Positions 1-64,000 of a stretch of 64,000 nucleotides of DNA are shown piece after piece. Where the stretch lies: contig JBBELK010000481.1 of assembly GCA_037783545.1 (NCBI GenBank), positions 1,364,001 through 1,428,000 on the forward strand. The letters are read 5' to 3'. The notes under the pieces were generated by a model. It was not told the DNA's origin and did no database searches. It saw only the letters and a list, made by a program, of their open reading frames with translations. This DNA is from Henricia sp. BOLD:AAB3569 (taxonomy: Eukaryota; Echinodermata; Asteroidea; Spinulosida; Echinasteridae). Every line of letters begins with the position of its first letter. Position 1 is the first letter of the stretch. Position numbers and translations under genes: made by a program.

Positions 1-238
1 TGAAAGTTTGGTAGGAATGGGACAGTCATAAGGAACGGAACCCAATACAATTTCTGGAAAATATAGAAATTGTTTCTTTTCGGCATAACATGACCGAATT
101 GATTAAATTACATCAAAATGACTCGGGCGTGAGTTGGCTCAAGACAACAGCCGGCTCACTCCACAGATTTGCGTGTATTTCCTCAGGGTATTGTCACGTC
201 GCTTTGCAGAGTGGAAATTCCCTGAGATCTCAGGATGG
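1..238 (+). repeat. Dispersed promoter-like repeat 'R600', 3' part (copy 1)
   Basis: About 238 bp, nearly identical to 42925-43164 on the same strand and to 50275-50517 on the opposite strand. A fourth, interrupted copy is at about 20135-20220 and 20795-20850. The shared block ends at ...gagatctcaggatgg. No coding function was found in it. The rest of 239-911 holds no gene that I can see; 800-911 is a fragment of the repeat seen at 11040-11135 and 44040-44155. Confidence 0.8.
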
Positions 239-911
239 CAATTTATATGCAAATAGCAGTAACCAGGGCGTAGCTACATGTATGCACTTGATACGTTTGG
301 ATGTGTTGACGTACGCGCCACATATGCCGTTTTTTAAACGCTCGGTATGTTACGGTCAGGCTCGGTATTTTGAAATTAATGTCTTCCTTTTTGTGTAGTT
401 TACCTTCGTGAATTCTCTTGGCGTTAAAAAATATGCTTCAAATTAGCATTGGCCCAAGATGTTTCTTAATTAATATTGCTGGGATACACCAGGCCGGAGC
501 CACAGAGGAAGACTGTCGTTTTGAAAACGGCTGATGTCGGAGCTGAACAACAGAGGGCACTGCTCATCGTACAAATATTCACATGTTTCCGTTTGTGGTT
601 CGCATAAAATGCAAGGACGGTAAATTTACAATGAACATTTTCAACAGGTGTGGAATTTTCTTATTTTTTTTAACGGAATTTGTCTCTCTTAGTAATCGAA
701 GATTAATACAATACCTAATTGCCCTTTAACATTGGGACGGGAGTTTTGAATTTGTTTAGCTTTTATATCAGCTCCGCCCCTTGCGCCCCCCACCCCCTCG
801 CCCCATTTCAGAATGTTAATGAGAAAAATAATTGACACATGATAGGCCTAGGTGTCAAAATCTCAACACCCATGGAAAAAGTGAGGGGGTCAAAAATGTG
901 ATCACACTCTT

Positions 912-1012
912 TTAAAGGCACAGGCTCGTCAGCAATACGCGTACGCATGGAGCTGCGTATTTCGTGGCACGAATTTGGCGCGCGCGCATTACTGACGAAC
1001 CTCTGCCTTTAA
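912..1012. repeat. Palindromic MITE family A, copy 1 (short)
   Basis: Inverted ends TTAAAGGCACAGGCTCGTCA and its complement flank a GC-rich hairpin (GCGCGCGC). Related copies are at 3535, 18881, 19472 and 56411. This one ends 44 bp before window exon 1. Confidence 0.85.
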
Positions 1013-1056
1013 CTATTAAATTAAATTTAAACTCTTTTTTTTTTGTCTGTCAACAG

Positions 1057-1185
1057 CTATGTTTGATTGCCGTCTGGGTGGACAACATATCCCACAAATT
1101 TTAACGTGTGATGGCGTTAAAGATTGCCTGGACAATTCGGATGAGGAAGAGTGCAATGTTATGAGTCCAAATACACCTCCCCCAG
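1057..1185 (+). CDS. Window exon 1: LDLa module (four-Cys variant)
   Basis: Acceptor ...tcaacag ends at 1056 and a donor cag/gtcagg starts at 1186. The exon is 129 nt, phase 1-1. It encodes FDC..GG-HIP...CDGVKDC.DNSDEEEC, the core and calcium-binding end of an LDL-receptor class A repeat. The first and third cysteines of the usual six are missing (H stands where C3 should be). A fragment with CDG..DC..SDE can still bind calcium in this family. The donor GTCAGG is weak, so the 3' edge is slightly uncertain. A short tail rich in Pro (SPNTPPP) follows the module. Confidence 0.86.
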
Positions 1186-4100
1186 GTCAGGAGAAGTTTG
1201 CCATAATGAGACATTATATCATTTGCATTAACCCCAAAAATGACTTCATGTGTTCACAAATAAAAACTTGCTTAAAGATAGTATACATGATTGGTAAACT
1301 GTTACAAATAGTTTTATCCCCCTGTGTGATTGAGGATATGCATGATTAAAACCAATCTGAGCAAAAACCAGCTCCGTACTTCGTCTAACTTTTGAGAAAA
1401 CAGTCAAAAATTGGTTTGCAGTAATTTTGCCCCAAAACCACTTCGCCCCGAACCACAGCCTGTGCACGAAGTGGTTTGGGGGCGAAGTAGCATTTACACT
1501 ATGAACATCTAACAATGGAAATTGGGCACACACCATTGTTACTAACAATGGGGTGACAATGAACATGTACATGTTTTTGCTCATAGTGTTAGGCGATGTA
1601 GTGTTTGGACAAAGTGATTTGGGGCGAAATGGCACTCGGGCGAAGTGGTTTGGGGGCGAAATGGCAATTGGGCGAAATGGTTTTGGGGCGAATTTAATTT
1701 TCGTCTCATGAGACGAAATATAATTGTTTTACTCATTTCTCAAAGACAATAGCACTTCAGACAAAACCATTTTAAGGCAAGTTTTCTACGGTCATCATGT
1801 TTATATTGTGTAAGTTAGGCGTAAATCTGTGAACATTTCTGATTTTCGAGATTACCAATGATGTACATGTATACTGCCTTTAATTCTATATTCCGATTTT
1901 GCTGTACCAAACACTTATTCATACAGGTGTATAGTTGTATTTGTTGTTCTAATGTTCCACTGTGTTATTTGATCCATAATAGTCTCTGAATGTGATGCCG
2001 GTAAGTTTCACTGTGGACTCGGCGAATGCATTCCGGAGAGCTGGAAATGTGACACGGTGGTTGACTGTAAAACTGGAACGGATGAAGAGTTAGACTTATG
2101 CGGTGAGAATTAAACAAACATGTAGGCTTGTCTCTACTGAGTGCAAGTACAGTAAACCTTGCATTAAAGTCGGATACGTTTATGACGGATTTTCACTTCT
2201 CGGACAAAATCGCTTGGAACGTTTAATTTCGCATGCTATTCCTAGGTGCTATTCACAACATATTTTTATTCAGTGCCCCGCTCAATTTCGAGACTTAAGT
2301 TTAAGTGTGGTCTGACCTGTCTCAAGTCGATTTAATGGTGAGCCACTCGGCTGCCATTGCAGTGTTTTTACACCCAGTGCGTTATCGAAAAAACAAATAA
2401 ATATGGTCGACCTGCTCTGCGTAAAAGGGTATTAAGTCGCGCTGGCTAGTATTCTTTTTGCGACCATAAGAAGAAATCTGTGGCATTTCTACGCTCATTA
2501 AAATACCAAAACACAAAAGAAATTCCAGGCGTAACGCAGACATTCCAGGGGGAACACAGACATTCCAGGCGGTATCTGGGCAACGCCAGGAATTTCTATT
2601 GTGTTTTGGTATTTTATTGAGCGTGGATTTCCCGCGGATTTCTTTTTGTGGTCGTAAAAATAATACTAGCCAGCGTGACTTAATACACTTTTTCGCAGAG
2701 CGGGTCACATATATGATTAATCAGAGATCCCCTAAGCATTGGAAGATGACAGATTCCGATCTTTATTAAGTTACTGACTCAGAATAAAGCCTGACCATTG
2801 CGGCTACCGCATATGAGTCTGTCCACAGTAATGGGGTACATTTGAAAAATAAGTCAATAATTCCTTTCAGATGTCTTTAGTTTATCTCAGAATTAAAGAA
2901 CTGGCCTTGTTTTGTTCTCAGGAGATAACTTTTGCCCAAAAAGGTAAGAAATTACTGCCACAACATACATTTTTGAAAAGCTTGTGTACAAATTTTCATA
3001 TTACATATGTAACGTGGACAGACCATTTTGTGACATTTTTTGCACGGGGTTTTCACAAATGTATGTTGTAGGACTATTTTTTGTACTCCTTGGTGAAAAA
3101 GTTATTTCCTCAGTTTAGCTTGATAATTTAAAGATAAAATTAAGACATTTTAAGTGAACTGGGACCTAAGATCTTGAATGTTACAGAAATGTACCCCATT
3201 ACTGTGGAAAGACCCACATACATGTAATATCTGGCACAACCGATAGTGCAGTGATACGTACATGTACAGTCTACGTGTGTACGATATGCGCGTAATGTGC
3301 ACGTACGATAAACGCGCATAGTAATCAAATGTTTTTTAAACGCCGCGCGTGGTTGCGCTGCATGATAGCAGAAACGTTAATTGTGACGTGGCAGTGTTAA
3401 GCATGCGCTAATTTAAGTGACTGATTTAATTGGACCACTAAAATAGGCGGGGTGCTCAAACCTTTTGTGAATTTTACGAAGATAAGTGCTCCACTTATCT
3501 TAGTGAGGTGCTTAATTAGATTTAAGACAGAATTGAAGGCACAGGCTCGTCAGCAATGCGCGCGCTCAAAATTCGTGCCACAAAATACGCAGCTCCATGC
3601 CTTGCTGTGGAGCTGCGTATTTCGTGGCACGAATTTTGCGCGCGCGCATTGCTGACGAGCCTGTGTCTTTTAAATACCCCGCTTAGATTTAATCTTGTGA
3701 ATACCGGCCCAGCCCCTAACCAATTTTAAACGTATAGTTTAAGACCGTTAATTCAAACCCACTTTTATTCTGCATTTAAAACATGCTTAGAGTAAGTTTT
3801 AGCGATGCGTGCAACGGTACTAGTTATTTTTTCTGAATTTTATATTATTTTTTTCACCAGGCCGTCCTAATTGCAAGGAGCCTGAGGAGATGTGCCCGGT
3901 TGGAGGAGGATGTGGCATCTTGTGTGACCTCGAACCAAATTGCGTCAACGCCACCGATGAAATCAACTGCGGTATGATTTCTGCTTGCAATTAATTTTAT
4001 TGGTGTCTGACATAGTGCACGTGGCGCTTTCCAACATTATTACCAGGGCTGTAGTCGAGTCCCCACTTCCCGAGTCCGAGTCCTTGGTGTCCGAGTCCGA

Positions 4101-7100
4101 GTCCTTGGTGTCCGAGTCCGAGTCCTTGGTGTCCGAGTCCGAGTCCTTGGTGTCCGAGTCCGAGTCCTTGGTGTCCGAGTCCGAGTCCTTGGTGTCCGAG
4201 TCCGAGTCCTTGAGTCCGAGTCCAGCAAACATCCGAGTCTTCAGCAGGCCGAGTCCGAGTCCGAGTCCCGAGTCCTTATTTCAATTTTAAGTGCAAGTGT
4301 CATTGATCGTGCCTGTGATCTTTGGCAGCTCATAAGTTTGCTTTAGGCCGAGAAAAATGTTTCTTTGGGAGGTAGATACATTTCAAGTGCTCAAAATTAT
4401 TTTAAGCGGTAGAAATTATTTTACATTCTCAGAATTTTATTTCACATGTTCAAAATACTTTCGGCCCCAAAATAATTTACAATAGACACTTCAAATAATT
4501 TTCGACGCCTGTATAATGTAGTTTTTGTAAAATATTGTCTATTTATTTTTTTCGCTGGACTTGGATGAACTCGGCCCTTATCTTCGAGTCCTTACCGCCC
4601 GAGTCCGAGTCCGAGTCCTGACTTGCCAAGTCCAAGTCCGAAAATCGGGACTCGAGTCCGGACTCGAGTCCGGACTCGAGTCCCACAGCGTTGATTATTA
4701 CCCCGTCATTGGGCACGACTCCCTGGGGAGCTTGCAGCCCTGGCAGCCAGACACAAGCACCCAGGGGCTGCAACCCTTGCAGGTACCCATTTACTCCTGG
4801 GTGGAGCCAACTTATGGCATAGCGCCTTGCCCAAGGGCACACGCATCACACACGGCTGGAAATCATGTTTTGAGTTCAATGGGCCCACTGTTAAAAGATT
4901 CGAACCGGCTGCTCAACACCGGCCAGCTCGGTGGTCGAGTGGTTAAGACGTCTGCCCAGTATGCGGGAGGTTGTGGGTTCGTGTCCCACCCGAGCATGCT
5001 ACGAAGTTTTTCTCTAATCTTTGCATTAGACAGTTGGAACCACTTCTATCTTTCATTTGAGTAATGTTTTTCCGGTCAAATGGTTAATAAAACCCTAACA
5101 CTCCTCAATCCTCCAAAATCAATATGATTTTACATACACCCTAGGGAGTTAGGGTTTTAAAAATTGGGAAATTGCAAATGTGGAAATTAAAGGCCCGTCT
5201 ACACGAGCCGACATTTGTTGGCCAACAAGGACCAACATGAAGTTAGAACTTGTTGGGCTGTGCGAACCAACATGTTGACCGCAGTTGGTTGCTGCCTTCA
5301 CGCGACAGGCGTTCTAATCTGCTATTGGCCCGTTTCTCCAACAAGCTCCAACAAAGTCGGCCATTAGGAACATGTTCAACATGTTCCAACTAAACTCCTC
5401 AAAAAAAGTTCCGAAAGTCAAGTTTGACTGACGATTTCTCTCTTGTTGCAAAATAAGAGTTATTCCTCTTTACGATGATGTGTCATTTGTTATGATTAAG
5501 CAATTGGGGGATGTGCAGCACAGCTGAATAATACCCCAGTCACAATTAGCTTGCGGTGGGTTTGCGAGTAGTTTGCGACGGATTTTTAGGCCTTTTCGGC
5601 CGGCGCCCTACGGGACTCCTTGCGGCTGCCGGGTCATTTTTCGGCATCGGGCGGGCATCGAGTTACTTTTAAATCGGTTTGTAAACCTGGTGCGGCGTTT
5701 CCCATCGCAAACTAATCGCCACTAAATCGGTCGATGCCTGGCCGATGTCCGGCAGGGCATCGCACACATCGGGCGGGCGCCGGGCCAATTTTTGGACTAC
5801 CCAGACAATCCATATATCGGCCAGGCGCCGCCCAGACGCCGCTCATACGCCGGCCGGGCCCCTCCCGGCGTCCGGCCGACTTGGCGGCGCCCGGCCGGCG
5901 TCTGGCCGACCAGCCACTGGGGCTCGCAGGTGCCCAAAAGCGCTGTGGATGTGGCCGCAAGCGCTGTGGAGGTATTAACGGCATTTTCTTCTTTGTCTTC
6001 TTGTTTCTTCGTCTCGTAGAGTGCTCCTAGAGAAAGGTCGAAGTGAATAAAGAAGGTCAGAGGAGCGCCGCTATATATACCTCACCCCCAAATTGACAAA
6101 CGGCCGCCAGATCGCGGCCGTTGATCGCTGGTCACTCGACAGACACACTACAGATGCCCGTCCGGCCGCCGTACGGCCTGTACGAATTGGCCGGCACCCT
6201 GCCGGATACCGCAGGGGTATCGCAGGGACATAGGCAGGACATCGGACGAGTGCCTGCCGAACACCGGCCGATAAACAGGCCAAGAATTCGACCCCATTTC
6301 CAGGAAAGTCGGCCGATCGCCGGCCGGCGACACCCCGGGCCCCGTCATGGCAGCGTGCGGGGTACTTTTAATTGTGACTGTGACCGCCCTATCGCGCGAT
6401 CTTTCGCCTACCTCTACACGCCGACCGATGCCTATAAATCCGCCCGGCCCCCGCTTTAATTGTGACTTAGGTATTAGGTATAAGGGGGCGGATGTAAAGT
6501 GAAATGTCACAAAATGCATTGCTATTGTTAAAATGCATTGCTATTGTCAAAAAGTGCATTGACACATTCCCATCCTCCAAGCAAAAGGGGAATGCACTGC
6601 ATGACAATAGCAGTGCATTTTGTGACATTTCACTTTCCACCCACCCCTGTATTCCGCTATACTGCACATACCTCAATTGATTAATCGTAACAAATGACAC
6701 ATCACTGTAAAGAGGAATAACAGGGCTTTCCAATGATACCAAATTCAAGGGAAATGATTTAGTAACAAGAGAGAAATCGTCAGTCAAACTTGACTTTCCG
6801 AACTTACTTTGAGGAGTTTAGTTGGATATTGTTTGGACGCTGTCTGGAGTGACGTCGATCCACACCATTCAACTTTTGGTCAGCCGACATCGTCAGACAC
6901 GTGTTGGACCTTGTTGGACAACAAATGTTGGTTCGTGTAGACAGGCCTTAAGGGACATCTTCAGTCAAATGAGTTAGTTTACAGATATTTTATAAAAATC
7001 ATATTGCCTACCTATTCCCACTCAAATCAGAAGATGTAATTACACCGATCCTCAAAATAGTGCGCGTAGAAGCATCTCATGGGCGCCGCCATCTCGCGCT

Positions 7101-9498
7101 GGCCTTTTTCGATCAACCAATTACAGCGCGCGTTAGTATTCACTTCGTGAAACTGATGATGTCACGTTGCGCAACTGCCTGAATCACCAGCTAGCAAAAT
7201 ACACAATATCGACCTGCCAGGCGGCATAATGAGGAATGTCCCCCACATTTGACTTTTTCTTCAGCTTTCCAATGACACCAAATTTATTTCTGTAACTTAC
7301 TGCATTTTGGAAATATGACACAACAAAGATGACTCCGCGCGCTGTCGTTACCAGGGGCCAATTTCATGGCGTTGCTTAGCACGAAAATTTGCTAAGCACA
7401 GGATTTATTTGCTTTATAAAATGGATTACAAGCCAAAATTATACACCAACTTGTGCTCTTCGCAAGAGTAGGAGAATACCTTTCAATACACATCACTTAC
7501 GATTTTGGCTGGCAATCCATTTTTACAAAATAAAGCAAACAAATCCTGTGCTAAGCAAATTTTTGTGCTAAGCAACGCCATGAAATTGGCCCCAGATAGA
7601 GTTTTCGAGAAAAACGGCTTTGAAAAAAACTTGTGTTACACAGCTGATGCAGACGAAAATAAGAAAATCTCCTTTTTAACGGGTTTATTTAAAATTTTGA
7701 CAAAACCAACTACTCTATAGGATGAATCTAGAATACTGATCATGCAATGCAAATATGCAAAAAACCCAAAATTGATTGTGTACAAATTGTTCACGTATAT
7801 TTCATTTCAGGCGCCGACTATGTGGTTTTGATATTTGGGGGACATTCCTCATTATGCCGTGGCAGGTCACAATTACTTCATTCTTTTCCTCTCAAAATAA
7901 TGTCAAATTTACTTGTACATGTATATAAGGCATGCTCAATTACAGAGACAGGATGTTTAGCAATTATATGCGCCAAATGTTATGAAACAACCAGGGAATC
8001 TAAAGTCAAACTATACAGCTAAATTCCAGGAACATTTCTCATGGCCAAGTCAGTCACGTACACGGCGATTCATTCACGCCCATGCGATGCCACATGGCGC
8101 GACAGATGTCGCGGGTTCTCCATGCTGCGTGGTGCGTGGTATGGCTTGCACACGGTCCGTCGCTCACCCAGTCACACGTCACGAATGACCGGCGTTGATT
8201 TGACTTTCACTCCTGCGTTTAATAATAAAAAAAGACCATGAAGACAATCCGTAAAAACACTAGAACTCTCCAGGGAATGAATAGTTGACCAGAGCTTCAG
8301 ACTCTGTGGTTTTTCTATCAAACCTGATGCTTAAAAATAAGTCATTTTATGGGAAAAATATTTATCGTAAACTACCGATTTGTGAGTGCATCTAAACAAA
8401 ATTCGCCCGTGCGTGCAGACGAGGTCGTTCCCAGGGGAGTCGAGCATAAACCAAGTAGCGCATTGTGACGTCATCTCCGACTGCAAAATGGCGGCTTCCA
8501 TGGTATTAAGTTGAAAACACGCACATTTTTTTTACAAAACAAAGTGCAGATGATGAAAAGGTGTTGTATATATAGATAAAGAAGTACGTCTTACGGTGGA
8601 TATCTGCAAACTAACTCACTTGACTGAAGATGTCCTTTGAGGCCCACATAGCTTTTAAGGAATTGTGAAAAGATCCACTTAAAAAACCAACTGCACCTTC
8701 TATTAGGGTAATTCCCAAAATTAGGGGTCCAAAACATTTGGTGTCCCAGTTATGTACGACACCTTGTGCATCAAAAATCGCCACTCATGATCACATATTT
8801 TTAGTAATGGACTGTGGTCTATGATTACAGGCCGGGGACAGCACCAATTTCTTGAATATTTTGCTTTGTAATTACTAACAAATATTTGAAACAAAAGACC
8901 ATAAAGGCTCATAATTTGTTCCATTATATTGAATACAACAAGACCTGTAGTCTTCAACTTTGAAGTTAGCACTTAATTGGAAGAAGAAGAAAGAATAGGA
9001 ATTTGGTGTCCCGGGTTACCTACGCCAATGAAAATTAGCTGTAGAACGAGTTTGCATTAACCTATGATGCCTTATCCACACACAAACGTTGAATTTCAGT
9101 GGCATTTATGAAAATATAAATAAATATTTTCTACTGGAAAACCACTTTCAATCACTAAACGCACTTGAAAATCTTTAAAAGCATGTCACATGTTCCCTAA
9201 TTGTGGGAATTACCTATTAAAAAAACAACTCTTTTTTGTTCTCAGATTGTAATATCTTCAAAACAGACAGTCCAGGTATGGTCCAGAAAATCACGTGTTT
9301 TGGCGTTTCTTCTGGTGAATATTATGAAGGTAAATATGTAAATATTCCTGTAAAGAGAGAGCTCTAATGTATGACCTTTATTGTAGCCATGGTCGGTTTT
9401 AAACGTACATTCATACAGTTTACGCAACATCATTCGCTGAGAACACATCACGTGGCCGGTTTTAAACGAATGATAATGCACCGAATGATAACCCCCCG

Positions 9499-9532
<34 letters not shown>

Positions 9533-12500
9533 CGCTGCCCCACCCTATAGGTGGGGGTTTGGTCACATTTTTCATGCCCCAGGGTGGGGCATTTGGCCCA
9601 TTTTCTGTGCATTTTTGCGCACGTTTTGCGCATGTTTTGCACCCGAGGGTGGGGATTTTTGTCACGCAAAAAGTGACAATCCCACCTCTTAGGTGGGGTA
9701 GCCCGGGGGGGGGGGGGGGGGGGGAAACAATTGATAGGTGCATAATAACCAGTGTTTAAAACTATAGCTGGCTCGTGTTTCTGCCTACGCCTTAGTAAAC
9801 GTATGGAACTCGCACACGCACACAGAAACTGCATGCTCCCGACAGCAAAATTTGCACTGTGCATACGACATCTACCGGGTCGTCTGCGTGCGCGTACACA
9901 ACACATCTGCATTATACGCGTAACATACAACTCGACACACAGCTAGCAGTTTGAACGTACAAACAAGATGAAGCAAAAAAGTGAATGCAACGACAAGCTA
10001 TATTTTGGGGAGTTTTACCGATTTACACAAAAAAAGGTATTTATGAATGGGATTAAAAGTGGGTTTGGCCGGTCTTGAACAATCCGATAAAAACCGGATA
10101 GGGGCCTGGACGCTGATAATGGCCCGCGCCTTCGGCTTGTGCCATTATTAGCGTCCAGGCCCCTATCCGGTTTTACATTTTTAAGACCATTCAAACCCAC
10201 TTTTAAGACCATTCAAACTAGCCGAATTCACTGACACTTGAAGAATTTACATTTTATTTAAAGACCGTTTTAAAGAAGCTTGTTCAGATTTTTCTAGAAA
10301 ATGGATTTCGTTCTAACCTAACCTCCCTACAAATTCTATCCTTGGGAAGAAAACAGGAAATTTGCAATCTCAAATTTTGATGTGGAAGCGTGAGGGTTGG
10401 TGTAATCACTGCACTGCTTTATGGACCCGAACCGGATAATTTAGTTTACAGGGGCGGTATTCAATTCAATACTAGAGCCAAATATTTAAGAATTTTACTT
10501 TTGGCTAAAGTAAAATACTTAGCCAAATTCGGTATTTAATTCGCAAGTGGCTAAGTTTTTTACTTTAGAAAAATACTTAGAACATTTGGTATTCAAATGG
10601 TTCTTTTGGGGAAGGTATTTTACTTAAATTTGAGAAGGCAGGAAAGCACACTTAAGCAATTTTTTTACATACGCCACACGCATACTGCAACCGGTTTAGA
10701 CCGGTTTTGTTTGGTGCGAGTGTTGTGCGTTTTGCGTAAGAAAAACGCTTATGAGAAGGCGCGGTTCATGGCGCGTCCCACGCTGTATTCGATTGGTTGT
10801 TTAGGGAGTTCTGCGCTCTGCGTTCATTTGTAACGTCACAATTTATCGAAGTATTTTACTTACTAAAGTAAAATTCTTAGAAGGCTTTGAATACGAGATA
10901 GAACATTTGCTTAGCCAGGCCAAATACTAAGTAAAGTTTTGACTTAATTTAAGTAGTGAATTGAATACCGCCCCAGAACATTGGTTTTTTTTTTTACGAT
11001 ATCCGTGAAAATATACCGGAACATGAGAGCGCGAAATTTCAGAAAAATATCACGCATGATAATGGTATCAAAATCTCAAAACCCATAGGAAAAATGTGGA
11101 GCTCAAATCGTGATCTGGGTTTGCTCCTTTAAGCACAGTAAACCTAACACACCCGATTTCCTTATCTTAAAAACTCACTTAATTTTATAGGTAAAATTAT
11201 GTAGCTAATTCTTCCATTGAAAGAAACGATTTTTGAAATTGTGACTTGCCCATGTTTGATCGTGAAAGTAAAAATAGTGAAAGTGACCAGGGGCCAAATT
11301 TGTTTGCTTTATAAAAATGGGTCAATTAGTCAAAATTGCATGTCAATTTGTGTTTTTCACACGAATATCTGCTATTCTTGCTAAGAAAACAAGTTGACAT
11401 AACATTTTGGCTATTAACCCATTTTTATAAACCAAACAAAGTTGTGATTAAGCAAATTGTTCTACTGAACAGCTTTATGAAATTGGCCCCAGGGCTTTGC
11501 TCGATTTTGCACCACAAATGCAGAACATTTTACTGTTTTTTTTTCTTTCAGCTTCAGAGTATACATATGAGGCACTGTGCGGTGGTGCCAATTACAAAAA
11601 CAAGTTTTATCATTGCTCAGAAGCTGCCGATTGCTATAACCCTAAAACATCCCGTCCAGAGCCTTGCAAAACAAGTAAGTTTGGTTTTTTTTTTAAAGTC
11701 AATTTTTAAATAACTTGCGTCGAAATTAACTTGAATTTATGGGTGACGAATTGAGTAGTTGGCCTTATGGCCTTAATAGACTTAATAGACTGGCTGAAAA
11801 TTGTGTTTTCTACATGTATATGGGCAATTCCATTATCAGGTGGACATTTCCACAAAATTTGTAATTATACACTCGACCAAAAAAGTTCTGTCACCAGCAA
11901 GACATTTATATATATTTATTTTTAAATTGGATTTAATGTAGGAAAATAATTTATCAAATTTTAGCTGAACATATCCCTCAAAGGAGTAGAGCTCAAGAGA
12001 GATCATGATGGCAAGCTTCACTGAACAGGAATGCAACAAAGGAGTGTGGGATCAGAATGAAAAACACCAAAGAACAATGCAACTTGTGATTTGGGCAATT
12101 TGTGTGTAGACAATTAGGAAATTTTTAAGTGAATTTGGATTTGTCAATATCTTGTCAAAAACATCCAAATCAAAATGGTTAAATTGTCCAATCTGAATCG
12201 TGCCATTGCATTAGGTATAGTGGAAGCAAAATACTGAACTGTAACTCCCCTTGCTTGAGTGCAATAAAGTTGACATCGTTGTTTTTTGGTGTTTTTCATT
12301 TTGACCCCACACTCCTTTGTTGCATTCCTGTTCCGTGAAGCTTGCCATCATGGACTCCGTTGAGCTCTATTCCTTTGAGTGATATGTTATCTGCTAAAAT
12401 TTGATATATTATTTTCCTACATTAAATACAATTTCATAATAAATATCTACAATTGGCTTACTGGTGACGGAACTTTTTTGGTCGAGTGTATATTTTAGTA

Positions 12501-15500
12501 TAAACTGACTTTAAATGATACATGTACCGGTAGTAGGCAGGACAATAAACAAATTAACAGTGCTCCTTTGAATCGAATTTACAATTCCCCTGAAGGACCT
12601 TGTTGAGTAGATTACAAAACACTTTGAGTACGTTCAGACGGAGGCACAAGTTGGTACCTTGAATATCGGTACAGGGGGTCCCAAGTTATGGCCAAAAAAG
12701 TTTTGAAAAAAATACCGTTTCCTAGACAACTCAAGAAATAAATGGCAAACAAAAAAATTGTGATTTCATGCCAACTTTTCTTTTATATTCATAGGCTTTA
12801 AATATCTTATTTGCTCTTTTCCTGGAAGTAAATCACCTAAATTTTACATATCAGTGTTTCTTTCCCAAGTAATAAACCTCATTATAAAAAAAAGCCTGTA
12901 AGTTCAAAAACGGGCCAACTTTTAAGCCCAAATCGCCTAAATTTCAAGAAGGTGTGTAGTTCAGATGCCTTATTCTTGGTGATCTGAGGCAATGTAATGT
13001 GTCATTTTTACATATATGAATGTCTGCTGCCTTTATTAAAAATATAAGTGTGTTACAAATAATACAAAGTCCAACTAATTACATATGCAAAAAAGTAATA
13101 TCTCGTGTTCTGATCATGCTATTTAGCTGAAATTTGGTCAGTATAGGTACATGTACAGTACACAATATGACAACAGGTTCAGAGAAAAAAAACTTTTAAA
13201 ACTTACAAACAAATTTTAAAAGTTGAGTTTTGGGGTAAAAAATATTCAGGAATTTGCAGCAAATAATACCAGATTTTGCGGCCTGATTTTTACTGGCAAA
13301 TACTGGCAGATGTCATTCCCATTTCACCTGGAGACAGATCGTTCCTATTTTTCGTTGAAAGTTGCGCGTTTCACAAAATCGGCTGATTTTTCCATAAAAA
13401 TCGACCCATTTTTCAAAGCTTCATTTCGACCCAAAACTGTCGGCCATCGCTAAAACGCGCAAGCAGAAATGGAAAGATCGTGTCATCAGCTTTCAAGTGC
13501 GCCCTAAATAGTTGAGATTGGGCAAGATTTGCCAGTGAGAAATTCTCAATTTCAACACCGGGCACCGGTAGCCTCGCACCGCGCCAGTCGGCCGAGATCG
13601 AAGAGCGTGAAGTGGGTAATTTCACTGATATTTGTGATAATTTGGAGTTTTTATTTAATATTCTTGTAAAAAGAAGGCTCTAGTTTTTCATGATACCGAA
13701 AATAAACTGTAAATTGTTGTGGAACCCTGTGAAATATCATCAACAAATTGTCCATCGTTGTCGTGTTTTTATGCGTTGTCTATTGGAACCGTTCAGTGTG
13801 TTTGACCGGCCTACATGTAGCATATGAAAAAAGTTTCTGCAAAAACGTGTTTGGTGTTGAATTGTTGTGGAAAATGTACTACAAATTTATTTTCGTGTGG
13901 GAATTTTGTAGGCATTGGACAGCTGTAACGTGACTAACCGTAACGTTACTAACCATGATTGTTCAATAGTTCTTGAAACTTATGCAAGGTAGGTGTGACT
14001 TGGCATTTACAAAAACACACGCCAGTAAACAAGCAATGAAAGAAATATACACATGTAATGGTTTGTTTCAGTTGTGTCCCATTTGAGGAAACGTTTTGTT
14101 TCAAGACATTTTTTCTCCATGTCCTTTTTTTGTAACGTTACTAACCAAGATTAAAATCTTTATTACATTTCACAAAATGGGGCCAAATTGTTTTAGTTAT
14201 TACTGTCCAGTAGAACTGAAAGTATATTGCGTGTTGATATAACAGAGGATAGAAATTTGTAACGTTACTAACACTGGAATTGCAGTGTTTGAATTAGCAC
14301 TAGCTGGTCCGTTGGCCAAATGACAGTTAAAATCGTCTCGGGCCAGCTAGAAAGCCTCTCCAAATGGTCCGGCTGTCCAGTTGAAATAAAACAGACCCAC
14401 ACCGTACATAAAGTTTCTTTCGTAAAAAGGACCACGTAGAGGACTGATGAAAAAAACTTGATCATTCTTCAAACTCCCATGGCCATAAATACTGCTTTTA
14501 ATACAGCCCTCCGCCGGCGCGGCCCGCCCGGCCTGGTCCCTGTCCATTTGGAAATGTGATAATATTGAAAGTGGAATGGCTACCGGCCTTGTCCGTTAGC
14601 GATGTCGATCCTTCCAGTTCGTATACTGCAGTTCCCGGGCCGGAAAGAGCTAGGGCCTCGGCCACATGACTGAGAGCAGCCTGGTCTATAACAAAAGTTT
14701 GACCAGACCATCACAGTGGATTTGGGTTGTAAGATTGCAGCTTATCGACTCACAAAAGGTGAAAATATAATGATAAATCATCATACTAATTGCGGATAAA
14801 TGTTGACAACTATTCATAGGATTTTTTTTCTTTTCTAAAAACACCAAGTCGGCCTCCATACAGTTTTTGCATAGGGTTTCAAATTGATGAATTTATCCTT
14901 CCTGCCCAATTTGTTTATTTTGTTAGCAAAAATATGCACAAATACATGCATCCGTGAGAGTTTATAACAAAAGAGCCTTTCAAGACTGGAGTCCAGAATA
15001 GCTCAGAAATTCACCACATATTTTTAAACTTGTACTGGGGAGAACCTTATGACCACCAAATCTTCCTAATTTATTCACTCGAATATGGTTATTATATACA
15101 AACATTAAAGGTCGACTGTGTGTAAAAAGAACAACCAGAATTGAAATTGGAACCGGGCCACTTGAAACGCAAACGGGCCATTGAAGACTTAAACCAACTG
15201 GTCCTGATGGCCAGTTGGGGAAAAAGTTAGGGGCAAACGCTGAATTGCCCATGCATATACAAAAAATATTAGATGTTTCCCACTCCTAAATTTAGGTTTT
15301 TCAGTCAAATATCTACTTACTGATGCTTGTTAAGTCATTTTAACATTAAGAAGAAAAATAACTAATGATAAATTTCTCAATTCTTACTAGTGCTGTAACG
15401 AAATCTGCAAGTTCGTGTTCGGTTCGGTTTGGCAAAAGTTCGAAAATTTCTTCCCGAACATTTTGTTCGGTTGGGGTTCGGCAAGTATTACCGGCGGTGT

Positions 15501-18500
15501 GGGTTGAAAGTGATCACGCACGTGCAGCTAGCTTTATTTATAAAGTACATGTACATGTATGTATTTTTTTTATCTTCAAACCCGCTCTTTTACACGATTT
15601 ATTTGTCATAATGAACAAGATAACGACTTCGGTGGGATGAAATTGACCGGAATCCGCAGCCGGGGCCGGGCCGCTACTGTCGGAACTTGCGGTGTGTATG
15701 GATTTTGTGATTTGTACCACGTGCAAACCATTGTGAGACTGCGCGAGATGGTATTTTTTTCCTAGCCAATGGAGTTCATTTTCCGCAAGTATTGCAGAGT
15801 GTCTGTAAGACGCCTGATTGATTTCCGTCAAAATGCTTTTCACAATGTTGTGCGAATAATTATGTCCAAGAAAATCCGGTCATTTTATTACTCCCAATAC
15901 GCTATTTCACAATGCAAATGTACGCCACGCCACTATATAGATGGCGTTTAATTGCAATCAAAACGTTCCAATCAATCGACAATTATCAGCACATCGTGCA
16001 GATGCGCACTGTGCAGTAACTATATGGCTTTGGCACGTTGCGGCGATGAAGCCAATACAATATTTGATAGGCACCAATCGAGCGACATCTGTGTAGATAT
16101 CGATCGTAAAGTCATGGATGGAGGAAGGAAAGTACGTGTACGGTACGTGGGCGCCGGCGCCGGCACCGGGCAGAAAATGTCAGATCTGATTTGGCACAAG
16201 AATTGCTTTGTATGGTGCATATGACTTTCGACAGTTTAATGCGAAGCATTTTTGCAAGTATAAGAAGTCAATTTTGACATTCAGAAAGCCAGCTTTTTCA
16301 CATTTACAGTTAAAATACGTAAGATGTGAAATCCAAAGTGAACCACTCCCGAACAGCCGAACTGAGTAAAATGTTCGGTTCGGTCCGGTTCGGAAGTGCC
16401 AAGTTCGGTAAAATCCCGTTCGGTTCGTCTGTTTATGCATTATGCCTAATATGCCCATCTACTATTCAGTATCGTAGCGTAATTACTTGAGATAGCAAAG
16501 AATCAACTTTAGATGCAGTTTTAGAAGTGGAAGGGAAACCCCAGGAAAATTTCAAAATCTCAAACAATCACAATCTCAAAATTCACAAATGTCCTTCTCT
16601 TTTTAAAAGTTTACAGCGAATGCTACATCTCACCCATTGGGCAGGACTACCGAGGCATGTTAAGCCAAGATTTCACAGACTGCGTTCCCTGGTCCGACCC
16701 CCGAGTGGCCCTGCTAAATTTCACCGGCCAAAACTACTGGGAGTTAGAGGGCCTCGAACCCGGAACCACCGTGAATCACAACTTTTGTCGGAACCCCGGC
16801 GGTGTATTGGAGACTCCATGGTGCTTCCAAGTAGATAGGACTGACAATGGAACCCAAATTCCTGACAACGAAACCTTCGTTCCTCAAAGCGAAACCATCA
16901 TTCCCGTACTTTGCCCACCGACACCGTTACCGGCAATGGAAACCTGCAATTCTGGTGAGTCTGTATAGACCGTATTGAAGACTTTGTAAAAAACATTCTA
17001 ACTTTGGTCTAAACGTGTGCGCAGCACACCGCAGGCAGCAAGCAAGCACACGCAACACCGGGAAATCTAATGAGCCACCGCCAGGGACTATGGGTGCACC
17101 CAAGTAAATAGGGCTCCCATAGGAACCAATGCTAAATGCCCCATTTTCAAAAATCATTTAAAAATACTCACAACTCTCTCAGCTTCTCAGGACAACAACC
17201 AAAATAATCATTGAAGTCTCATCTTTTCAATTCTGTTCAATTTTATGGGGGTAATCTATCACTTTTATTCCCTAATTTCCACTTGAAACAAAACTACCCC
17301 TGCAACAGTGAAACTTGCTAATCAGACCAGCATCGATTTTGGAACAAAGGCACATACGCTACTGGGCAAAATAGGGCCACTTTTAGGAGCTACAGTGTCT
17401 AAAATGTTTATAGTTGGAAGAAAAAATACCCCACATCGCGGCGATGGTCATATTCTACACAAGACCACACTCGTTCAGCTCGCAACTCTCCCTAATAAAG
17501 AAGAATTTGAGGGCATACAAAATATTCATGAGCTCGGCGCACGGATCTCTGACTGCCTATTTACTTGGGTGCACCCCTATGGGATGGATTACAATATGAT
17601 TACGAGATTGTGTTGCTCGTGTGACCCCTCTTTATAGACAGCCGAAGTGTGACGTGCGTTGCCATGGCAATTGGATCTAAACTATCATGGCCGTCGGGAA
17701 AAGTACCATTGGAAAAGCACAGGGACACGGTTGAGTGATTTTTAGTTTGGATCCAATTGCCTAGGCAACCAACAAAAGGTGACGTACTCACTTCGGCAGT
17801 CTATACACGAATCCGGTTGCTAAGGACTCCTTCCCTGCAAGTCCGCCATAGCTGGGGGCCATCCACTGCCATGGACTGGGCGCTTTGTCTTGTTGTTAAA
17901 TCGAACAGCGCACAACGCGTACGCGTACACAGGCTTCGCAAGCAAATAAACGCACAAAATTGTTCGAAGTGACAACATAATGTAACAGCATATCATCAAC
18001 ACAAAACCCACAGTTCATGGCACTTGATGGCCCCTAGCTATGGCGGACTTACATGGACCATGACTTTGCAGCTCGGATTGGTGTATATAGTACGATTACA
18101 ATCTGGTTATAATAAGTTTGTCGTCTGACCCTGGTCGTCGTTGGAACTATTACAATCGTATTATAATCGAGTAATTACAAGACCCCGGCCTAAATGTTGA
18201 ATGTTGCCCTACAAGATGGCAGCTATTCGACACGGTCTATACTTGACCATCCTCCACATATGGTCTGTAAAGTCAGCCGAAGCCATTTTTTAAAAACAGT
18301 TTCAGAAAGAACAACTTTTTAGCTTCAAATAGATTCTTGTTTCAAGTTCATACAATATTCAGAAGTGGAGTTACGGTTCACTGAATCTGTATACAAATGC
18401 GGAAAATCTGGGAGTCAATTCATGGGACCCAATTTTCAGCAGGGTAATTTGTAACTATAGTCTCCCTTTGCTCGAGTCCCAAGTCAAGTCAAACTGCCCT

Positions 18501-21500
18501 CGAGTCCCAAGTCAAGTCAAACTGCCTTTGAGTCCCAAGTCAAGTCAAGTCAAACTGCCTTTAAGTCCCAAGTCAAGTCAAGTCAAACTGCCCTCGAGTC
18601 CCAAGTCAAGTCGAGTCAAACTGCCTTTGAGTCTCAAGTCAAGTCAAACTGCCTTTGAGTCCCAAGTCAAGTCAAACTGCCTTTGAGTCCCAAGTCGAGT
18701 CAAACTGCCCTCGAGTCCCAAGTCGAGTCAAACTGCCCTCGAGTCCCAAGTCAAGTCAAGTCGAGTCAAACTTCGTCAGACATCGTTAACGGTAAGCAAA
18801 TGAAAACCTGCCTTAACCGCAGAACCAAATTCTGCTTAAGATAGTGACGCAACAATGGTGGTTTCCAAGCGCGCGCATGCTTAAAGGCACAGGCTCGTCG
18901 GCAATGCGCGCCCGCCAAATGTGTGTCACGCAATACGCAGCTCCATAGCAAAGGCAAGGAGCTGCGTGTTTCAAGCACGAATTTGGCGGGCGCGCATTGC
19001 TGACGAGCCTGTGCCTTTAAGCACGCCGCGGCCGTGAAATAGCCTTAATGTTAGCACAACTTTTCTGCCCCAGTATATAAGCACACGTTTTCAGCTAGCG
19101 CTTAAGCAGCTATATGAAATTGGGCCCTGGTGGTCTGGCCACGAATGCTCCATGTTTTAACCACTTCGCGAAGTGTGAGTGTCTTGGGGGCGGTTATACA
19201 GAATTAGACCAGGGCAGAGCTGGTCTCTTATCTTGCTGGGTTGGGGTCAAGTCAGTTTGTGGTTTTTGACCTGTGACTTGACTCTGGAGAAAATTACTTG
19301 TGACTGGACTTGGAAAATAAGATTGATTTACGACTTGAAAAAACCCCTAGTCATCAAGTCTCCAGCCCCAGAGACATACACATGTATATATGCATAAACC
19401 AAAACTGCTAGTGCAGTCTCCCGCTCCAGGGAAATAAATTGGAAAATACCTAGCGCGAAATGGTTAAAATATAAAAGACACAGGCTCGTCAGCAATGCGC
19501 ACGCGCCAAAGGTCTGCCCTGAAATATGCAGCTCCATGCCTTTGCTATGGAGCTGCGTATTTCGTGGCCCGAATTTGGTACGCGCGTATTGCTGACGAGC
19601 CTGTGCCTTTAAATGGTCAGTATGGTTTGTGGAAAATTTTTGTATTTTTTTCGTTGCTTGCTTGTTTTACAGCAACATTTGATCTGAAACTGTGGGACCG
19701 CGGAACCTCCGAGGACAACAGAAGAGGTCGCGTGGAAGTAAAATTTAAAAGAAGAGGCGTCGGCACCATTTCCGATCGCGACTGGACGGTAAAAGACGCG
19801 AATGTGGTGTGTCGACAACTTGGCTTTCCTTTTGGCGCAATAAGTACACGTTGCACCGCCACCATGAACGGCGCCGCGGACCGCATACTTCTGAAAGACG
19901 TCCAGTGCCAGGGGAACGAGTTGAAGCTCATAGATTGCTTCTATAGACTTGCTACGAGCGACGACTCGGACCATAGTCATGATGTTTGTGTCGCGTGTAA
20001 CCGCACAAACGCAGGTAGGTGTTCTTTGTAGGGCCCATCGAGCGTAGAATATTTCAGGCTCCCCAGACATCCACTACAGGGGATACCAGTATATCGGACT
20101 CATTTCAAGTCTGGGATCGCTTATACTTCACAATACCCTGAGGAAATCCACGCAAATCTGTGGAGTAAGCCGGCTGTTGTGTTCGGACAACACACGCCCG
20201 AGTCATTTTGATGTAATTTAAAGGGCCTGTGACATGCTAAACAACTTCGTGCCTAAGCTTTGCTTCATAATGACGGATTACTTGTTCAGCAAGACATACT
20301 ATTGTTCGTTTGGATGTAAAATCAATAAAATGTGGCCTTTTTCAACTTTGAAGATTTCATTGAAATAAATCTCAGACAGAGGGCGCTGTTTTGAGTTCAT
20401 CATATAAGGAAGACAGAAGGGAAAAGTTAAGAAAAAACATAAGACTTCAAGTTGGACTTGTGGCAAATTGCTGCAGTTTCTACCCCCAGTTTTGTCATGG
20501 CTTACAGCAGGCAACATGTAAAACAAACTCAAACGGCCATGGATTACAAAAGTTTCAGGAAAATTGAGAAAAAAGTGGAATCTTTTGTGCACAGTTGAAT
20601 GTGATTTTCCTGTGTTTGCCTCTTGTGACATCGTGACCTTGGTCATGAATATGCATATTCGCATTAGCATAAAAACTAAAAACCTTTGTTTTAACCCCCG
20701 AAGCAAGCTCCAAATAGGATTTTGATGACTTTAACTGAGTAGAGTGGTTTTAAAGCATAGATTTCATTGATAAACATCCTAAATAAGGGCCCTTTAATCA
20801 ATTTGGTCAAGTTATTGATAAGCACAGAGTAAACATTTGGCGGTTTTAGTGTAGACCCAGTAACCTTGGCAACGCACAAAGTAATATACATTTTAAATTT
20901 AAATTCCTTCTTTTTCTACAGATGATGTAATTAATTGAAGGCCACCATTTGTTTCTTTATGTGTAAAGAGGCCTTTTCACACTACCCACTTCTGACCCGG
21001 GTAACTTTCTAGTTTCTACCCGGGTAGCTGCAAATTACCTGGGTTAAATTTAACCCGGAATTTTGTTTCACACGTCAAAATTTAACCCGGAGAAACACTT
21101 ACCAGGGTCGTCTCTTACACGGGTCATGAGCTACCATTTTCCCACTTCCCGATTAGGGCTAGAAATCACCCAGGTTAAGTGGCATTTTTAGCCAGTTTAC
21201 CCGGGTAATTCGTAACCCCGAAATTTGTCGTGGGATATGAGCCCTTAACCCGCGGGTAATCTTGGTATATCCAGCACGATTTGTGGCCTAAGGACTGCCC
21301 CCTAACGCCCCTATGACTCAATAACATGCACACTCTTCCCTTTTGTTAATGCACTAACACCCCTAAAAACTGAAAGGAATTCCTTGGATGTTTGAGACAC
21401 AATGGGGGAACAATGGTAGGGGTGAGGTCTACCCTCGGCCCCATATCGTGCTGCATCTGTTACCCGGGTTAACTCGGGGTTAAAGTGTCGTGGGAAAAGG

Positions 21501-24500
21501 CCTAGGGTGAGCCACTGGCAGTACATGTAGCTTTCCGGCCGGAAGTAGACATTTCCTGAGCCGCTGTAAGTGCCGCACCGTAGTTAACAACTGAGGATGT
21601 GTGCCGTTTGTCACTGTATTAGACTTGATTTAAGCCTCTGTTTATTCTATTATCAACTTCCCTGCAGATATAAGAAGAGGAAAGCGTTCTGCAGAGTCCT
21701 TAGAGGCTGGAGAAAAGACTACTGAAGAGGCCTGTCCATTTTGCAAAATCAAACGGAATTTAAAGACATCAGAGTCGGACCACAATAATTCTTGTAAGCC
21801 TAAAATGTTTCAATTGTAAAAACGCCCAGTTGCAATAAGAGCTATAAATGTTCTGCGAACATTATTTTATTTCCAACAAAAAGATGATTTTGTTTAATGG
21901 GGTATAGGATAAGATTGACAATAGACTATGTAAGTCTCGCGGCAAAGGTCAAATTTGAGCTTCCGGGCACAACACGACTAAAACGCCTATTCCTATAACA
22001 CGGGCGAGATTTTGTTTTTGTATATAAAATTTTCTGTCCAATCTTAAGTATACAACCGACCCGAAAGTGATTCGGGTAACTAAAATGTTTTTTTACAATA
22101 TATAATACATGCATAATTATCTCTAAAAACGATAACAATTTATTAAAATTTCGTGACCTGAATAAATTTCTCTGCTAGCATATTCTTCATCCAATTTGGA
22201 ATGAATGACCCAAGTGTGGATTCATGTGAAAATGAATGCTTCGAACTTGGGCACTCTAAAAAAAAGTCTGCAAGCTCTACTTTTGGTAGATGGCGTTTCG
22301 CCTATCGCTAGCGAGGTCTGTATGTACACTGTAGGCCTACGTACGTCGGCTGCTGTGCGTGTTGCATATCTTTTGCTGCATGTAGTTTACGATCTTCAAA
22401 GATTGACATGTCGGCTCAGAAAAGATCGTGAATTTTTACATTTCGATTGCTTATTTTTGATTATATACCCCACTTCATCAATTGGAATGCAAGATTTTAT
22501 TTAGAGATACGCGTTTTGGGCCGTCTGAGTTTACAAAAACCTTCGTAAACAAAATAATACAAGAATTTCGCTCGTAAACAAAATAATCCAAGAATTTCGC
22601 TCGCGACGTGCGTTGAAGAGATAGGGTCTTGTGCCCGGAAATAACAGTGGTCTCGCGCGGTCTTGTACGTTCGCGAGGTCAACTTACATAGTCTATTAGA
22701 GATGAATTTATAAACACGAGAAAATTCAGTGTAGCATGGATTTGCCTCACTAAATTGTTGGAAAAAGAGTGGCAAGCACGAGATTGTTGTGATGCTCCGA
22801 CGGGATGCTCAGATAGCTCACTTAATTGGTAGAGCAGTTGGCCATGTATGCCAAGGACCTGGGTTCGAATCCCAGTCGGGGCATTGCAATTTTCTCGTGT
22901 TTCTAAATTCATCTAAAAAAGATGATTGTTGATTTCAACAAACAAATTCTGAAAATTATACCAGAAACTATACCAAGCTACAAAAGAAACGCAAAAATGT
23001 TCTCCACTTTTTTATTAAAAAAATCAGTCAATCTGAGAATGGGAATTTACAGCACACAGAAGCTTTATGCAGTCATGCATAATGAAGCTGTTATGTGAAT
23101 ATTCAATATCAACTTACAGCCGTATACACTTGATCCCGAGCTCGGGGTCGAACACCGAGCTCGGGATCAGCTCCGGATCACAAATCTCGCTCAGTGGCGG
23201 CTGCCTCAGTATGAACATTTAACAATTAAGATTCATACAATCAATGTAGAAATTACTCTCAAAAGTCAGTATTTGTGGTGCTTGACCAGGGGCCAATTTC
23301 ATAAAGCTGTTTAGCAGATATTTTTGCTTATTCGAAAATTTGTTTGCTTTATAAAAATGGGTCAATAGTCAAAATTGCATGTCGATTTGTGTTTTTCACA
23401 AGAATATCTGCTATTCTTGCTAAGTTGACATAAAATTTTGACTATTAACCCATTTTTATAAAGCAAACAAATGTTTGATTAAGCAAATTTTTTGCTAAAC
23501 AGCTTTATGAAATTGGCCCCTGGTCGTAACATTTGGCCAGTAACATTTGCCTTTTTTTTTTAAAGTTATTTCTTCGCAAAAAAATAATCCAGCGTCATAC
23601 AACTGATTGAAAGTGCTTCTATTATCGAGGTTCAAGATAGTGTGTCCTGTTCATTTTTGCTATAAAAGCTAGCTGCCCAGGTGGTTGGTTTCAGTGTAAA
23701 AGCGGCGAGTGCATACGTTATTGGAAAACTTGCAACAAATTCCCCGATTGTGCAGACGGGAGCGACGAATGGTTGGACGACTGCGAGGACATCGTAACTG
23801 GTGAGTATAACAACTTTTCTCGTAAAAATAGACCTTGTTCGCACTCCGGAAAATTGCTTCATTTTACGATGATTTGACAATGACTTGACAAAGAAATTTG
23901 AATATGTGCCCCAATACAACATTTGCAGTTACCCAAAATTTTACTTCACGAGTTGACGAGAAAAATCCGACTAAAAGAGTTGATAGCAATGGTAACAAAC
24001 ACCACATGATTTTTTTCCCATGTAAAATGGTACCTTTGTGGGGGAAATTGCCAACTGAAAGTTCTTGCTAACCCTCCCGGATTTTGGGGAAGACATCTGG
24101 GAAAACGGGTTCATTCTGTAACTCCTAACACATCTAAAAATCCCCAAGGTTGTTAATTGACAACACAGGAAGGTTTTTATCCATGTCAGGACTCGCAAAA
24201 TTAGTCATTTTCCGAAGAATCTGTTGCAAAATCCGGGAGGGTTGGCAGCTCTGCATCTTTTTTATGTGACTGAAATTTCTACAAGGCAGTTTATCAACAT
24301 TATGCTTTAATAATATACATGTATAATGCTGTTCCTGTTTTAAAAGTTCTCCAAACATGTAATCTGTTTCACAGAATGCTCTCCTCAAGAGTTTCAGTGC
24401 ACAGAGAGGAGGCCCGACGGCCTGCTCAAGTGCATTCATAAACGTTTTGTCTGTGATGACTACAATGATTGCGGAAAAATGGGGCCTGTGTTGAGGGGAA

Positions 24501-27500
24501 AGGTCCGTGCCTCGGACGAAAGACGTTGCCCTCGGAAAGGTAATATTATAGCCTTTTGCATATTTGCAAAGACTCATGGGATAGGATAACAAACACGTGT
24601 TGGTAAATCTGGCTATGAGACAAAGGCCAACTCCGCAACTTTTTTACTAATTTTCTTGAAAACCAAGAGAGTTTAGAGGCCAATTTCATAAAGCTGTTTA
24701 GCAAAAAAATTTGCTTAATCAAAAATTTGTTTGCTTTATAAAAATGGGTTAATAGTCAAAATTGTACATGTATGTCAACATGCATTCTTAGAAAGAATAG
24801 CAGAACACCAGGCAATTCAGATTTTGACTATTAACCTATTTTTTATTAAGCAAATTTGTTTCTGCTAAACAGCTTTATGAGATTATAGCCAAGTGCGAAT
24901 TTCATAAAATTATAAAACGTGTTAGCACTCGATTTTTAATTAAGCAGCGCTCTCTCCATTTCATAAAACTGTTTAAAGGGCCCCTTATTTAGGATTTTTA
25001 TCAATGAAATCTATGCTTTAAAACCACTCTACTCAGTTAAAGTCATAAAAATCATATTTGGAGCTTGCTTTGGGGGTTAAAACAAAGGTTTTTAGTTTTT
25101 ATGCTAATGAAAATATGCATATTCATGACCAAGGTCACTATGTCACAAGAGGCAAACACAGAAATATCACATTCAACTGAGCACAAAAGATTCCACTTTT
25201 TTCTCAATTTTCCTGAAACTTTTGTAATCCATGGCTGTTTGAGTTTGTTTTACATGTTGCCTGCTGTAAGCCATGACAAAACTGGGGGTAGAAACTGCAG
25301 TAATTTGCCACAAGTCCAACTTGAAGTCTTATGTTTTTTCTTAACTTTTCTCTTCTGTCTTCCTTATGTGATGTACTCAAAACAGCGCCCTCTGTCTGTG
25401 ATTTATTGCAGTGAAATCTTCAAAGTTGAAAAAGGCCACCTTTTATTGATTTTACATCCAAACGAACAATAGTATGTCTTGCTGAACAAGTAATCCGTCA
25501 TTATGAAGCAAAGCTTAGGCACAAAGTTGTTTAGCATGTCACAGGCCCTTTAAGCACTACATGTAACAAACCAAACCGCATGCTAGCCTACTGATTTTTT
25601 GCTAACACAACGCCATCTTTTTTTCTTCACTATACTCTGCAAAATTTGATACAGATACACAACCTTCAGCTGTTAATTGTTGAAATATTGCAGTAAGTTA
25701 AAGCAATGGTCTTCGATCTGTGGTAGTGATAATCATCCCAAAATGGAAACATTACCGATGATGATTGTACTTATGAAAGCAGACGATGAACGCTTGCGTA
25801 AGTGGAACGCAGCCCTACGAATATATACCTACTCATGTGTGGATGATTGGCAAAATTGAACGTAAACCGGACCTTTTTTTCTCGGCTGGCGCTGTTTACG
25901 AATTATCAAATTTATCGCAATAGAACATGCGCACATGCGTAGTTTAATGCGCAAACTCATTTATAATTCTTCATGAGTTTCCTCACGCTTGCGAGTGACA
26001 GTGCAATGGGCACTTTAGAGGAATCCTTGCTATGAATACCAGAAATAAATAATAATAATAAGAAGAAGAAGAAGGACCCTGGATGCTATAAAAGGGCGAC
26101 ATTACGGGAAACCTTTCCCCAGAGACCACTGACATTTCGGCAAGAATCACTCAAATTGACACCAAATTTCTCTACCCAAAGCTTCCAAAAATGGTTCTAG
26201 ACCTAATAAAAATGGTTTGTGATTTACAAAAAAGTGTCGCCCTAATATAGCTTTTTTACACAAAAACTGTCGCCCCAATAGGTAAAACATAGTTTTAATT
26301 TAAACGAAGCCGACGTACTTCATTCCGCAGCTTGAGCGATTGCAGCTCAAAGCGGCGGTCAAACGGTAGCTTGATTGTATTGCGCAGCCCATTCAAGCTA
26401 TTAAGCCCGCCGCACACGTGAGGTCGTTTGCTGAGCAAACGGTCATTCGTGGCCGTTTGCTCAGCACTTGACTCACGTGTGCGGTGGCTATTTTGCTGCG
26501 TTTTTTTGCCTCGCGAGGCTGTGAGCCAAAAATCTAACCTGTTTGATATTTTTTGCCTCGCGTGGCCAAAATCTCACGTGTGCGGGGGTGAAGAGCCAAG
26601 TGCTGAGCTAAAATGAATGTAGCTGGCCAATTAAAAACCATTCCCATATTCACGTGATATGAATACAGTGCGCGCGGGCACCGCTAAGGTCACCAAACTT
26701 TTGCTAAAGTGTGGTGACCTTGGCGGGGTTGGCGTGCGCGCGCTGTTTTCGTATCGCGCGCGTGGTTTTCATTGGCCAGCTACATTCATTTTAGCTCAGC
26801 ACTTGGCTCATCACCCCCGCACACGGTGAGATTTTGGCCAAGCGAGGCAAAAAATATCAAACACGTTAGATTTTTGGCTCACGGCCTCGCGAGGCAAGAA
26901 ATGCAGCAAAATAGCCACCGCACACGTGAGCCAAGTGCTGAGCAAACGGCCACGAATGACCGTTTGCTCAGCAAACGACCTCACGTGTGCGGCGGGCTTA
27001 CGCTAAATCTAGCGAAAGTGCCCAACTGTTTACCCCTAGCAGTTACTTGGGTTTCCCCAACAGGTTGATAGTTTCCATGATATAGGTTGAAGTGACAAAG
27101 TAACACCAACATGATTCTCGACTGATTGTTCAATTATCCAGGAGAGAAAGCGCCACCTGGTTATATCCGCTGTCTAATAACGCCCAAGTTTATCCACGAG
27201 TACGATATGTGTAACACGGTAGTGGACTGCCAAAAAAGCAAAGATGATAAGAAAAATTGCATTAACAGGACATCTAGTGGTGAGTATTTCCATATAGACC
27301 ATTAACACCGGCGGCCATGACAGTGGTCAGGTTTTCTTATTTAAATGATGTGACAATAGATCCACAAAAGTGCCTATTTATGATCATGCATGACGCACAG
27401 TAACAATGTGGTTGCGTCCTGTCATGGCCGCCGTGCAAAGAGTCTATTATTGAATAGTGTGTGTTATTGAATAGTTTTGGCCAGTTTGGTTCGCGAACGT

Positions 27501-30500
27501 ATTGTGGTCGAATATAACATGCGCCATTGCCACAAACATTTAGAAATGAGGTGCCCAAAATTATACCCCACTGCATTGTTGGAGTGGCAAGCACGAGATG
27601 CCCAGATAGCTCAGTTGGTAGAGCAGTTGGCCATGTACATGTATGCCAAGGGGGGAGGAGGGGGTGGTGGAACTGCAATTTTCTCGTGTTTCTGTACATT
27701 GGAAAAGCCATTTTTACAAATGCATCAAAATAGTCACATTTTGGCTCTTGTTTATAAATGGGTCTTTCTATAAATTAGGGGTCCAAAAGTGTGACATTTG
27801 GTGTCCCCCGTTACACCTGATATGTGTTATTTTTCGTACAAAAATCATTAAAATTGCTTTTAAACCATTTTGTATGAATTGTACTTTATGTACTCACTCT
27901 TTGAGATGAAAAGTATTTAAAGAATGTGTCCTCAATTTACAAAAACAAGATGTAAAAATGTAACGGGGGACACCAACATTGGACCCCTAATTTATAGAAA
28001 GACCCAAATATGAAGAATTTTTTTTCATCTTTTTGTAGACAAATTCAGCCATGGCGAGGTCTTTAAAGACCCCGAGTGGTACCAGCCCTATTTATCAATG
28101 GTCCACCGGGGCAATGAGTACCTCTTCAACGAATTCGTCGAGCAGTATGACCCACCTCCGTTTGGTCGCATCAAGGGTGCGGACCCGCCCGACTGGAATC
28201 GTTTTCTGACGTTCAGTGCAACGCCCGACTACAGTGACCTCATCAGGGTTGCCGAGCTTAACCGAGACGAAGTCCGCAAATTGGGACACCAGCGTGAAGA
28301 TTTCATATTACAGTGTACTTATGAGCAGAGACCGTGCAACAATAGGTATTATGGAAATCTTTGCTTAAAGGTAGTATACATGATTGGTAAACCGTTACAA
28401 ATAGTTTCATCCCCCGGTGTGATTGAAGGTATGCATGATTAAAACCAACCCTGAGCAAAAATCAGCTCCGTACTTCGTCTAACTTTTGAGAAAACAGTCA
28501 AAAAATTGTTTACACAGTCACTTCACCCCAAAACCACTTTGCCTTGAACCACGGCCTGTGCACGAGGTTGTTTTGGGGCGAAGTGGGATTCGGGCGAAGT
28601 GGTTTTGGGGTGAAATGGCCTTTGGGTGAAGTGGTCTAGGGCGAAATGAATTTACGTCTCGCGAGACGAAAAATCATTGTTTTGCTCATTTCTCAAAGAC
28701 TATAGCACTTCAGACAAAACCATTTTAGGGAATGTTTTCTATACCTTCGTTGTGTTTATATTGTGTAAGTTATGTGTAAATATGTGAACATTTCTGATTC
28801 TTGAGATACCAATCATGCTATGTATTATATCTTTAAAGGTAGAATACATGATTGGTATCAGATTTACACATACACGTACTTAAATATAAACATGATGACG
28901 GTAGAAAACTTCCCCTGAAATGGTTCTGTCTGAAGTGCTATAATCTTTGAGAAAGGAGTAAAACAATTAATTTTCATCTCATGAGACGAAAATTCACTTG
29001 GCCTCAAAACCACTTCGCCCTGGACCACTTCACCCTGGACCAATTCGCCCAAAAGCCACTTCGCCCAAATGCCACTTCGCCCAAAAACCACTTCGTGTGC
29101 AGGCCATGGTCTGGGGCGAAGTGGTTTGGGGGCGAAGTAGTTTGGGGGCAAAGTGGTAACGACACAGTTTTTGACTATTTTCTCAGAAGCTAGACGAAGT
29201 ATATATGGAACTGACTTTTACTCAGGTTAGTTTTAATCATGCATATCTTCAATCACACAGGGAGATTAAACTGTTTGTAACGGTTTACCAATCATGTGTT
29301 CTACGTTTAAAACCGGCTAGGGGCCCGGACGAGTGATAATGGCCTGTGGCTTTTATTCCCTAAGTATGTCATTTGCAAGATGAAACTTTCTACAGATTGG
29401 TTATCTTAATCGGAATTAAGATAATAGAACAAACACTGTGTTAACAGGACGTGTTAGTGTTAGTGTTGAAAGCCGTGGGCAGAACCGCAAATTGGAGTGA
29501 GTGAGGGCGCAATTTTGTGTTACGTGTTAGTGTTAGTGTAACAGATCTGTTATCATATCTGTTAAATTGGCGTCTCGGGAAATGTCAAGGCGGTAGGGTT
29601 TTGCACGACTTTCAACACCGCTTTTTTGTTGAGCCACCCAGAATTTATTTTTCGCTTTTTTGTTTTTTTTACCGAGCTTAAACAGAGCGCACTCAATTGA
29701 TTCATTAATTTTGTGAAGCAAACTTGCGCAAGTCTCTTCGCCAACAAGTGCCATGGCATACCGCACTTGTGTATGTAGTGTATGCTTAATGTGCAGTGGT
29801 GCTACGCGGCGACTGCAACGAATGGCTAAAGAGACTTGTACAAGTGTAACCTTAAGCAAGTGCCATCTTTGCCTGCATGCTGCATTGCAAACCGATAGCG
29901 GGCAACAAACCGATTTTACTGGCCGCTTTCGCGAGCCTGTCTTCAGCAATCGATGTTGCCTGGATTCTTTTTAATATTATCCTTACTTGTACAAGGTAAC
30001 AAAACTAGTTCTTGTGATAGTTTTAAAAAAATTGACATTGCACAATGATGGTGTTAATTTATTTAAACGATCCCAAAAGTTTAGGCACTCGTAGCCACGC
30101 CCCTTCCGATTTCTTAAAAAATCTCCACTCGCACCCCTGAACATAGAAATGTGACCTCCGGTCCGTGTTACATGAGCTTATAACCAGTAGGTGTTTGAAA
30201 TTTGTAGAAGTTTCACGGAGCAAAAAAAATGTCTCAGTTGTGGGTAAAATGCAAGACGAACACAAGTTGTACTGAAAACCGAAACTCAATTTATTAAAGG
30301 CAGTATACATGATTGGCATCTCGAAAATCAGAAATGTTCACAGATTTACGCCTAACTTACACAATGTAAACATGATGACCGTAGAAAACTTCCCCTGAAA
30401 TGGTTTTGTCTAAAGTGCTATAGTCTTTGAGAAATGAATAAAACGATTAGTTTTCGTCTCATGAGACGAAAATTCAATTCGCCCCAAAACCATTTTGCCC

Positions 30501-33500
30501 AAGTACCATTTCGCCCCAAATCACTTCACCAGAGTGCCATTTCGCCCCAAATCACTTCGTCCAAATGCTACTTTGCCCCAAAACCACTTCGTGCACAGGC
30601 CGTGGTTTAGAACGAAATGGTTCAGGGCGAAGTGGTTTTGGGGCGAAATGACTGCAAACCCTTTTTTAACTGTTTTCTCAAAAGTTAGACGAAGTACGGA
30701 GCTGGTTTTTGCTCAGGTTGGTTTTAATCATGCATATCTTCAATCACACAGGGGGATAAAACTATTTGTAACAGTTTACCAATCATGTATACTATCTTTA
30801 AGAATTACGAAGTTTTAAAATAATAAAAATTAACAACACCCACTTCGTTCAAATTAACTTAACAGATCTGTTAACAGATCTGTTAACAGATCTGTTAACA
30901 GATCTGTTAACAGATCTGTTAACAGATCTCTTAACAGATCTGTTAAGAGATCTGTTAAGAGATCTGTTAACAGATCTCTTAACAGATCTCTTAACAGATC
31001 TCTTAACAGATCTCTTAACAGATCTCTTAACAGATCTCTTAACAGATCTCTTAACAGATCTCTTAACAGATCTCTTAACAGATCTGTTACAGTAACACGA
31101 TCTGTAACAGGAGCTGTTGAACTAACATGAGATGTAACACTAACTAACACCATGGTCCTTAACACCATGTTAACATCGAGTTAACACGGTGTTTGTTCTA
31201 AGGTCATTCTGATTAAGTTAACAGATTACACTAACACTAACACGAAACACAAAGGTGTGACTTCGCCATGTGTACAGTGCAGATAATTAACACTGTGTTA
31301 ACACCGTGTTAACAAATATGTTAACACGGTGTTAACCTGAACATTCAGTTAAATGCTGAGATTAATGCCGTGTTAACAGATCTGTTAACTGATCTGTTAA
31401 ACTAACTATGGGGTACCGTGGCCGAGTGGTTTGGGTCATTGACTCGCAATCATGGGTGAAAACTTGGGGTTGCAGGTACGAATCCGGCTGCTGTACCTGT
31501 GCCTTTGGGAAAGGCACTCAACCACACTTGCTCCATCCTTCAAAAGGGATGTAAAGCCGTTGGTCCAGTGTGTTAGGTAATGGTAACGCACTATAAATAT
31601 CCCAGAGCATTCTTTCGTGAAAAGCAAGGGAATTCCCCGGTGTCTCTGGCCATTTCTAACTCTTCATGTGTTTCCTCACGCTTGTGAGTGACAGTGCAAT
31701 GAGTACTATTGAGGAATCCTTGGTATGAATACCAGAAAGAAATAATAATAATAATAATAATAATAATAATTACCGACAATGGTGCATTTGGGAGACATTT
31801 TCGGGAAGCGTTTTAATTAGGACCACTCAACTCTGGGTAGAAAGCTCTCTAAAAACACCAATTTTCTCAAAAAAAGCTTACAAAAGATGGTTTTCGACCT
31901 AAAAGATAGTTAAGAACCTAATAAAAATGGTTTTCGACCTAATAACAATGGTTTTGAACCTTCTTGGAATTAGGGAGACATGGCAATGTCTCCCTAATAC
32001 CACGTGTCTCCCTAATACCCCGATAATAACCCTCTCGTGTCTCCCTAATACCCTATAATGTGGTTGTAACACGTAACACACACAGAATTATGACCTCGCC
32101 CAATGCTTCAGAAAATCTTTAAAATCCATGCATAGTTTTTTTGTTAAACGAATTTGTTTTATTTTATATTATTTTTGAAGCAATTTCACACCACTACAAG
32201 ATGATCTCTATGGAAACTGCTACACTTTCAATGACAAAGAGAGCAGAATAAATGCGTCCAAAACAGGCTCCAGATATGGTAAGTTTAGTTTTATTCGATC
32301 AAGCTTAAATTGCACTTTTTACTCATTTTAGAGCACTATAATTTGTGGGTTATAACTGAAATGAGGTGTACAAAAAAAGTGTGATATTTGGAAAATTTGT
32401 TTTAACAGATGTTTTTTTTACTAAAATAAATTGAGATTCAGGCTATAATGTTCTCAAAACAGCACTAGTAAATAAAACTTGCTGACACAATTTGAACTCC
32501 AAACACAAGCGCTCAAAGGCTGCAACCCTTGCAGCCTTTAGGCCTGTCCGCATTGGACTTTTTGTGAAAAATTACCGTAACGATGGGTACTAGCTTTTCC
32601 CATTTTAAGTCCAATGCGGACAGCCTAGGACGTTTTCCTCCCAGTAACTTCTCCTCAGTCCAGCGGTTAATTTGCCTGGCCGACTGTAGTCCAGAAAAAT
32701 TGACCAGAGAACTTTTCCAGAGACGATAAGTCCAATGCGGACACATCGAGTCGGTAAAAGAGCTCTGGAAGCGTACGTCCAGGTCGTTAAGGTCATACTG
32801 CGAAGGGACACTGCGCATGCTCTCCCACGCTCTCGGTAAAATTTTCCCTTGTCAAAAAGTCAAAATGCACAGACACTCGTCAAATTTAGCCATTTTTCAT
32901 TTTACCATCGTCTTGGTAAAACCTCCCGAAAAACAAGTCCAATACGGACACGGCTTCTGAGTTGAAAATGAAGGATTAATTTTTCCTGTTTAATTTTGGA
33001 TATTCAAAACCAATACTACTATTTTTCCAACGATTAGGTCTTCAGATGACGCTTTTCCTAGAGCAAAGCGAGTACATCAGTATTTACGGGCAAGAAGCGG
33101 GGGTCCGCGTATCTATCAACCCAGTCCACGTCAGAGCGAGTCCAGCGGACCGCAGCATGGCCATTACACCGGGAACCGTCACGTCCATTGGTCTTAGATA
33201 TGTAAGAGACATTCGCAGTTTTTACTGGGCATGTACGTGCATTTGTCGGTTTTAGCAGTTGACCTTACAGCCCCAATACATCATGTGCAGTTACCAAAAA
33301 ATTTACTTCACAAGTTCACAATAAAACTCCGACTAAAAGTGCTGATAGCAACGGTAACAAACACCACATGATTTGTTTCCGTGTAAAATGGTACCTTTGT
33401 GGGAGAAATTGCCAACTGAAGGTGATTTTATTTGGTTTTTTTTATTTATTTATAATTTATTCATACACCAAAACCATGCATGGATTTTTCAGGTTTTTTG

Positions 33501-36500
33501 AAGTATTGCTGCATCTATGTGGCTGAAATTTCTACAAGGCAGTTTATCAACATTATTCTTTAGTTATGTAATGTTGTTGTTCCTGTTTTTAAAAGTTTTC
33601 CAATCATGTAATCTGTCTTTAAAGGTCAAGCTAAAGTTGCAAGTTGTAAAACATGGCGGATTATGTGGAATAATTTATACACGAGTACAAAAACAACGAT
33701 CAGATTGATGACACTATTAAGAGGCCATCCAAACACTATGAACAACTAACAATGGAAATTGGGCACACATCATTGTTAAACAGCTAGAATCCCCCCATCC
33801 ATTTTTTTAGTTTTCCCGTTTATCGTGGAGGTTTGTTTCTACAACGCGATTACAATGTTAGCGACTTGGAAAAAAAAAATCAAAATATCTATTTTGAGTT
33901 AAAACCACTTTCAAACAACAGACCAGCTGCAACAGATTTCAAAAATACCTTTGTTGCAAAAAATCATCAAGCGGTTGCTGTTTTATGCTTGTTAAATTGC
34001 GTCCAATTTACGTGCGGAATAGTCAATGAAAATGACTAGACAGCTAGTTCAAAAATTGTGATGTGATGCATAGCCCCTATACGCGCGCACAAACGGCAGC
34101 CTAGCCGTACACATAACCCAACTCACGGCAGCCTACCCGGTACAAGTTCGCCTATTATAAGTACACCTTCGCGCGACTCATTTTTCTCATTCTTCGAAAT
34201 AATAAAGAAAATGTTTTTGCTCTTTTTTTTTCATAGTGTCTGGTGAAACATACAACCACGCAACTACTGGGCAAATTATCTCTGGCTTTTTGGACCCAAA
34301 CAATTAATTCTTCAAAAAACACCATCTATTAAACAGAGACGGTTTTCCAATTTTTTTGCGTGTAAACGTATAGAGCTAACAATCGTGTTGACTTCTCTTT
34401 CTCAGGATTGCGTTACGGGGTCACGCGCATATCATGAATACCTAATGAGCGTTTCAGAAATCGCGAAAATCTCATTTTTGCTTGCAATTTATCTACTTAA
34501 AACCGACAATTAAAAAAATAAATAAATACACGTCGGCAACAGGGATGTTTGGACTATCGAAAAAAGCCTAACTGCTGGATTTTCCTTCAAGGGGGATTCT
34601 AGCTCTTTAATAACAATGGTTTGTGCCCAATTTCCATTGTTAGTTGCTCATAGTGAAAGTTGTCAACATTTTCACGGAACTATAAAGCGGATAAAGGGGG
34701 AGGGTGGTCGAGGGCCGCGTACGACTTTACATGCACTGTAAAATGTTGACATTTCACAGGTAGTGGCAATTTTGTTTTTGATATATAAGTAGTATTTCGG
34801 GGGAGGGAGGGGGTCTTGAAAAATACTACGCTATGTAGAACTGTGAAATGTTGACAACTTTGGACGGCCAAGAGGGGAAAAGGGCGTAGTGCATGCATTA
34901 TATTTTTTTAATCGGTTGATGTCTGTGTCAATTAACAAATTTAACGTTACCGTTGGGCCAAATCATTTTGTGTCGCTGGTTCAATTTTCTGCCATTGAGT
35001 GAAACGACAGCACTAGTGTTTTTTAAAACTTTGCATGACAACAACCTTTCAGCCTGTGAATTGGAACAATACGTCGCATTTTTCGCATAGTGGCGAATAA
35101 GCAAAATTCCATTTTCGAGTAATACGGGGTGCCGTAATACGGGGTGCCGTAATACGGGGTGCCGTAATACGGGGTGCCGTAATACGGGGTGCCGTAATAC
35201 GGGGTGCCGTAATACGGGGTGCCGTAATACGGGGTGCCGTAATACGGGGTGCCGTAATACGGGGTGCCGTAATACGGGGTGCCGTAATACGGGGTACCTT
35301 GGCCGAGTGGTTAGGGCCACTGACTCGCAATCATGGGTGAAAAGTTGGGGTTGCGGGTTCGAATCCGGCTGCGGTACCTGTGCCCTTGGGCAAGGCACTC
35401 AACCACACTTGCTCCATCCTTCGGAAGGGATGTAAAGCCGTTGGTCCAGTGTGTTAGGTAATGGTAACGCACTCTAAAGATCCCAGAGCATTCTTTCGTG
35501 AAGAGCAAGGGGATTTCCTCATGCTTGCGAGTGACAGTGCAATGAGCACTATTGAGGAATCCTTGGTATGAATACCAGGAAGAAATAATAATAATAATAA
35601 TATTCTGGTTCTTGGATTTCGTTTTCTTTTCGTAAAAAAACACACACAAAAAACACGTACGTCTATTATTCACCACTCGTAACACTATGGACTTTTTCAC
35701 GATTCGTCACTATGCGAGCAATGCAAGCCGGCTGTGCTACTTATTCACCGCGCCTATTCCTTTGCATGTGTCTGTGAAAATATGACCGGTCGTCTTCAGT
35801 TTCGTCATTGATATTATCCCATCTGGATTTTAGACAAGGCCCGTACTTACACAGATGGACACGTGGTTATTGGATTCATCAATTAATTAATTCCTTCTTA
35901 ATAACACTGCAAATTCCACAATGTGTTGATTCACGCAATGTTTGTTAATTGGTTTCCAGCAGGAGGTGTTGCCTTGTAATACGCAAGGCGCCATCGGTCA
36001 CCAGCGCAATGTCGGTATTCATCACTATGCCAAAAACGTTGAGCGAATCATTAACTTATTCGCCATTCTGCGCTTTTTAATAACTCAAAAACCACTCAAA
36101 ATTTGGATTTAAAACCTTCAGAAATGAAAATTGGCATTTCCAGAACCCTAAATATGACAAAATTTCAATTTTGAAAAAAATGCTTATTCGTCACTATGCG
36201 AAAAATGTGACGAATAGTGTGTGCAAAAAGCGCTTTTTCTCAAAACTCGACTGAAAATCAGTGACCGATTTTTCTTTCTCTGTTATGCTACGTTTACACC
36301 ATGTCCCCGGCAGTCCCGGCGCCCCGGTTTGGCCAAAACGTAGCGTGCCGTGGAACTTTTGTCGTCTTTTTATTACTTTGGCTCGACTCGGCCCTAGTTG
36401 GGCCGGTGTGTTGCGTTCTACCACGGTGCGTTACGTCCCGGTACGTAAAGCGTGGCGCGCCGTGCCGGTTCCGGGCCGCGAGGCGGACGGCGCGCTACGT

Positions 36501-39500
36501 TTTAAGCGCCGTTCCACTACGGATGGGTCCACGTCCCAGGCCGGCCTGCTAAGTTCTGATGCGGTGCCTCACGTCCGTCCCGTTCGTGTCACGTTTGTTG
36601 TCCCGGCCCAATACGTTCCCGACGGTGTGCGAGGGTCTGCTGCGGCGCCCTGCGACTGAACGTGGCAGCTGTCACGTTTCACGCCCCGGTGGTCACCCGG
36701 TGGTCACCCGGTGGTCTCCCGGTGGGTATAAATAGTGCGCCTCCACATCTTCATTTTCACTTCGTCCTGGAGCGCGACGCAGTGAGGCGTATCTGGCCGT
36801 GAGCAACAACCGTCACACACCTTGGCGCACCGCAGTTTACCAGGCCGCATTCACACCATGCTGTGGCCGCTACCGTGTCGGGCCCTGGCAGACCGTGGGG
36901 TGCCGGGCTTCCAAACGCGGCGGAGCGCGAGGTACCGGCCGCGATCAGAGTTCCCCGGCACCCCAAGGTGCCACACCCCGGTGAGTCAAGGCACACTGCG
37001 GTCCGTCACGCCCTGTGACGGAAGCCCCGTCCCACTGCGGCCCAGGACGATTCTCATTAGTGCCGGGACTACCGGGGTAAAATTTTTGACAGAGCTGCTC
37101 ACCGGCCGGTGGCAAGGGTGAGCTACGGTCATTCACGTTTCGCCACCCCGGTCCCCTACGCTCCCCGACGTCCATCCCGGTGCCTCCACGGTGCTCCTCT
37201 ACCGGGGCGCCGGGACTGCCGGGGACATGGTGTAAACGTAGCATTAGAACTTGACTTTTTTATGAAACATCTATAAAGTTGCACTGCTTAAAGGGGCTAT
37301 GTCACCGTTTGCGCATGCGCAGCAAAACTTGAAAAAGTTGGGCTAACTTTTTCAAATTTTTTTGCCGGGTTTTGCATATCCTATTTAATCTTTGCCATCC
37401 CTTATAATTCTTTAGTAATTTTGGCAGTGGTGTACTTGTCAACGTCCAGGATGTCCTGATGCATTACTTTTTACTTGAAATCGCACTTTTTGCCGTATTT
37501 TTAAGCCGCCAAACATCGACATCACCGGGTTTGCGGCCGTCGTTAAAAAGAGAGTTTTTTCATCCCATCAAAAAACTCGACAAAACATGACAGAAACGGC
37601 ATTGGATGACATGGTTGGATACAGCAATTTGTTTAACCTTGTTTTCCATCAAACTGACATGCTTATTTGGTCCTGACAGCAATTTTACAGCATATCTTCT
37701 GTCCTTGGAAAGACACCGTGGCCGCCACCGCTGTAAGATTTTGTTTTTCCAGACATTCATCGCGCGATCGCGCGCGCGCGATGCCAAATCGACAAATACG
37801 AGCACACGATGTACAATGTAGTTGAATTCTGCGTATTGTAAACACTCATGAACGAACTGACTGCCATGCGGCACGTGCTAAGTACACGATGTACACAACT
37901 AGCCGCGCACATGCACCAATAGTCCAGTCAATCTAAGCATTTTTTTGGCTCAACCCACCACTAATTGCAACAGAATTTGTTTAACTGGTATGCATTTCAG
38001 TAAAGTCTCCTGAACACCATACTAAAAGTCTACCAAAATATATTTGGTGGAAAGGTGTCAAATTTGCATAATATGCAAATTACCTGCTGCCATTATGAAA
38101 AATTATATGTTTCACTATAACTATATATGTAGGTACCCAATCAAAGCACATAAAGTGTCTAAACCTATGTTAGCATTGTCACAGTACACGATAAACATGT
38201 TTCTGAATTGATAGTGTGAACACAAATATGCAAATTATGCAAATTACCTGCCGTCATTAGGAAAAATTACAATTTTCACTGTAACTTTATATGTAGGTAC
38301 CCAATCAAAGCACATGAAGCGTCTAAACCTATGTTCGCATGGTCACAGTACACGATAAACATGTTTATGAATTGATAGTGTGAACACAAATATGCAAATT
38401 ATGCAAATTAGCGGCCACCATTAGGGAAAACAAATTTACACTGTATTTTCGTACGCAAGTATCTACTCAAAACGATTTAGTACATGTATTTGTGTAATGT
38501 ACCCATGATTTTATGGCCAGAGAACATAAACACGTTTCTCAATTCATATTGTTAAAATAAATATGCAAATTAGGGACCGAAATTGTTAAAAAAGTGTTTT
38601 TCACCAAAAAATATCTTTACCCCGCTTTTCCTGGTCATAAAAATTAGGATAAGCACACTTCTACAATAACCCATTGGATGACTGGTGGGTAAAATACATA
38701 ATTCACAGTCGTACGCTTTGGTAGCGACCTGAACCATTCCCACAGCGCATGAAAAGGTAACTTTCAACCAATGAAAAGCCAAGAGGGGACAAATGTATCT
38801 GTCTGGCGCAACAGTTTTGTCAACCCACCGCCCACCCTCACCCCTTCTCCGCCTTTGATAATAATTTATGTAAATATTCTCGTGTGGTTTTTAATTCAAT
38901 TTGATTGGTAATGTATGGCAGAAATTTGCATAAACGAGACGGACAGTGCCTAAATTATTATAGTCTTTTTGTGAAACGTTCAAGCAGTGGAAAGGTAGAC
39001 TGTGAACGAGAGTTTACTGTAAATGTCTGATTTAAGTAACTGAGTCATTACTCAATGTTAAATTTAATGTTTTGCAAACACAATCTGATAAGAGCTAGCA
39101 TTCCAACCGTATGTGCCAGCGGTGTATAGACCGTATCGAATAGCCGCCATCTTGTAGGGCATTTTTTGTGTTCATTGAGGACATGCGTGGTTGCACGTAT
39201 TATGCTTAAATTGTTGAACAGTTTAAATAACACGAGGTGCCCCACAAGATGGTAGCTATTCGTTACGGTCTACACCCAGCACGATATGTGGCAAAGGGAC
39301 TTCCCCCAACGCCCCTATACCTAAACACTCTTCCCTTTTGTTAACGCACCACCCCAACCTCCCCCTTGAAATTCCCTGGATGTTTGAGACACAATGGGGG
39401 AACAATGGAAGAGGAAGTGAGGGGACCCAATGCCAAATATTGTGCTGGATAGGTGGAAAACATCCCCAGCACTGTTGGCAGGCGTGCTGGAAGACAACTT

Positions 39501-42500
39501 CTGGGGCGTTTTCTTGACGCCAGCATGTCCTTTTTTGTGAAAATATGCACGCTTGTACCAAGCGTGCCAAGCACTTGAGGCAAGCCACAGTACGATATGT
39601 GACGGCAGAGGACAAGTCCCCCTTCCATTTTCCCCATTAAGTCTCAAACATCAAAATGAAGGGAGTTTAAATACATTTCAGGTTTTAAACGGGGTGTTGG
39701 TGGGTGTCTGTACGCTAACCAAATGGAAAAGTGTGTTGAGGTATAGGGGCGGAAGGGGGAGGGGGAGGGGGGCGGGGGGAGGGGGGGGGGGGGGGGGGGG
39801 TTGGGGGTTGGGGGTTGGGGGTGGTCTCTTTGTTACATATCGTGCTGGGTGTAAAGCTATTTTTTCTGTGGCAAGGATGCCAAGGGCTTTGCTTGTGGCA
39901 AGCGTCCAAGTACCTTTTGGGGCAAGCGTGCCCTCTTTTGTGACAAATATGCAAGGACCTTTGTGGCAGGAATACCGAACAATTTTTGACAAGCTGCTTC
40001 TGTGGCAAATAAGCAAAGGGCTTTGTTTGTGGACAGATTACCATTTACTCTTGGGGCAAGCGTGCCCTCAGTGTGGCAAGCGTGCCAAGTACTTTTGAAG
40101 CAAGCATGCATGCCTCCTTTTGTGGCAAATATGTCAAGGACTTTGTGGCAAGTGTCCCAATTACTTTGTGGCAAGTGTGCCAGGTACTTTGTGGCAAGTG
40201 TGCCAGGTACTTTGCGGCAAGTGTGCCAGGTACTTTGTGGCAAGTGTGCCAGGTACTTTGCGGCAAGTGTGCCAAGTACTTTGTGGCAAGTGTGCCCTCT
40301 CCTTCTGTGGCAAGTGTGCCAACGACACTGCGGGCATGCGTGCCCGTTTAACACTTTGCGGACATGTTTTCTCTTGCCGAAAATTAGTCCAACAACCAAC
40401 ACATGGTATTTAGGCAAGCTTCGGTGCAAGGCCGAGGCTAGAGCTGTCGGCTGACTTCAAGGGGTTGACTGGAGTAAATTTCTATTTAATAGACTTATAA
40501 AATGACCTCTTGTTTAATTCTTATTTTTCTATTAGCAATTTGTATGTATTTTATATTCATATTTAAATATTTGTTATTCAGGTAAATGTTATACTGTATT
40601 TTTATTTTAAAAAATATAATTTGACCCTAAAACCACGAAATGAATTTCATAAATTTGGAATCCGACGTATACGAGTCACTCCATGAACATTGGGTTTAAT
40701 CACTCAATTTTTCGTTTCATTTTTTTGTTACAGTGACGGCAGCTAATTTTCATAATTTGCATATTTGTCAGCTAATTTGCATAATTTAAAAAGATGTTAC
40801 ACTTAATTTTAAAAAGATGTTTATCATGTTCTCTGGCCATGGCCATAAAAACGTAATTTACACATGTACATCGCTTTGAACAGATACCTACGTACAAAGT
40901 TGTATTGTTAAAACGGTTTTCCTAATGGTGGCCGCTAATTTGCATAATTTGCATATTTGTGTTTACACTATTAATTCAGAAACATGTTTATCATGTAGAG
41001 TGACCATGCAAACACAGGTTTAGACACTTTATGCGCTTTGATTGGGCACCTAAATATAAAGTTACATTAAAAAGTATAATTTTCCTAATGGCGGCAGGTA
41101 ATTTGCATATTATGCAAATTTGACACCTTTCCACCAAATATATTTAGGTAGACTTTTAGTATGATGTTCAGGAGACTTTACTGAAATGCATAGCAATTAA
41201 AACAATTCTGTTGCAATTAGTGGTGGGTGTAACCCTAATTTGACTGGACTACAATGGCGTTGTGTAACGAAATTGCACTACATTCATCTGAGCCCGCACG
41301 TATGTCAAAATATGAAAGGATTTGGCGCATGCACACCCCGTGACAAAGCCCCTTTAATACTTCATTTTTCATTGATTTCATTTTATTCAGAATTACGTGA
41401 AACGCCAGGGACCACCGTATGGAAATTGCAACAAAAAAGTTCAGAGCACCAAGATAATTGTTGATGGAGACATCAGATATACCTCCCCCACTGAGCAGTA
41501 TGACCTAGCTGTAAGTAGATTTTCTCCATAAAAGGAGTGTATTCGGATTTATTTTCAGAAAATGGATTTTGAGTTGGCTTCATAGCTTAATTGGTAGGGC
41601 ATCTGCATGTTAAGCAAAAGGTCCGCGGTTTGAATCCCATTGGAACCAAGTTGCTTTTCACTGCATCCAGATTTCCCAAACTCATAGACATTTGTCCACA
41701 TCTGTATCGAATTTATTCACCCCGGCGCACAGTGGGCCAGAATGAAACGAAAGTGTGCCAAAATTAAATATTTGTCTGTTTTAGTGGAGTCCTGAGGGTT
41801 TTGAAACCCGTAGAGTACAATGGTGAAAATTTTAAATCTTTGTGACGTCACTACAATGGTAAACTTAACCAAAACAAACTACGGAGGTTTGTTTTAAAAA
41901 CGTATAGTTCATGCAATAAAAAGATGCGCCAAAATATGGCCACGTGGTTTGCACATCTTTTTTGCACGAACTATACGTTTTTAAAACAAATGTCTGTAGT
42001 TGGCCTTGGTATTTCTTAATTTAGATAATGCTCTACATCATGTTTTTTTTTTTAATTTCACTTCATAAAAAAACTGACGCAATTGATAATAATGTCCAGG
42101 AATGTTTTCCTGATAAGACAGAGGAAACGAATAGAAGCCTTAAAGGGACCATAACCGGTCAAACATACCCATAGCCAAGTTTATCAAATGGGGGATTCAC
42201 AAAAAACAAAACAACTTCAAGGGTAGCAAATTGTAGCAGTCCAATTTGGTTTTAAAATATTTTTGAGGGTCTTGGCTTCTGGGAAAAATATAACTTGAGG
42301 CGGGAATCGGCCGGAATATTTACTTCCGGAGTTAATTAATAAAGCATTCTACCTTTTTTACACTATTTGTCTGTGTTTTTCTGTGTTTGTCCGTGTTTTT
42401 TCAGATGAAATACAAAAGTAAATTCGCCATCGATTTAATTGTCTTTAAATATGGAATGTTCTCTAATTTCAAGCCAAATTTCATAACTTCATGTTTTGCA

Positions 42501-45500
42501 CAGCGGTCGTAATGGCCGTTTAAAATATTATAGAATAACGTGGTTGTTCCCGTGATTTGTCTGTTCTCGTCCATCCTCTTGCAACAGTCCCCCATTAACG
42601 CACTCCCTAACTCCTGCGTACAGTGGCCCTGTTGAAAAAGGCCCCATTTGGCGGTGGGACTAGCGACAGAAATCTTGTCGCCTCTGCTGGACCAATCAGG
42701 ACGCTTGCAGTGCATTGCGGCACGATTGCAGGCATTCAAATGTAACGCGCGCAGATTGTAAACACCGTGCATGCATGTGATACATGTACTCGGTAATGCT
42801 GGCCGTTGTCCGCGTCGGCGATTGGCTGCTATTTAAAGCATACTGGGGAATCCGTTCCATTACATTCGTCAGCATGCATCCCCGTTATTAATTTGAAAAA
42901 CTGCGAAGTAAATAAGGTTCGTCGTTTGAAAGTTTGGTAGGAATGGGACAGTCATAAGGAACGGAACCCAATACAATTTCTGGAAAGTATAGAAATTGTT
43001 TCTTTTCGGCATAACATGACCGAATTGATTAAATTACAACAAAATGACTCGGGCGTGAGTTGGCTCAAGACAACAGCCGGCTCGCCCCACAGATTTGCGT
43101 GTATTTCCTCAGGGTATTGTCACGTCGCTTCGCAGAGTGGAAATTCCCTGAGATCTCAGGATGGTTCTCGTCGGGTTTAAGACGGTATTACTCGAAGTTA
43201 AAAATGTTATTGAGATTACCTCTAGTTGTATAGACCCACACAAACCTAACAAATGTAAAAATTATAATTTTTTGAAAAACCACTATTTGCCTATTTTGGC
43301 ACAGTTGCATTCCCACCTGGCCCATTGTGCAGCGGTCCCTGGGTCTTAATCCCTAAAAAATAATCACTTATTTATACGTAATAATTGGGGCAAGCCGGGC
43401 AGCGGTTTGGGGCGTATCTTAAATGATCTCTGTGAGGGGTGGTTATCTCATTGAAGGGTTTATCCCTCTGTAGGGCTTCCTAAGCTCACGTGATATAGGC
43501 AATCCCAATCAGTGAGGAACAACTGCACTACCGTGATTTGAGACCACCAGTTGGCTTCATAGCTTGATTGGTAGGGCGTCTGCAGGTTAAGCAGAAGGTC
43601 TGCGGCTCGAATCCCAGTGCAGCCAAGTTGCTTTTCAGTGCCTCCATATTTCCCACACTCATGGACATTTTGTTCTTACCTAATAGAATCCTATAAAATA
43701 CTTCCCCAAAATACTATCTATGGGAAGAAAAAGAGAAAATTTGCAACCTCCAATTTTTTGGAAGCAAAAAGGTTGGTATAATACTGCACTGCTTTATGGA
43801 ACCGGATAAATTAGCAGCAGCCGATTTTACAAAACCTTACGCACTGCGTAAGCCCACTCGCGCAACTTTTTATTGCGTAAGCTGTGCAACATTCCTGTGA
43901 TAATTACACGCAAGCCTATGGGGCTTATGCCATTTTCAAAAATTGCGCAAGCTACGCAATTCTTCGTGAAATTGGCTGCAGATAAAGGTTTTTGAACGAC
44001 ATCCTTGAAAATACCGGTAAACGGATTAATTGAGAACGCGAAATTTTAGAATGGTAATGAGAAAAATATGACAAATGCTATGATATCAAAATCTTAACAC
44101 CCATGGGGAAAAATGGAGGGTTCAATAATGTGATCTGGCCACGCTCCTTCAAAGATTGTTTTATTTGTAATGACACCAAGTTTTACTCAAAGTGTTGTTA
44201 GCAATGATAACGAACATCACATGAATTTATCTCTGTCCAAAATGGTACTGTCTGTAAGAAATGACAACTGAAATTCTCATTCAAAAAAGTGTGCGCACAA
44301 ATGAATTTTTCAGGAATTACACTTCCATCGAGGATATTTGAAGAACATGTGTTTACAATCAAGCAACTTGAATACGTGAAGCATTACAAGCTCTGAAATG
44401 TATATCTGAACTTTAAAAATTATCTCTTTGCAGCTCTGTCGGAAAACTTGCATTCATGAGCAAATTCGCCAGCAGTGCGGGTGCTCTGACACACTAGAAC
44501 TGGACGGTCCGCGTTGCAAACTAATGAACCAAACACAAGGTAGGCGCAACATTGTTGATAAACATCTTCCCTGTTCAACGAAGGGAAAACAATCAAAGAA
44601 AGTTGTTAAATTCTCCAAGACCACCAGGGGTCGATTTAACTAACGTTTACGATCCTTCGTAACTCGAGATGCGATGGGTTACCGCTACGTAACTCATTTT
44701 GCGTCCTAAGCACAATTTCAAGAAACTTACGATGAGTTTACCGATGCATATATGCCATGGAAATGCACCGTAAGCTATGATGAGGCAATGGGTCATCGTA
44801 ACGTACATTTTGACCAACGATGGTCGTGGTTTTTGCCGTTTTTGGAAGACAAAACTAACTCTAGCTCCCCAAAAAACGGATTGCCACTTTTGATAGATTA
44901 TATGCTAAGCGATATTTATAAACAAGATACAATTTAAACATTTTGTACATACGATTTTAGCTGGTGACAAAGTGTCGCTTCAAAAATTTTCAGTGTCAAT
45001 GGCTTTGCTGCATGAAAAAAACATGGAAGCTACGCTGCAGTTGGCCATCCATTGTCTACTTCGCGGCCACAACTACGTTGCAGTACTTTTTGCAGAGTTT
45101 ATCATCAAAATCATGCTGCTTATATTTTTTAAAAACCATACTAAAGGTGGCATTGTTTTTTTTTAATTAATTGTTTTATTAAAATATTTTTATTTTGTTT
45201 TGTGTTCCTGTGAGCAGAAATGTGTCGTCAGTTGGTCTACTTCATGAGTCGACACAACAATTTGACTTGCTTTGACTCCTGTCCAGAACAGTGCAAGTAT
45301 GTTTAGTCTCTGGCATTGCAGTAAAGTCCTCACATGCAAGTCCCCACAAGTCCCCACAGGTAGTCCTCAAGTCTCTGCATGTCCCTACAAGTCCTCACGT
45401 ACGTACAAGACCCTGCAAGTCCCCACAAGTTCCCGCAAGTCCTCATCACAAGTCCCTGCAAGTCCTCATCACAAGTCCCTGCAAGTCCTCATGAGTCCCT

Positions 45501-48500
45501 GCAAGTCTTCACAAGTTCTCACAAGTCCCCGCAAGTCCCCGCAAGTCCCCACAAGTTCTATTAGTCCCCACACGTCCCCACAAGTCCCCGCAAGTCCTAC
45601 TAGTCCCCACAAGTCCCCGCAAGTCCCCGCAAGTCCCCGCAAGTCCCCGCAAGTCCCCGCAAGTCCCCGCAAGTCCCCGCAAGTCCCCGCAAGTCCCCGC
45701 AAGTCCCCGAAAGTCTCCGCAAGTCTCCGCAAGTCTCCGCAAGTCTCCGCAAGTCTCCGCAAGTCTCCGCAAGTCTCCGCAAGTCTCCGCAAGTCTCCGC
45801 AAGTCTCCGCAAGTCCTCGCAAGTTTTCAAAAGTCCCCACAAGTATACTCACAAATCCTCAAAAGTCCTCATAAGCCCCTGCAAGCCCTCTCAAGCCCCT
45901 GCAAGCCCTCACAAGTCCATGCAAGCACCCAACTCCCCACAAGTCCCCACAGGTCCCTAAGGCCTCACAAGTGCCTGTAAGTCCTGACAAGTTTCCACAA
46001 GTCCTCACAAGTCCTCATAAGCCTCTACACGTCCCTACAAGTCCCTGCAAGATCCACAAATCTTTACAAGTCCTCACAAATTCGTACAAGTTTTCAAAGG
46101 TCCCCACAAGTATACTCACAAATCTTCAAAAGTCCTCATAAGCCCCTAGCTGCAAGCCCTCACAAGTCCATTCAAGGCCGCCCCCAACCCCCCCCCCCCC
46201 CCCCTACAAGTCCCTACAGGTCCCTAAGGCCTCACGTGTCCCTGTAAGTCCTAACAAGTCATCATAAGCCCCTACAAGTCCATGTAAGTCCTCACAAGTT
46301 CCCGTAAGTCCTCAAGTCTCCATAAATCCTAGCAAGTCACCGTAAGTCCCCACAAATCTCTGCAAGTCCCTGCAAGTCCCCACAAATCTCTGCAAGTCCT
46401 CATAAGTCTCTGCAAGCCCTCACAAATCCATGAAAGCCCCCAAAAGTCCTTAAAAGTCTTTGAAAGTCTTTGAAAGTCTCCACAATTAAGTCCTCATGAG
46501 TCCCCGCAAGTCCTCAGCCTCAGAAGTCCTAGCCCTTGCAAGTCCTCACAATGCACAAGTCCTCATAAGTTATCATAAACCCCCACGAGTCTCCACATGT
46601 CTCACAAGTCCTTTGCAAGTTCTCATAAGTCCCTTGCAGGTTCTCTGAAGTCCCTTAAGTCCTCACAAGTTTATGCAAGTCTTCACAATTAGATTCCCCA
46701 CTGTTCTTGGGCATAATGCCTGACATTTAGTCCATTGCAAGGATATTTCTTTTGTCTATTTCAGCGAGGGTTACTACACAAGAACGACGTCGATGTCTCT
46801 GTGGCCATCTCTGAAATTTGGGGCAAGTTAAACATTTTATTTCAAATTGATTATAAAATAATGTTTTTTATTATGATTGATAGATAGTCTGGATCATTGT
46901 ACGAAATCACAGCGGAAAATAACATTTATGTATCAATAATTTTTTAGTAACTTTTTGCGATTTACTACAGCTTTCAACATATTTCCAGTGAGGGGTTCAA
47001 GTGCATATAATATTTGTAACCCTCCAACGTGCTATGGGGTGCTTTTAAAAAGTCAGCTTGAATGTTGAGTTGCCAACCCTGAAAAATTTGGGCCTCCAGC
47101 CAAGCCCCATTCATTTGTATATATAAACCCTTGCCGCCCTGGATAATTTGAGCTATCAATCATCATACTTCTGGCCTTAGTGACAATGTATAAACAACAC
47201 TAGCCTAGGCTTGTCCAAGTCTGAGCTTGTCTTATGATGTTTGCTGCCAAAATCCAGGCCCGTAACTCACTTCTACAGCTGTGACTAAATCCCAGCGCGG
47301 TAGCATTATTAACAACCTCACACGGTCAACTGTAGCCAGGGAATAGTCTGGTTACCGGAATATCTTGGTCTGAAGACCTGACTTCACGCGCGAGGCTAAA
47401 TCACAGCCTTGTTCTTTCTGTACACGATGTGTTATGTGTTTCTTTATATCTACGTTGGAAATCCCACGCAATTACGTATGCCAAACCCGAGTAGTTATAA
47501 ATATTAATATCGTGCATAACATCCAATCATATAGCTCACTGACCGTGTGGCCAATCGAACATCGAACGTACGTATGCCACAGTGATATAAGTCCGTTTTC
47601 AATACTGGAGAGACTTTTTCACCAGGATCATAACTCTGTGCAAAGCCAATTATCTTCTCTCAAAACAAAAGAAATATCTTAAGACAGATCTAAGGAGATA
47701 ACTTGAGCAACAAATAGTGCGACAACATACCTTTCTGAAAATCTTGTGTACAAATTTCCTATTTAACGTATGTAACATAGGACACATACTTTGTGACATT
47801 TTTTGGTGTCCTTGTTACATACGGTATATTGGAAATTTGCACACAGGGCTTTCAGGAAGGTATGTTGTGACATTATTTGTTGCAGTTCTTTAGCTGAAGT
47901 TATCTACTTAGATCTATCTTAAGATATTTCTTTTGTTTTGAGAGAAGATGAATGACATTGTGTAGAGATTTAATCCTGGAGGAAGAGGTCTCTCTAGTAT
48001 TGAAAACAAACACATATGTAACATGCTTGTCGTTGCTTTTGCAATGTACTTGCGTGTTGCATGTTGAGTGCGTACAAAATGCATGACACTATTACAATCG
48101 AGGAAATATATCGGTGGTTTGAATTATATAATCGACAAATTGCAAATTGATGACTTTCTCGAAGACCAGAAGATAGCCCGCACATACTTTCTGTAAAGGT
48201 ATGATGTGTTTGTGAACTTACCAACTGTGTATACGTACGGAAAGTCTGCTATTTTTCAAACAGCACCGTATTGTTCTGTCAAAACAACCAATGAGGTTAC
48301 GTATCTCGGTGCTCTCATTTTGAAAAATTAGCATAAAGGGTCTCCGCCCATAAAACACAGCATGGACAAAAAGAAGGCTGTGATTCAGCCTCGCGCGTGT
48401 AGTATATAGTGCGAGCACGTCACTGCATGCAACCGCGCCAGGTGATCGGGCCTAAATCTGTCCATGGCACGGTAAGAAAAACAACCTTGGACAAGGCTTA

Positions 48501-51500
48501 AACAACACGTGTTATGCAACGAATTACTGTATAGTCAGTCCCATTTACATAAAGTTTTAGCATGCCTGCTCAATATACATTTAAATTAAATGTTTGTGTT
48601 TGACTTTTCAGGGTCATCTTTTGCGCAATATCCACTCCATCAACCAAAAAACCAGACAACTAAACAATGAATCTATTCGGTGAGTAGAATAAACCTTTTG
48701 CGCATTCGCAGATGCATCATGGGATTGGATGACTCCAAGTTTTTACCCAAGTATTGCCAGTGACCCAAACCACTCGGCCACGGTACCCCCACCATAACGC
48801 TACTTGTCCATTTAAGTTTTAAGAACTCGATCCTTGCTGTTACCAGAAGAATCCCAATGTATTTTTCAGGGCTGTAGTCGAGTCCACACTTTCAGAGTCC
48901 GAGTCCAGCATACACCTGTCCTTTAGGCCATGGAAAATATTTCTTTGGCAGGTGAAAATCATTTCAAGCGTTTGAAATTTCACATTTTAAAAATTTCATT
49001 TCACATATTTTTCGGCTCAATTTGTAACAAGCACTTGAAATAATATCCCGGCACTCGTAATGATGTACTTTTCGTAAAATGTATCTTAAAGGCAGTATAC
49101 ATGATTGGTATCTCGAAAATCAGAAATGTTCACAGATTTACGCCTAACTTGCACAGTATAAACATGATGACCGTAGAAAACTTTTCCTGAAATTGTTTTG
49201 TCTGAAGTGCTATAGTCTTTGAGAAATTAGTAAAACAATTAGTTTTCGTCTCATGAGACGAAAATTCAATTCGCCCCAAAACCATTTCGCCCAAGTGCCA
49301 TTTCGCCCCTAAACCACTTCGCCCGAGTTCCATTTCGCCCCAAATCACTTCCTCCAAACACACCATCGCCAAAATGCCACTTCGCCCCAAAACCACTTCG
49401 TGCAAATGCTGTGGTTCAGGGCGAAATGGTTCAGGGCGAAGTGGTTTTGGGGCGAAATGACTGCAAACCCTTTTGACTGTTTTCTTAAAAGTTAGACGAA
49501 GTACGGAGCTGGTTTTTGTTCAGGTTGGTTTTAGTCATGCATATCTTCAATCACACAGGGGGATAAAACTATTTGTAACAGTTTACCAATCATGTATACT
49601 ATCTTTAATGCATGTGGGTTTTTGTTTTCACTAGACTCGGAAAGACTCGGCCCAAATCTCGGAGTCCTTACCACCTGAGTCCGGGTCCTGACTGGTTGAG
49701 TCCTAGTCCGAGTCCTTAAAAATTGGGACTCGTGTCTGTACTTTGAAGTATTCTCATTTGTTTTTTGGTAAAACTATACCACAGTTAATTAAAGGGACAT
49801 ACCGGCTTTGTTGGGATATTTGGGCGCGAAATAGACCCATACATGATTCTGAAAGTCTTTCCGAAATAGACTGAAGAGAACCCGAAAAGAAACAACAAAA
49901 TTTGGCCGTTTTTTAGCATTTTTCAAAAAATCAAGGTCACGTGATTTATCCGAACCAGATTTCTGGTTCGGATAAATCACGTGCTCTTGGAGTTAGTTTT
50001 ATTTCCAGCCATATGGTTTATGATAGTTTATTCTGGGAGTTTATTACTGCAGTACTGCATCACATTCAGCTCTGATTTTTTTATTTGACAAAGGAGACCA
50101 TTTATTCAGGTTATGAAACAAAGTCAAACATAACTCTAAAAAATCGAACATAACATTTTGACACAAAGTCCGAGGAACCGAAGCGAGTTCCACCGGACAA
50201 TGTGACATTTAGCCACAGTGCTTGTGGTTCGTGCAGCCAGATCACCATCGGATGTTTTAGTCTGTACACCTACTCCATCCTGAGATATCAGGGAATTTCC
50301 ACTCTGCAAAGCGACGTAACAATACCCTGAGGAAATACACGCAAATCTGTGGAGCGAGCCGGCTGTTGTCTTGAGCCAACTCACGCCCGAGTCATTTTGA
50401 TGTAATTTAATCAATTTGGTCATGTTATGCCGAAAAGAAACAATTTCTATACTTTTCAGAAATTGTATTGGGTTCCGTTCCTTATGACTGTCCCATTTCT
50501 ACCAAACTTTCAAACGACGAACCTTATTTACTCCGCAGTTTTTCACATTAATAACAGGGATGCATGCTGACGAATGTAATGGAACGGATTCCCCAGTATG
50601 CTTTAAATAGCAGCCAATCGCCGACGCGGACAACGGCCAGCATTACCGAGTACATGTATCACATGCATGCACGGTGTTTACAATCTGCGCGCGTTACATT
50701 TGAATGCCTGCAATCGTGCTGCAATGCACTGTAAGCGTCCTGATTGGTCCAGCAGAGGCGACAAGATTTCTGTCGCTAGTCCCACCGCCAAATGGGGCCT
50801 TTTTCAACAGGGCCACTGTACGCAGGAGTTAGAGAGTGCGTTAAAGGGGCACTGTTGCAAGAGGATGTACCTACTCTGACTCCACGCGGAACTACAGCTG
50901 TACGTTCGTGAAGACAAATCTTCAAAACGAACAAACCCATTCGGTGGTCCGAGCTGTCCAGTGAAATCTTCATCAGAAAATGAGTGATATCCAAAGCAAA
51001 AGCTGCCAAGTGAAGAGCGAATCGTTTCGGACAAAGTCGTGAGTCTCGCCCGATAGTGAACGGCTGGTAAAGCGTATAACTGGACTATATTGACAATTTA
51101 TGTTAATTTTAAGCTTTTGTAGATAATTACAGGACATTTTGATGATCTTTTTTCACAAGGACCATCAAAAAATTATTGTCAAGCATGCTACATCACTAAA
51201 TAAACCTTATCGACGTTCTCAAAGCATCATGGGATTGGATGACAAGTGAAGCTGGCAATTTTCACACAAACCTATGGGGCTCTGGGGACATGTCAATGTT
51301 CATCGATTTTATTTTCGTTTCTGTGAAGCGATTGACATGTGATCTTCCCACACGTTCTTCATCAAGGAAAAATGCAATTTTTGACAAAATCATTTTTATT
51401 CTAACTCAGTGTAGTAAAATGAAATAAAATGAGAAAATTAAAAATAATGCACAGCACCAGTTTGTACCTGATTGGCTCTAACGTGGTAGCTCAACCCTGG

Positions 51501-53953
51501 CTCAACCAATCGTGACAGCCCTTTTATAATGGTACAAACTGGCGCCGTTCAAAAAGTCGAGTTTTCTTGGTTTATTTCATCTAAGCTCAATTAAAATAAA
51601 AATTATATTTGTCAAAAATTGCATCTTTCCTTGATCAAAAGCGTGTGAAAAGATCACATGTTAATCGCTTCACAGAAATGAGAATGAAATCGATGAACGT
51701 TGTCATGTCCCCAGAGCCCCATAGATTTGTGTGGAAATTCCCTGCTTCATCTGTCATCCAATCCCATGATGCCTTGAGAACGTCGATAAGGTTTATTATG
51801 TAAACAGTAGGCCGGTATGTACCTTTAATTGGGGAGGGGGAAGATTGACGAAAATAAGTCCAATTTACCATCACTTCTTTTTTTTAGTGATAATATTGTG
51901 CGGCTTGAGGTTTTCTATGAGCAACTCAATTATGAAACTACAAGAGAAGTGCCAGCATATCAGGTAAGTTCAAATTTGCACGGAGTCTTTGAGATTTCTG
52001 ATAATTTAAGGCAATTATTAATTCTTTCTGGTATTGAAACCAAGGATTCCTCACAAGTGCCCGAGGCACTGTAGCTTGTAAGCCTGAAGAAACCTATGAA
52101 GAGAAGACGATGAAGAATATGCTCAGTTTTAGAGGTGGGAGGAAACCCCTACACAATTTGTATAGGAAAAAACCCACGGAATCAAGCAGGGACTGAGAAC
52201 CCAATCCACATAATGACCCGGACGGGATTCGAACCAGGGCCAAAGACCACTAAGCTACCCTGATTCATCAGTTTTGGTCAAGAGGGTGAGATTTAAAATC
52301 CATACGAAAAAAACCATAAATTCCAGAATTTGCCACTTTCGACTTGGCATCCTCCATTGTCAAGGAAATTGTCTATGTCCGAGATCCCTTTGCACCTCTT
52401 GATGTTGCGCGAAACGATCAAAATGGTTTTCAATAACATTTAGGGTGATCCAGCATTCCTTCAGAATCTGAAATCTGAAATTTTTGTTTAAATCCATTGG
52501 AAAATGACAGTTATTTAAAGGAACACACCGGCTTTGTTGGGCTATTTTGGGCTCGAAATAGACCCATACATTATTCTGAAACGCCTTCGAGAGTAAATTC
52601 GATATATCCTGAAAAGACGCCGTCAGATTTGGCCGTTTTTGAGCACTTTTGAAAAATTCAAGGTCACGTGACTTTTCGGAACCAAATTCTGGTTCCGAAA
52701 AGTCACGTGGTCTTGTGAGTTAGTTGTATTTCCAGCCGTATAAAAGTTTGTTACTGCAGAACTGCACTAAATTCAACTCTGATTTTCCCCCAATATTTAT
52801 AAGTAATTGACAAAAGAGAGACTATTTATACAGGTATGATAACCTGAGCAGGAGAAGAGCGAATCGTTTGTGACAAAGTCTTGAGGCTCGCGCGTAGTTG
52901 CAACGGCTGGTAAAGCGTATTACCCGTCTTTTGACCGTTTTTGTTAATTTTGCACTTCTTTAGTAAATTACGGGATATGTTGATGATCAAAAAAGTATTG
53001 TCAATGCTGCTACATCACTAAATCATGTAAACAGTAGGCCGGTGTGTACCTTTAAGATCAAAAGTGGGATTTTTTTTTTTTGACACGTAGTACAATACAG
53101 GGTGTCCCAGAAAAAAACGAAACCGAGATTTATCGATGTTTAATCATACTTTAATCTCAATCTTGAATAATAAATGACACATATTTGGAAAGCTTAGTTC
53201 CTCATCTTTCATTTGATACCACTCATATGATACATACTTCACGCATGAATGAATAAAGACAATATGAAGCAGGGCTACCAAAACGTCGTTTGCACAACGA
53301 TACCTGAATTTCAGGGGTTTCAACACGCACGTTTTTAATGCACCGTACGTTACCATCTCCGAATCCATTCATGCGAAAAATCGGTCAGGTGTGAAAAAAC
53401 GAATGATTTTAAAAAAACATGGAAATTCAATCTATATTTAAATGCAGGATATCTCTGTCATCCCTGGCTCATTTTTCCTGACTGAGGTATCATACGAAAG
53501 GGCAGGAAATTAACTTTTTAGAAATGTGATTATTTCTTTGAAATTCAGGTATCGTTGTGCAAACGACTTTTTGGTAGCCCTGCTTCATATTGTCTTTATT
53601 CATTCATGCGTAAATTATGTATCATATGATTTGTATCAAATGAAAGATGAGGAACTAAGCTTTCCAAATATGTGTCATTTATTATTCAAGATTGAGATTA
53701 AAGTATGATTAAACATCGATAAATCTCGGTCTCGTTTTTTCTTGGACACCCTGTATATGAAAAGATTATCCTCATGCAACATCATTCTACAAATGACGAC
53801 TCACTTTTTTTTTCTTTTTAGGCAAGCGCCCTCTTTGGCGACATCGGTGGCATTGCCGGTCTTTACATCGGTTGCTCTATCATTACTTTTTGCGAGTTCA
53901 TCATGTTCGGCTTCAAGCTGGTCAAACGCATGACCATAAATAAAATCCATTAA
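1057..53953 (+). CDS. Multi-domain DEG/ENaC sodium channel (LDLa-kringle-SRCR-LDLa-ASC), 3' 20 exons
   Basis: This is the span of a spliced gene; the coding exons are listed separately. Joined, they give 2939 nt in one frame (the end of a split codon, 978 residues, then TAA). Module order: LDLa x3, four-Cys module, kringle, SRCR, furin-site linker, LDLa x3, then the channel (ASC family) core from window exon 11. The channel part shows the family's landmarks: LGHQREDFILQC, LYGNCYTFN, the Cys-rich thumb (CRKTC, CGC, CP..C), SLWPS, and a final helix with GG..GLYIGCS. Members of this family form trimeric amiloride-sensitive cation channels in the plasma membrane, gated by proteases, acid, peptides or force; the stimulus here is unknown. 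The first transmembrane helix and start codon are absent, so the gene is 5'-incomplete in this window. An unsplit AATAAA lies at 53939-53944 inside the last codons; no clear poly(A) signal was seen just after the stop. Confidence 0.93.
1275..1879. repeat. Palindromic MITE family B, copy 1 (with nested family L)
   Basis: Inverted ends AAGGCAGTATACATGATTGG-like with TTA on both sides. The middle holds many cgaagtggtttggggcgaa words in both orientations. A second, small palindrome (1498-1592, CTATGAACATCTAACAATGG and its complement) is inserted in the centre. Confidence 0.85.
1983..2102 (+). CDS. Window exon 2: LDLa module, complete
   Basis: Acceptor ccataatag ends at 1982; donor cg/gtgaga at 2103. 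The exon is 120 nt, phase 1-1. The peptide starts SECDAGKFHCGLGECIPE and carries all six LDLa cysteines (EC, HC, EC, KC, DC, LC), followed by CDTVVDC and a TDEE calcium-site-like stretch. Confidence 0.92.
2395..2720. repeat. Palindromic repeat, about 325 bp
   Basis: The left arm (tctgcgtaaaagggtattaa, ctggctagtattctttttg) returns as its complement near 2620-2700. The centre is a short imperfect repeat of cattccaggcgg. 2103-2394 shows nothing else. Confidence 0.65.
2812..3215. repeat. Palindromic repeat family N, copy 1
   Basis: Ends CCACAGTAATGGGGTACATTT and its complement. The inside (ggagataacttt, acaacataca, cttgtgtacaaat) resembles 47650-47950, a second family member. Confidence 0.65.
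3535..3672. repeat. Palindromic MITE family A, copy 2
   Basis: Full hairpin of about 138 bp with both GCTCGTCAGCAATGCGCGC arms and central CTCCATGC...CTGTGGAG. Confidence 0.9.
3861..3971 (+). CDS. Window exon 3: LDLa module, divergent
   Basis: Acceptor ttttcaccag ends at 3860; donor cg/gtatga at 3972. The exon is 111 nt, phase 1-1. Six cysteines are spaced as in LDLa (NC, MC, GC, LC, NC, NC) with a final ATDEINC. One usual Asp of the calcium site is Asn, so calcium binding may be weakened. Confidence 0.9.
4047..4690. repeat. GAGTCC-rich dispersed repeat (family D) with 21-bp array
   Basis: Starts agggctgtagtcgagtcc. At 4062-4213 it has about seven copies of a 21-bp unit (gagtccgagtccttggtgtcc), open in several frames (e.g. 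DSDTK repeats on the minus strand). It ends with GGACTCGAGTCC palindromes at 4655-4682. A related copy at 48868-49740 lacks the array. Intronic; the open frames are compositional. Confidence 0.85.
4925..4996 (+). tRNA. tRNA-like sequence (Thr-AGT-like), probably SINE head or pseudogene
   Basis: A box tggtcgagtggttaagacg and B box gggttcgtgtccca. The acceptor arm pairs 6 of 7 (agctcgg with ccgagca), the T arm is perfect (gtggg/cccac) and the anticodon loop ccagtat would read AGT. The anticodon stem relies on wobble pairs. It lies inside an intron and runs into repeat-like sequence, so a functional gene is doubtful. Confidence 0.5.
5191..6948. mobile_element. 1758-bp Harbinger-like fold-back element with nested GC-rich element
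   Basis: TAA on both sides (5188-5190, 6949-6951). Inverted ends AGGCCCGTCTACACGA / TCGTGTAGACAGGCCT. Arms of about 300 bp repeat as complements (e.g. caagtttgactgacgattt with its reverse near 6780). The middle (about 5532-6468) is much richer in GC, with many GGCCG/CCGGC words and CAATTA/TAATTGTGACT ends, and looks like a second element. A small hairpin (tgtcacaaaatgcattgcta) is at 6495-6640. No transposase was seen. TWA duplications suggest PIF/Harbinger, by inference. Confidence 0.75.
6952..8640. mobile_element. Fold-back element (ACATCTTCAGTCAA ends) with nested family F
   Basis: GGGACATCTTCAGTCAAATG at 6952 is matched by its complement ending near 8640. An inner pair (cataatgaggaatgtccccc at about 7226; its complement at about 7838) confirms the fold. 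A family F MITE (7351-7594) sits in the left half. No transposase reading frame was found. Confidence 0.7.
7351..7594. repeat. Palindromic MITE family F, copy 1
   Basis: CCAGGGGCCAATTTCAT and its complement flank two arms with GCTTTATAAAATGG. Other copies are at 11286-11493, 23286-23522 and 24676-24890. Confidence 0.88.
8704..9218. repeat. Inverted-end repeat (AGGGTAATTCCCA ends)
   Basis: AGGTAATTCCCA(C)AATTAGGG-type ends at both sides; inner parts carry ggggtcc..ttggtgtcc like the palindrome at 27761-28007. No coding signal. Confidence 0.6.
9465..9745. repeat. Hairpin repeat with poly(C) and poly(G) arms
   Basis: A 31-C run (9501-9531) and a 20-G run (9705-9724) sit in opposite arms of an imperfect palindrome (ends tgataatgcacc / ggtgcataata). 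Between them are cccca..gtgggg pairs. Run lengths in such tracts are easily misassembled. Confidence 0.75.
10055..10205. repeat. Small GC-rich hairpin
   Basis: AAAACCGGATAGGGGCCTGGACGC and its complement form arms of about 60 bp around a short loop; outer words agtgggttt/aaacccact also pair. A related arm occurs at 29310. Confidence 0.75.
10318..11135. repeat. Dispersed repeat (family G) interrupted by a 525-bp MITE
   Basis: Flanks (gaagaaaacaggaaatttgcaa; tggtatcaaaatctcaaaaccc) match 43690-44155. Inside, 10453-10976 is a separate palindromic element with ends GGGGCGGTATTCAATTCA and its complement. 9750-10050 shows no gene. Confidence 0.7.
11286..11493. repeat. Palindromic MITE family F, copy 2
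   Basis: Left end shortened; right end agctttatgaaattggcccc intact. It ends 58 bp before window exon 4. Confidence 0.85.
11552..11674 (+). CDS. Window exon 4: small four-Cys module of unknown type
   Basis: Long T-rich tract and acceptor ending at 11551; strong donor gtaagt at 11675. The exon is 123 nt, phase 1-1, which fits the neighbours exactly. The peptide has cysteines in ALCGG, YHC, ADC and EPCKT. I do not recognise a named domain. A worn LDLa without its acidic end or a small lectin-like knot are possible. Confidence 0.85.
11870..12488. mobile_element. Tc1/mariner-like fold-back MITE
   Basis: TA duplications flank CACTCGACCAAAAAAGTTC and its complement. Arms of about 220 bp (ggcaagcttcactgaacagg; ccaccactcctttgtt-like words) repeat as complements. 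619 bp, no transposase. TA targets are typical of Tc1/mariner; the family is inferred. Confidence 0.75.
12500..15385 (+). other. Intron stretch without recognised gene
   Basis: Mostly AT-rich and apparently low-copy within this window. I see no exon with phase 1-1 borders and no strong palindrome. The word GTAACGTTACTAAC occurs three times (13938, 14131, 14259). A truncated coding signal cannot be excluded, but none is supported. Confidence 0.5.
15388..16443. mobile_element. hAT-like non-autonomous element (TTCGGTTCGG ends)
   Basis: Left part agtgctgtaacgaaat...gttcggttcgg and right part ...cggtccggttcgg...cccgttcggttcg are inverted relative to each other. The start resembles hAT ends by style only; no 8-bp duplication was confirmed. 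Confidence 0.45.
16610..16954 (+). CDS. Window exon 5: kringle domain
   Basis: Acceptor ttttaaaag ends at 16609; strong donor gtgagt at 16955. The exon is 345 nt, phase 1-1. Kringle landmarks in order: ECY, YRGMLSQDF, DCVPW, NFCRNPGG, TPWCF, then a final pair of cysteines (VLC, ETC). That is six cysteines over about 100 residues, the usual kringle size. Kringles are disulfide modules that bind proteins, lysines or lipids. An N-glycosylation-rich stretch (NGT, NET) lies near the end. A competing acceptor (ttacag) 7 nt downstream would break the frame. Confidence 0.95.
16967..18245. repeat. Cluster of inverted repeats in intron 5
   Basis: GTATAGACCGTATTGAA (about 16969) and ttcgacacggtctatac (about 18225) are opposed ends. 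Inside are two further palindromes: 17634-17809 (TATAGACAGCCGAAGTG ends) and about 17826-18058 (AAGTCCGCCATAGCTGGGGGC and complement). A third pair, gtgcacccaagtaaataggg (17093) and its complement (17562), is also present. The same GACCGTATCGAATAGC ends recur at 39125-39277. Confidence 0.6.
18473..18775 (+). repeat. Minisatellite, GAGTCCCAAGTCAAGTCAAA unit
   Basis: About ten copies of a variable 22- to 33-bp unit (gagtcccaagtc, one to three aagtc, aaactgcc). Length variation comes from the inner AAGTC pentamer. Confidence 0.9.
18881..19020. repeat. Palindromic MITE family A, copy 3
   Basis: TTAAAGGCACAGGCTCGTC... to its complement ending GTGCCTTTAA; 140 bp hairpin. Confidence 0.9.
19472..19613. 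repeat. Palindromic MITE family A, copy 4
   Basis: Same arms as copy 3. It ends 59 bp upstream of the SRCR exon, so the acceptor's upstream intron is MITE sequence. Confidence 0.9.
19673..20014 (+). CDS. Window exon 6: SRCR domain
   Basis: Acceptor cttgttttacag ends at 19672; donor cag/gtaggt at 20015. The exon is 342 nt, phase 1-1. It is a scavenger receptor cysteine-rich domain: LWDRG, GRVEV, GVGTISDRDW, DANVVCRQLGF, LLKDVQCQGNE, LIDC, HSHDVCVAC. The usual first Cys (V-C-D-D) is Ser here, while an extra Cys occurs in STRC, so the disulfide pattern may be shifted. SRCR domains bind proteins and microbial or sulfated ligands. A whole domain in one phase 1-1 exon is typical of this family. 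Confidence 0.95.
20221..20794. mobile_element. MITE family E, copy 1, inserted in R600 with TTA duplication
   Basis: AAGGGCCTGTGACATGC and GGGCCCT ends, with TTA on both sides. Flanks join exactly to R600 (gtaattta / atcaatttgg), which proves the insertion and the 3-bp target. It is an inverted copy of 24973-25553 at high identity. Both carry a 135-codon open frame that begins with TTG, not ATG, and mostly differs by amino-acid changes, so it is probably not coding. Confidence 0.85.
20967..21504. repeat. Fold-back with AGGCCTTTTCACACTAC ends and CCCGGGT words
   Basis: Ends AGGCCTTTTCACACTAC / GTGTCGTGGGAAAAGGCCT. Many TACCCGGG/CCCGGGTAA words occur. An inner piece (21268-21452, ccagcacgat...atcgtgctg) recurs at 39278-39450. 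Confidence 0.65.
21668..21793 (+). CDS. Window exon 7: linker with furin-like cleavage site
   Basis: Acceptor ttccctgcag ends at 21667; donor t/gtaagc at 21794. The exon is 126 nt, phase 1-1. It encodes IRRGKRSAESLEAGEK near its start, then ACPFCK and a polar tail. RGKR/S matches the proprotein convertase rule R-x-K/R-R. The exon is low-complexity and charged, like a flexible linker, and has one CxxC pair. No named domain was recognised. Confidence 0.85.
21924..22697. repeat. Inverted-end repeat (GACTATGTAAG ends)
   Basis: GACTATGTAAGTCTCGCG at 21926 pairs with CGCGAGGTCAACTTACATAGTC near 22697. An inner pair (ccgggcacaa / ttgtgcccgg) agrees. Confidence 0.6.
22807..22883 (+). tRNA. tRNA-like sequence (Thr-TGT-like), probable SINE head
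   Basis: A box tagctcacttaattggtagagc and B box gggttcgaatcccag. Anticodon arm ttggc-catgtat-gccaa is perfect and would read TGT. T arm ctggg/cccag is perfect; the acceptor has one A-G mismatch. A second, damaged copy (27600-27660) shares its flanks (tggcaagcacgag; caattttctcgtgtttct), so this is a repeat family rather than a single tRNA gene. Confidence 0.55.
23286..23522. repeat. Palindromic MITE family F, copy 3
   Basis: Complete: CCAGGGGCCAATTTCATAAA to its complement. 237 bp, with inner GCTTTATAAAAATGGGT arms. Confidence 0.92.
23669..23800 (+). CDS. Window exon 8: LDLa module, complete
   Basis: Acceptor tataaaag ends at 23668 (poor pyrimidine tract); donor gtgagt at 23801. The exon is 132 nt, phase 1-1. 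It is a textbook LDLa: SCPGGWFQCKSGECIRYWKT, then C, and PDCADGSDEW..DC, with six cysteines and a full calcium motif. Confidence 0.93.
23905..24372 (+). repeat. Dispersed repeat family C, copy 1
   Basis: Same order of blocks as 33258-33627. Its last bases (catgtaatctgtttcacag) form the acceptor of window exon 9. Confidence 0.7.
24375..24539 (+). CDS. Window exon 9: LDLa module with insertion
   Basis: Acceptor ctgtttcacag ends at 24374; donor ag/gtaata at 24540. The exon is 165 nt, phase 1-1. It encodes CSPQEFQC, LLKCIHKRFVCDD, NDC, and SDERRC: six LDLa cysteines, with an insertion of about 15 residues between C5 and the final SDE..C. The acceptor lies at the end of a repeat copy (see findings). 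Confidence 0.9.
24676..24890. repeat. Palindromic MITE family F, copy 4
   Basis: Degraded ends (aggccaatttcataaagctg; agctttatgagatta), same inner arms. Confidence 0.8.
24973..25553. mobile_element. MITE family E, copy 2
   Basis: TTTAAAGGGCC ends; high-identity inverted counterpart of 20221-20794. The shared open frame (from TTG at 25065) lacks an ATG start. Confidence 0.85.
25960..26080 (+). repeat. 3' fragment of Leu/Ser-type SINE
   Basis: cttgcgagtgacagtgcaatg, gaggaatccttg, gaataccag, then an (aat)/(aag) tail, as in the full copies at 31410 and 35292. The head is missing. Confidence 0.75.
26404..26997. mobile_element. 594-bp near-perfect palindrome with TTA duplication
   Basis: TTA (26401-26403, 26998-27000) flanks AGCCCGCCGCACACGTGAGG and its complement. 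Almost the whole element is two arms of about 290 bp (cgtttgctgagcaaacgg, aatgtagctggccaat, ggtcacca in both orientations). No coding capacity. Confidence 0.88.
27142..27279 (+). CDS. Window exon 10: LDLa-like module (four-Cys variant)
   Basis: Acceptor attatccag ends at 27141; donor g/gtgagt at 27280. The exon is 138 nt, phase 1-1. PPGYIRC, KFIHEYDMC, NTVVDC and DDKKNC follow the LDLa pattern, but C1 and C3 are absent, as in window exon 1, and the SDE calcium motif is replaced by KDDKK. This is the last symmetric cassette exon before the channel core. Confidence 0.87.
27761..28007. repeat. Palindromic MITE (GGGTCTTTCTATAAATTAGG ends)
   Basis: Ends are perfect complements over at least 25 bp; inner ggtgtcccccgttac/gtaacgggggacacc also pair. 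It ends 31 bp before window exon 11. Confidence 0.88.
28039..28345 (+). CDS. Window exon 11: DEG/ENaC extracellular core, first part
   Basis: Acceptor ctttttgtag ends at 28038; donor ag/gtatta at 28346. The exon is 307 nt, entering in phase 1 and leaving in phase 2. It encodes about 102 residues, ending in LGHQREDFILQCTYEQRPC. This is the conserved finger/palm segment of the ASC family, where a GH..D.F..C motif precedes the next conserved Cys. The earlier FPAVT-C strand that follows the first membrane helix in this family is not seen here or upstream in the window. Confidence 0.93.
28368..28832. repeat. Palindromic MITE family B, copy 2
   Basis: Starts 22 bp after the exon 11 donor. Ends GGTAGTATACATGATTGG / CCAATCATGC..., TTA flanks; joined head to tail with copy 3 through one shared TTA. 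Confidence 0.85.
28836..29306. repeat. Palindromic MITE family B, copy 3
   Basis: AAGGTAGAATACATGATTGG to ccaatcatgtgttctacgtt; central cgccc/gggcg words in both orientations. Confidence 0.85.
29310..30296 (+). other. Intron stretch without recognised gene
   Basis: It holds short repeats of gtgttagtgtta (29445-29545) and a 138-codon minus-strand frame (29533-29949) with no recognisable family. I see no exon. Confidence 0.5.
30297..30797. repeat. Palindromic MITE family B, copy 4
   Basis: Complete ends with TTA flanks; the fullest example of the family, including CATGAGACGAAAATTCAATT. Confidence 0.9.
30866..31085. repeat. 12-bp array GTTAACAGATCT
   Basis: About 18 copies; a CTG-type half (5') and a CTC-type half (3'). 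GTTAAC and AGATCT are each palindromes, so the array can fold on itself. 31086-31405 continues with scattered gttaaca and acaccgtgttaac words. Confidence 0.92.
31410..31772 (+). repeat. tRNA(Leu/Ser-type)-derived SINE, copy 1
   Basis: Head: ggtaccgtggccgagtggtt (A box) and B box ggtacgaatccggctg with ends GGTACC-like. Body: gcactcaaccacacttgctc, gatgtaaagccgttggtcc. The tail is (aat)n. About 85-90% like copy 2 by eye. Confidence 0.85.
32181..32278 (+). CDS. Window exon 12: DEG/ENaC core (YGNCYTFN)
   Basis: Acceptor atttttgaag ends at 32180; donor g/gtaagt at 32279. The exon is 98 nt, phase 2 to 1. It encodes NFTPLQDDLYGNCYTFND, the palm signature of DEG/ENaC channels. The joined frame with exon 11 is uninterrupted. 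Confidence 0.94.
32541..32953. repeat. Inverted-end repeat (CCTGTCCGCATTGGACTT ends)
   Basis: cctgtccgcattggacttttt at 32543 and aagtccaatacggacacgg near 32950 are opposed; the same word recurs inside at 32610 and 32730. It ends about 85 bp before window exon 13. Confidence 0.65.
33038..33201 (+). CDS. Window exon 13: DEG/ENaC core (GLQMTLFLE)
   Basis: Acceptor caacgattag ends at 33037; donor gtaaga at 33202. The exon is 164 nt, phase 1 to 0. It encodes GLQMTLFLEQSEYISIYG and a G-V-R-V...H stretch, then TPGTVTSIGLRY, matching the conserved palm beta-strands after the YG.CYTFN motif. Confidence 0.94.
33258..33627 (+). repeat. Dispersed repeat family C, copy 2
   Basis: Blocks accacatgatt, tgtaaaatggtacctttgtggg and gaaatttctacaaggcagtttatcaacatt match 23905-24372 in the same order; a looser copy is at 44155-44285. 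Confidence 0.75.
33735..34652. repeat. Family L element, long form
   Basis: Ends CTATGAACAACTAACAATGGAA and its complement, as in the small palindromes at 1498-1592 and 55858-55953. A second inner pair (agctagaatccccc / gggggattctagct) suggests another element of about 820 bp inside. A microsatellite-poor, AT-rich interior with no clear gene. Confidence 0.65.
35118..35297. repeat. 15-bp array TAATACGGGGTGCCG
   Basis: Twelve near-identical copies with no spacers. It abuts the SINE head (ggggtaccttggccg), whose first bases resemble the unit. The minus-strand frame (RITAP repeated) is compositional. Confidence 0.93.
35292..35605 (+). repeat. tRNA(Leu/Ser-type)-derived SINE, copy 2
   Basis: ggtaccttggccgagtggtta (A box), gggttcgaatccggctg (B box), end pairing GGTACC/GGTACC, body as in copy 1, (aat)n tail at 35585. 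Confidence 0.88.
36286..37243. mobile_element. GC-rich 958-bp element with TTA duplication (Harbinger-like MITE)
   Basis: TTA at 36283-36285 and 37244-37246. Ends TGCTACGTTTACACCATGTC and its complement run for more than 45 bp (CCCCGGCAGTCCCGGCGCC). Base composition is far richer in GC than the AT-rich intron. Several open frames on both strands are likely a by-product of GC richness; no transposase motif was seen. Confidence 0.82.
37291..41353. mobile_element. 4.06-kb giant fold-back element
   Basis: TTA flanks; ends AAGGGGCTATGTCACC / gtgacaaagcccct. Inner arms of about 600 bp match as complements (37940-38560 with 40735-41240; e.g. gtctcctgaacaccatacta, aatttgcataatatgcaaat, ccatgcaaac). 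The centre (38800-40700) holds other repeats: a GACCGTATCGAATAGC hairpin (39125-39277), the agcacgatatgtggc family, poly(G) and a 23-bp array. It ends 37 bp before window exon 14. Confidence 0.75.
39778..40325 (+). repeat. Poly(G) tract and 23-bp array TACTTTGTGGCAAGTGTGCCAGG
   Basis: A G-run of about 23 bases at 39778-39800, then gggttggg repeats. From 39860 a loose, and from 40140 a tight, array of tttgtggcaagtgtgccagg in at least seven copies. Open frames on both strands are compositional. Confidence 0.85.
41391..41510 (+). CDS. Window exon 14: DEG/ENaC core, palm to thumb
   Basis: Acceptor ttttattcag ends at 41390; donor gtaagt at 41511. The exon is 120 nt, phase 0-0. It encodes PPYGNCNKK and a final Y-D-L-A just before the thumb cysteines, as in ASC proteins (YG.C ... 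Y). Confidence 0.93.
41576..41647 (+). tRNA. tRNA-like sequence (Asn-GTT-like), SINE head copy 1
   Basis: ggcttcatagcttaattggtagggc (A box) and ggtttgaatccc (B box); the anticodon loop atgttaa would read GTT. A second copy at 43553-43624 has a perfect anticodon stem (tctgc/gcaga). Both share a tail (aagttgcttttca, tttcccaaactcatagacat), so this is a SINE family. Confidence 0.6.
41868..42003. repeat. Small palindrome (AACGTATAGTTCATGCAA)
   Basis: Arms ttttaaaaacgtatagttc and complement around a loop with ccacgtgg. 42004-42560 shows nothing else recognisable. Confidence 0.7.
42572..43164 (+). repeat. R600 repeat, near-full copy with CCAAT/TATA-like motifs
   Basis: About 590 bp, found inverted at 50275-50870; its 3' 240 bp are at 1-238. 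Near 42822 it has GGCGATTGGCTGCTATTTAAAGC: a reverse CCAAT box and a TATA-like TATTTAAA about 12 bp apart, followed 25-35 bp later by a possible start region. That is an RNA polymerase II promoter-like order. No LTR ends (TG..CA) were confirmed. Confidence 0.7.
43553..43624 (+). tRNA. tRNA-like sequence (Asn-GTT-like), SINE head copy 2
   Basis: Same structure and tail as 41576-41647; the acceptor arm pairs 6 of 7 (ggcttca/tgcagcc). The T arm is imperfect, so a working tRNA is unlikely. Confidence 0.6.
43690..44155 (+). repeat. Dispersed repeat family G, copy
   Basis: Matches the outer parts of 10318-11135 but lacks the GGGGCGGTATTCAATTC element, so it represents the unfilled site. An inner palindrome (ttgcgtaag/cttacgcaa) lies at about 43840-43965. 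Confidence 0.7.
44434..44539 (+). CDS. Window exon 15: DEG/ENaC thumb, cysteine-rich
   Basis: Acceptor tctctttgcag ends at 44433; donor ag/gtaggc at 44540. The exon is 106 nt, phase 0 to 1. It encodes LCRKTC, QQCGCSD and RCKLMNQT, the conserved disulfide ladder of the thumb domain. Confidence 0.94.
44540..45217 (+). other. Intron 15, no recognised gene
   Basis: Contains gatcgtttaac/ttacgat-type imperfect inverted words (44630-44830). Nothing else supported. Confidence 0.5.
45218..45296 (+). CDS. Window exon 16: DEG/ENaC thumb (CFDSCPEQC)
   Basis: Acceptor gtgagcag ends at 45217; donor aa/gtatgt at 45297. The exon is 79 nt, phase 1 to 2. MCRQLVYF and TCFDSCPEQC match the second half of the thumb cysteine pattern. 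A 10-bp minisatellite starts about 40 bp after the donor. Confidence 0.92.
45330..46700 (+). repeat. 10-bp minisatellite AAGTCCCCGC, about 1.4 kb
   Basis: A tight core at 45535-45830 (aagtccccgc, then aagtctccgc), flanked by looser copies (acaagtcccc, gcaagtcctc) to about 46700. A C-run is at 46187-46204. The unit has no stop in three frames of either strand, so 80-200-codon frames appear; none is a gene. It begins about 35 bp after the exon 16 donor and fills most of the intron. Confidence 0.93.
46765..46822 (+). CDS. Window exon 17: DEG/ENaC SLWPS segment, GC donor
   Basis: Acceptor tctatttcag ends at 46764. The exon is 58 nt, phase 2 to 0, encoding EGYYTRTTSMSLWPSLKFG; Y..S.S..WPS is a family hallmark. 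The donor is g/GCAAGT at 46823. The next GT (46827) would shift the following exon into an early stop, so a GC-AG intron is the only reading that keeps the frame. Confidence 0.9.
47650..47950. repeat. Palindromic repeat family N, copy 2
   Basis: ctctcaaaacaaaagaaatat and its complement, with inner cttaagacagatcta, acaacatacctt and tatgtaaca arms. 46980-47650 and 47950-48611 show no gene. Confidence 0.8.
48612..48679 (+). CDS. Window exon 18: DEG/ENaC, wrist/palm connector
   Basis: Acceptor acttttcag ends at 48611; donor cg/gtgagt at 48680. The exon is 68 nt, phase 0 to 2. It encodes GHLLRNIHSINQKTRQLNN, a basic stretch between WPS and the last palm strand, where sequence varies between family members. 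Confidence 0.88.
48868..49740. repeat. GAGTCC-rich repeat family D, copy 2, split by MITE B
   Basis: 48868-49085 and 49608-49740 together match 4047-4690 without the 21-bp array. The MITE B copy (49089-49604) sits between, with TTA on both sides. Confidence 0.8.
49089..49604. mobile_element. Palindromic MITE family B, copy 5 (nested)
   Basis: Complete ends (GGCAGTATACATGATTGG / CCAATCATGTATACTATC), TTA at both sides, inserted in a family D repeat. Confidence 0.9.
50275..50870 (-). repeat. R600 repeat, inverted near-full copy
   Basis: Opposite-strand match to 42572-43164, including the CCAAT and TATTTAAA-like motifs (around 50600-50620). Confidence 0.8.
51200..51795. mobile_element. Palindromic element (CTTATCGACGTTCTCAA ends)
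   Basis: Arms of about 200 bp (gcatcatgggattggatgac, ggggacatgtcaatgttcatcg, cttgatgaa-type words) return as complements. Inserted in family K copy 1, which continues on both sides. A fragment of the end occurs at 48708-48742. Confidence 0.82.
51888..51963 (+). CDS. Window exon 19: DEG/ENaC last palm strand
   Basis: Acceptor ttttttttag ends at 51887; donor gtaagt at 51964. The exon is 76 nt, phase 2 to 0. It encodes NIVRLEVFYEQLNYETTREV, matching the conserved L.V.Y..L.Y strand before the second membrane helix. Confidence 0.93.
52518..53051. mobile_element. MITE family K, copy 2 (uninterrupted)
   Basis: AAGGAACACACCGGCTTTG / GGCCGGTGTGTACCT ends, TTA flanks, inner hairpin tcacgtgacttttcggaacc. 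Confidence 0.85.
53098..53753. mobile_element. Tc1/mariner-like fold-back MITE
   Basis: TA flanks; CAGGGTGTCCCAGAAAAAAACGA and its complement. Arms of about 210 bp, including two matching 60-codon shadow frames. It ends 68 bp before the last exon. Confidence 0.85.
53822..53953 (+). CDS. Window exon 20: second membrane helix, pore and C-terminus
   Basis: Acceptor ttcttttta/g ends at 53821. The last coding exon is 132 nt, including TAA. It encodes LFGDIGGIAGLYIGCS, then IITFCEFIMFGFKLVKR and a short basic tail of about 12 residues. LFGDIGG...G.Y.G-x-S is the DEG/ENaC second transmembrane helix; GCS sits where family members have the G-x-S selectivity filter. The very short C-terminus lacks any PY-type motif. 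Confidence 0.95.
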   Translation, partial: ASALFGDIGGIAGLYIGCSIITFCEFIMFGFKLVKRMTINKIH

Positions 53954-56410
53954 CCATATTATGAATAATAGGTCAAGTTTGGGCGGTCTGTTCTTGACAC
54001 GGGTAACTTGTTCTTGATGGATAGGTGGTGTGTGATTCTGTTCCGAGTGCAGGGTTCAAGTATTTTATTATGCACATTACAAATTATGCACATTAAAAAA
54101 AAATTGTTTTTATCATGTTTTGTAAGTAAATCACATCAAAACTAGCAACTGCTAATAAGAAGCATTGAGCAAAAGCATACGTTCATCAAGCAGAAGAAAA
54201 CGCAAAAGCAATTGCTTAAAAACATATTCATAAACCTTTGCTTTGGCTAACAGCTCTTTCTTAAGCTTCCTTAGCAATGCATAGTTCCGAGTTTGCCTAG
54301 TTAGCCCCGCCCCCTTGGATATTGTTGCTGTAGCTCACACGCTATCGTCAAAATGGCGACACACAACGCACAGAGCAATGGGACTTTCAACGAAAAGCAT
54401 AGATTCATTGGAGAAAACTCAAAGGTATTCATGTTTCAGGGTCGACAGTTATCTTAGAACACACCGAGTAAAGGCCAGTAATACAGGGATGTCATATATC
54501 ATGACATACGTGCTTTCGTACCTCTGAACAACGAAACGACCGGCCTTGAAACCACAAATTCACTCGGATCGTCGCATACAACACTGTACAAATTGTATGT
54601 GGCTGGCAGGACATATCGCGTGATCATGTTGTTGTTAGACAGTGCACTTTGACATATGTGGGTGACATCTGCTAGCTCTGTTGTGATTGGTCGGCAAGTT
54701 CGGTTGATTGACAGGTCGGAACTATATGCATTGCGTGGGGTTCTGAACAATAGCACTATTCACCAAGGGCTAGGGACACGCGTATTATATAATAGCTTTG
54801 TATAGACGCATGGGTTCGCTTTAAGTCCTCATCCGGGGTATACTACCATTCTCAGGCATAGATTTTTCGCCATGTAGCCGTTCAACAGGCATGTTGTTTG
54901 TCGAAACAAAACAGTTAGTGGTAGCTTTCTTGTGAGATATCGTAGCGAATAATCCTGCTTCTGTATATTTTAGACCTATACTAACCGTTCTAAAGGTAGA
55001 TAACGATTTATAAGAGTTAATAACAGTAAGTATTGTGTGATAAGCAAGAGCTCAAGCTCCTATTTGGGGATCTTGAAACACTAGAAGCAAATGCTTAGTG
55101 GCAAAAGCAAAAGCTTGTTTTTATGTATAATATACGTTTTTTTAAGACAGTATACATGATTGGTGTTTAGAAAATCAGAAATGTTCACAGATTTACGCCT
55201 AACTTACACAATTTAAACATGATGACCGTAAAAAACTTCCCCTGAAATTGTTTTGTCTGAAGTGGTATAGTCTTTGAGAAATAAGTAAAACAATTAGTTT
55301 TCGTCTCATGAGACGAAAATTCAATTCGCCCCTAAACCGTTTCACCCAAGTGCCATTTCGCCCAAAAATACTTCGTCCAAACACTACATCGCCCAAATGC
55401 CACTTTGTCCCAAAACCACTTCGTGCACTGGCCGTGGTTCAGGGCGAAATGGTTTAGGGGCGAAATGACTGCAAACCCTTTTTCTACGGAGCTGGTTTTT
55501 GCTCAGGTTGGTTTTAATCATGCACACCTTCAATTACACTCTTCCTCCATGATCACACAGGGGGATAAAACTATTTGTAACCAATCATGTATACTATCTT
55601 TAAGCAATCGCTAATCTGTGAAGCTTTTGCTTCAAAGTAGAAGCTTCTGCTTGAGAGCACATTGCTTATTTTTATAAGTAAAAGCCTAGAAAAAGCAATT
55701 GCTAGTTTTTTATGTATTCGGACCAGTATATACCATCAGAGCCAATGAATTTCCGTTTCTCTGAAAAAGACACGGTCACCTTTTTACAGATTTTGTCCCG
55801 CTTTGGGCTTAAAGTTTTGATGCAGTACCATTGACCATGAGTATTTGTAGCAGGGTTGTACACTATGAGCAACTAACAATGAAAGCTGGGCACAAACCAT
55901 TGTTATTAACAGTGGTGTGTGCCCAATTTCCATTGTTAGTTGCTCACAGTGGTAGTCGAGTTCATCATTACATGTAGCCTATATCACAGGTACATGTACA
56001 TGTATATCACATGTCCGTCACAAGTCCAGTAGCAAGAAGCAAAGGATAAACACGCACAAAAGAATGCCTTTGTTGGAGTCATTTGTGAAGACGTGTGATG
56101 GACTAGACTACAACCGTGATCTGTAATATGCAGAGAGAATTTGTGTGATTTTTAACACAAAATGGAAAATCATAGGCTCTGTAATTTTCTCATTTTAGGA
56201 GATAAAATTGTGTAATGTAATTAATTGGTGATTGTTTAAAACTTATTTGCGAAGTTTCTCAATTAAGTAATTTATAATGAAACTATAAATGTAGAACATT
56301 CATAATTTCGAGTGTAGGGTTTCGAGTGAAAATCCGCAACTTAACTGATAAAGACAAGTACACCGAAAAAAGAAAATTTGAGTAAGTGGTATATATAGAC
56401 AAATTAATTA
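53954..56410 (+). other. Gene 3' flank, no further gene recognised
   Basis: 54120-55720 contains many aagcaaaagc/gcttttgctt words in both orientations, interrupted by MITE B copy 6. A family L palindrome is at 55858-55953. No clear AATAAA just after the stop; the 3' UTR end cannot be placed. Confidence 0.5.
55145..55599. mobile_element. Palindromic MITE family B, copy 6
   Basis: Ends ...GACAGTATACATGATTGG and CCAATCATGTATACTATC with TTA flanks; somewhat worn inside. Confidence 0.85.
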
Positions 56411-56541
56411 ATAAAGGCACAGGTTCGTCAGCAATGCGCGCGCGCCAAATTCGTGCCACGAAATACGCAAAGGCATGGAGCTGCGTATTTCGTGGCACGA
56501 ATTTGGCGGACGCGCATTGCTGACGAGCCTGTGCCTTTTAA
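56411..56541. repeat. Palindromic MITE family A, copy 5
   Basis: AAAGGCACAGGTTCGTCAGC to its complement, 131 bp. Confidence 0.9.
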
Positions 56542-57104
56542 CGTTATTTAATCAAAACCAATCAATAATCAGAAAAGAATTGAGTGATCACAACAATACC
56601 TTATATCACAATCTTGCCAAATTAAATAGATGTGAGCCGCTCCACCAAAAAGAGGCGCTTGTCGCACAGGCCAGAACTGAGATAATGGCTCATTTATGCA
56701 TGTACATTTATGTCAAGTATATAGGGCATTTGTTTTATCGATACCAGGATTTCTGCATGAGACCACCTATTAAGTATCCATCTATCACCTAAAGAAATTT
56801 AAGTGAATAAATACTACCAGAAAACAGTTCTTTCAGTGTTTTTCTAAAGCATATATACTTTTATGAAACTCGGCTAATTTAGCTGAAACAATGGGAAAAT
56901 CACTGATAATCCATGCTTATTTTCATCGTCTTCGGCAGGGGTTGGCACCATCGAGATATATACACTGGATGAAGCAACGACGTCTAAAATTGAAGCCACC
57001 GTCCGCCATTGTACCCAATAAAATACAATGCCTTGCCTAGACATGGTCATGATTATTTCCTATTGGGCTATAGCCATATTGCATAATATGCAAATAGTGG
57101 CGCG

Positions 57105-57965
57105 ATGTTCAAGATCCATCGGGGTGTGGCAACTCATAGATCATTGACCGTTTTCACCTCGGCACTGCAGCACGAGCCTGTTCATTTATCCGGTCCTGTA
57201 CGTGTTCGCCAATCTTTGTTGTTGAATCACAGCAAAACTTTCGGTATGTTAGAACAGGACTTACACGTCGATTTTAGCCAGGATTCAATCAATCCAGCAG
57301 CAAGCCAGAACACAAATTCACAGGGCCTTACATTAGACAGCATATCGGCCATAATAAAGGACGCAGTTGGCGGGGTCAAAGAATACATTAACGACGCACT
57401 GTCCAGTACAAAAACACAGGTGTTGGAAAACGCAAAAGTGCAGTGGAAATTCAAAGGTAGAGAAAAGGTAGAGAAAGCGCTGGCAAAGATTCAGAAAGGG
57501 GACATTCGATCCGCTACGACAGAATTAAACTCCGTAATTTCTGAATTGAACACGAGAAGTAAGCACATTAAGTTAGCAGACAAAAGCGAGCACGACCGGA
57601 AAGTTGTAGACGAATATCAGGCAGAAGAGCTGGCAGACAACAGCGATGACGAAAAGAGAATTAAGTCGGCCATTAAATCGGCAGCAGCAAAACAAAAGGC
57701 GAAGCCAACCAAAGCACAGGCTAAACGAGCTGCACCTTACCCAAGACGCTCCGAGACGTACCCTATCGTGAAGGCAAAATGGCTGGCCACAGTGGTAATT
57801 TTCGCCGCTATTTTCAGTTCAATCGATTCCCAATTGCAAGCACAAGTGGGCCACACTCAACATATTTCTGTTTTGCCTGCGGAAAGACCGGACAGTGGCG
57901 TCGAAACTGCCCCGGGTTTGCTGCATTTTCCAAGTCAAGAGAAAAGCAAGGAGGGCACCAGTAGG
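57105..57965 (+). pseudogene. DIRS-like Gag remnant with CCHC-like knuckle
   Basis: The first frame (from 57105) gives an alpha-helical, Lys-rich protein (VEKALAKIQKGDIRSATTEL). A frameshift near 57770 moves the continuation to another frame, which holds CFACGKTGQWRRNCP, a zinc knuckle with Gln in place of the usual His. Role in the family: RNA binding and particle formation. Confidence 0.7.
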
Positions 57966-58317
57966 CCAGCTCACAGCAGTGGTGCAGGTGAGCTCGGGGT
58001 GCTACAGAATTTTGATTTTCATTTTTGTGCACTGGCAAAGATAATTTATTACAGATTGTTTTACGGGAAAACACAGAATTACGTACAAAATGTATGACGT
58101 ACTAGAGCATTGTCCATTATAGGAAGTTACTGTGGAATGGACAGTATTTGTCACCCATTTGTTTTACTGATAGCATGTTTTAAAGGCATTTCTTTGGCTT
58201 TCAGAATACAATACAAGGAATGTAAATGTCAGACATGTTTCACAAGACAGGACGGAGCAAGAACACGTGCAACAACATTGTTTCACAGCAGGTTTCGCGG
58301 GACAGAATACCGTTGAT

Positions 58318-59054
58318 CAAGGGTACGACTCTGAATTTTATTTGTCAAACTTCTTTGAATACGAACAAGGAAATTCCGAACCCATTGTGCGTGGTCGAAT
58401 GAAAGCGAGCATTCAATTCCGGTTACAAAATACCCTTGAGCAAATCGGCTCTGAATAATTATCAGTTTGTATCAGACGCCATAAATGATCTGATTTCCTA
58501 ACAACTGAATGTTAAAGCATTTGATCCACCCGAGATCGTTAACCCCCTATCAGTGTTTATTCAGAGTTCAGGAAAGAAACGCCTGATTTTAGACCTCAGG
58601 TATATGCAACCAGCACAATTCGAGGACTGGTCTGTTGCTCTACAGTACTTCACAAAAGGTGATTTTATTTTAAGTCCGGATACCATCATATTGACATTTT
58701 CCAGCACACCGTAGATTCCTCAGCTTTGCGTGGGATGCAATACTAGATATTTTTCTTTCCATGTACTACCATTCGGGCTATCTTCAGCACCTATAGCATT
58801 TTTACCAAATGCATAAGACCACTCGTAAAACACTGGAGAGAGAAAGGTTTTCTCATTATCGTTTATCTAGATGACGGGTGGTGTACATCACCTTCTCAAT
58901 GTGATAGTAAACGGATCGCCAGTTCTGTTAAAAATGATTTATTGAGTGCAGGTTTTGTGCCAAATGCTGATAAATCTGTTTGGACACTGGTTCAAATCAT
59001 TGACTGGCTCGGGATTACCTGGGACACAGAGCTTACTTTCATGCATCGATGATT
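58318..59054 (+). pseudogene. DIRS-like reverse transcriptase remnant
   Basis: Recognisable pieces: IVRGRMKASIQF, KRLILDLRYMQP, LPFGLSSAP, IIVYLDDGWCTSP (catalytic YLDD at 58864-58875), DLLSAGFVPN and KSVWTLVQIIDWLGITWD. At least five in-frame stops or shifts interrupt it. Confidence 0.82.
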
Positions 59055-59079
59055 TGATGAAAACATTACCGTATATAAC

Positions 59080-61036
59080 AGCTAGAAGATTAGCTGTGTT
59101 TGTAGGTAAAGTAATTTCATTAATGCCAGTCACAGGACATGTAGCTCAATTGAAAACCAGGTTTTCTTCAATGGCTATTAGTGAACAGAAACATTGGGAC
59201 AAAGTGTCTTGCCTTCCCAGTGACAGTACAATTATTGAAGATTTTTTTTTCTGGAAAAACAACGTAAGGAATCTTAACATGAGAAATGTTTTCCGCTATT
59301 CTGTTCCACAGGTGTTGGTATACTCAGACGCTATCATCGGATGTGGGGCATGGGCAGACGGTGAGGGCATGAGATTAAATTATGCGTGGTCGCAGGTAGA
59401 AGTTCTACTTGGAGAGAACTGAAAGCAGTTGCACTGGCATTGCAAGCATTTGGCCCAGGGCTGAAGGGTAAATGTGTGAAAGTATATTCGGATAACAAGG
59501 GAGTAGAAGCTGTGGTTAAGAAAGGGAATATGAAAATGGACCTACATAACCTAAGTATTCAAATAGCTTCATTTTGCAGAATCATGGACATTAATTTGCA
59601 AGTCCATTGGGTACCTGGGTCATTCCGTGTCAATTCAACGAGCTTTTGGACCTGACCATCACGGATTGAAATGAAATTTGGTGTGCTGATTGGACTCCTT
59701 GAGAAACCCCGAGAACTGAAATTATATGTAATTCGGTAAATTAATTTTTGAGATACGGGTCAACGAACTTTGGACTAATTAGCATAACCTGCTATGCTTA
59801 GACAATTATATCTCTAAAAGTAATGGACCTACAGAGATAAACTTTACATCATTTTAAAGCTCTTGAAATGGCCTTCATTTTATAAAATAACATCAAAATT
59901 GTATCTCGTACCACAAAAAAGTTATGTGATTTTATAACCTTTGACCTTGATTTGCAAAAATGCGTATTTGTCAAAATGCGTAATTTCCAGAAAGATTTGG
60001 GATGGGCACTCTTACAGTTTTTGAGTTACGATAATTTAAACATGTAAATGCCATGTAAATACCATGTAAATAACATGTAACTGTGTATGTACATGTGCTG
60101 TAAGAGTGCCCATCCCAAATCTTTCTGGAAATGTTCCTTACATCTTTAGCTAACAAATAAAAAAATATTACGCATTTTGACAAATACGCATTTTTGCAAA
60201 TCAAGGTCAAAGGTTATAAATTCACATAACTTTTTTGTGGTACGAGATACAATTTTGATGTAATATTATAAAATAAAGGCCATTTCAAGAGCTTTAAAAT
60301 GATGTAAAGTTTATCTCTGTAGGTCCATTACTTTTAGAGATATAATTGTCCAAACATAGCAGGTTATGCTAATTAGTCCAAAGTTCGTTGATCCGTATCT
60401 CAAAAATTAATTGACCGATTACATAAAATTTCAGTTCTCGGGGTTTCTCAAGGAGTCCAATCAACACACCAAATTTCAATCCGTGATGGTCAGGTCCAAA
60501 AGCTCGTTGAATTGACACGGAATGACCCACCTAGAGAAGAGAACATACAAGCTGATAAACTGAGCAGGGAAGTAGATCTTGACGATTGGGGTGTGTCCTG
60601 TCATTTCTTTGATTTCATGGACAAACTGTGGGGGCCGCATACAGTAGACCGTTTTGCTGACAATTTGAATGCAAAATTGAGCATGTTCAATTCCAAATAT
60701 TGGTGTCCAAACACTAGCCAGGTTGATGCCTTTTCAGTTTCGTGGGAAACTGAAAATAACTGGCTTGTTCCCCCTGTTTGCCTGATAGGGCAAGCAATAA
60801 AACACGTGAAAGTATGTAGAGCAAAAGCTACACTGGTAGCCCCGGCATGGCCTTCATCCCCCTTTTGGCCTCTGTTATTCTCAGAACAGAGTCCATTTGC
60901 CAGCACTGTTGCTGAAATATTAAGGTTTTCGGATCCGACCAACATATTTATCCAAGGTAGAAACTGTAAAACTATGTTTGGCACCAGTCATTTCAGAAAT
61001 GAAGTAATATGTGTGAGATTAGACGGGAGTCGGTGA
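59080..61036 (+). pseudogene. DIRS-like RNase H and downstream conserved region, split by insertion
   Basis: RNase H motifs: LVYSDAIIGCGAW (first Asp), STWRELKAVALAL (Glu), VKVYSDNKGVEAV (Asp), then a final Asp/Lys-Leu-Ser-Arg box. A 912-bp element separates the last box from the rest. After it come WGPHTVDRFADNLN, FNSKYWCP and VAPAWPSSPFWPLLF, typical of DIRS/Ngaro elements. There is a frameshift near 59390. Confidence 0.82.
59617..60528. mobile_element. 912-bp fold-back element inserted in RNase H
   Basis: Arms of about 430 bp: GGGTCATTCCGTGTCAATTC at the left and its exact complement at the right. The 4-bp word ACCT lies on both sides (59613-59616, 60529-60532). The arms are identical for at least 48 bp at the tips, so the insertion is young. 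No transposase; superfamily not assigned. Confidence 0.9.
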
Positions 61037-61039
61037 GCT

Positions 61040-61450
61040 CGGCCTTTTCAGACAAATACAGAAATAGTTAACACACATTTTGTTCACTGGAACCATTAAA
61101 TTCTTACATTTCACTGGAACTGCTTAAGTTATCTGTTACATTAAATTATAACGAAGGTGATTAACTTTTCAGAAAAACAGATTTTTTTTAACTCACTGGA
61201 GCTACTACATTCAAAATGCTCACCGGAGCAATTGCTTATTAGTCTGTCACATAAACTCGGGTTTAACGGATTTTGTTTTGCTCACTGGAGCTACTATAGA
61301 TTACAGAAGCTCACTGGAGCTCCTTGAGTAATCTATATGAGATTAGACGTACATGTATGGCCATATATGAGATCAGCCATAAGATTATATAGGCCAACTA
61401 TAGCTGCTATAGATTAGAGCTTACTGGAGCCATGGATATGAGCTTACCTC
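61040..61450 (+). repeat. Scattered TCACTGGAGC motifs
   Basis: Seven copies of t(t/c)act(g/c)gga(g/a)c at irregular spacing between RNase H and recombinase traces. Not a regular array. Confidence 0.5.
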
Positions 61451-61460
61451 ATAGCCATGC

Positions 61461-61757
61461 ATGTATAACGATAACGCACCGTATAGCCGAATTGAATCGG
61501 CATTTTTCGCTATACGTTGGGGTTTAGACTGTTCACCTAACTCGTGCTCCTCAAATCCGTTTAATTCGAGATTTCTTCATTTGTTGTTAGACGGTTTGAA
61601 AAGACTCTTAGCTAAACCTGTTAACAGAAAAGAGCCAATTACAGCAGACATATTGTGCACGTTAGTTGGACATTTCAATACGGGTGAATTAAAAGGACTC
61701 GGACTATGCTCCACGATGCTCCATGATGCGGGGTCTTCAGTTCCCCCTCCTCCAGAC
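61461..61757 (+). pseudogene. Tyrosine recombinase N-terminal remnant
   Basis: One open stretch of about 95 residues with HLLLDGLKRLLAKPVNRKEP, then IT.DIL..LV...NTGEL, the N-terminal core-binding region of YR retrotransposon recombinases. The catalytic R..H..R..Y half is missing, ending in a Pro-rich tail. Confidence 0.7.
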
Positions 61758-63330
61758 TGACCAGGCTCCTAGTTTTCCAAGACGCCAAGTCCATTCATGA
61801 AACTTTCAAAGTGACCGGAAGTGGCCATCACTGACTTCCGGTGCAGAAGTGTCGTATACCATTATACCATCATCATCCACATCATGTTTAAGGTCAATTT
61901 CACACAACCCTTTGAAGATTTTGCTAACATGGAACTATATTGCTGAAACCTAAGACACTACATTTACAGGTCAAGCTTGAAGATGGATGCTGTAATGACG
62001 TAATAGCCATTAAAACACTTGAAACATTTAAAACTGGTTCGGTGGATACTACCTGCCTGTCATCGTAAATTAACCCACGACTCTTTGTACCTATGTCTGC
62101 TTCATGTAAGCATCAACCCTGTTCGTATTGTGATAGTGTGGCGAAATAGGGAAGACTGGCAAACTACGATGGAGAGAAATCCCACCGCCACCACCATTGT
62201 GGCGAACACGGAAAGGATGTGATTAACAACCATAAGAAATCTCACCGCTGCCACTATTGTGGCCAATGAAGTGAGGCCAACCGATTCCCCGGGATCGGTC
62301 GGCCGATACGGTAGGCCCTATCCGACGATACTCTACAGTAGTGCTTCCACCAGACGAAATAGTTCGAAGCCTAAACTTACAGAGTTTAACCTCTCTGGTT
62401 GAGCTTTCAAAGGCATGTGGGCTCCAAGGCGACCACGAAAAAGAAGATCGAGTTCACACTCACCAGTTTGTTCAGAACCTCACATCTACAAAACAGATAA
62501 TTCAGGGGTGCAACCGCAGACCGTTTACACACTGATTTCCACTATGCGTAGTATCAACTCTGGTACAGGAAGCATGGTCACGACACAGTCAAGATCCTCG
62601 AACGAACCTCCATATGATGCTCAAAGCTAGTTAACAGTTTGGCTTTCTGCAAACTATGCTGAGACTCGAACATCATTCCTAATTGTCTTCGACTATGGGA
62701 TCTCATTTGGAACCACAAGTCGGACCATATCCTGCAAGCTTCCATCCCGGCCCTTCTACGAATCCATATCTCAAGTAAAAAGAGCCCACGCACGGAAGAC
62801 CTTTTGCAATGTAAATGTGATACTGCTCAAGAACTTCTCCAAGACAGAATCATCAAGCACCCACCCCTACAGGACCACGTGTTGCAAGCAGATCTGGAAA
62901 TTTTATCAGCTTTGTCATGCTCGCCCTTCCACTCAACGTCGGGCAACTGACGATCTTTTATATCCTCTCGTAAGCACTGAACTTTGCGTCCCAGTTTGAC
63001 AATTCAGTCCTGGCCGTCCAGATTCCCCGACAACCAGACTGTCGGGCACAACGTCCATGCAGCCAATTCATTTCATCATCCTAGAGTCAACTCATCGGTC
63101 AACTGCACCCAAGTGTAGCTTACAGCATCTACAGCCAAGAATGATTACTAGAGACAATTAAGGAGCCAAGACCCAAGATGTGAAGACTGTGGCTGTCGGA
63201 TCCCTTGTACCCAAACTCGGCCAATCACCAGTACGACCACAGTCTTCATTACATAAGCAGTATCTCTCACAAGATTCAATGCATTCTTAAACACGCCAAC
63301 ATCAGGGTATACCACTCATCAACCATAATT
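61758..63330 (+). other. Degraded region, possible C2H2 zinc-finger trace
   Basis: In one frame (about 62105-62268) it reads PCSYCDSVAK, a stop, then GEKSHRHHHCGEHGK and NNHKKSHRCHYCGQ, like a worn C2H2 array with GEK linkers. The cysteine spacing is incomplete, so this is weak. The rest of the region shows no gene. Confidence 0.3.
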
Positions 63331-64000
63331 ATTGCTGGGCGACTAGTGGATTTTGGTACTCGCGAGTAATAGATTATTCGCGAGTACTTGGCAAAGTATC
63401 AAAAATTAAGAAGAACAAAAATACACGTTTGTGTGTATATAATATAAGTAACTAACTGTACATCGTAAATTTGCCGCCCTATTTTTGTTTCAAAAAATGC
63501 ATAGATGGTGAACTTCAGCATGGATTATTTCGTATTTGCCTCCTAAAAAACGTCCTCGATTTATGAAAATCAAACGGTCTTGTTTCGCGATTAGACGGCA
63601 TAAGTTTGTTATAATTCTCCTTCAACCCGTGCATGTAGATAATGTAACAGCATGTATTAATCGCGAGTAATCGCGAATTACGAGTAGCGCAATGAAACAG
63701 TTCATTGAACCGGGCATACGCACGCGGCAGATGACATGTGGAGATCTGCAGTCGTTGTACTCGATCGTTGTGGTTCAAAACATGTTTGTCGGACTTTCGG
63801 CTAGCACAAAGGACATAATGAATTGAAATAGTCGGCATACACAACAAATAAGTAACCTGCACACAGGTCGCCTTTTAAGTGTGCTGGGAAACAGGCATGT
63901 TACAGTGTTACAATATTGCGACTAATCGCAATATGTAACAGAACAGTACTCGTGGCGCCACGATTAATCGAGTAGTTTAAAAATGATAGTCACGAGTACG
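63331..64000. mobile_element. hAT-like repeat, left part, runs off the window
   Basis: Begins attgctgggcgactagtgg and then has ACTCGCGAGTA words. CGATTAATCGAGTAG and cacgagtac near the end are in opposite sense. The start resembles GCTGGGCGA-type hAT ends; this is by style only. Confidence 0.4.

Follow-up and report, generated by a model that had tools for sequence, protein, structure and literature searches.

A predicted Henricia gene joining LDLa, kringle and SRCR module exons to a DEG/ENaC channel core

The window analysed here is a stretch of 64,000 nucleotides of contig JBBELK010000481.1 from the sea star Henricia sp. (assembly GCA_037783545.1). Scoring of splice sites and open frames resulted in a predicted gene model of 20 plus-strand exons between positions 1057 and 53953, which join in one frame encoding 976 residues followed by a stop codon. 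An earlier note made from the sequence had described twenty exons in a single frame, and this description held at every junction (19 of 19 frame-compatible). The predicted protein consists of four LDLa-type modules (one of them degenerate), a kringle, an SRCR domain, a linker, three further LDLa-type modules (one degenerate) and the channel core, in this order. The exons are listed below.

M1, 1057..1185, + strand: LDLa with four of six cysteines (without C1 and C3), phase 1-1; Ldl_recept_a 1.2e-07
M2, 1983..2102, + strand: LDLa, six cysteines, phase 1-1, acceptor 2.0; Ldl_recept_a 1.3e-11
M3, 3861..3971, + strand: LDLa-like, six cysteines, under the Pfam cut-off, phase 1-1; 11.7 bits, E 0.33
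M4, 11558..11674, + strand: degenerate LDLa-like, four cysteines, phase 1-1; no Pfam LDLa match
M5, 16610..16954, + strand: kringle, six cysteines, single exon, phase 1-1; 2.5e-09 (exon alone)
M6, 19673..20014, + strand: SRCR, six cysteines, single exon, phase 1-1; 1.2e-22 (exon alone)
M7, 21668..21793, + strand: linker, phase 1-1, carrying the furin-type motif RGKR|S and, by eye, KIKR; no Pfam match
M8, 23669..23800, + strand: LDLa, phase 1-1, acceptor 2.3; Ldl_recept_a 3.2e-10
M9, 24375..24539, + strand: LDLa with insertions, phase 1-1; Ldl_recept_a 5.6e-08
M10, 27142..27279, + strand: degenerate LDLa-like, four cysteines, TVVDC as in M2, phase 1-1; no Pfam match
A, 28039..28345, + strand: start of the DEG/ENaC core, finger region; acceptor of phase 1
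B, 32181..32278, + strand: DEG/ENaC core, YGNCYTFN; ENaC beta alignment
C, 33038..33201, + strand: DEG/ENaC core; ENaC beta alignment
E, 41391..41510, + strand: DEG/ENaC core, GPPYGNC (the label D is unused)
F, 44434..44539, + strand: DEG/ENaC core, cysteine-rich thumb; picked with a phase condition
G, 45218..45296, + strand: DEG/ENaC core, cysteine-rich thumb, CxxxCxxxC
H, 46765..46822, + strand: DEG/ENaC core, EGYYTRTTSMSLWPS, GC donor; picked with phase and motif conditions
I, 48612..48679, + strand: DEG/ENaC core
J, 51888..51963, + strand: DEG/ENaC core, LEVFYEQLNYE, last palm strand
K, 53822..53953, + strand: pore helix TM2, G-C-S filter, short tail, stop codon

All 19 introns end with AG; the donor is GT in 18 of them and GC in the one that follows exon H (46822). 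Each of the ten module exons is of phase 1-1, and the acceptor of exon A is of phase 1 as well. The sites that connect modules and channel are strong (phase-1 donor of M10, 9.7; acceptor of exon A, 12.0), and weak acceptor scores were obtained for M2 (2.0), M8 (2.3) and F (3.7). Phase was a condition in the selection of exons F and H, accompanied by a motif condition in the case of exon H, so that the frame fit of these two exons is not independent evidence. On its left side the model is open, as exon M1 begins at a phase-1 acceptor and therefore needs an upstream exon. The GC content is 41.4% in the window, 41.2% in the introns and 48.3% in the coding sequence (GC3 52.3%), and the window is free of N. 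Its spliceosomal introns and animal-type domains fit animal DNA. Polyadenylation-like hexamers are located at 54092 and at 53939, the latter still inside the last part of the coding sequence. The GC donor at 46823 reads GGG|GCAAGT, and the intron preceding exon H carries a long CAAGTCCCCG tandem array. Read-through of exon G into this array (45336-46670) was dropped, since exon H at 46765 restores the phase and matches ENaC beta.

Phase 1-1 exons are a mark of exon shuffling. For region 1-28040, we counted phase 1-1 exons that do not overlap one another, measure 60-400 nt, carry four or more cysteines and reach a combined splice score of 10 or higher. The plus strand displayed 11 such exons, nine of which belong to the model, and the minus strand 0; 20 Markov-randomised copies contained 10 altogether (0-2 per copy). 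The count for phase 0-0 gave 0 exons and that for phase 2-2 a single one. Score and cysteine thresholds were fixed after the exons had been seen, and the control is therefore a check of excess and no blind test. M7 is absent from the count because it possesses only two cysteines. By eye, no module is recognisable in the two additional plus-strand exons (9583-9672 and 26465-26587), the second of which overlaps an inverted repeat at 26402-26506. Chance open frames were dropped as an explanation, since they are contradicted by the domain E-values and by the minus-strand and randomised-sequence controls.

Pfam analysis of the whole protein assigned residues 648-962 to the ASC domain (PF00858, 3.6e-60), covering profile positions 137-455 of 455. 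PDB matches to the core were ENaC beta (1.8e-36), ENaC gamma (3e-35), ENaC alpha (1.7e-33), ASIC2 (1.4e-32) and ASIC1 (2.7e-32), and residues 646 to 960, including TM2, are colinear with ENaC beta. Both NCBIfam models stayed below their cut-offs (ENaC TIGR00859, 234.5 bits, cut-off 428; degenerin TIGR00867, 210.1 bits, cut-off 598.45). TM2 (GDIGGIAGLYIGCSIIT) contains G-C-S at the selectivity filter, which fits G/S-x-S; G/S-X-S is described as the selectivity filter of DEG/ENaC channels (PMC8791634). The DEG/ENaC core and pore helix claimed by the earlier note are thus borne out by the ASC domain, the ENaC beta match and TM2. The tail following TM2 comprises about 15 residues and, having no PPxY, lacks the C-terminal PY motif of ENaC subunits. 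Thirteen N-glycosylation sequons are present, seven of them in the modules.

Thirteen cysteines of the core are located between residues 667 and 865. ASIC1 carries 14 extracellular cysteines, of which we take 13 to be present here; the absent one presumably belongs to the FPAVTxC strand after TM1. Its partner (residue 690, YGNC) is present, and an FPAVTxC strand is therefore predicted upstream. In exon A, 73 residues precede residue 648, the first one aligned with ASC (profile position 137), and the exon thus probably starts just past the first palm strand.

The spliced protein contains a sole clearly hydrophobic span at residues 944-962 (Kyte-Doolittle 1.91; runner-up window 0.90). Because no membrane span parts them, modules and core lie on the same side, and the side of the core is extracellular in DEG/ENaC channels (PMC9822975). 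This supports the earlier placement of the modules outside the cell. Their position in the loop that follows the first helix, which had also been proposed, is likely as judged from the sequence, although the window yielded no TM1.

Neither TM1 nor the HG motif nor the FPAVTxC strand was found within the window. The 759 bp between M10 (27279) and exon A (28039) contain no TM1-like exon and no FPAVTxC-like motif, and the top hydrophobic stretch in this region reached 1.43 over 19 residues. Hydrophobic open stretches do occur in introns (best 2.24, frame 13508-13666), none of them with a recognisable palm strand after it. A candidate TM1/palm motif at 2629, the only FPAVTxC-like match of the window in six frames, was dropped because it falls within a 132-nt inverted repeat (2575-2706), in one of the arms, and looks repeat-like. 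We infer that TM1 and the first palm strand are encoded farther left, outside the window; the cassette would then probably sit between TM1/beta-1 and the finger.

The module part was examined exon by exon and in the whole protein, in which Ldl_recept_a (PF00057) matched four stretches with an E-value of 2.6e-24. Exons M1 (32.3 bits), M2 (44.9), M8 (40.5) and M9 (33.3) exceed the Pfam cut-off of 24.1; M3 (11.7) is below it, with six cysteines arranged in LDLa order. Six cysteines combined with a score above the cut-off were found in three of the seven LDLa-type exons (M2, M8 and M9). M1 passes the score with four cysteines, M3 has six and fails the score, and M4 and M10 fail both. The six LDLa-type modules reported earlier were thus roughly right in number: there are seven LDLa-type exons, four of which pass, one of which is below the cut-off and two of which have no match. 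Alignment revealed that M1, M4 and M10 alike are devoid of Cys1 and Cys3. These two cysteines pair with each other in LDLa modules, and so the three exons seem to have lost both partners of one disulphide together. The Cys1 missing from M1 might be encoded on an earlier exon. TVVDC is common to M2 and M10. Inspection by eye identified all four side-chain calcium ligands in M1, M2 and M9 and three of four in M3 and M8.

Exon M5 alone matched the kringle profile (PF00051) at positions 5-67 of 79 with 37.8 bits (cut-off 34.3, E 2.5e-9); in the Pfam scan of the whole protein, kringle was not listed at E up to 10. PDB matches of M5 include plasminogen (1.7e-12) and HGF (9e-11), both summed over several kringles, and ROR1 (1.3e-9). 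The kringle has six cysteines and is without the DxD lysine site (by eye). Since only three of seven LDLa-type exons possess the full set of calcium ligands and the kringle has no DxD, textbook-type binding is not required of every module. SRCR (PF00530) was detected in the whole protein (1.3e-20), and exon M6 alone matched profile positions 4-100 of 100 with 80.6 bits (cut-off 26.1, 1.2e-22). Kringle and SRCR, both named in the earlier note, were therefore recovered. The domain search of the joined protein that it had called for returned ASC, SRCR and LDLa, the kringle appearing only when the exon was searched alone. PDB matches of the cassette include LRP2, CD163, complement factor I and ROR1.

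Linker exon M7 harbors the only R-x-[KR]-R of the protein, RGKR|S, which is located outside the core; plain R-x-x-R is also present at residues 290 and 524. The cleavage linker proposed earlier agrees with this predicted furin-type site. According to PMC8791634, vertebrate ENaC is activated when paired basic tracts of its GRIP domain are cleaved, which requires two cuts and release of the GRIP tract. In contrast, the protein described here has one good motif, at a different place. Convertase processing of the linker would be about an even bet. A second basic tract of M7, the weaker motif KIKR, ends 23 residues past RGKR (by eye), and the paired RGKR/KIKR tracts recall the paired cleavage tracts of ENaC, though placed elsewhere.

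We consider it very probable that the locus is one gene with extracellular modules. Its product would be a DEG/ENaC subunit in which LDLa, kringle and SRCR modules add about 570 residues to the first extracellular segment, from TM1 to the finger. The cassette may have been gained when phase 1-1 exons were shuffled into an intron of phase 1. A furin-type convertase would cut the RGKR|S linker, and the palm sheet would keep the two resulting chains together, a TM1 chain bearing four LDLa modules, the kringle and SRCR, and a TM2 chain bearing three LDLa modules and the core. The modules could dock an extracellular partner, be it matrix, ligand or protease, and strain on the cassette or its cleavage would be passed through finger and thumb to the pore. 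A matrix-tether model exists for DEG/ENaC channels, as outlined in PMC10148893. The combined statement (one gene, shuffled cassette, convertase cut, partner docking passed to the pore) appears reasonably probable to us; assignment of a specific ligand or gating role of any kind would be tentative.

One possibility compatible with this explanation is that the cassette is present in some isoforms only, skipping resulting in a normal channel and inclusion in a tethered one. Each of the ten module exons, like the complete block, is frame-neutral; because skipping of a phase 1-1 exon leaves the frame intact, splicing of TM1 to exon A would yield a normal channel. The weak acceptors of M2 and M8 (2.0 and 2.3) point in the same direction. 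Isoforms of this kind are conceivable, if somewhat doubtful.

Likewise compatible is the idea that the cassette works like the stem of type II membrane serine proteases and brings a channel-activating protease, or an inhibitor of it, to the channel, which would make it a docking site for processing and not for signal. According to PMC8199346, serine proteases activate ENaC, the stem of TMPRSS2 comprises LDLA and a group A scavenger-receptor domain, and matriptase has four LDLA. The furin-type motif in the linker is consistent with such a role. However, the protein is without a protease domain (no match to a trypsin-like domain in 976 aa at E up to 10 in Pfam), and its module order fits no protease stem that we know of. 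We regard this role of the cassette as unlikely.

The single gene with extracellular modules has to be weighed against two adjacent genes, namely one for an LDLa-kringle-SRCR protein, secreted or in the membrane (1057-27279), and behind it one for an ordinary DEG/ENaC channel (from 28039), the first exons of which had gone unrecognised. The module types are known from secreted and receptor proteins, no TM1 exon was found in the window, and the junction of the halves is a predicted one. However, the TM1 exon of such a channel would have to fit into 759 bp or lie among the module exons. The gap between M10 and exon A showed no TM1-like exon, which weakens the two-gene reading; its best stretch (1.43) came without an FPAVTxC-like motif. 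Moreover, exon A starts mid-domain behind its strong acceptor (12.0), and the phase-1 donor of M10 is strong (9.7). Two genes are accordingly improbable.

A decayed gene or a misleading assembly join, to which the degenerate LDLa-like exons M4 and M10 and the one GC-AG intron might point, is very improbable, as 20 exons join without frameshift or stop, pore motif and core cysteines are intact, the window has no N and repeats are common to both halves. A chimeric assembly of two organisms is disfavoured, since the same repeat families occur in introns of the module and the channel halves. Repeat pairs across the halves are 1268-1494/28361-28590 (88%), 23908-24062/33270-33423 (89%) and 1-238/42927-43164 (98%), and these shared repeats favour one genome over a two-organism contig.

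The predicted protein resembles DEG/ENaC channels (ENaC alpha/beta/gamma, ASIC, FaNaC, degenerins) in the ASC domain, the colinear core, the cysteines and the G-x-S of TM2. In contrast to them, it has 574 module residues before the core and a very short C-terminal tail without PY. MEC-4-type C. elegans degenerins are similar in having extra cysteine-rich extracellular segments; to our knowledge, none of the C. elegans degenerin inserts is LDLa, kringle or SRCR. The deg-1 model scored slightly lower than the ENaC model here (210.1 vs 234.5 bits). C. elegans degenerins are thought to be matrix-tethered, as stated in PMC10148893.

TMPRSS2 and matriptase are ENaC activators (PMC8199346) and share with the cassette extracellular regulatory parts of LDLa/SRCR type. 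Type II membrane serine proteases and neurotrypsin have a protease domain, in place of which there is a channel here. LDLa together with SRCR is found in the extracellular regulatory parts of enteropeptidase and corin, and kringle together with SRCR in neurotrypsin. By sequence, complement factor I, LRP2, CD163 and ROR1/ROR2 are among the closest solved LDLa, SRCR or kringle proteins; they are non-channel proteins with different domain orders. Polycystin-1, a channel-complex protein, has one LDLa among many extracellular modules and belongs to another channel fold and family.

A survey of SRCR proteins lists LDL-A, kringle and PKD among the partners of SRCR, and the word 'channel' does not appear in its main text (PMC10855680). 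Among the literature matches listed, no DEG/ENaC protein with LDLa, kringle or SRCR was recognised by title or start of the abstract; part of this search was weak because the spelling 'deg enac' probably misses the form with a slash. The terms LDL and kringle had 0 occurrences in the two DEG/ENaC phylogeny papers in which they were sought. Predicted proteins of this architecture may already be present in public annotation.

Protons, peptides, force or proteolysis gate DEG/ENaC channels, and the way in which force or proteases affect the ectodomain is disputed. A natural subunit that bears defined binding modules, each folding on its own, and a convertase motif beside the finger would provide a direct test of whether pulling on or cutting the ectodomain opens the pore. 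Furthermore, it would show a pore family participating in phase-1 exon shuffling. Its module types are familiar above all from LDL receptors, clotting factors, scavenger receptors and membrane proteases, and the architecture suggests that channel opening could depend on module binding or on a protease. A receptor-channel in the full sense, whose exchangeable, shuffled and convertase-cut cassette, placed behind TM1 and resembling those of protease stems and pattern receptors, would turn binding of an extracellular protein, protease or microbe directly into Na+ current and in which exon skipping would switch between a tethered and an ordinary form, is a speculative extension that we think unlikely to hold as a whole.

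Several other features were observed in the window. Copies of a repeat of some 500-600 nt with internal GGGGCGAA(A/G)TGG units are dispersed over several introns and the region downstream of the gene, at the following positions.

1268-1883: dispersed repeat copy
28361-28836: dispersed repeat copy
28828-29310: dispersed repeat copy
30290-30802: dispersed repeat copy
49086-49608: dispersed repeat copy
55137-55607: dispersed repeat copy

Four open frames are located downstream of the gene.

57087-58094, + strand: open frame
58946-59419, + strand: open frame
60392-61033, + strand: open frame
62631-62996, + strand: open frame

Some of these downstream frames resemble, by eye, what we take to be pieces of tyrosine-recombinase (DIRS/Ngaro-type) retroelements. 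None of five open frames (the four downstream and one in a repeat) had a Pfam match at 0.01. When viral contigs were scanned with the channel core, two stretches fitted a pattern and none was confirmed. A tRNA-Thr (AGT) was predicted at 4925-4997 in the intron between M3 and M4 and could be a tRNA-derived repeat. Finally, an inverted repeat of 578 nt (20218-20795/24976-25553), the arms of which are 96% complementary, flanks the linker exon, M8 and M9.
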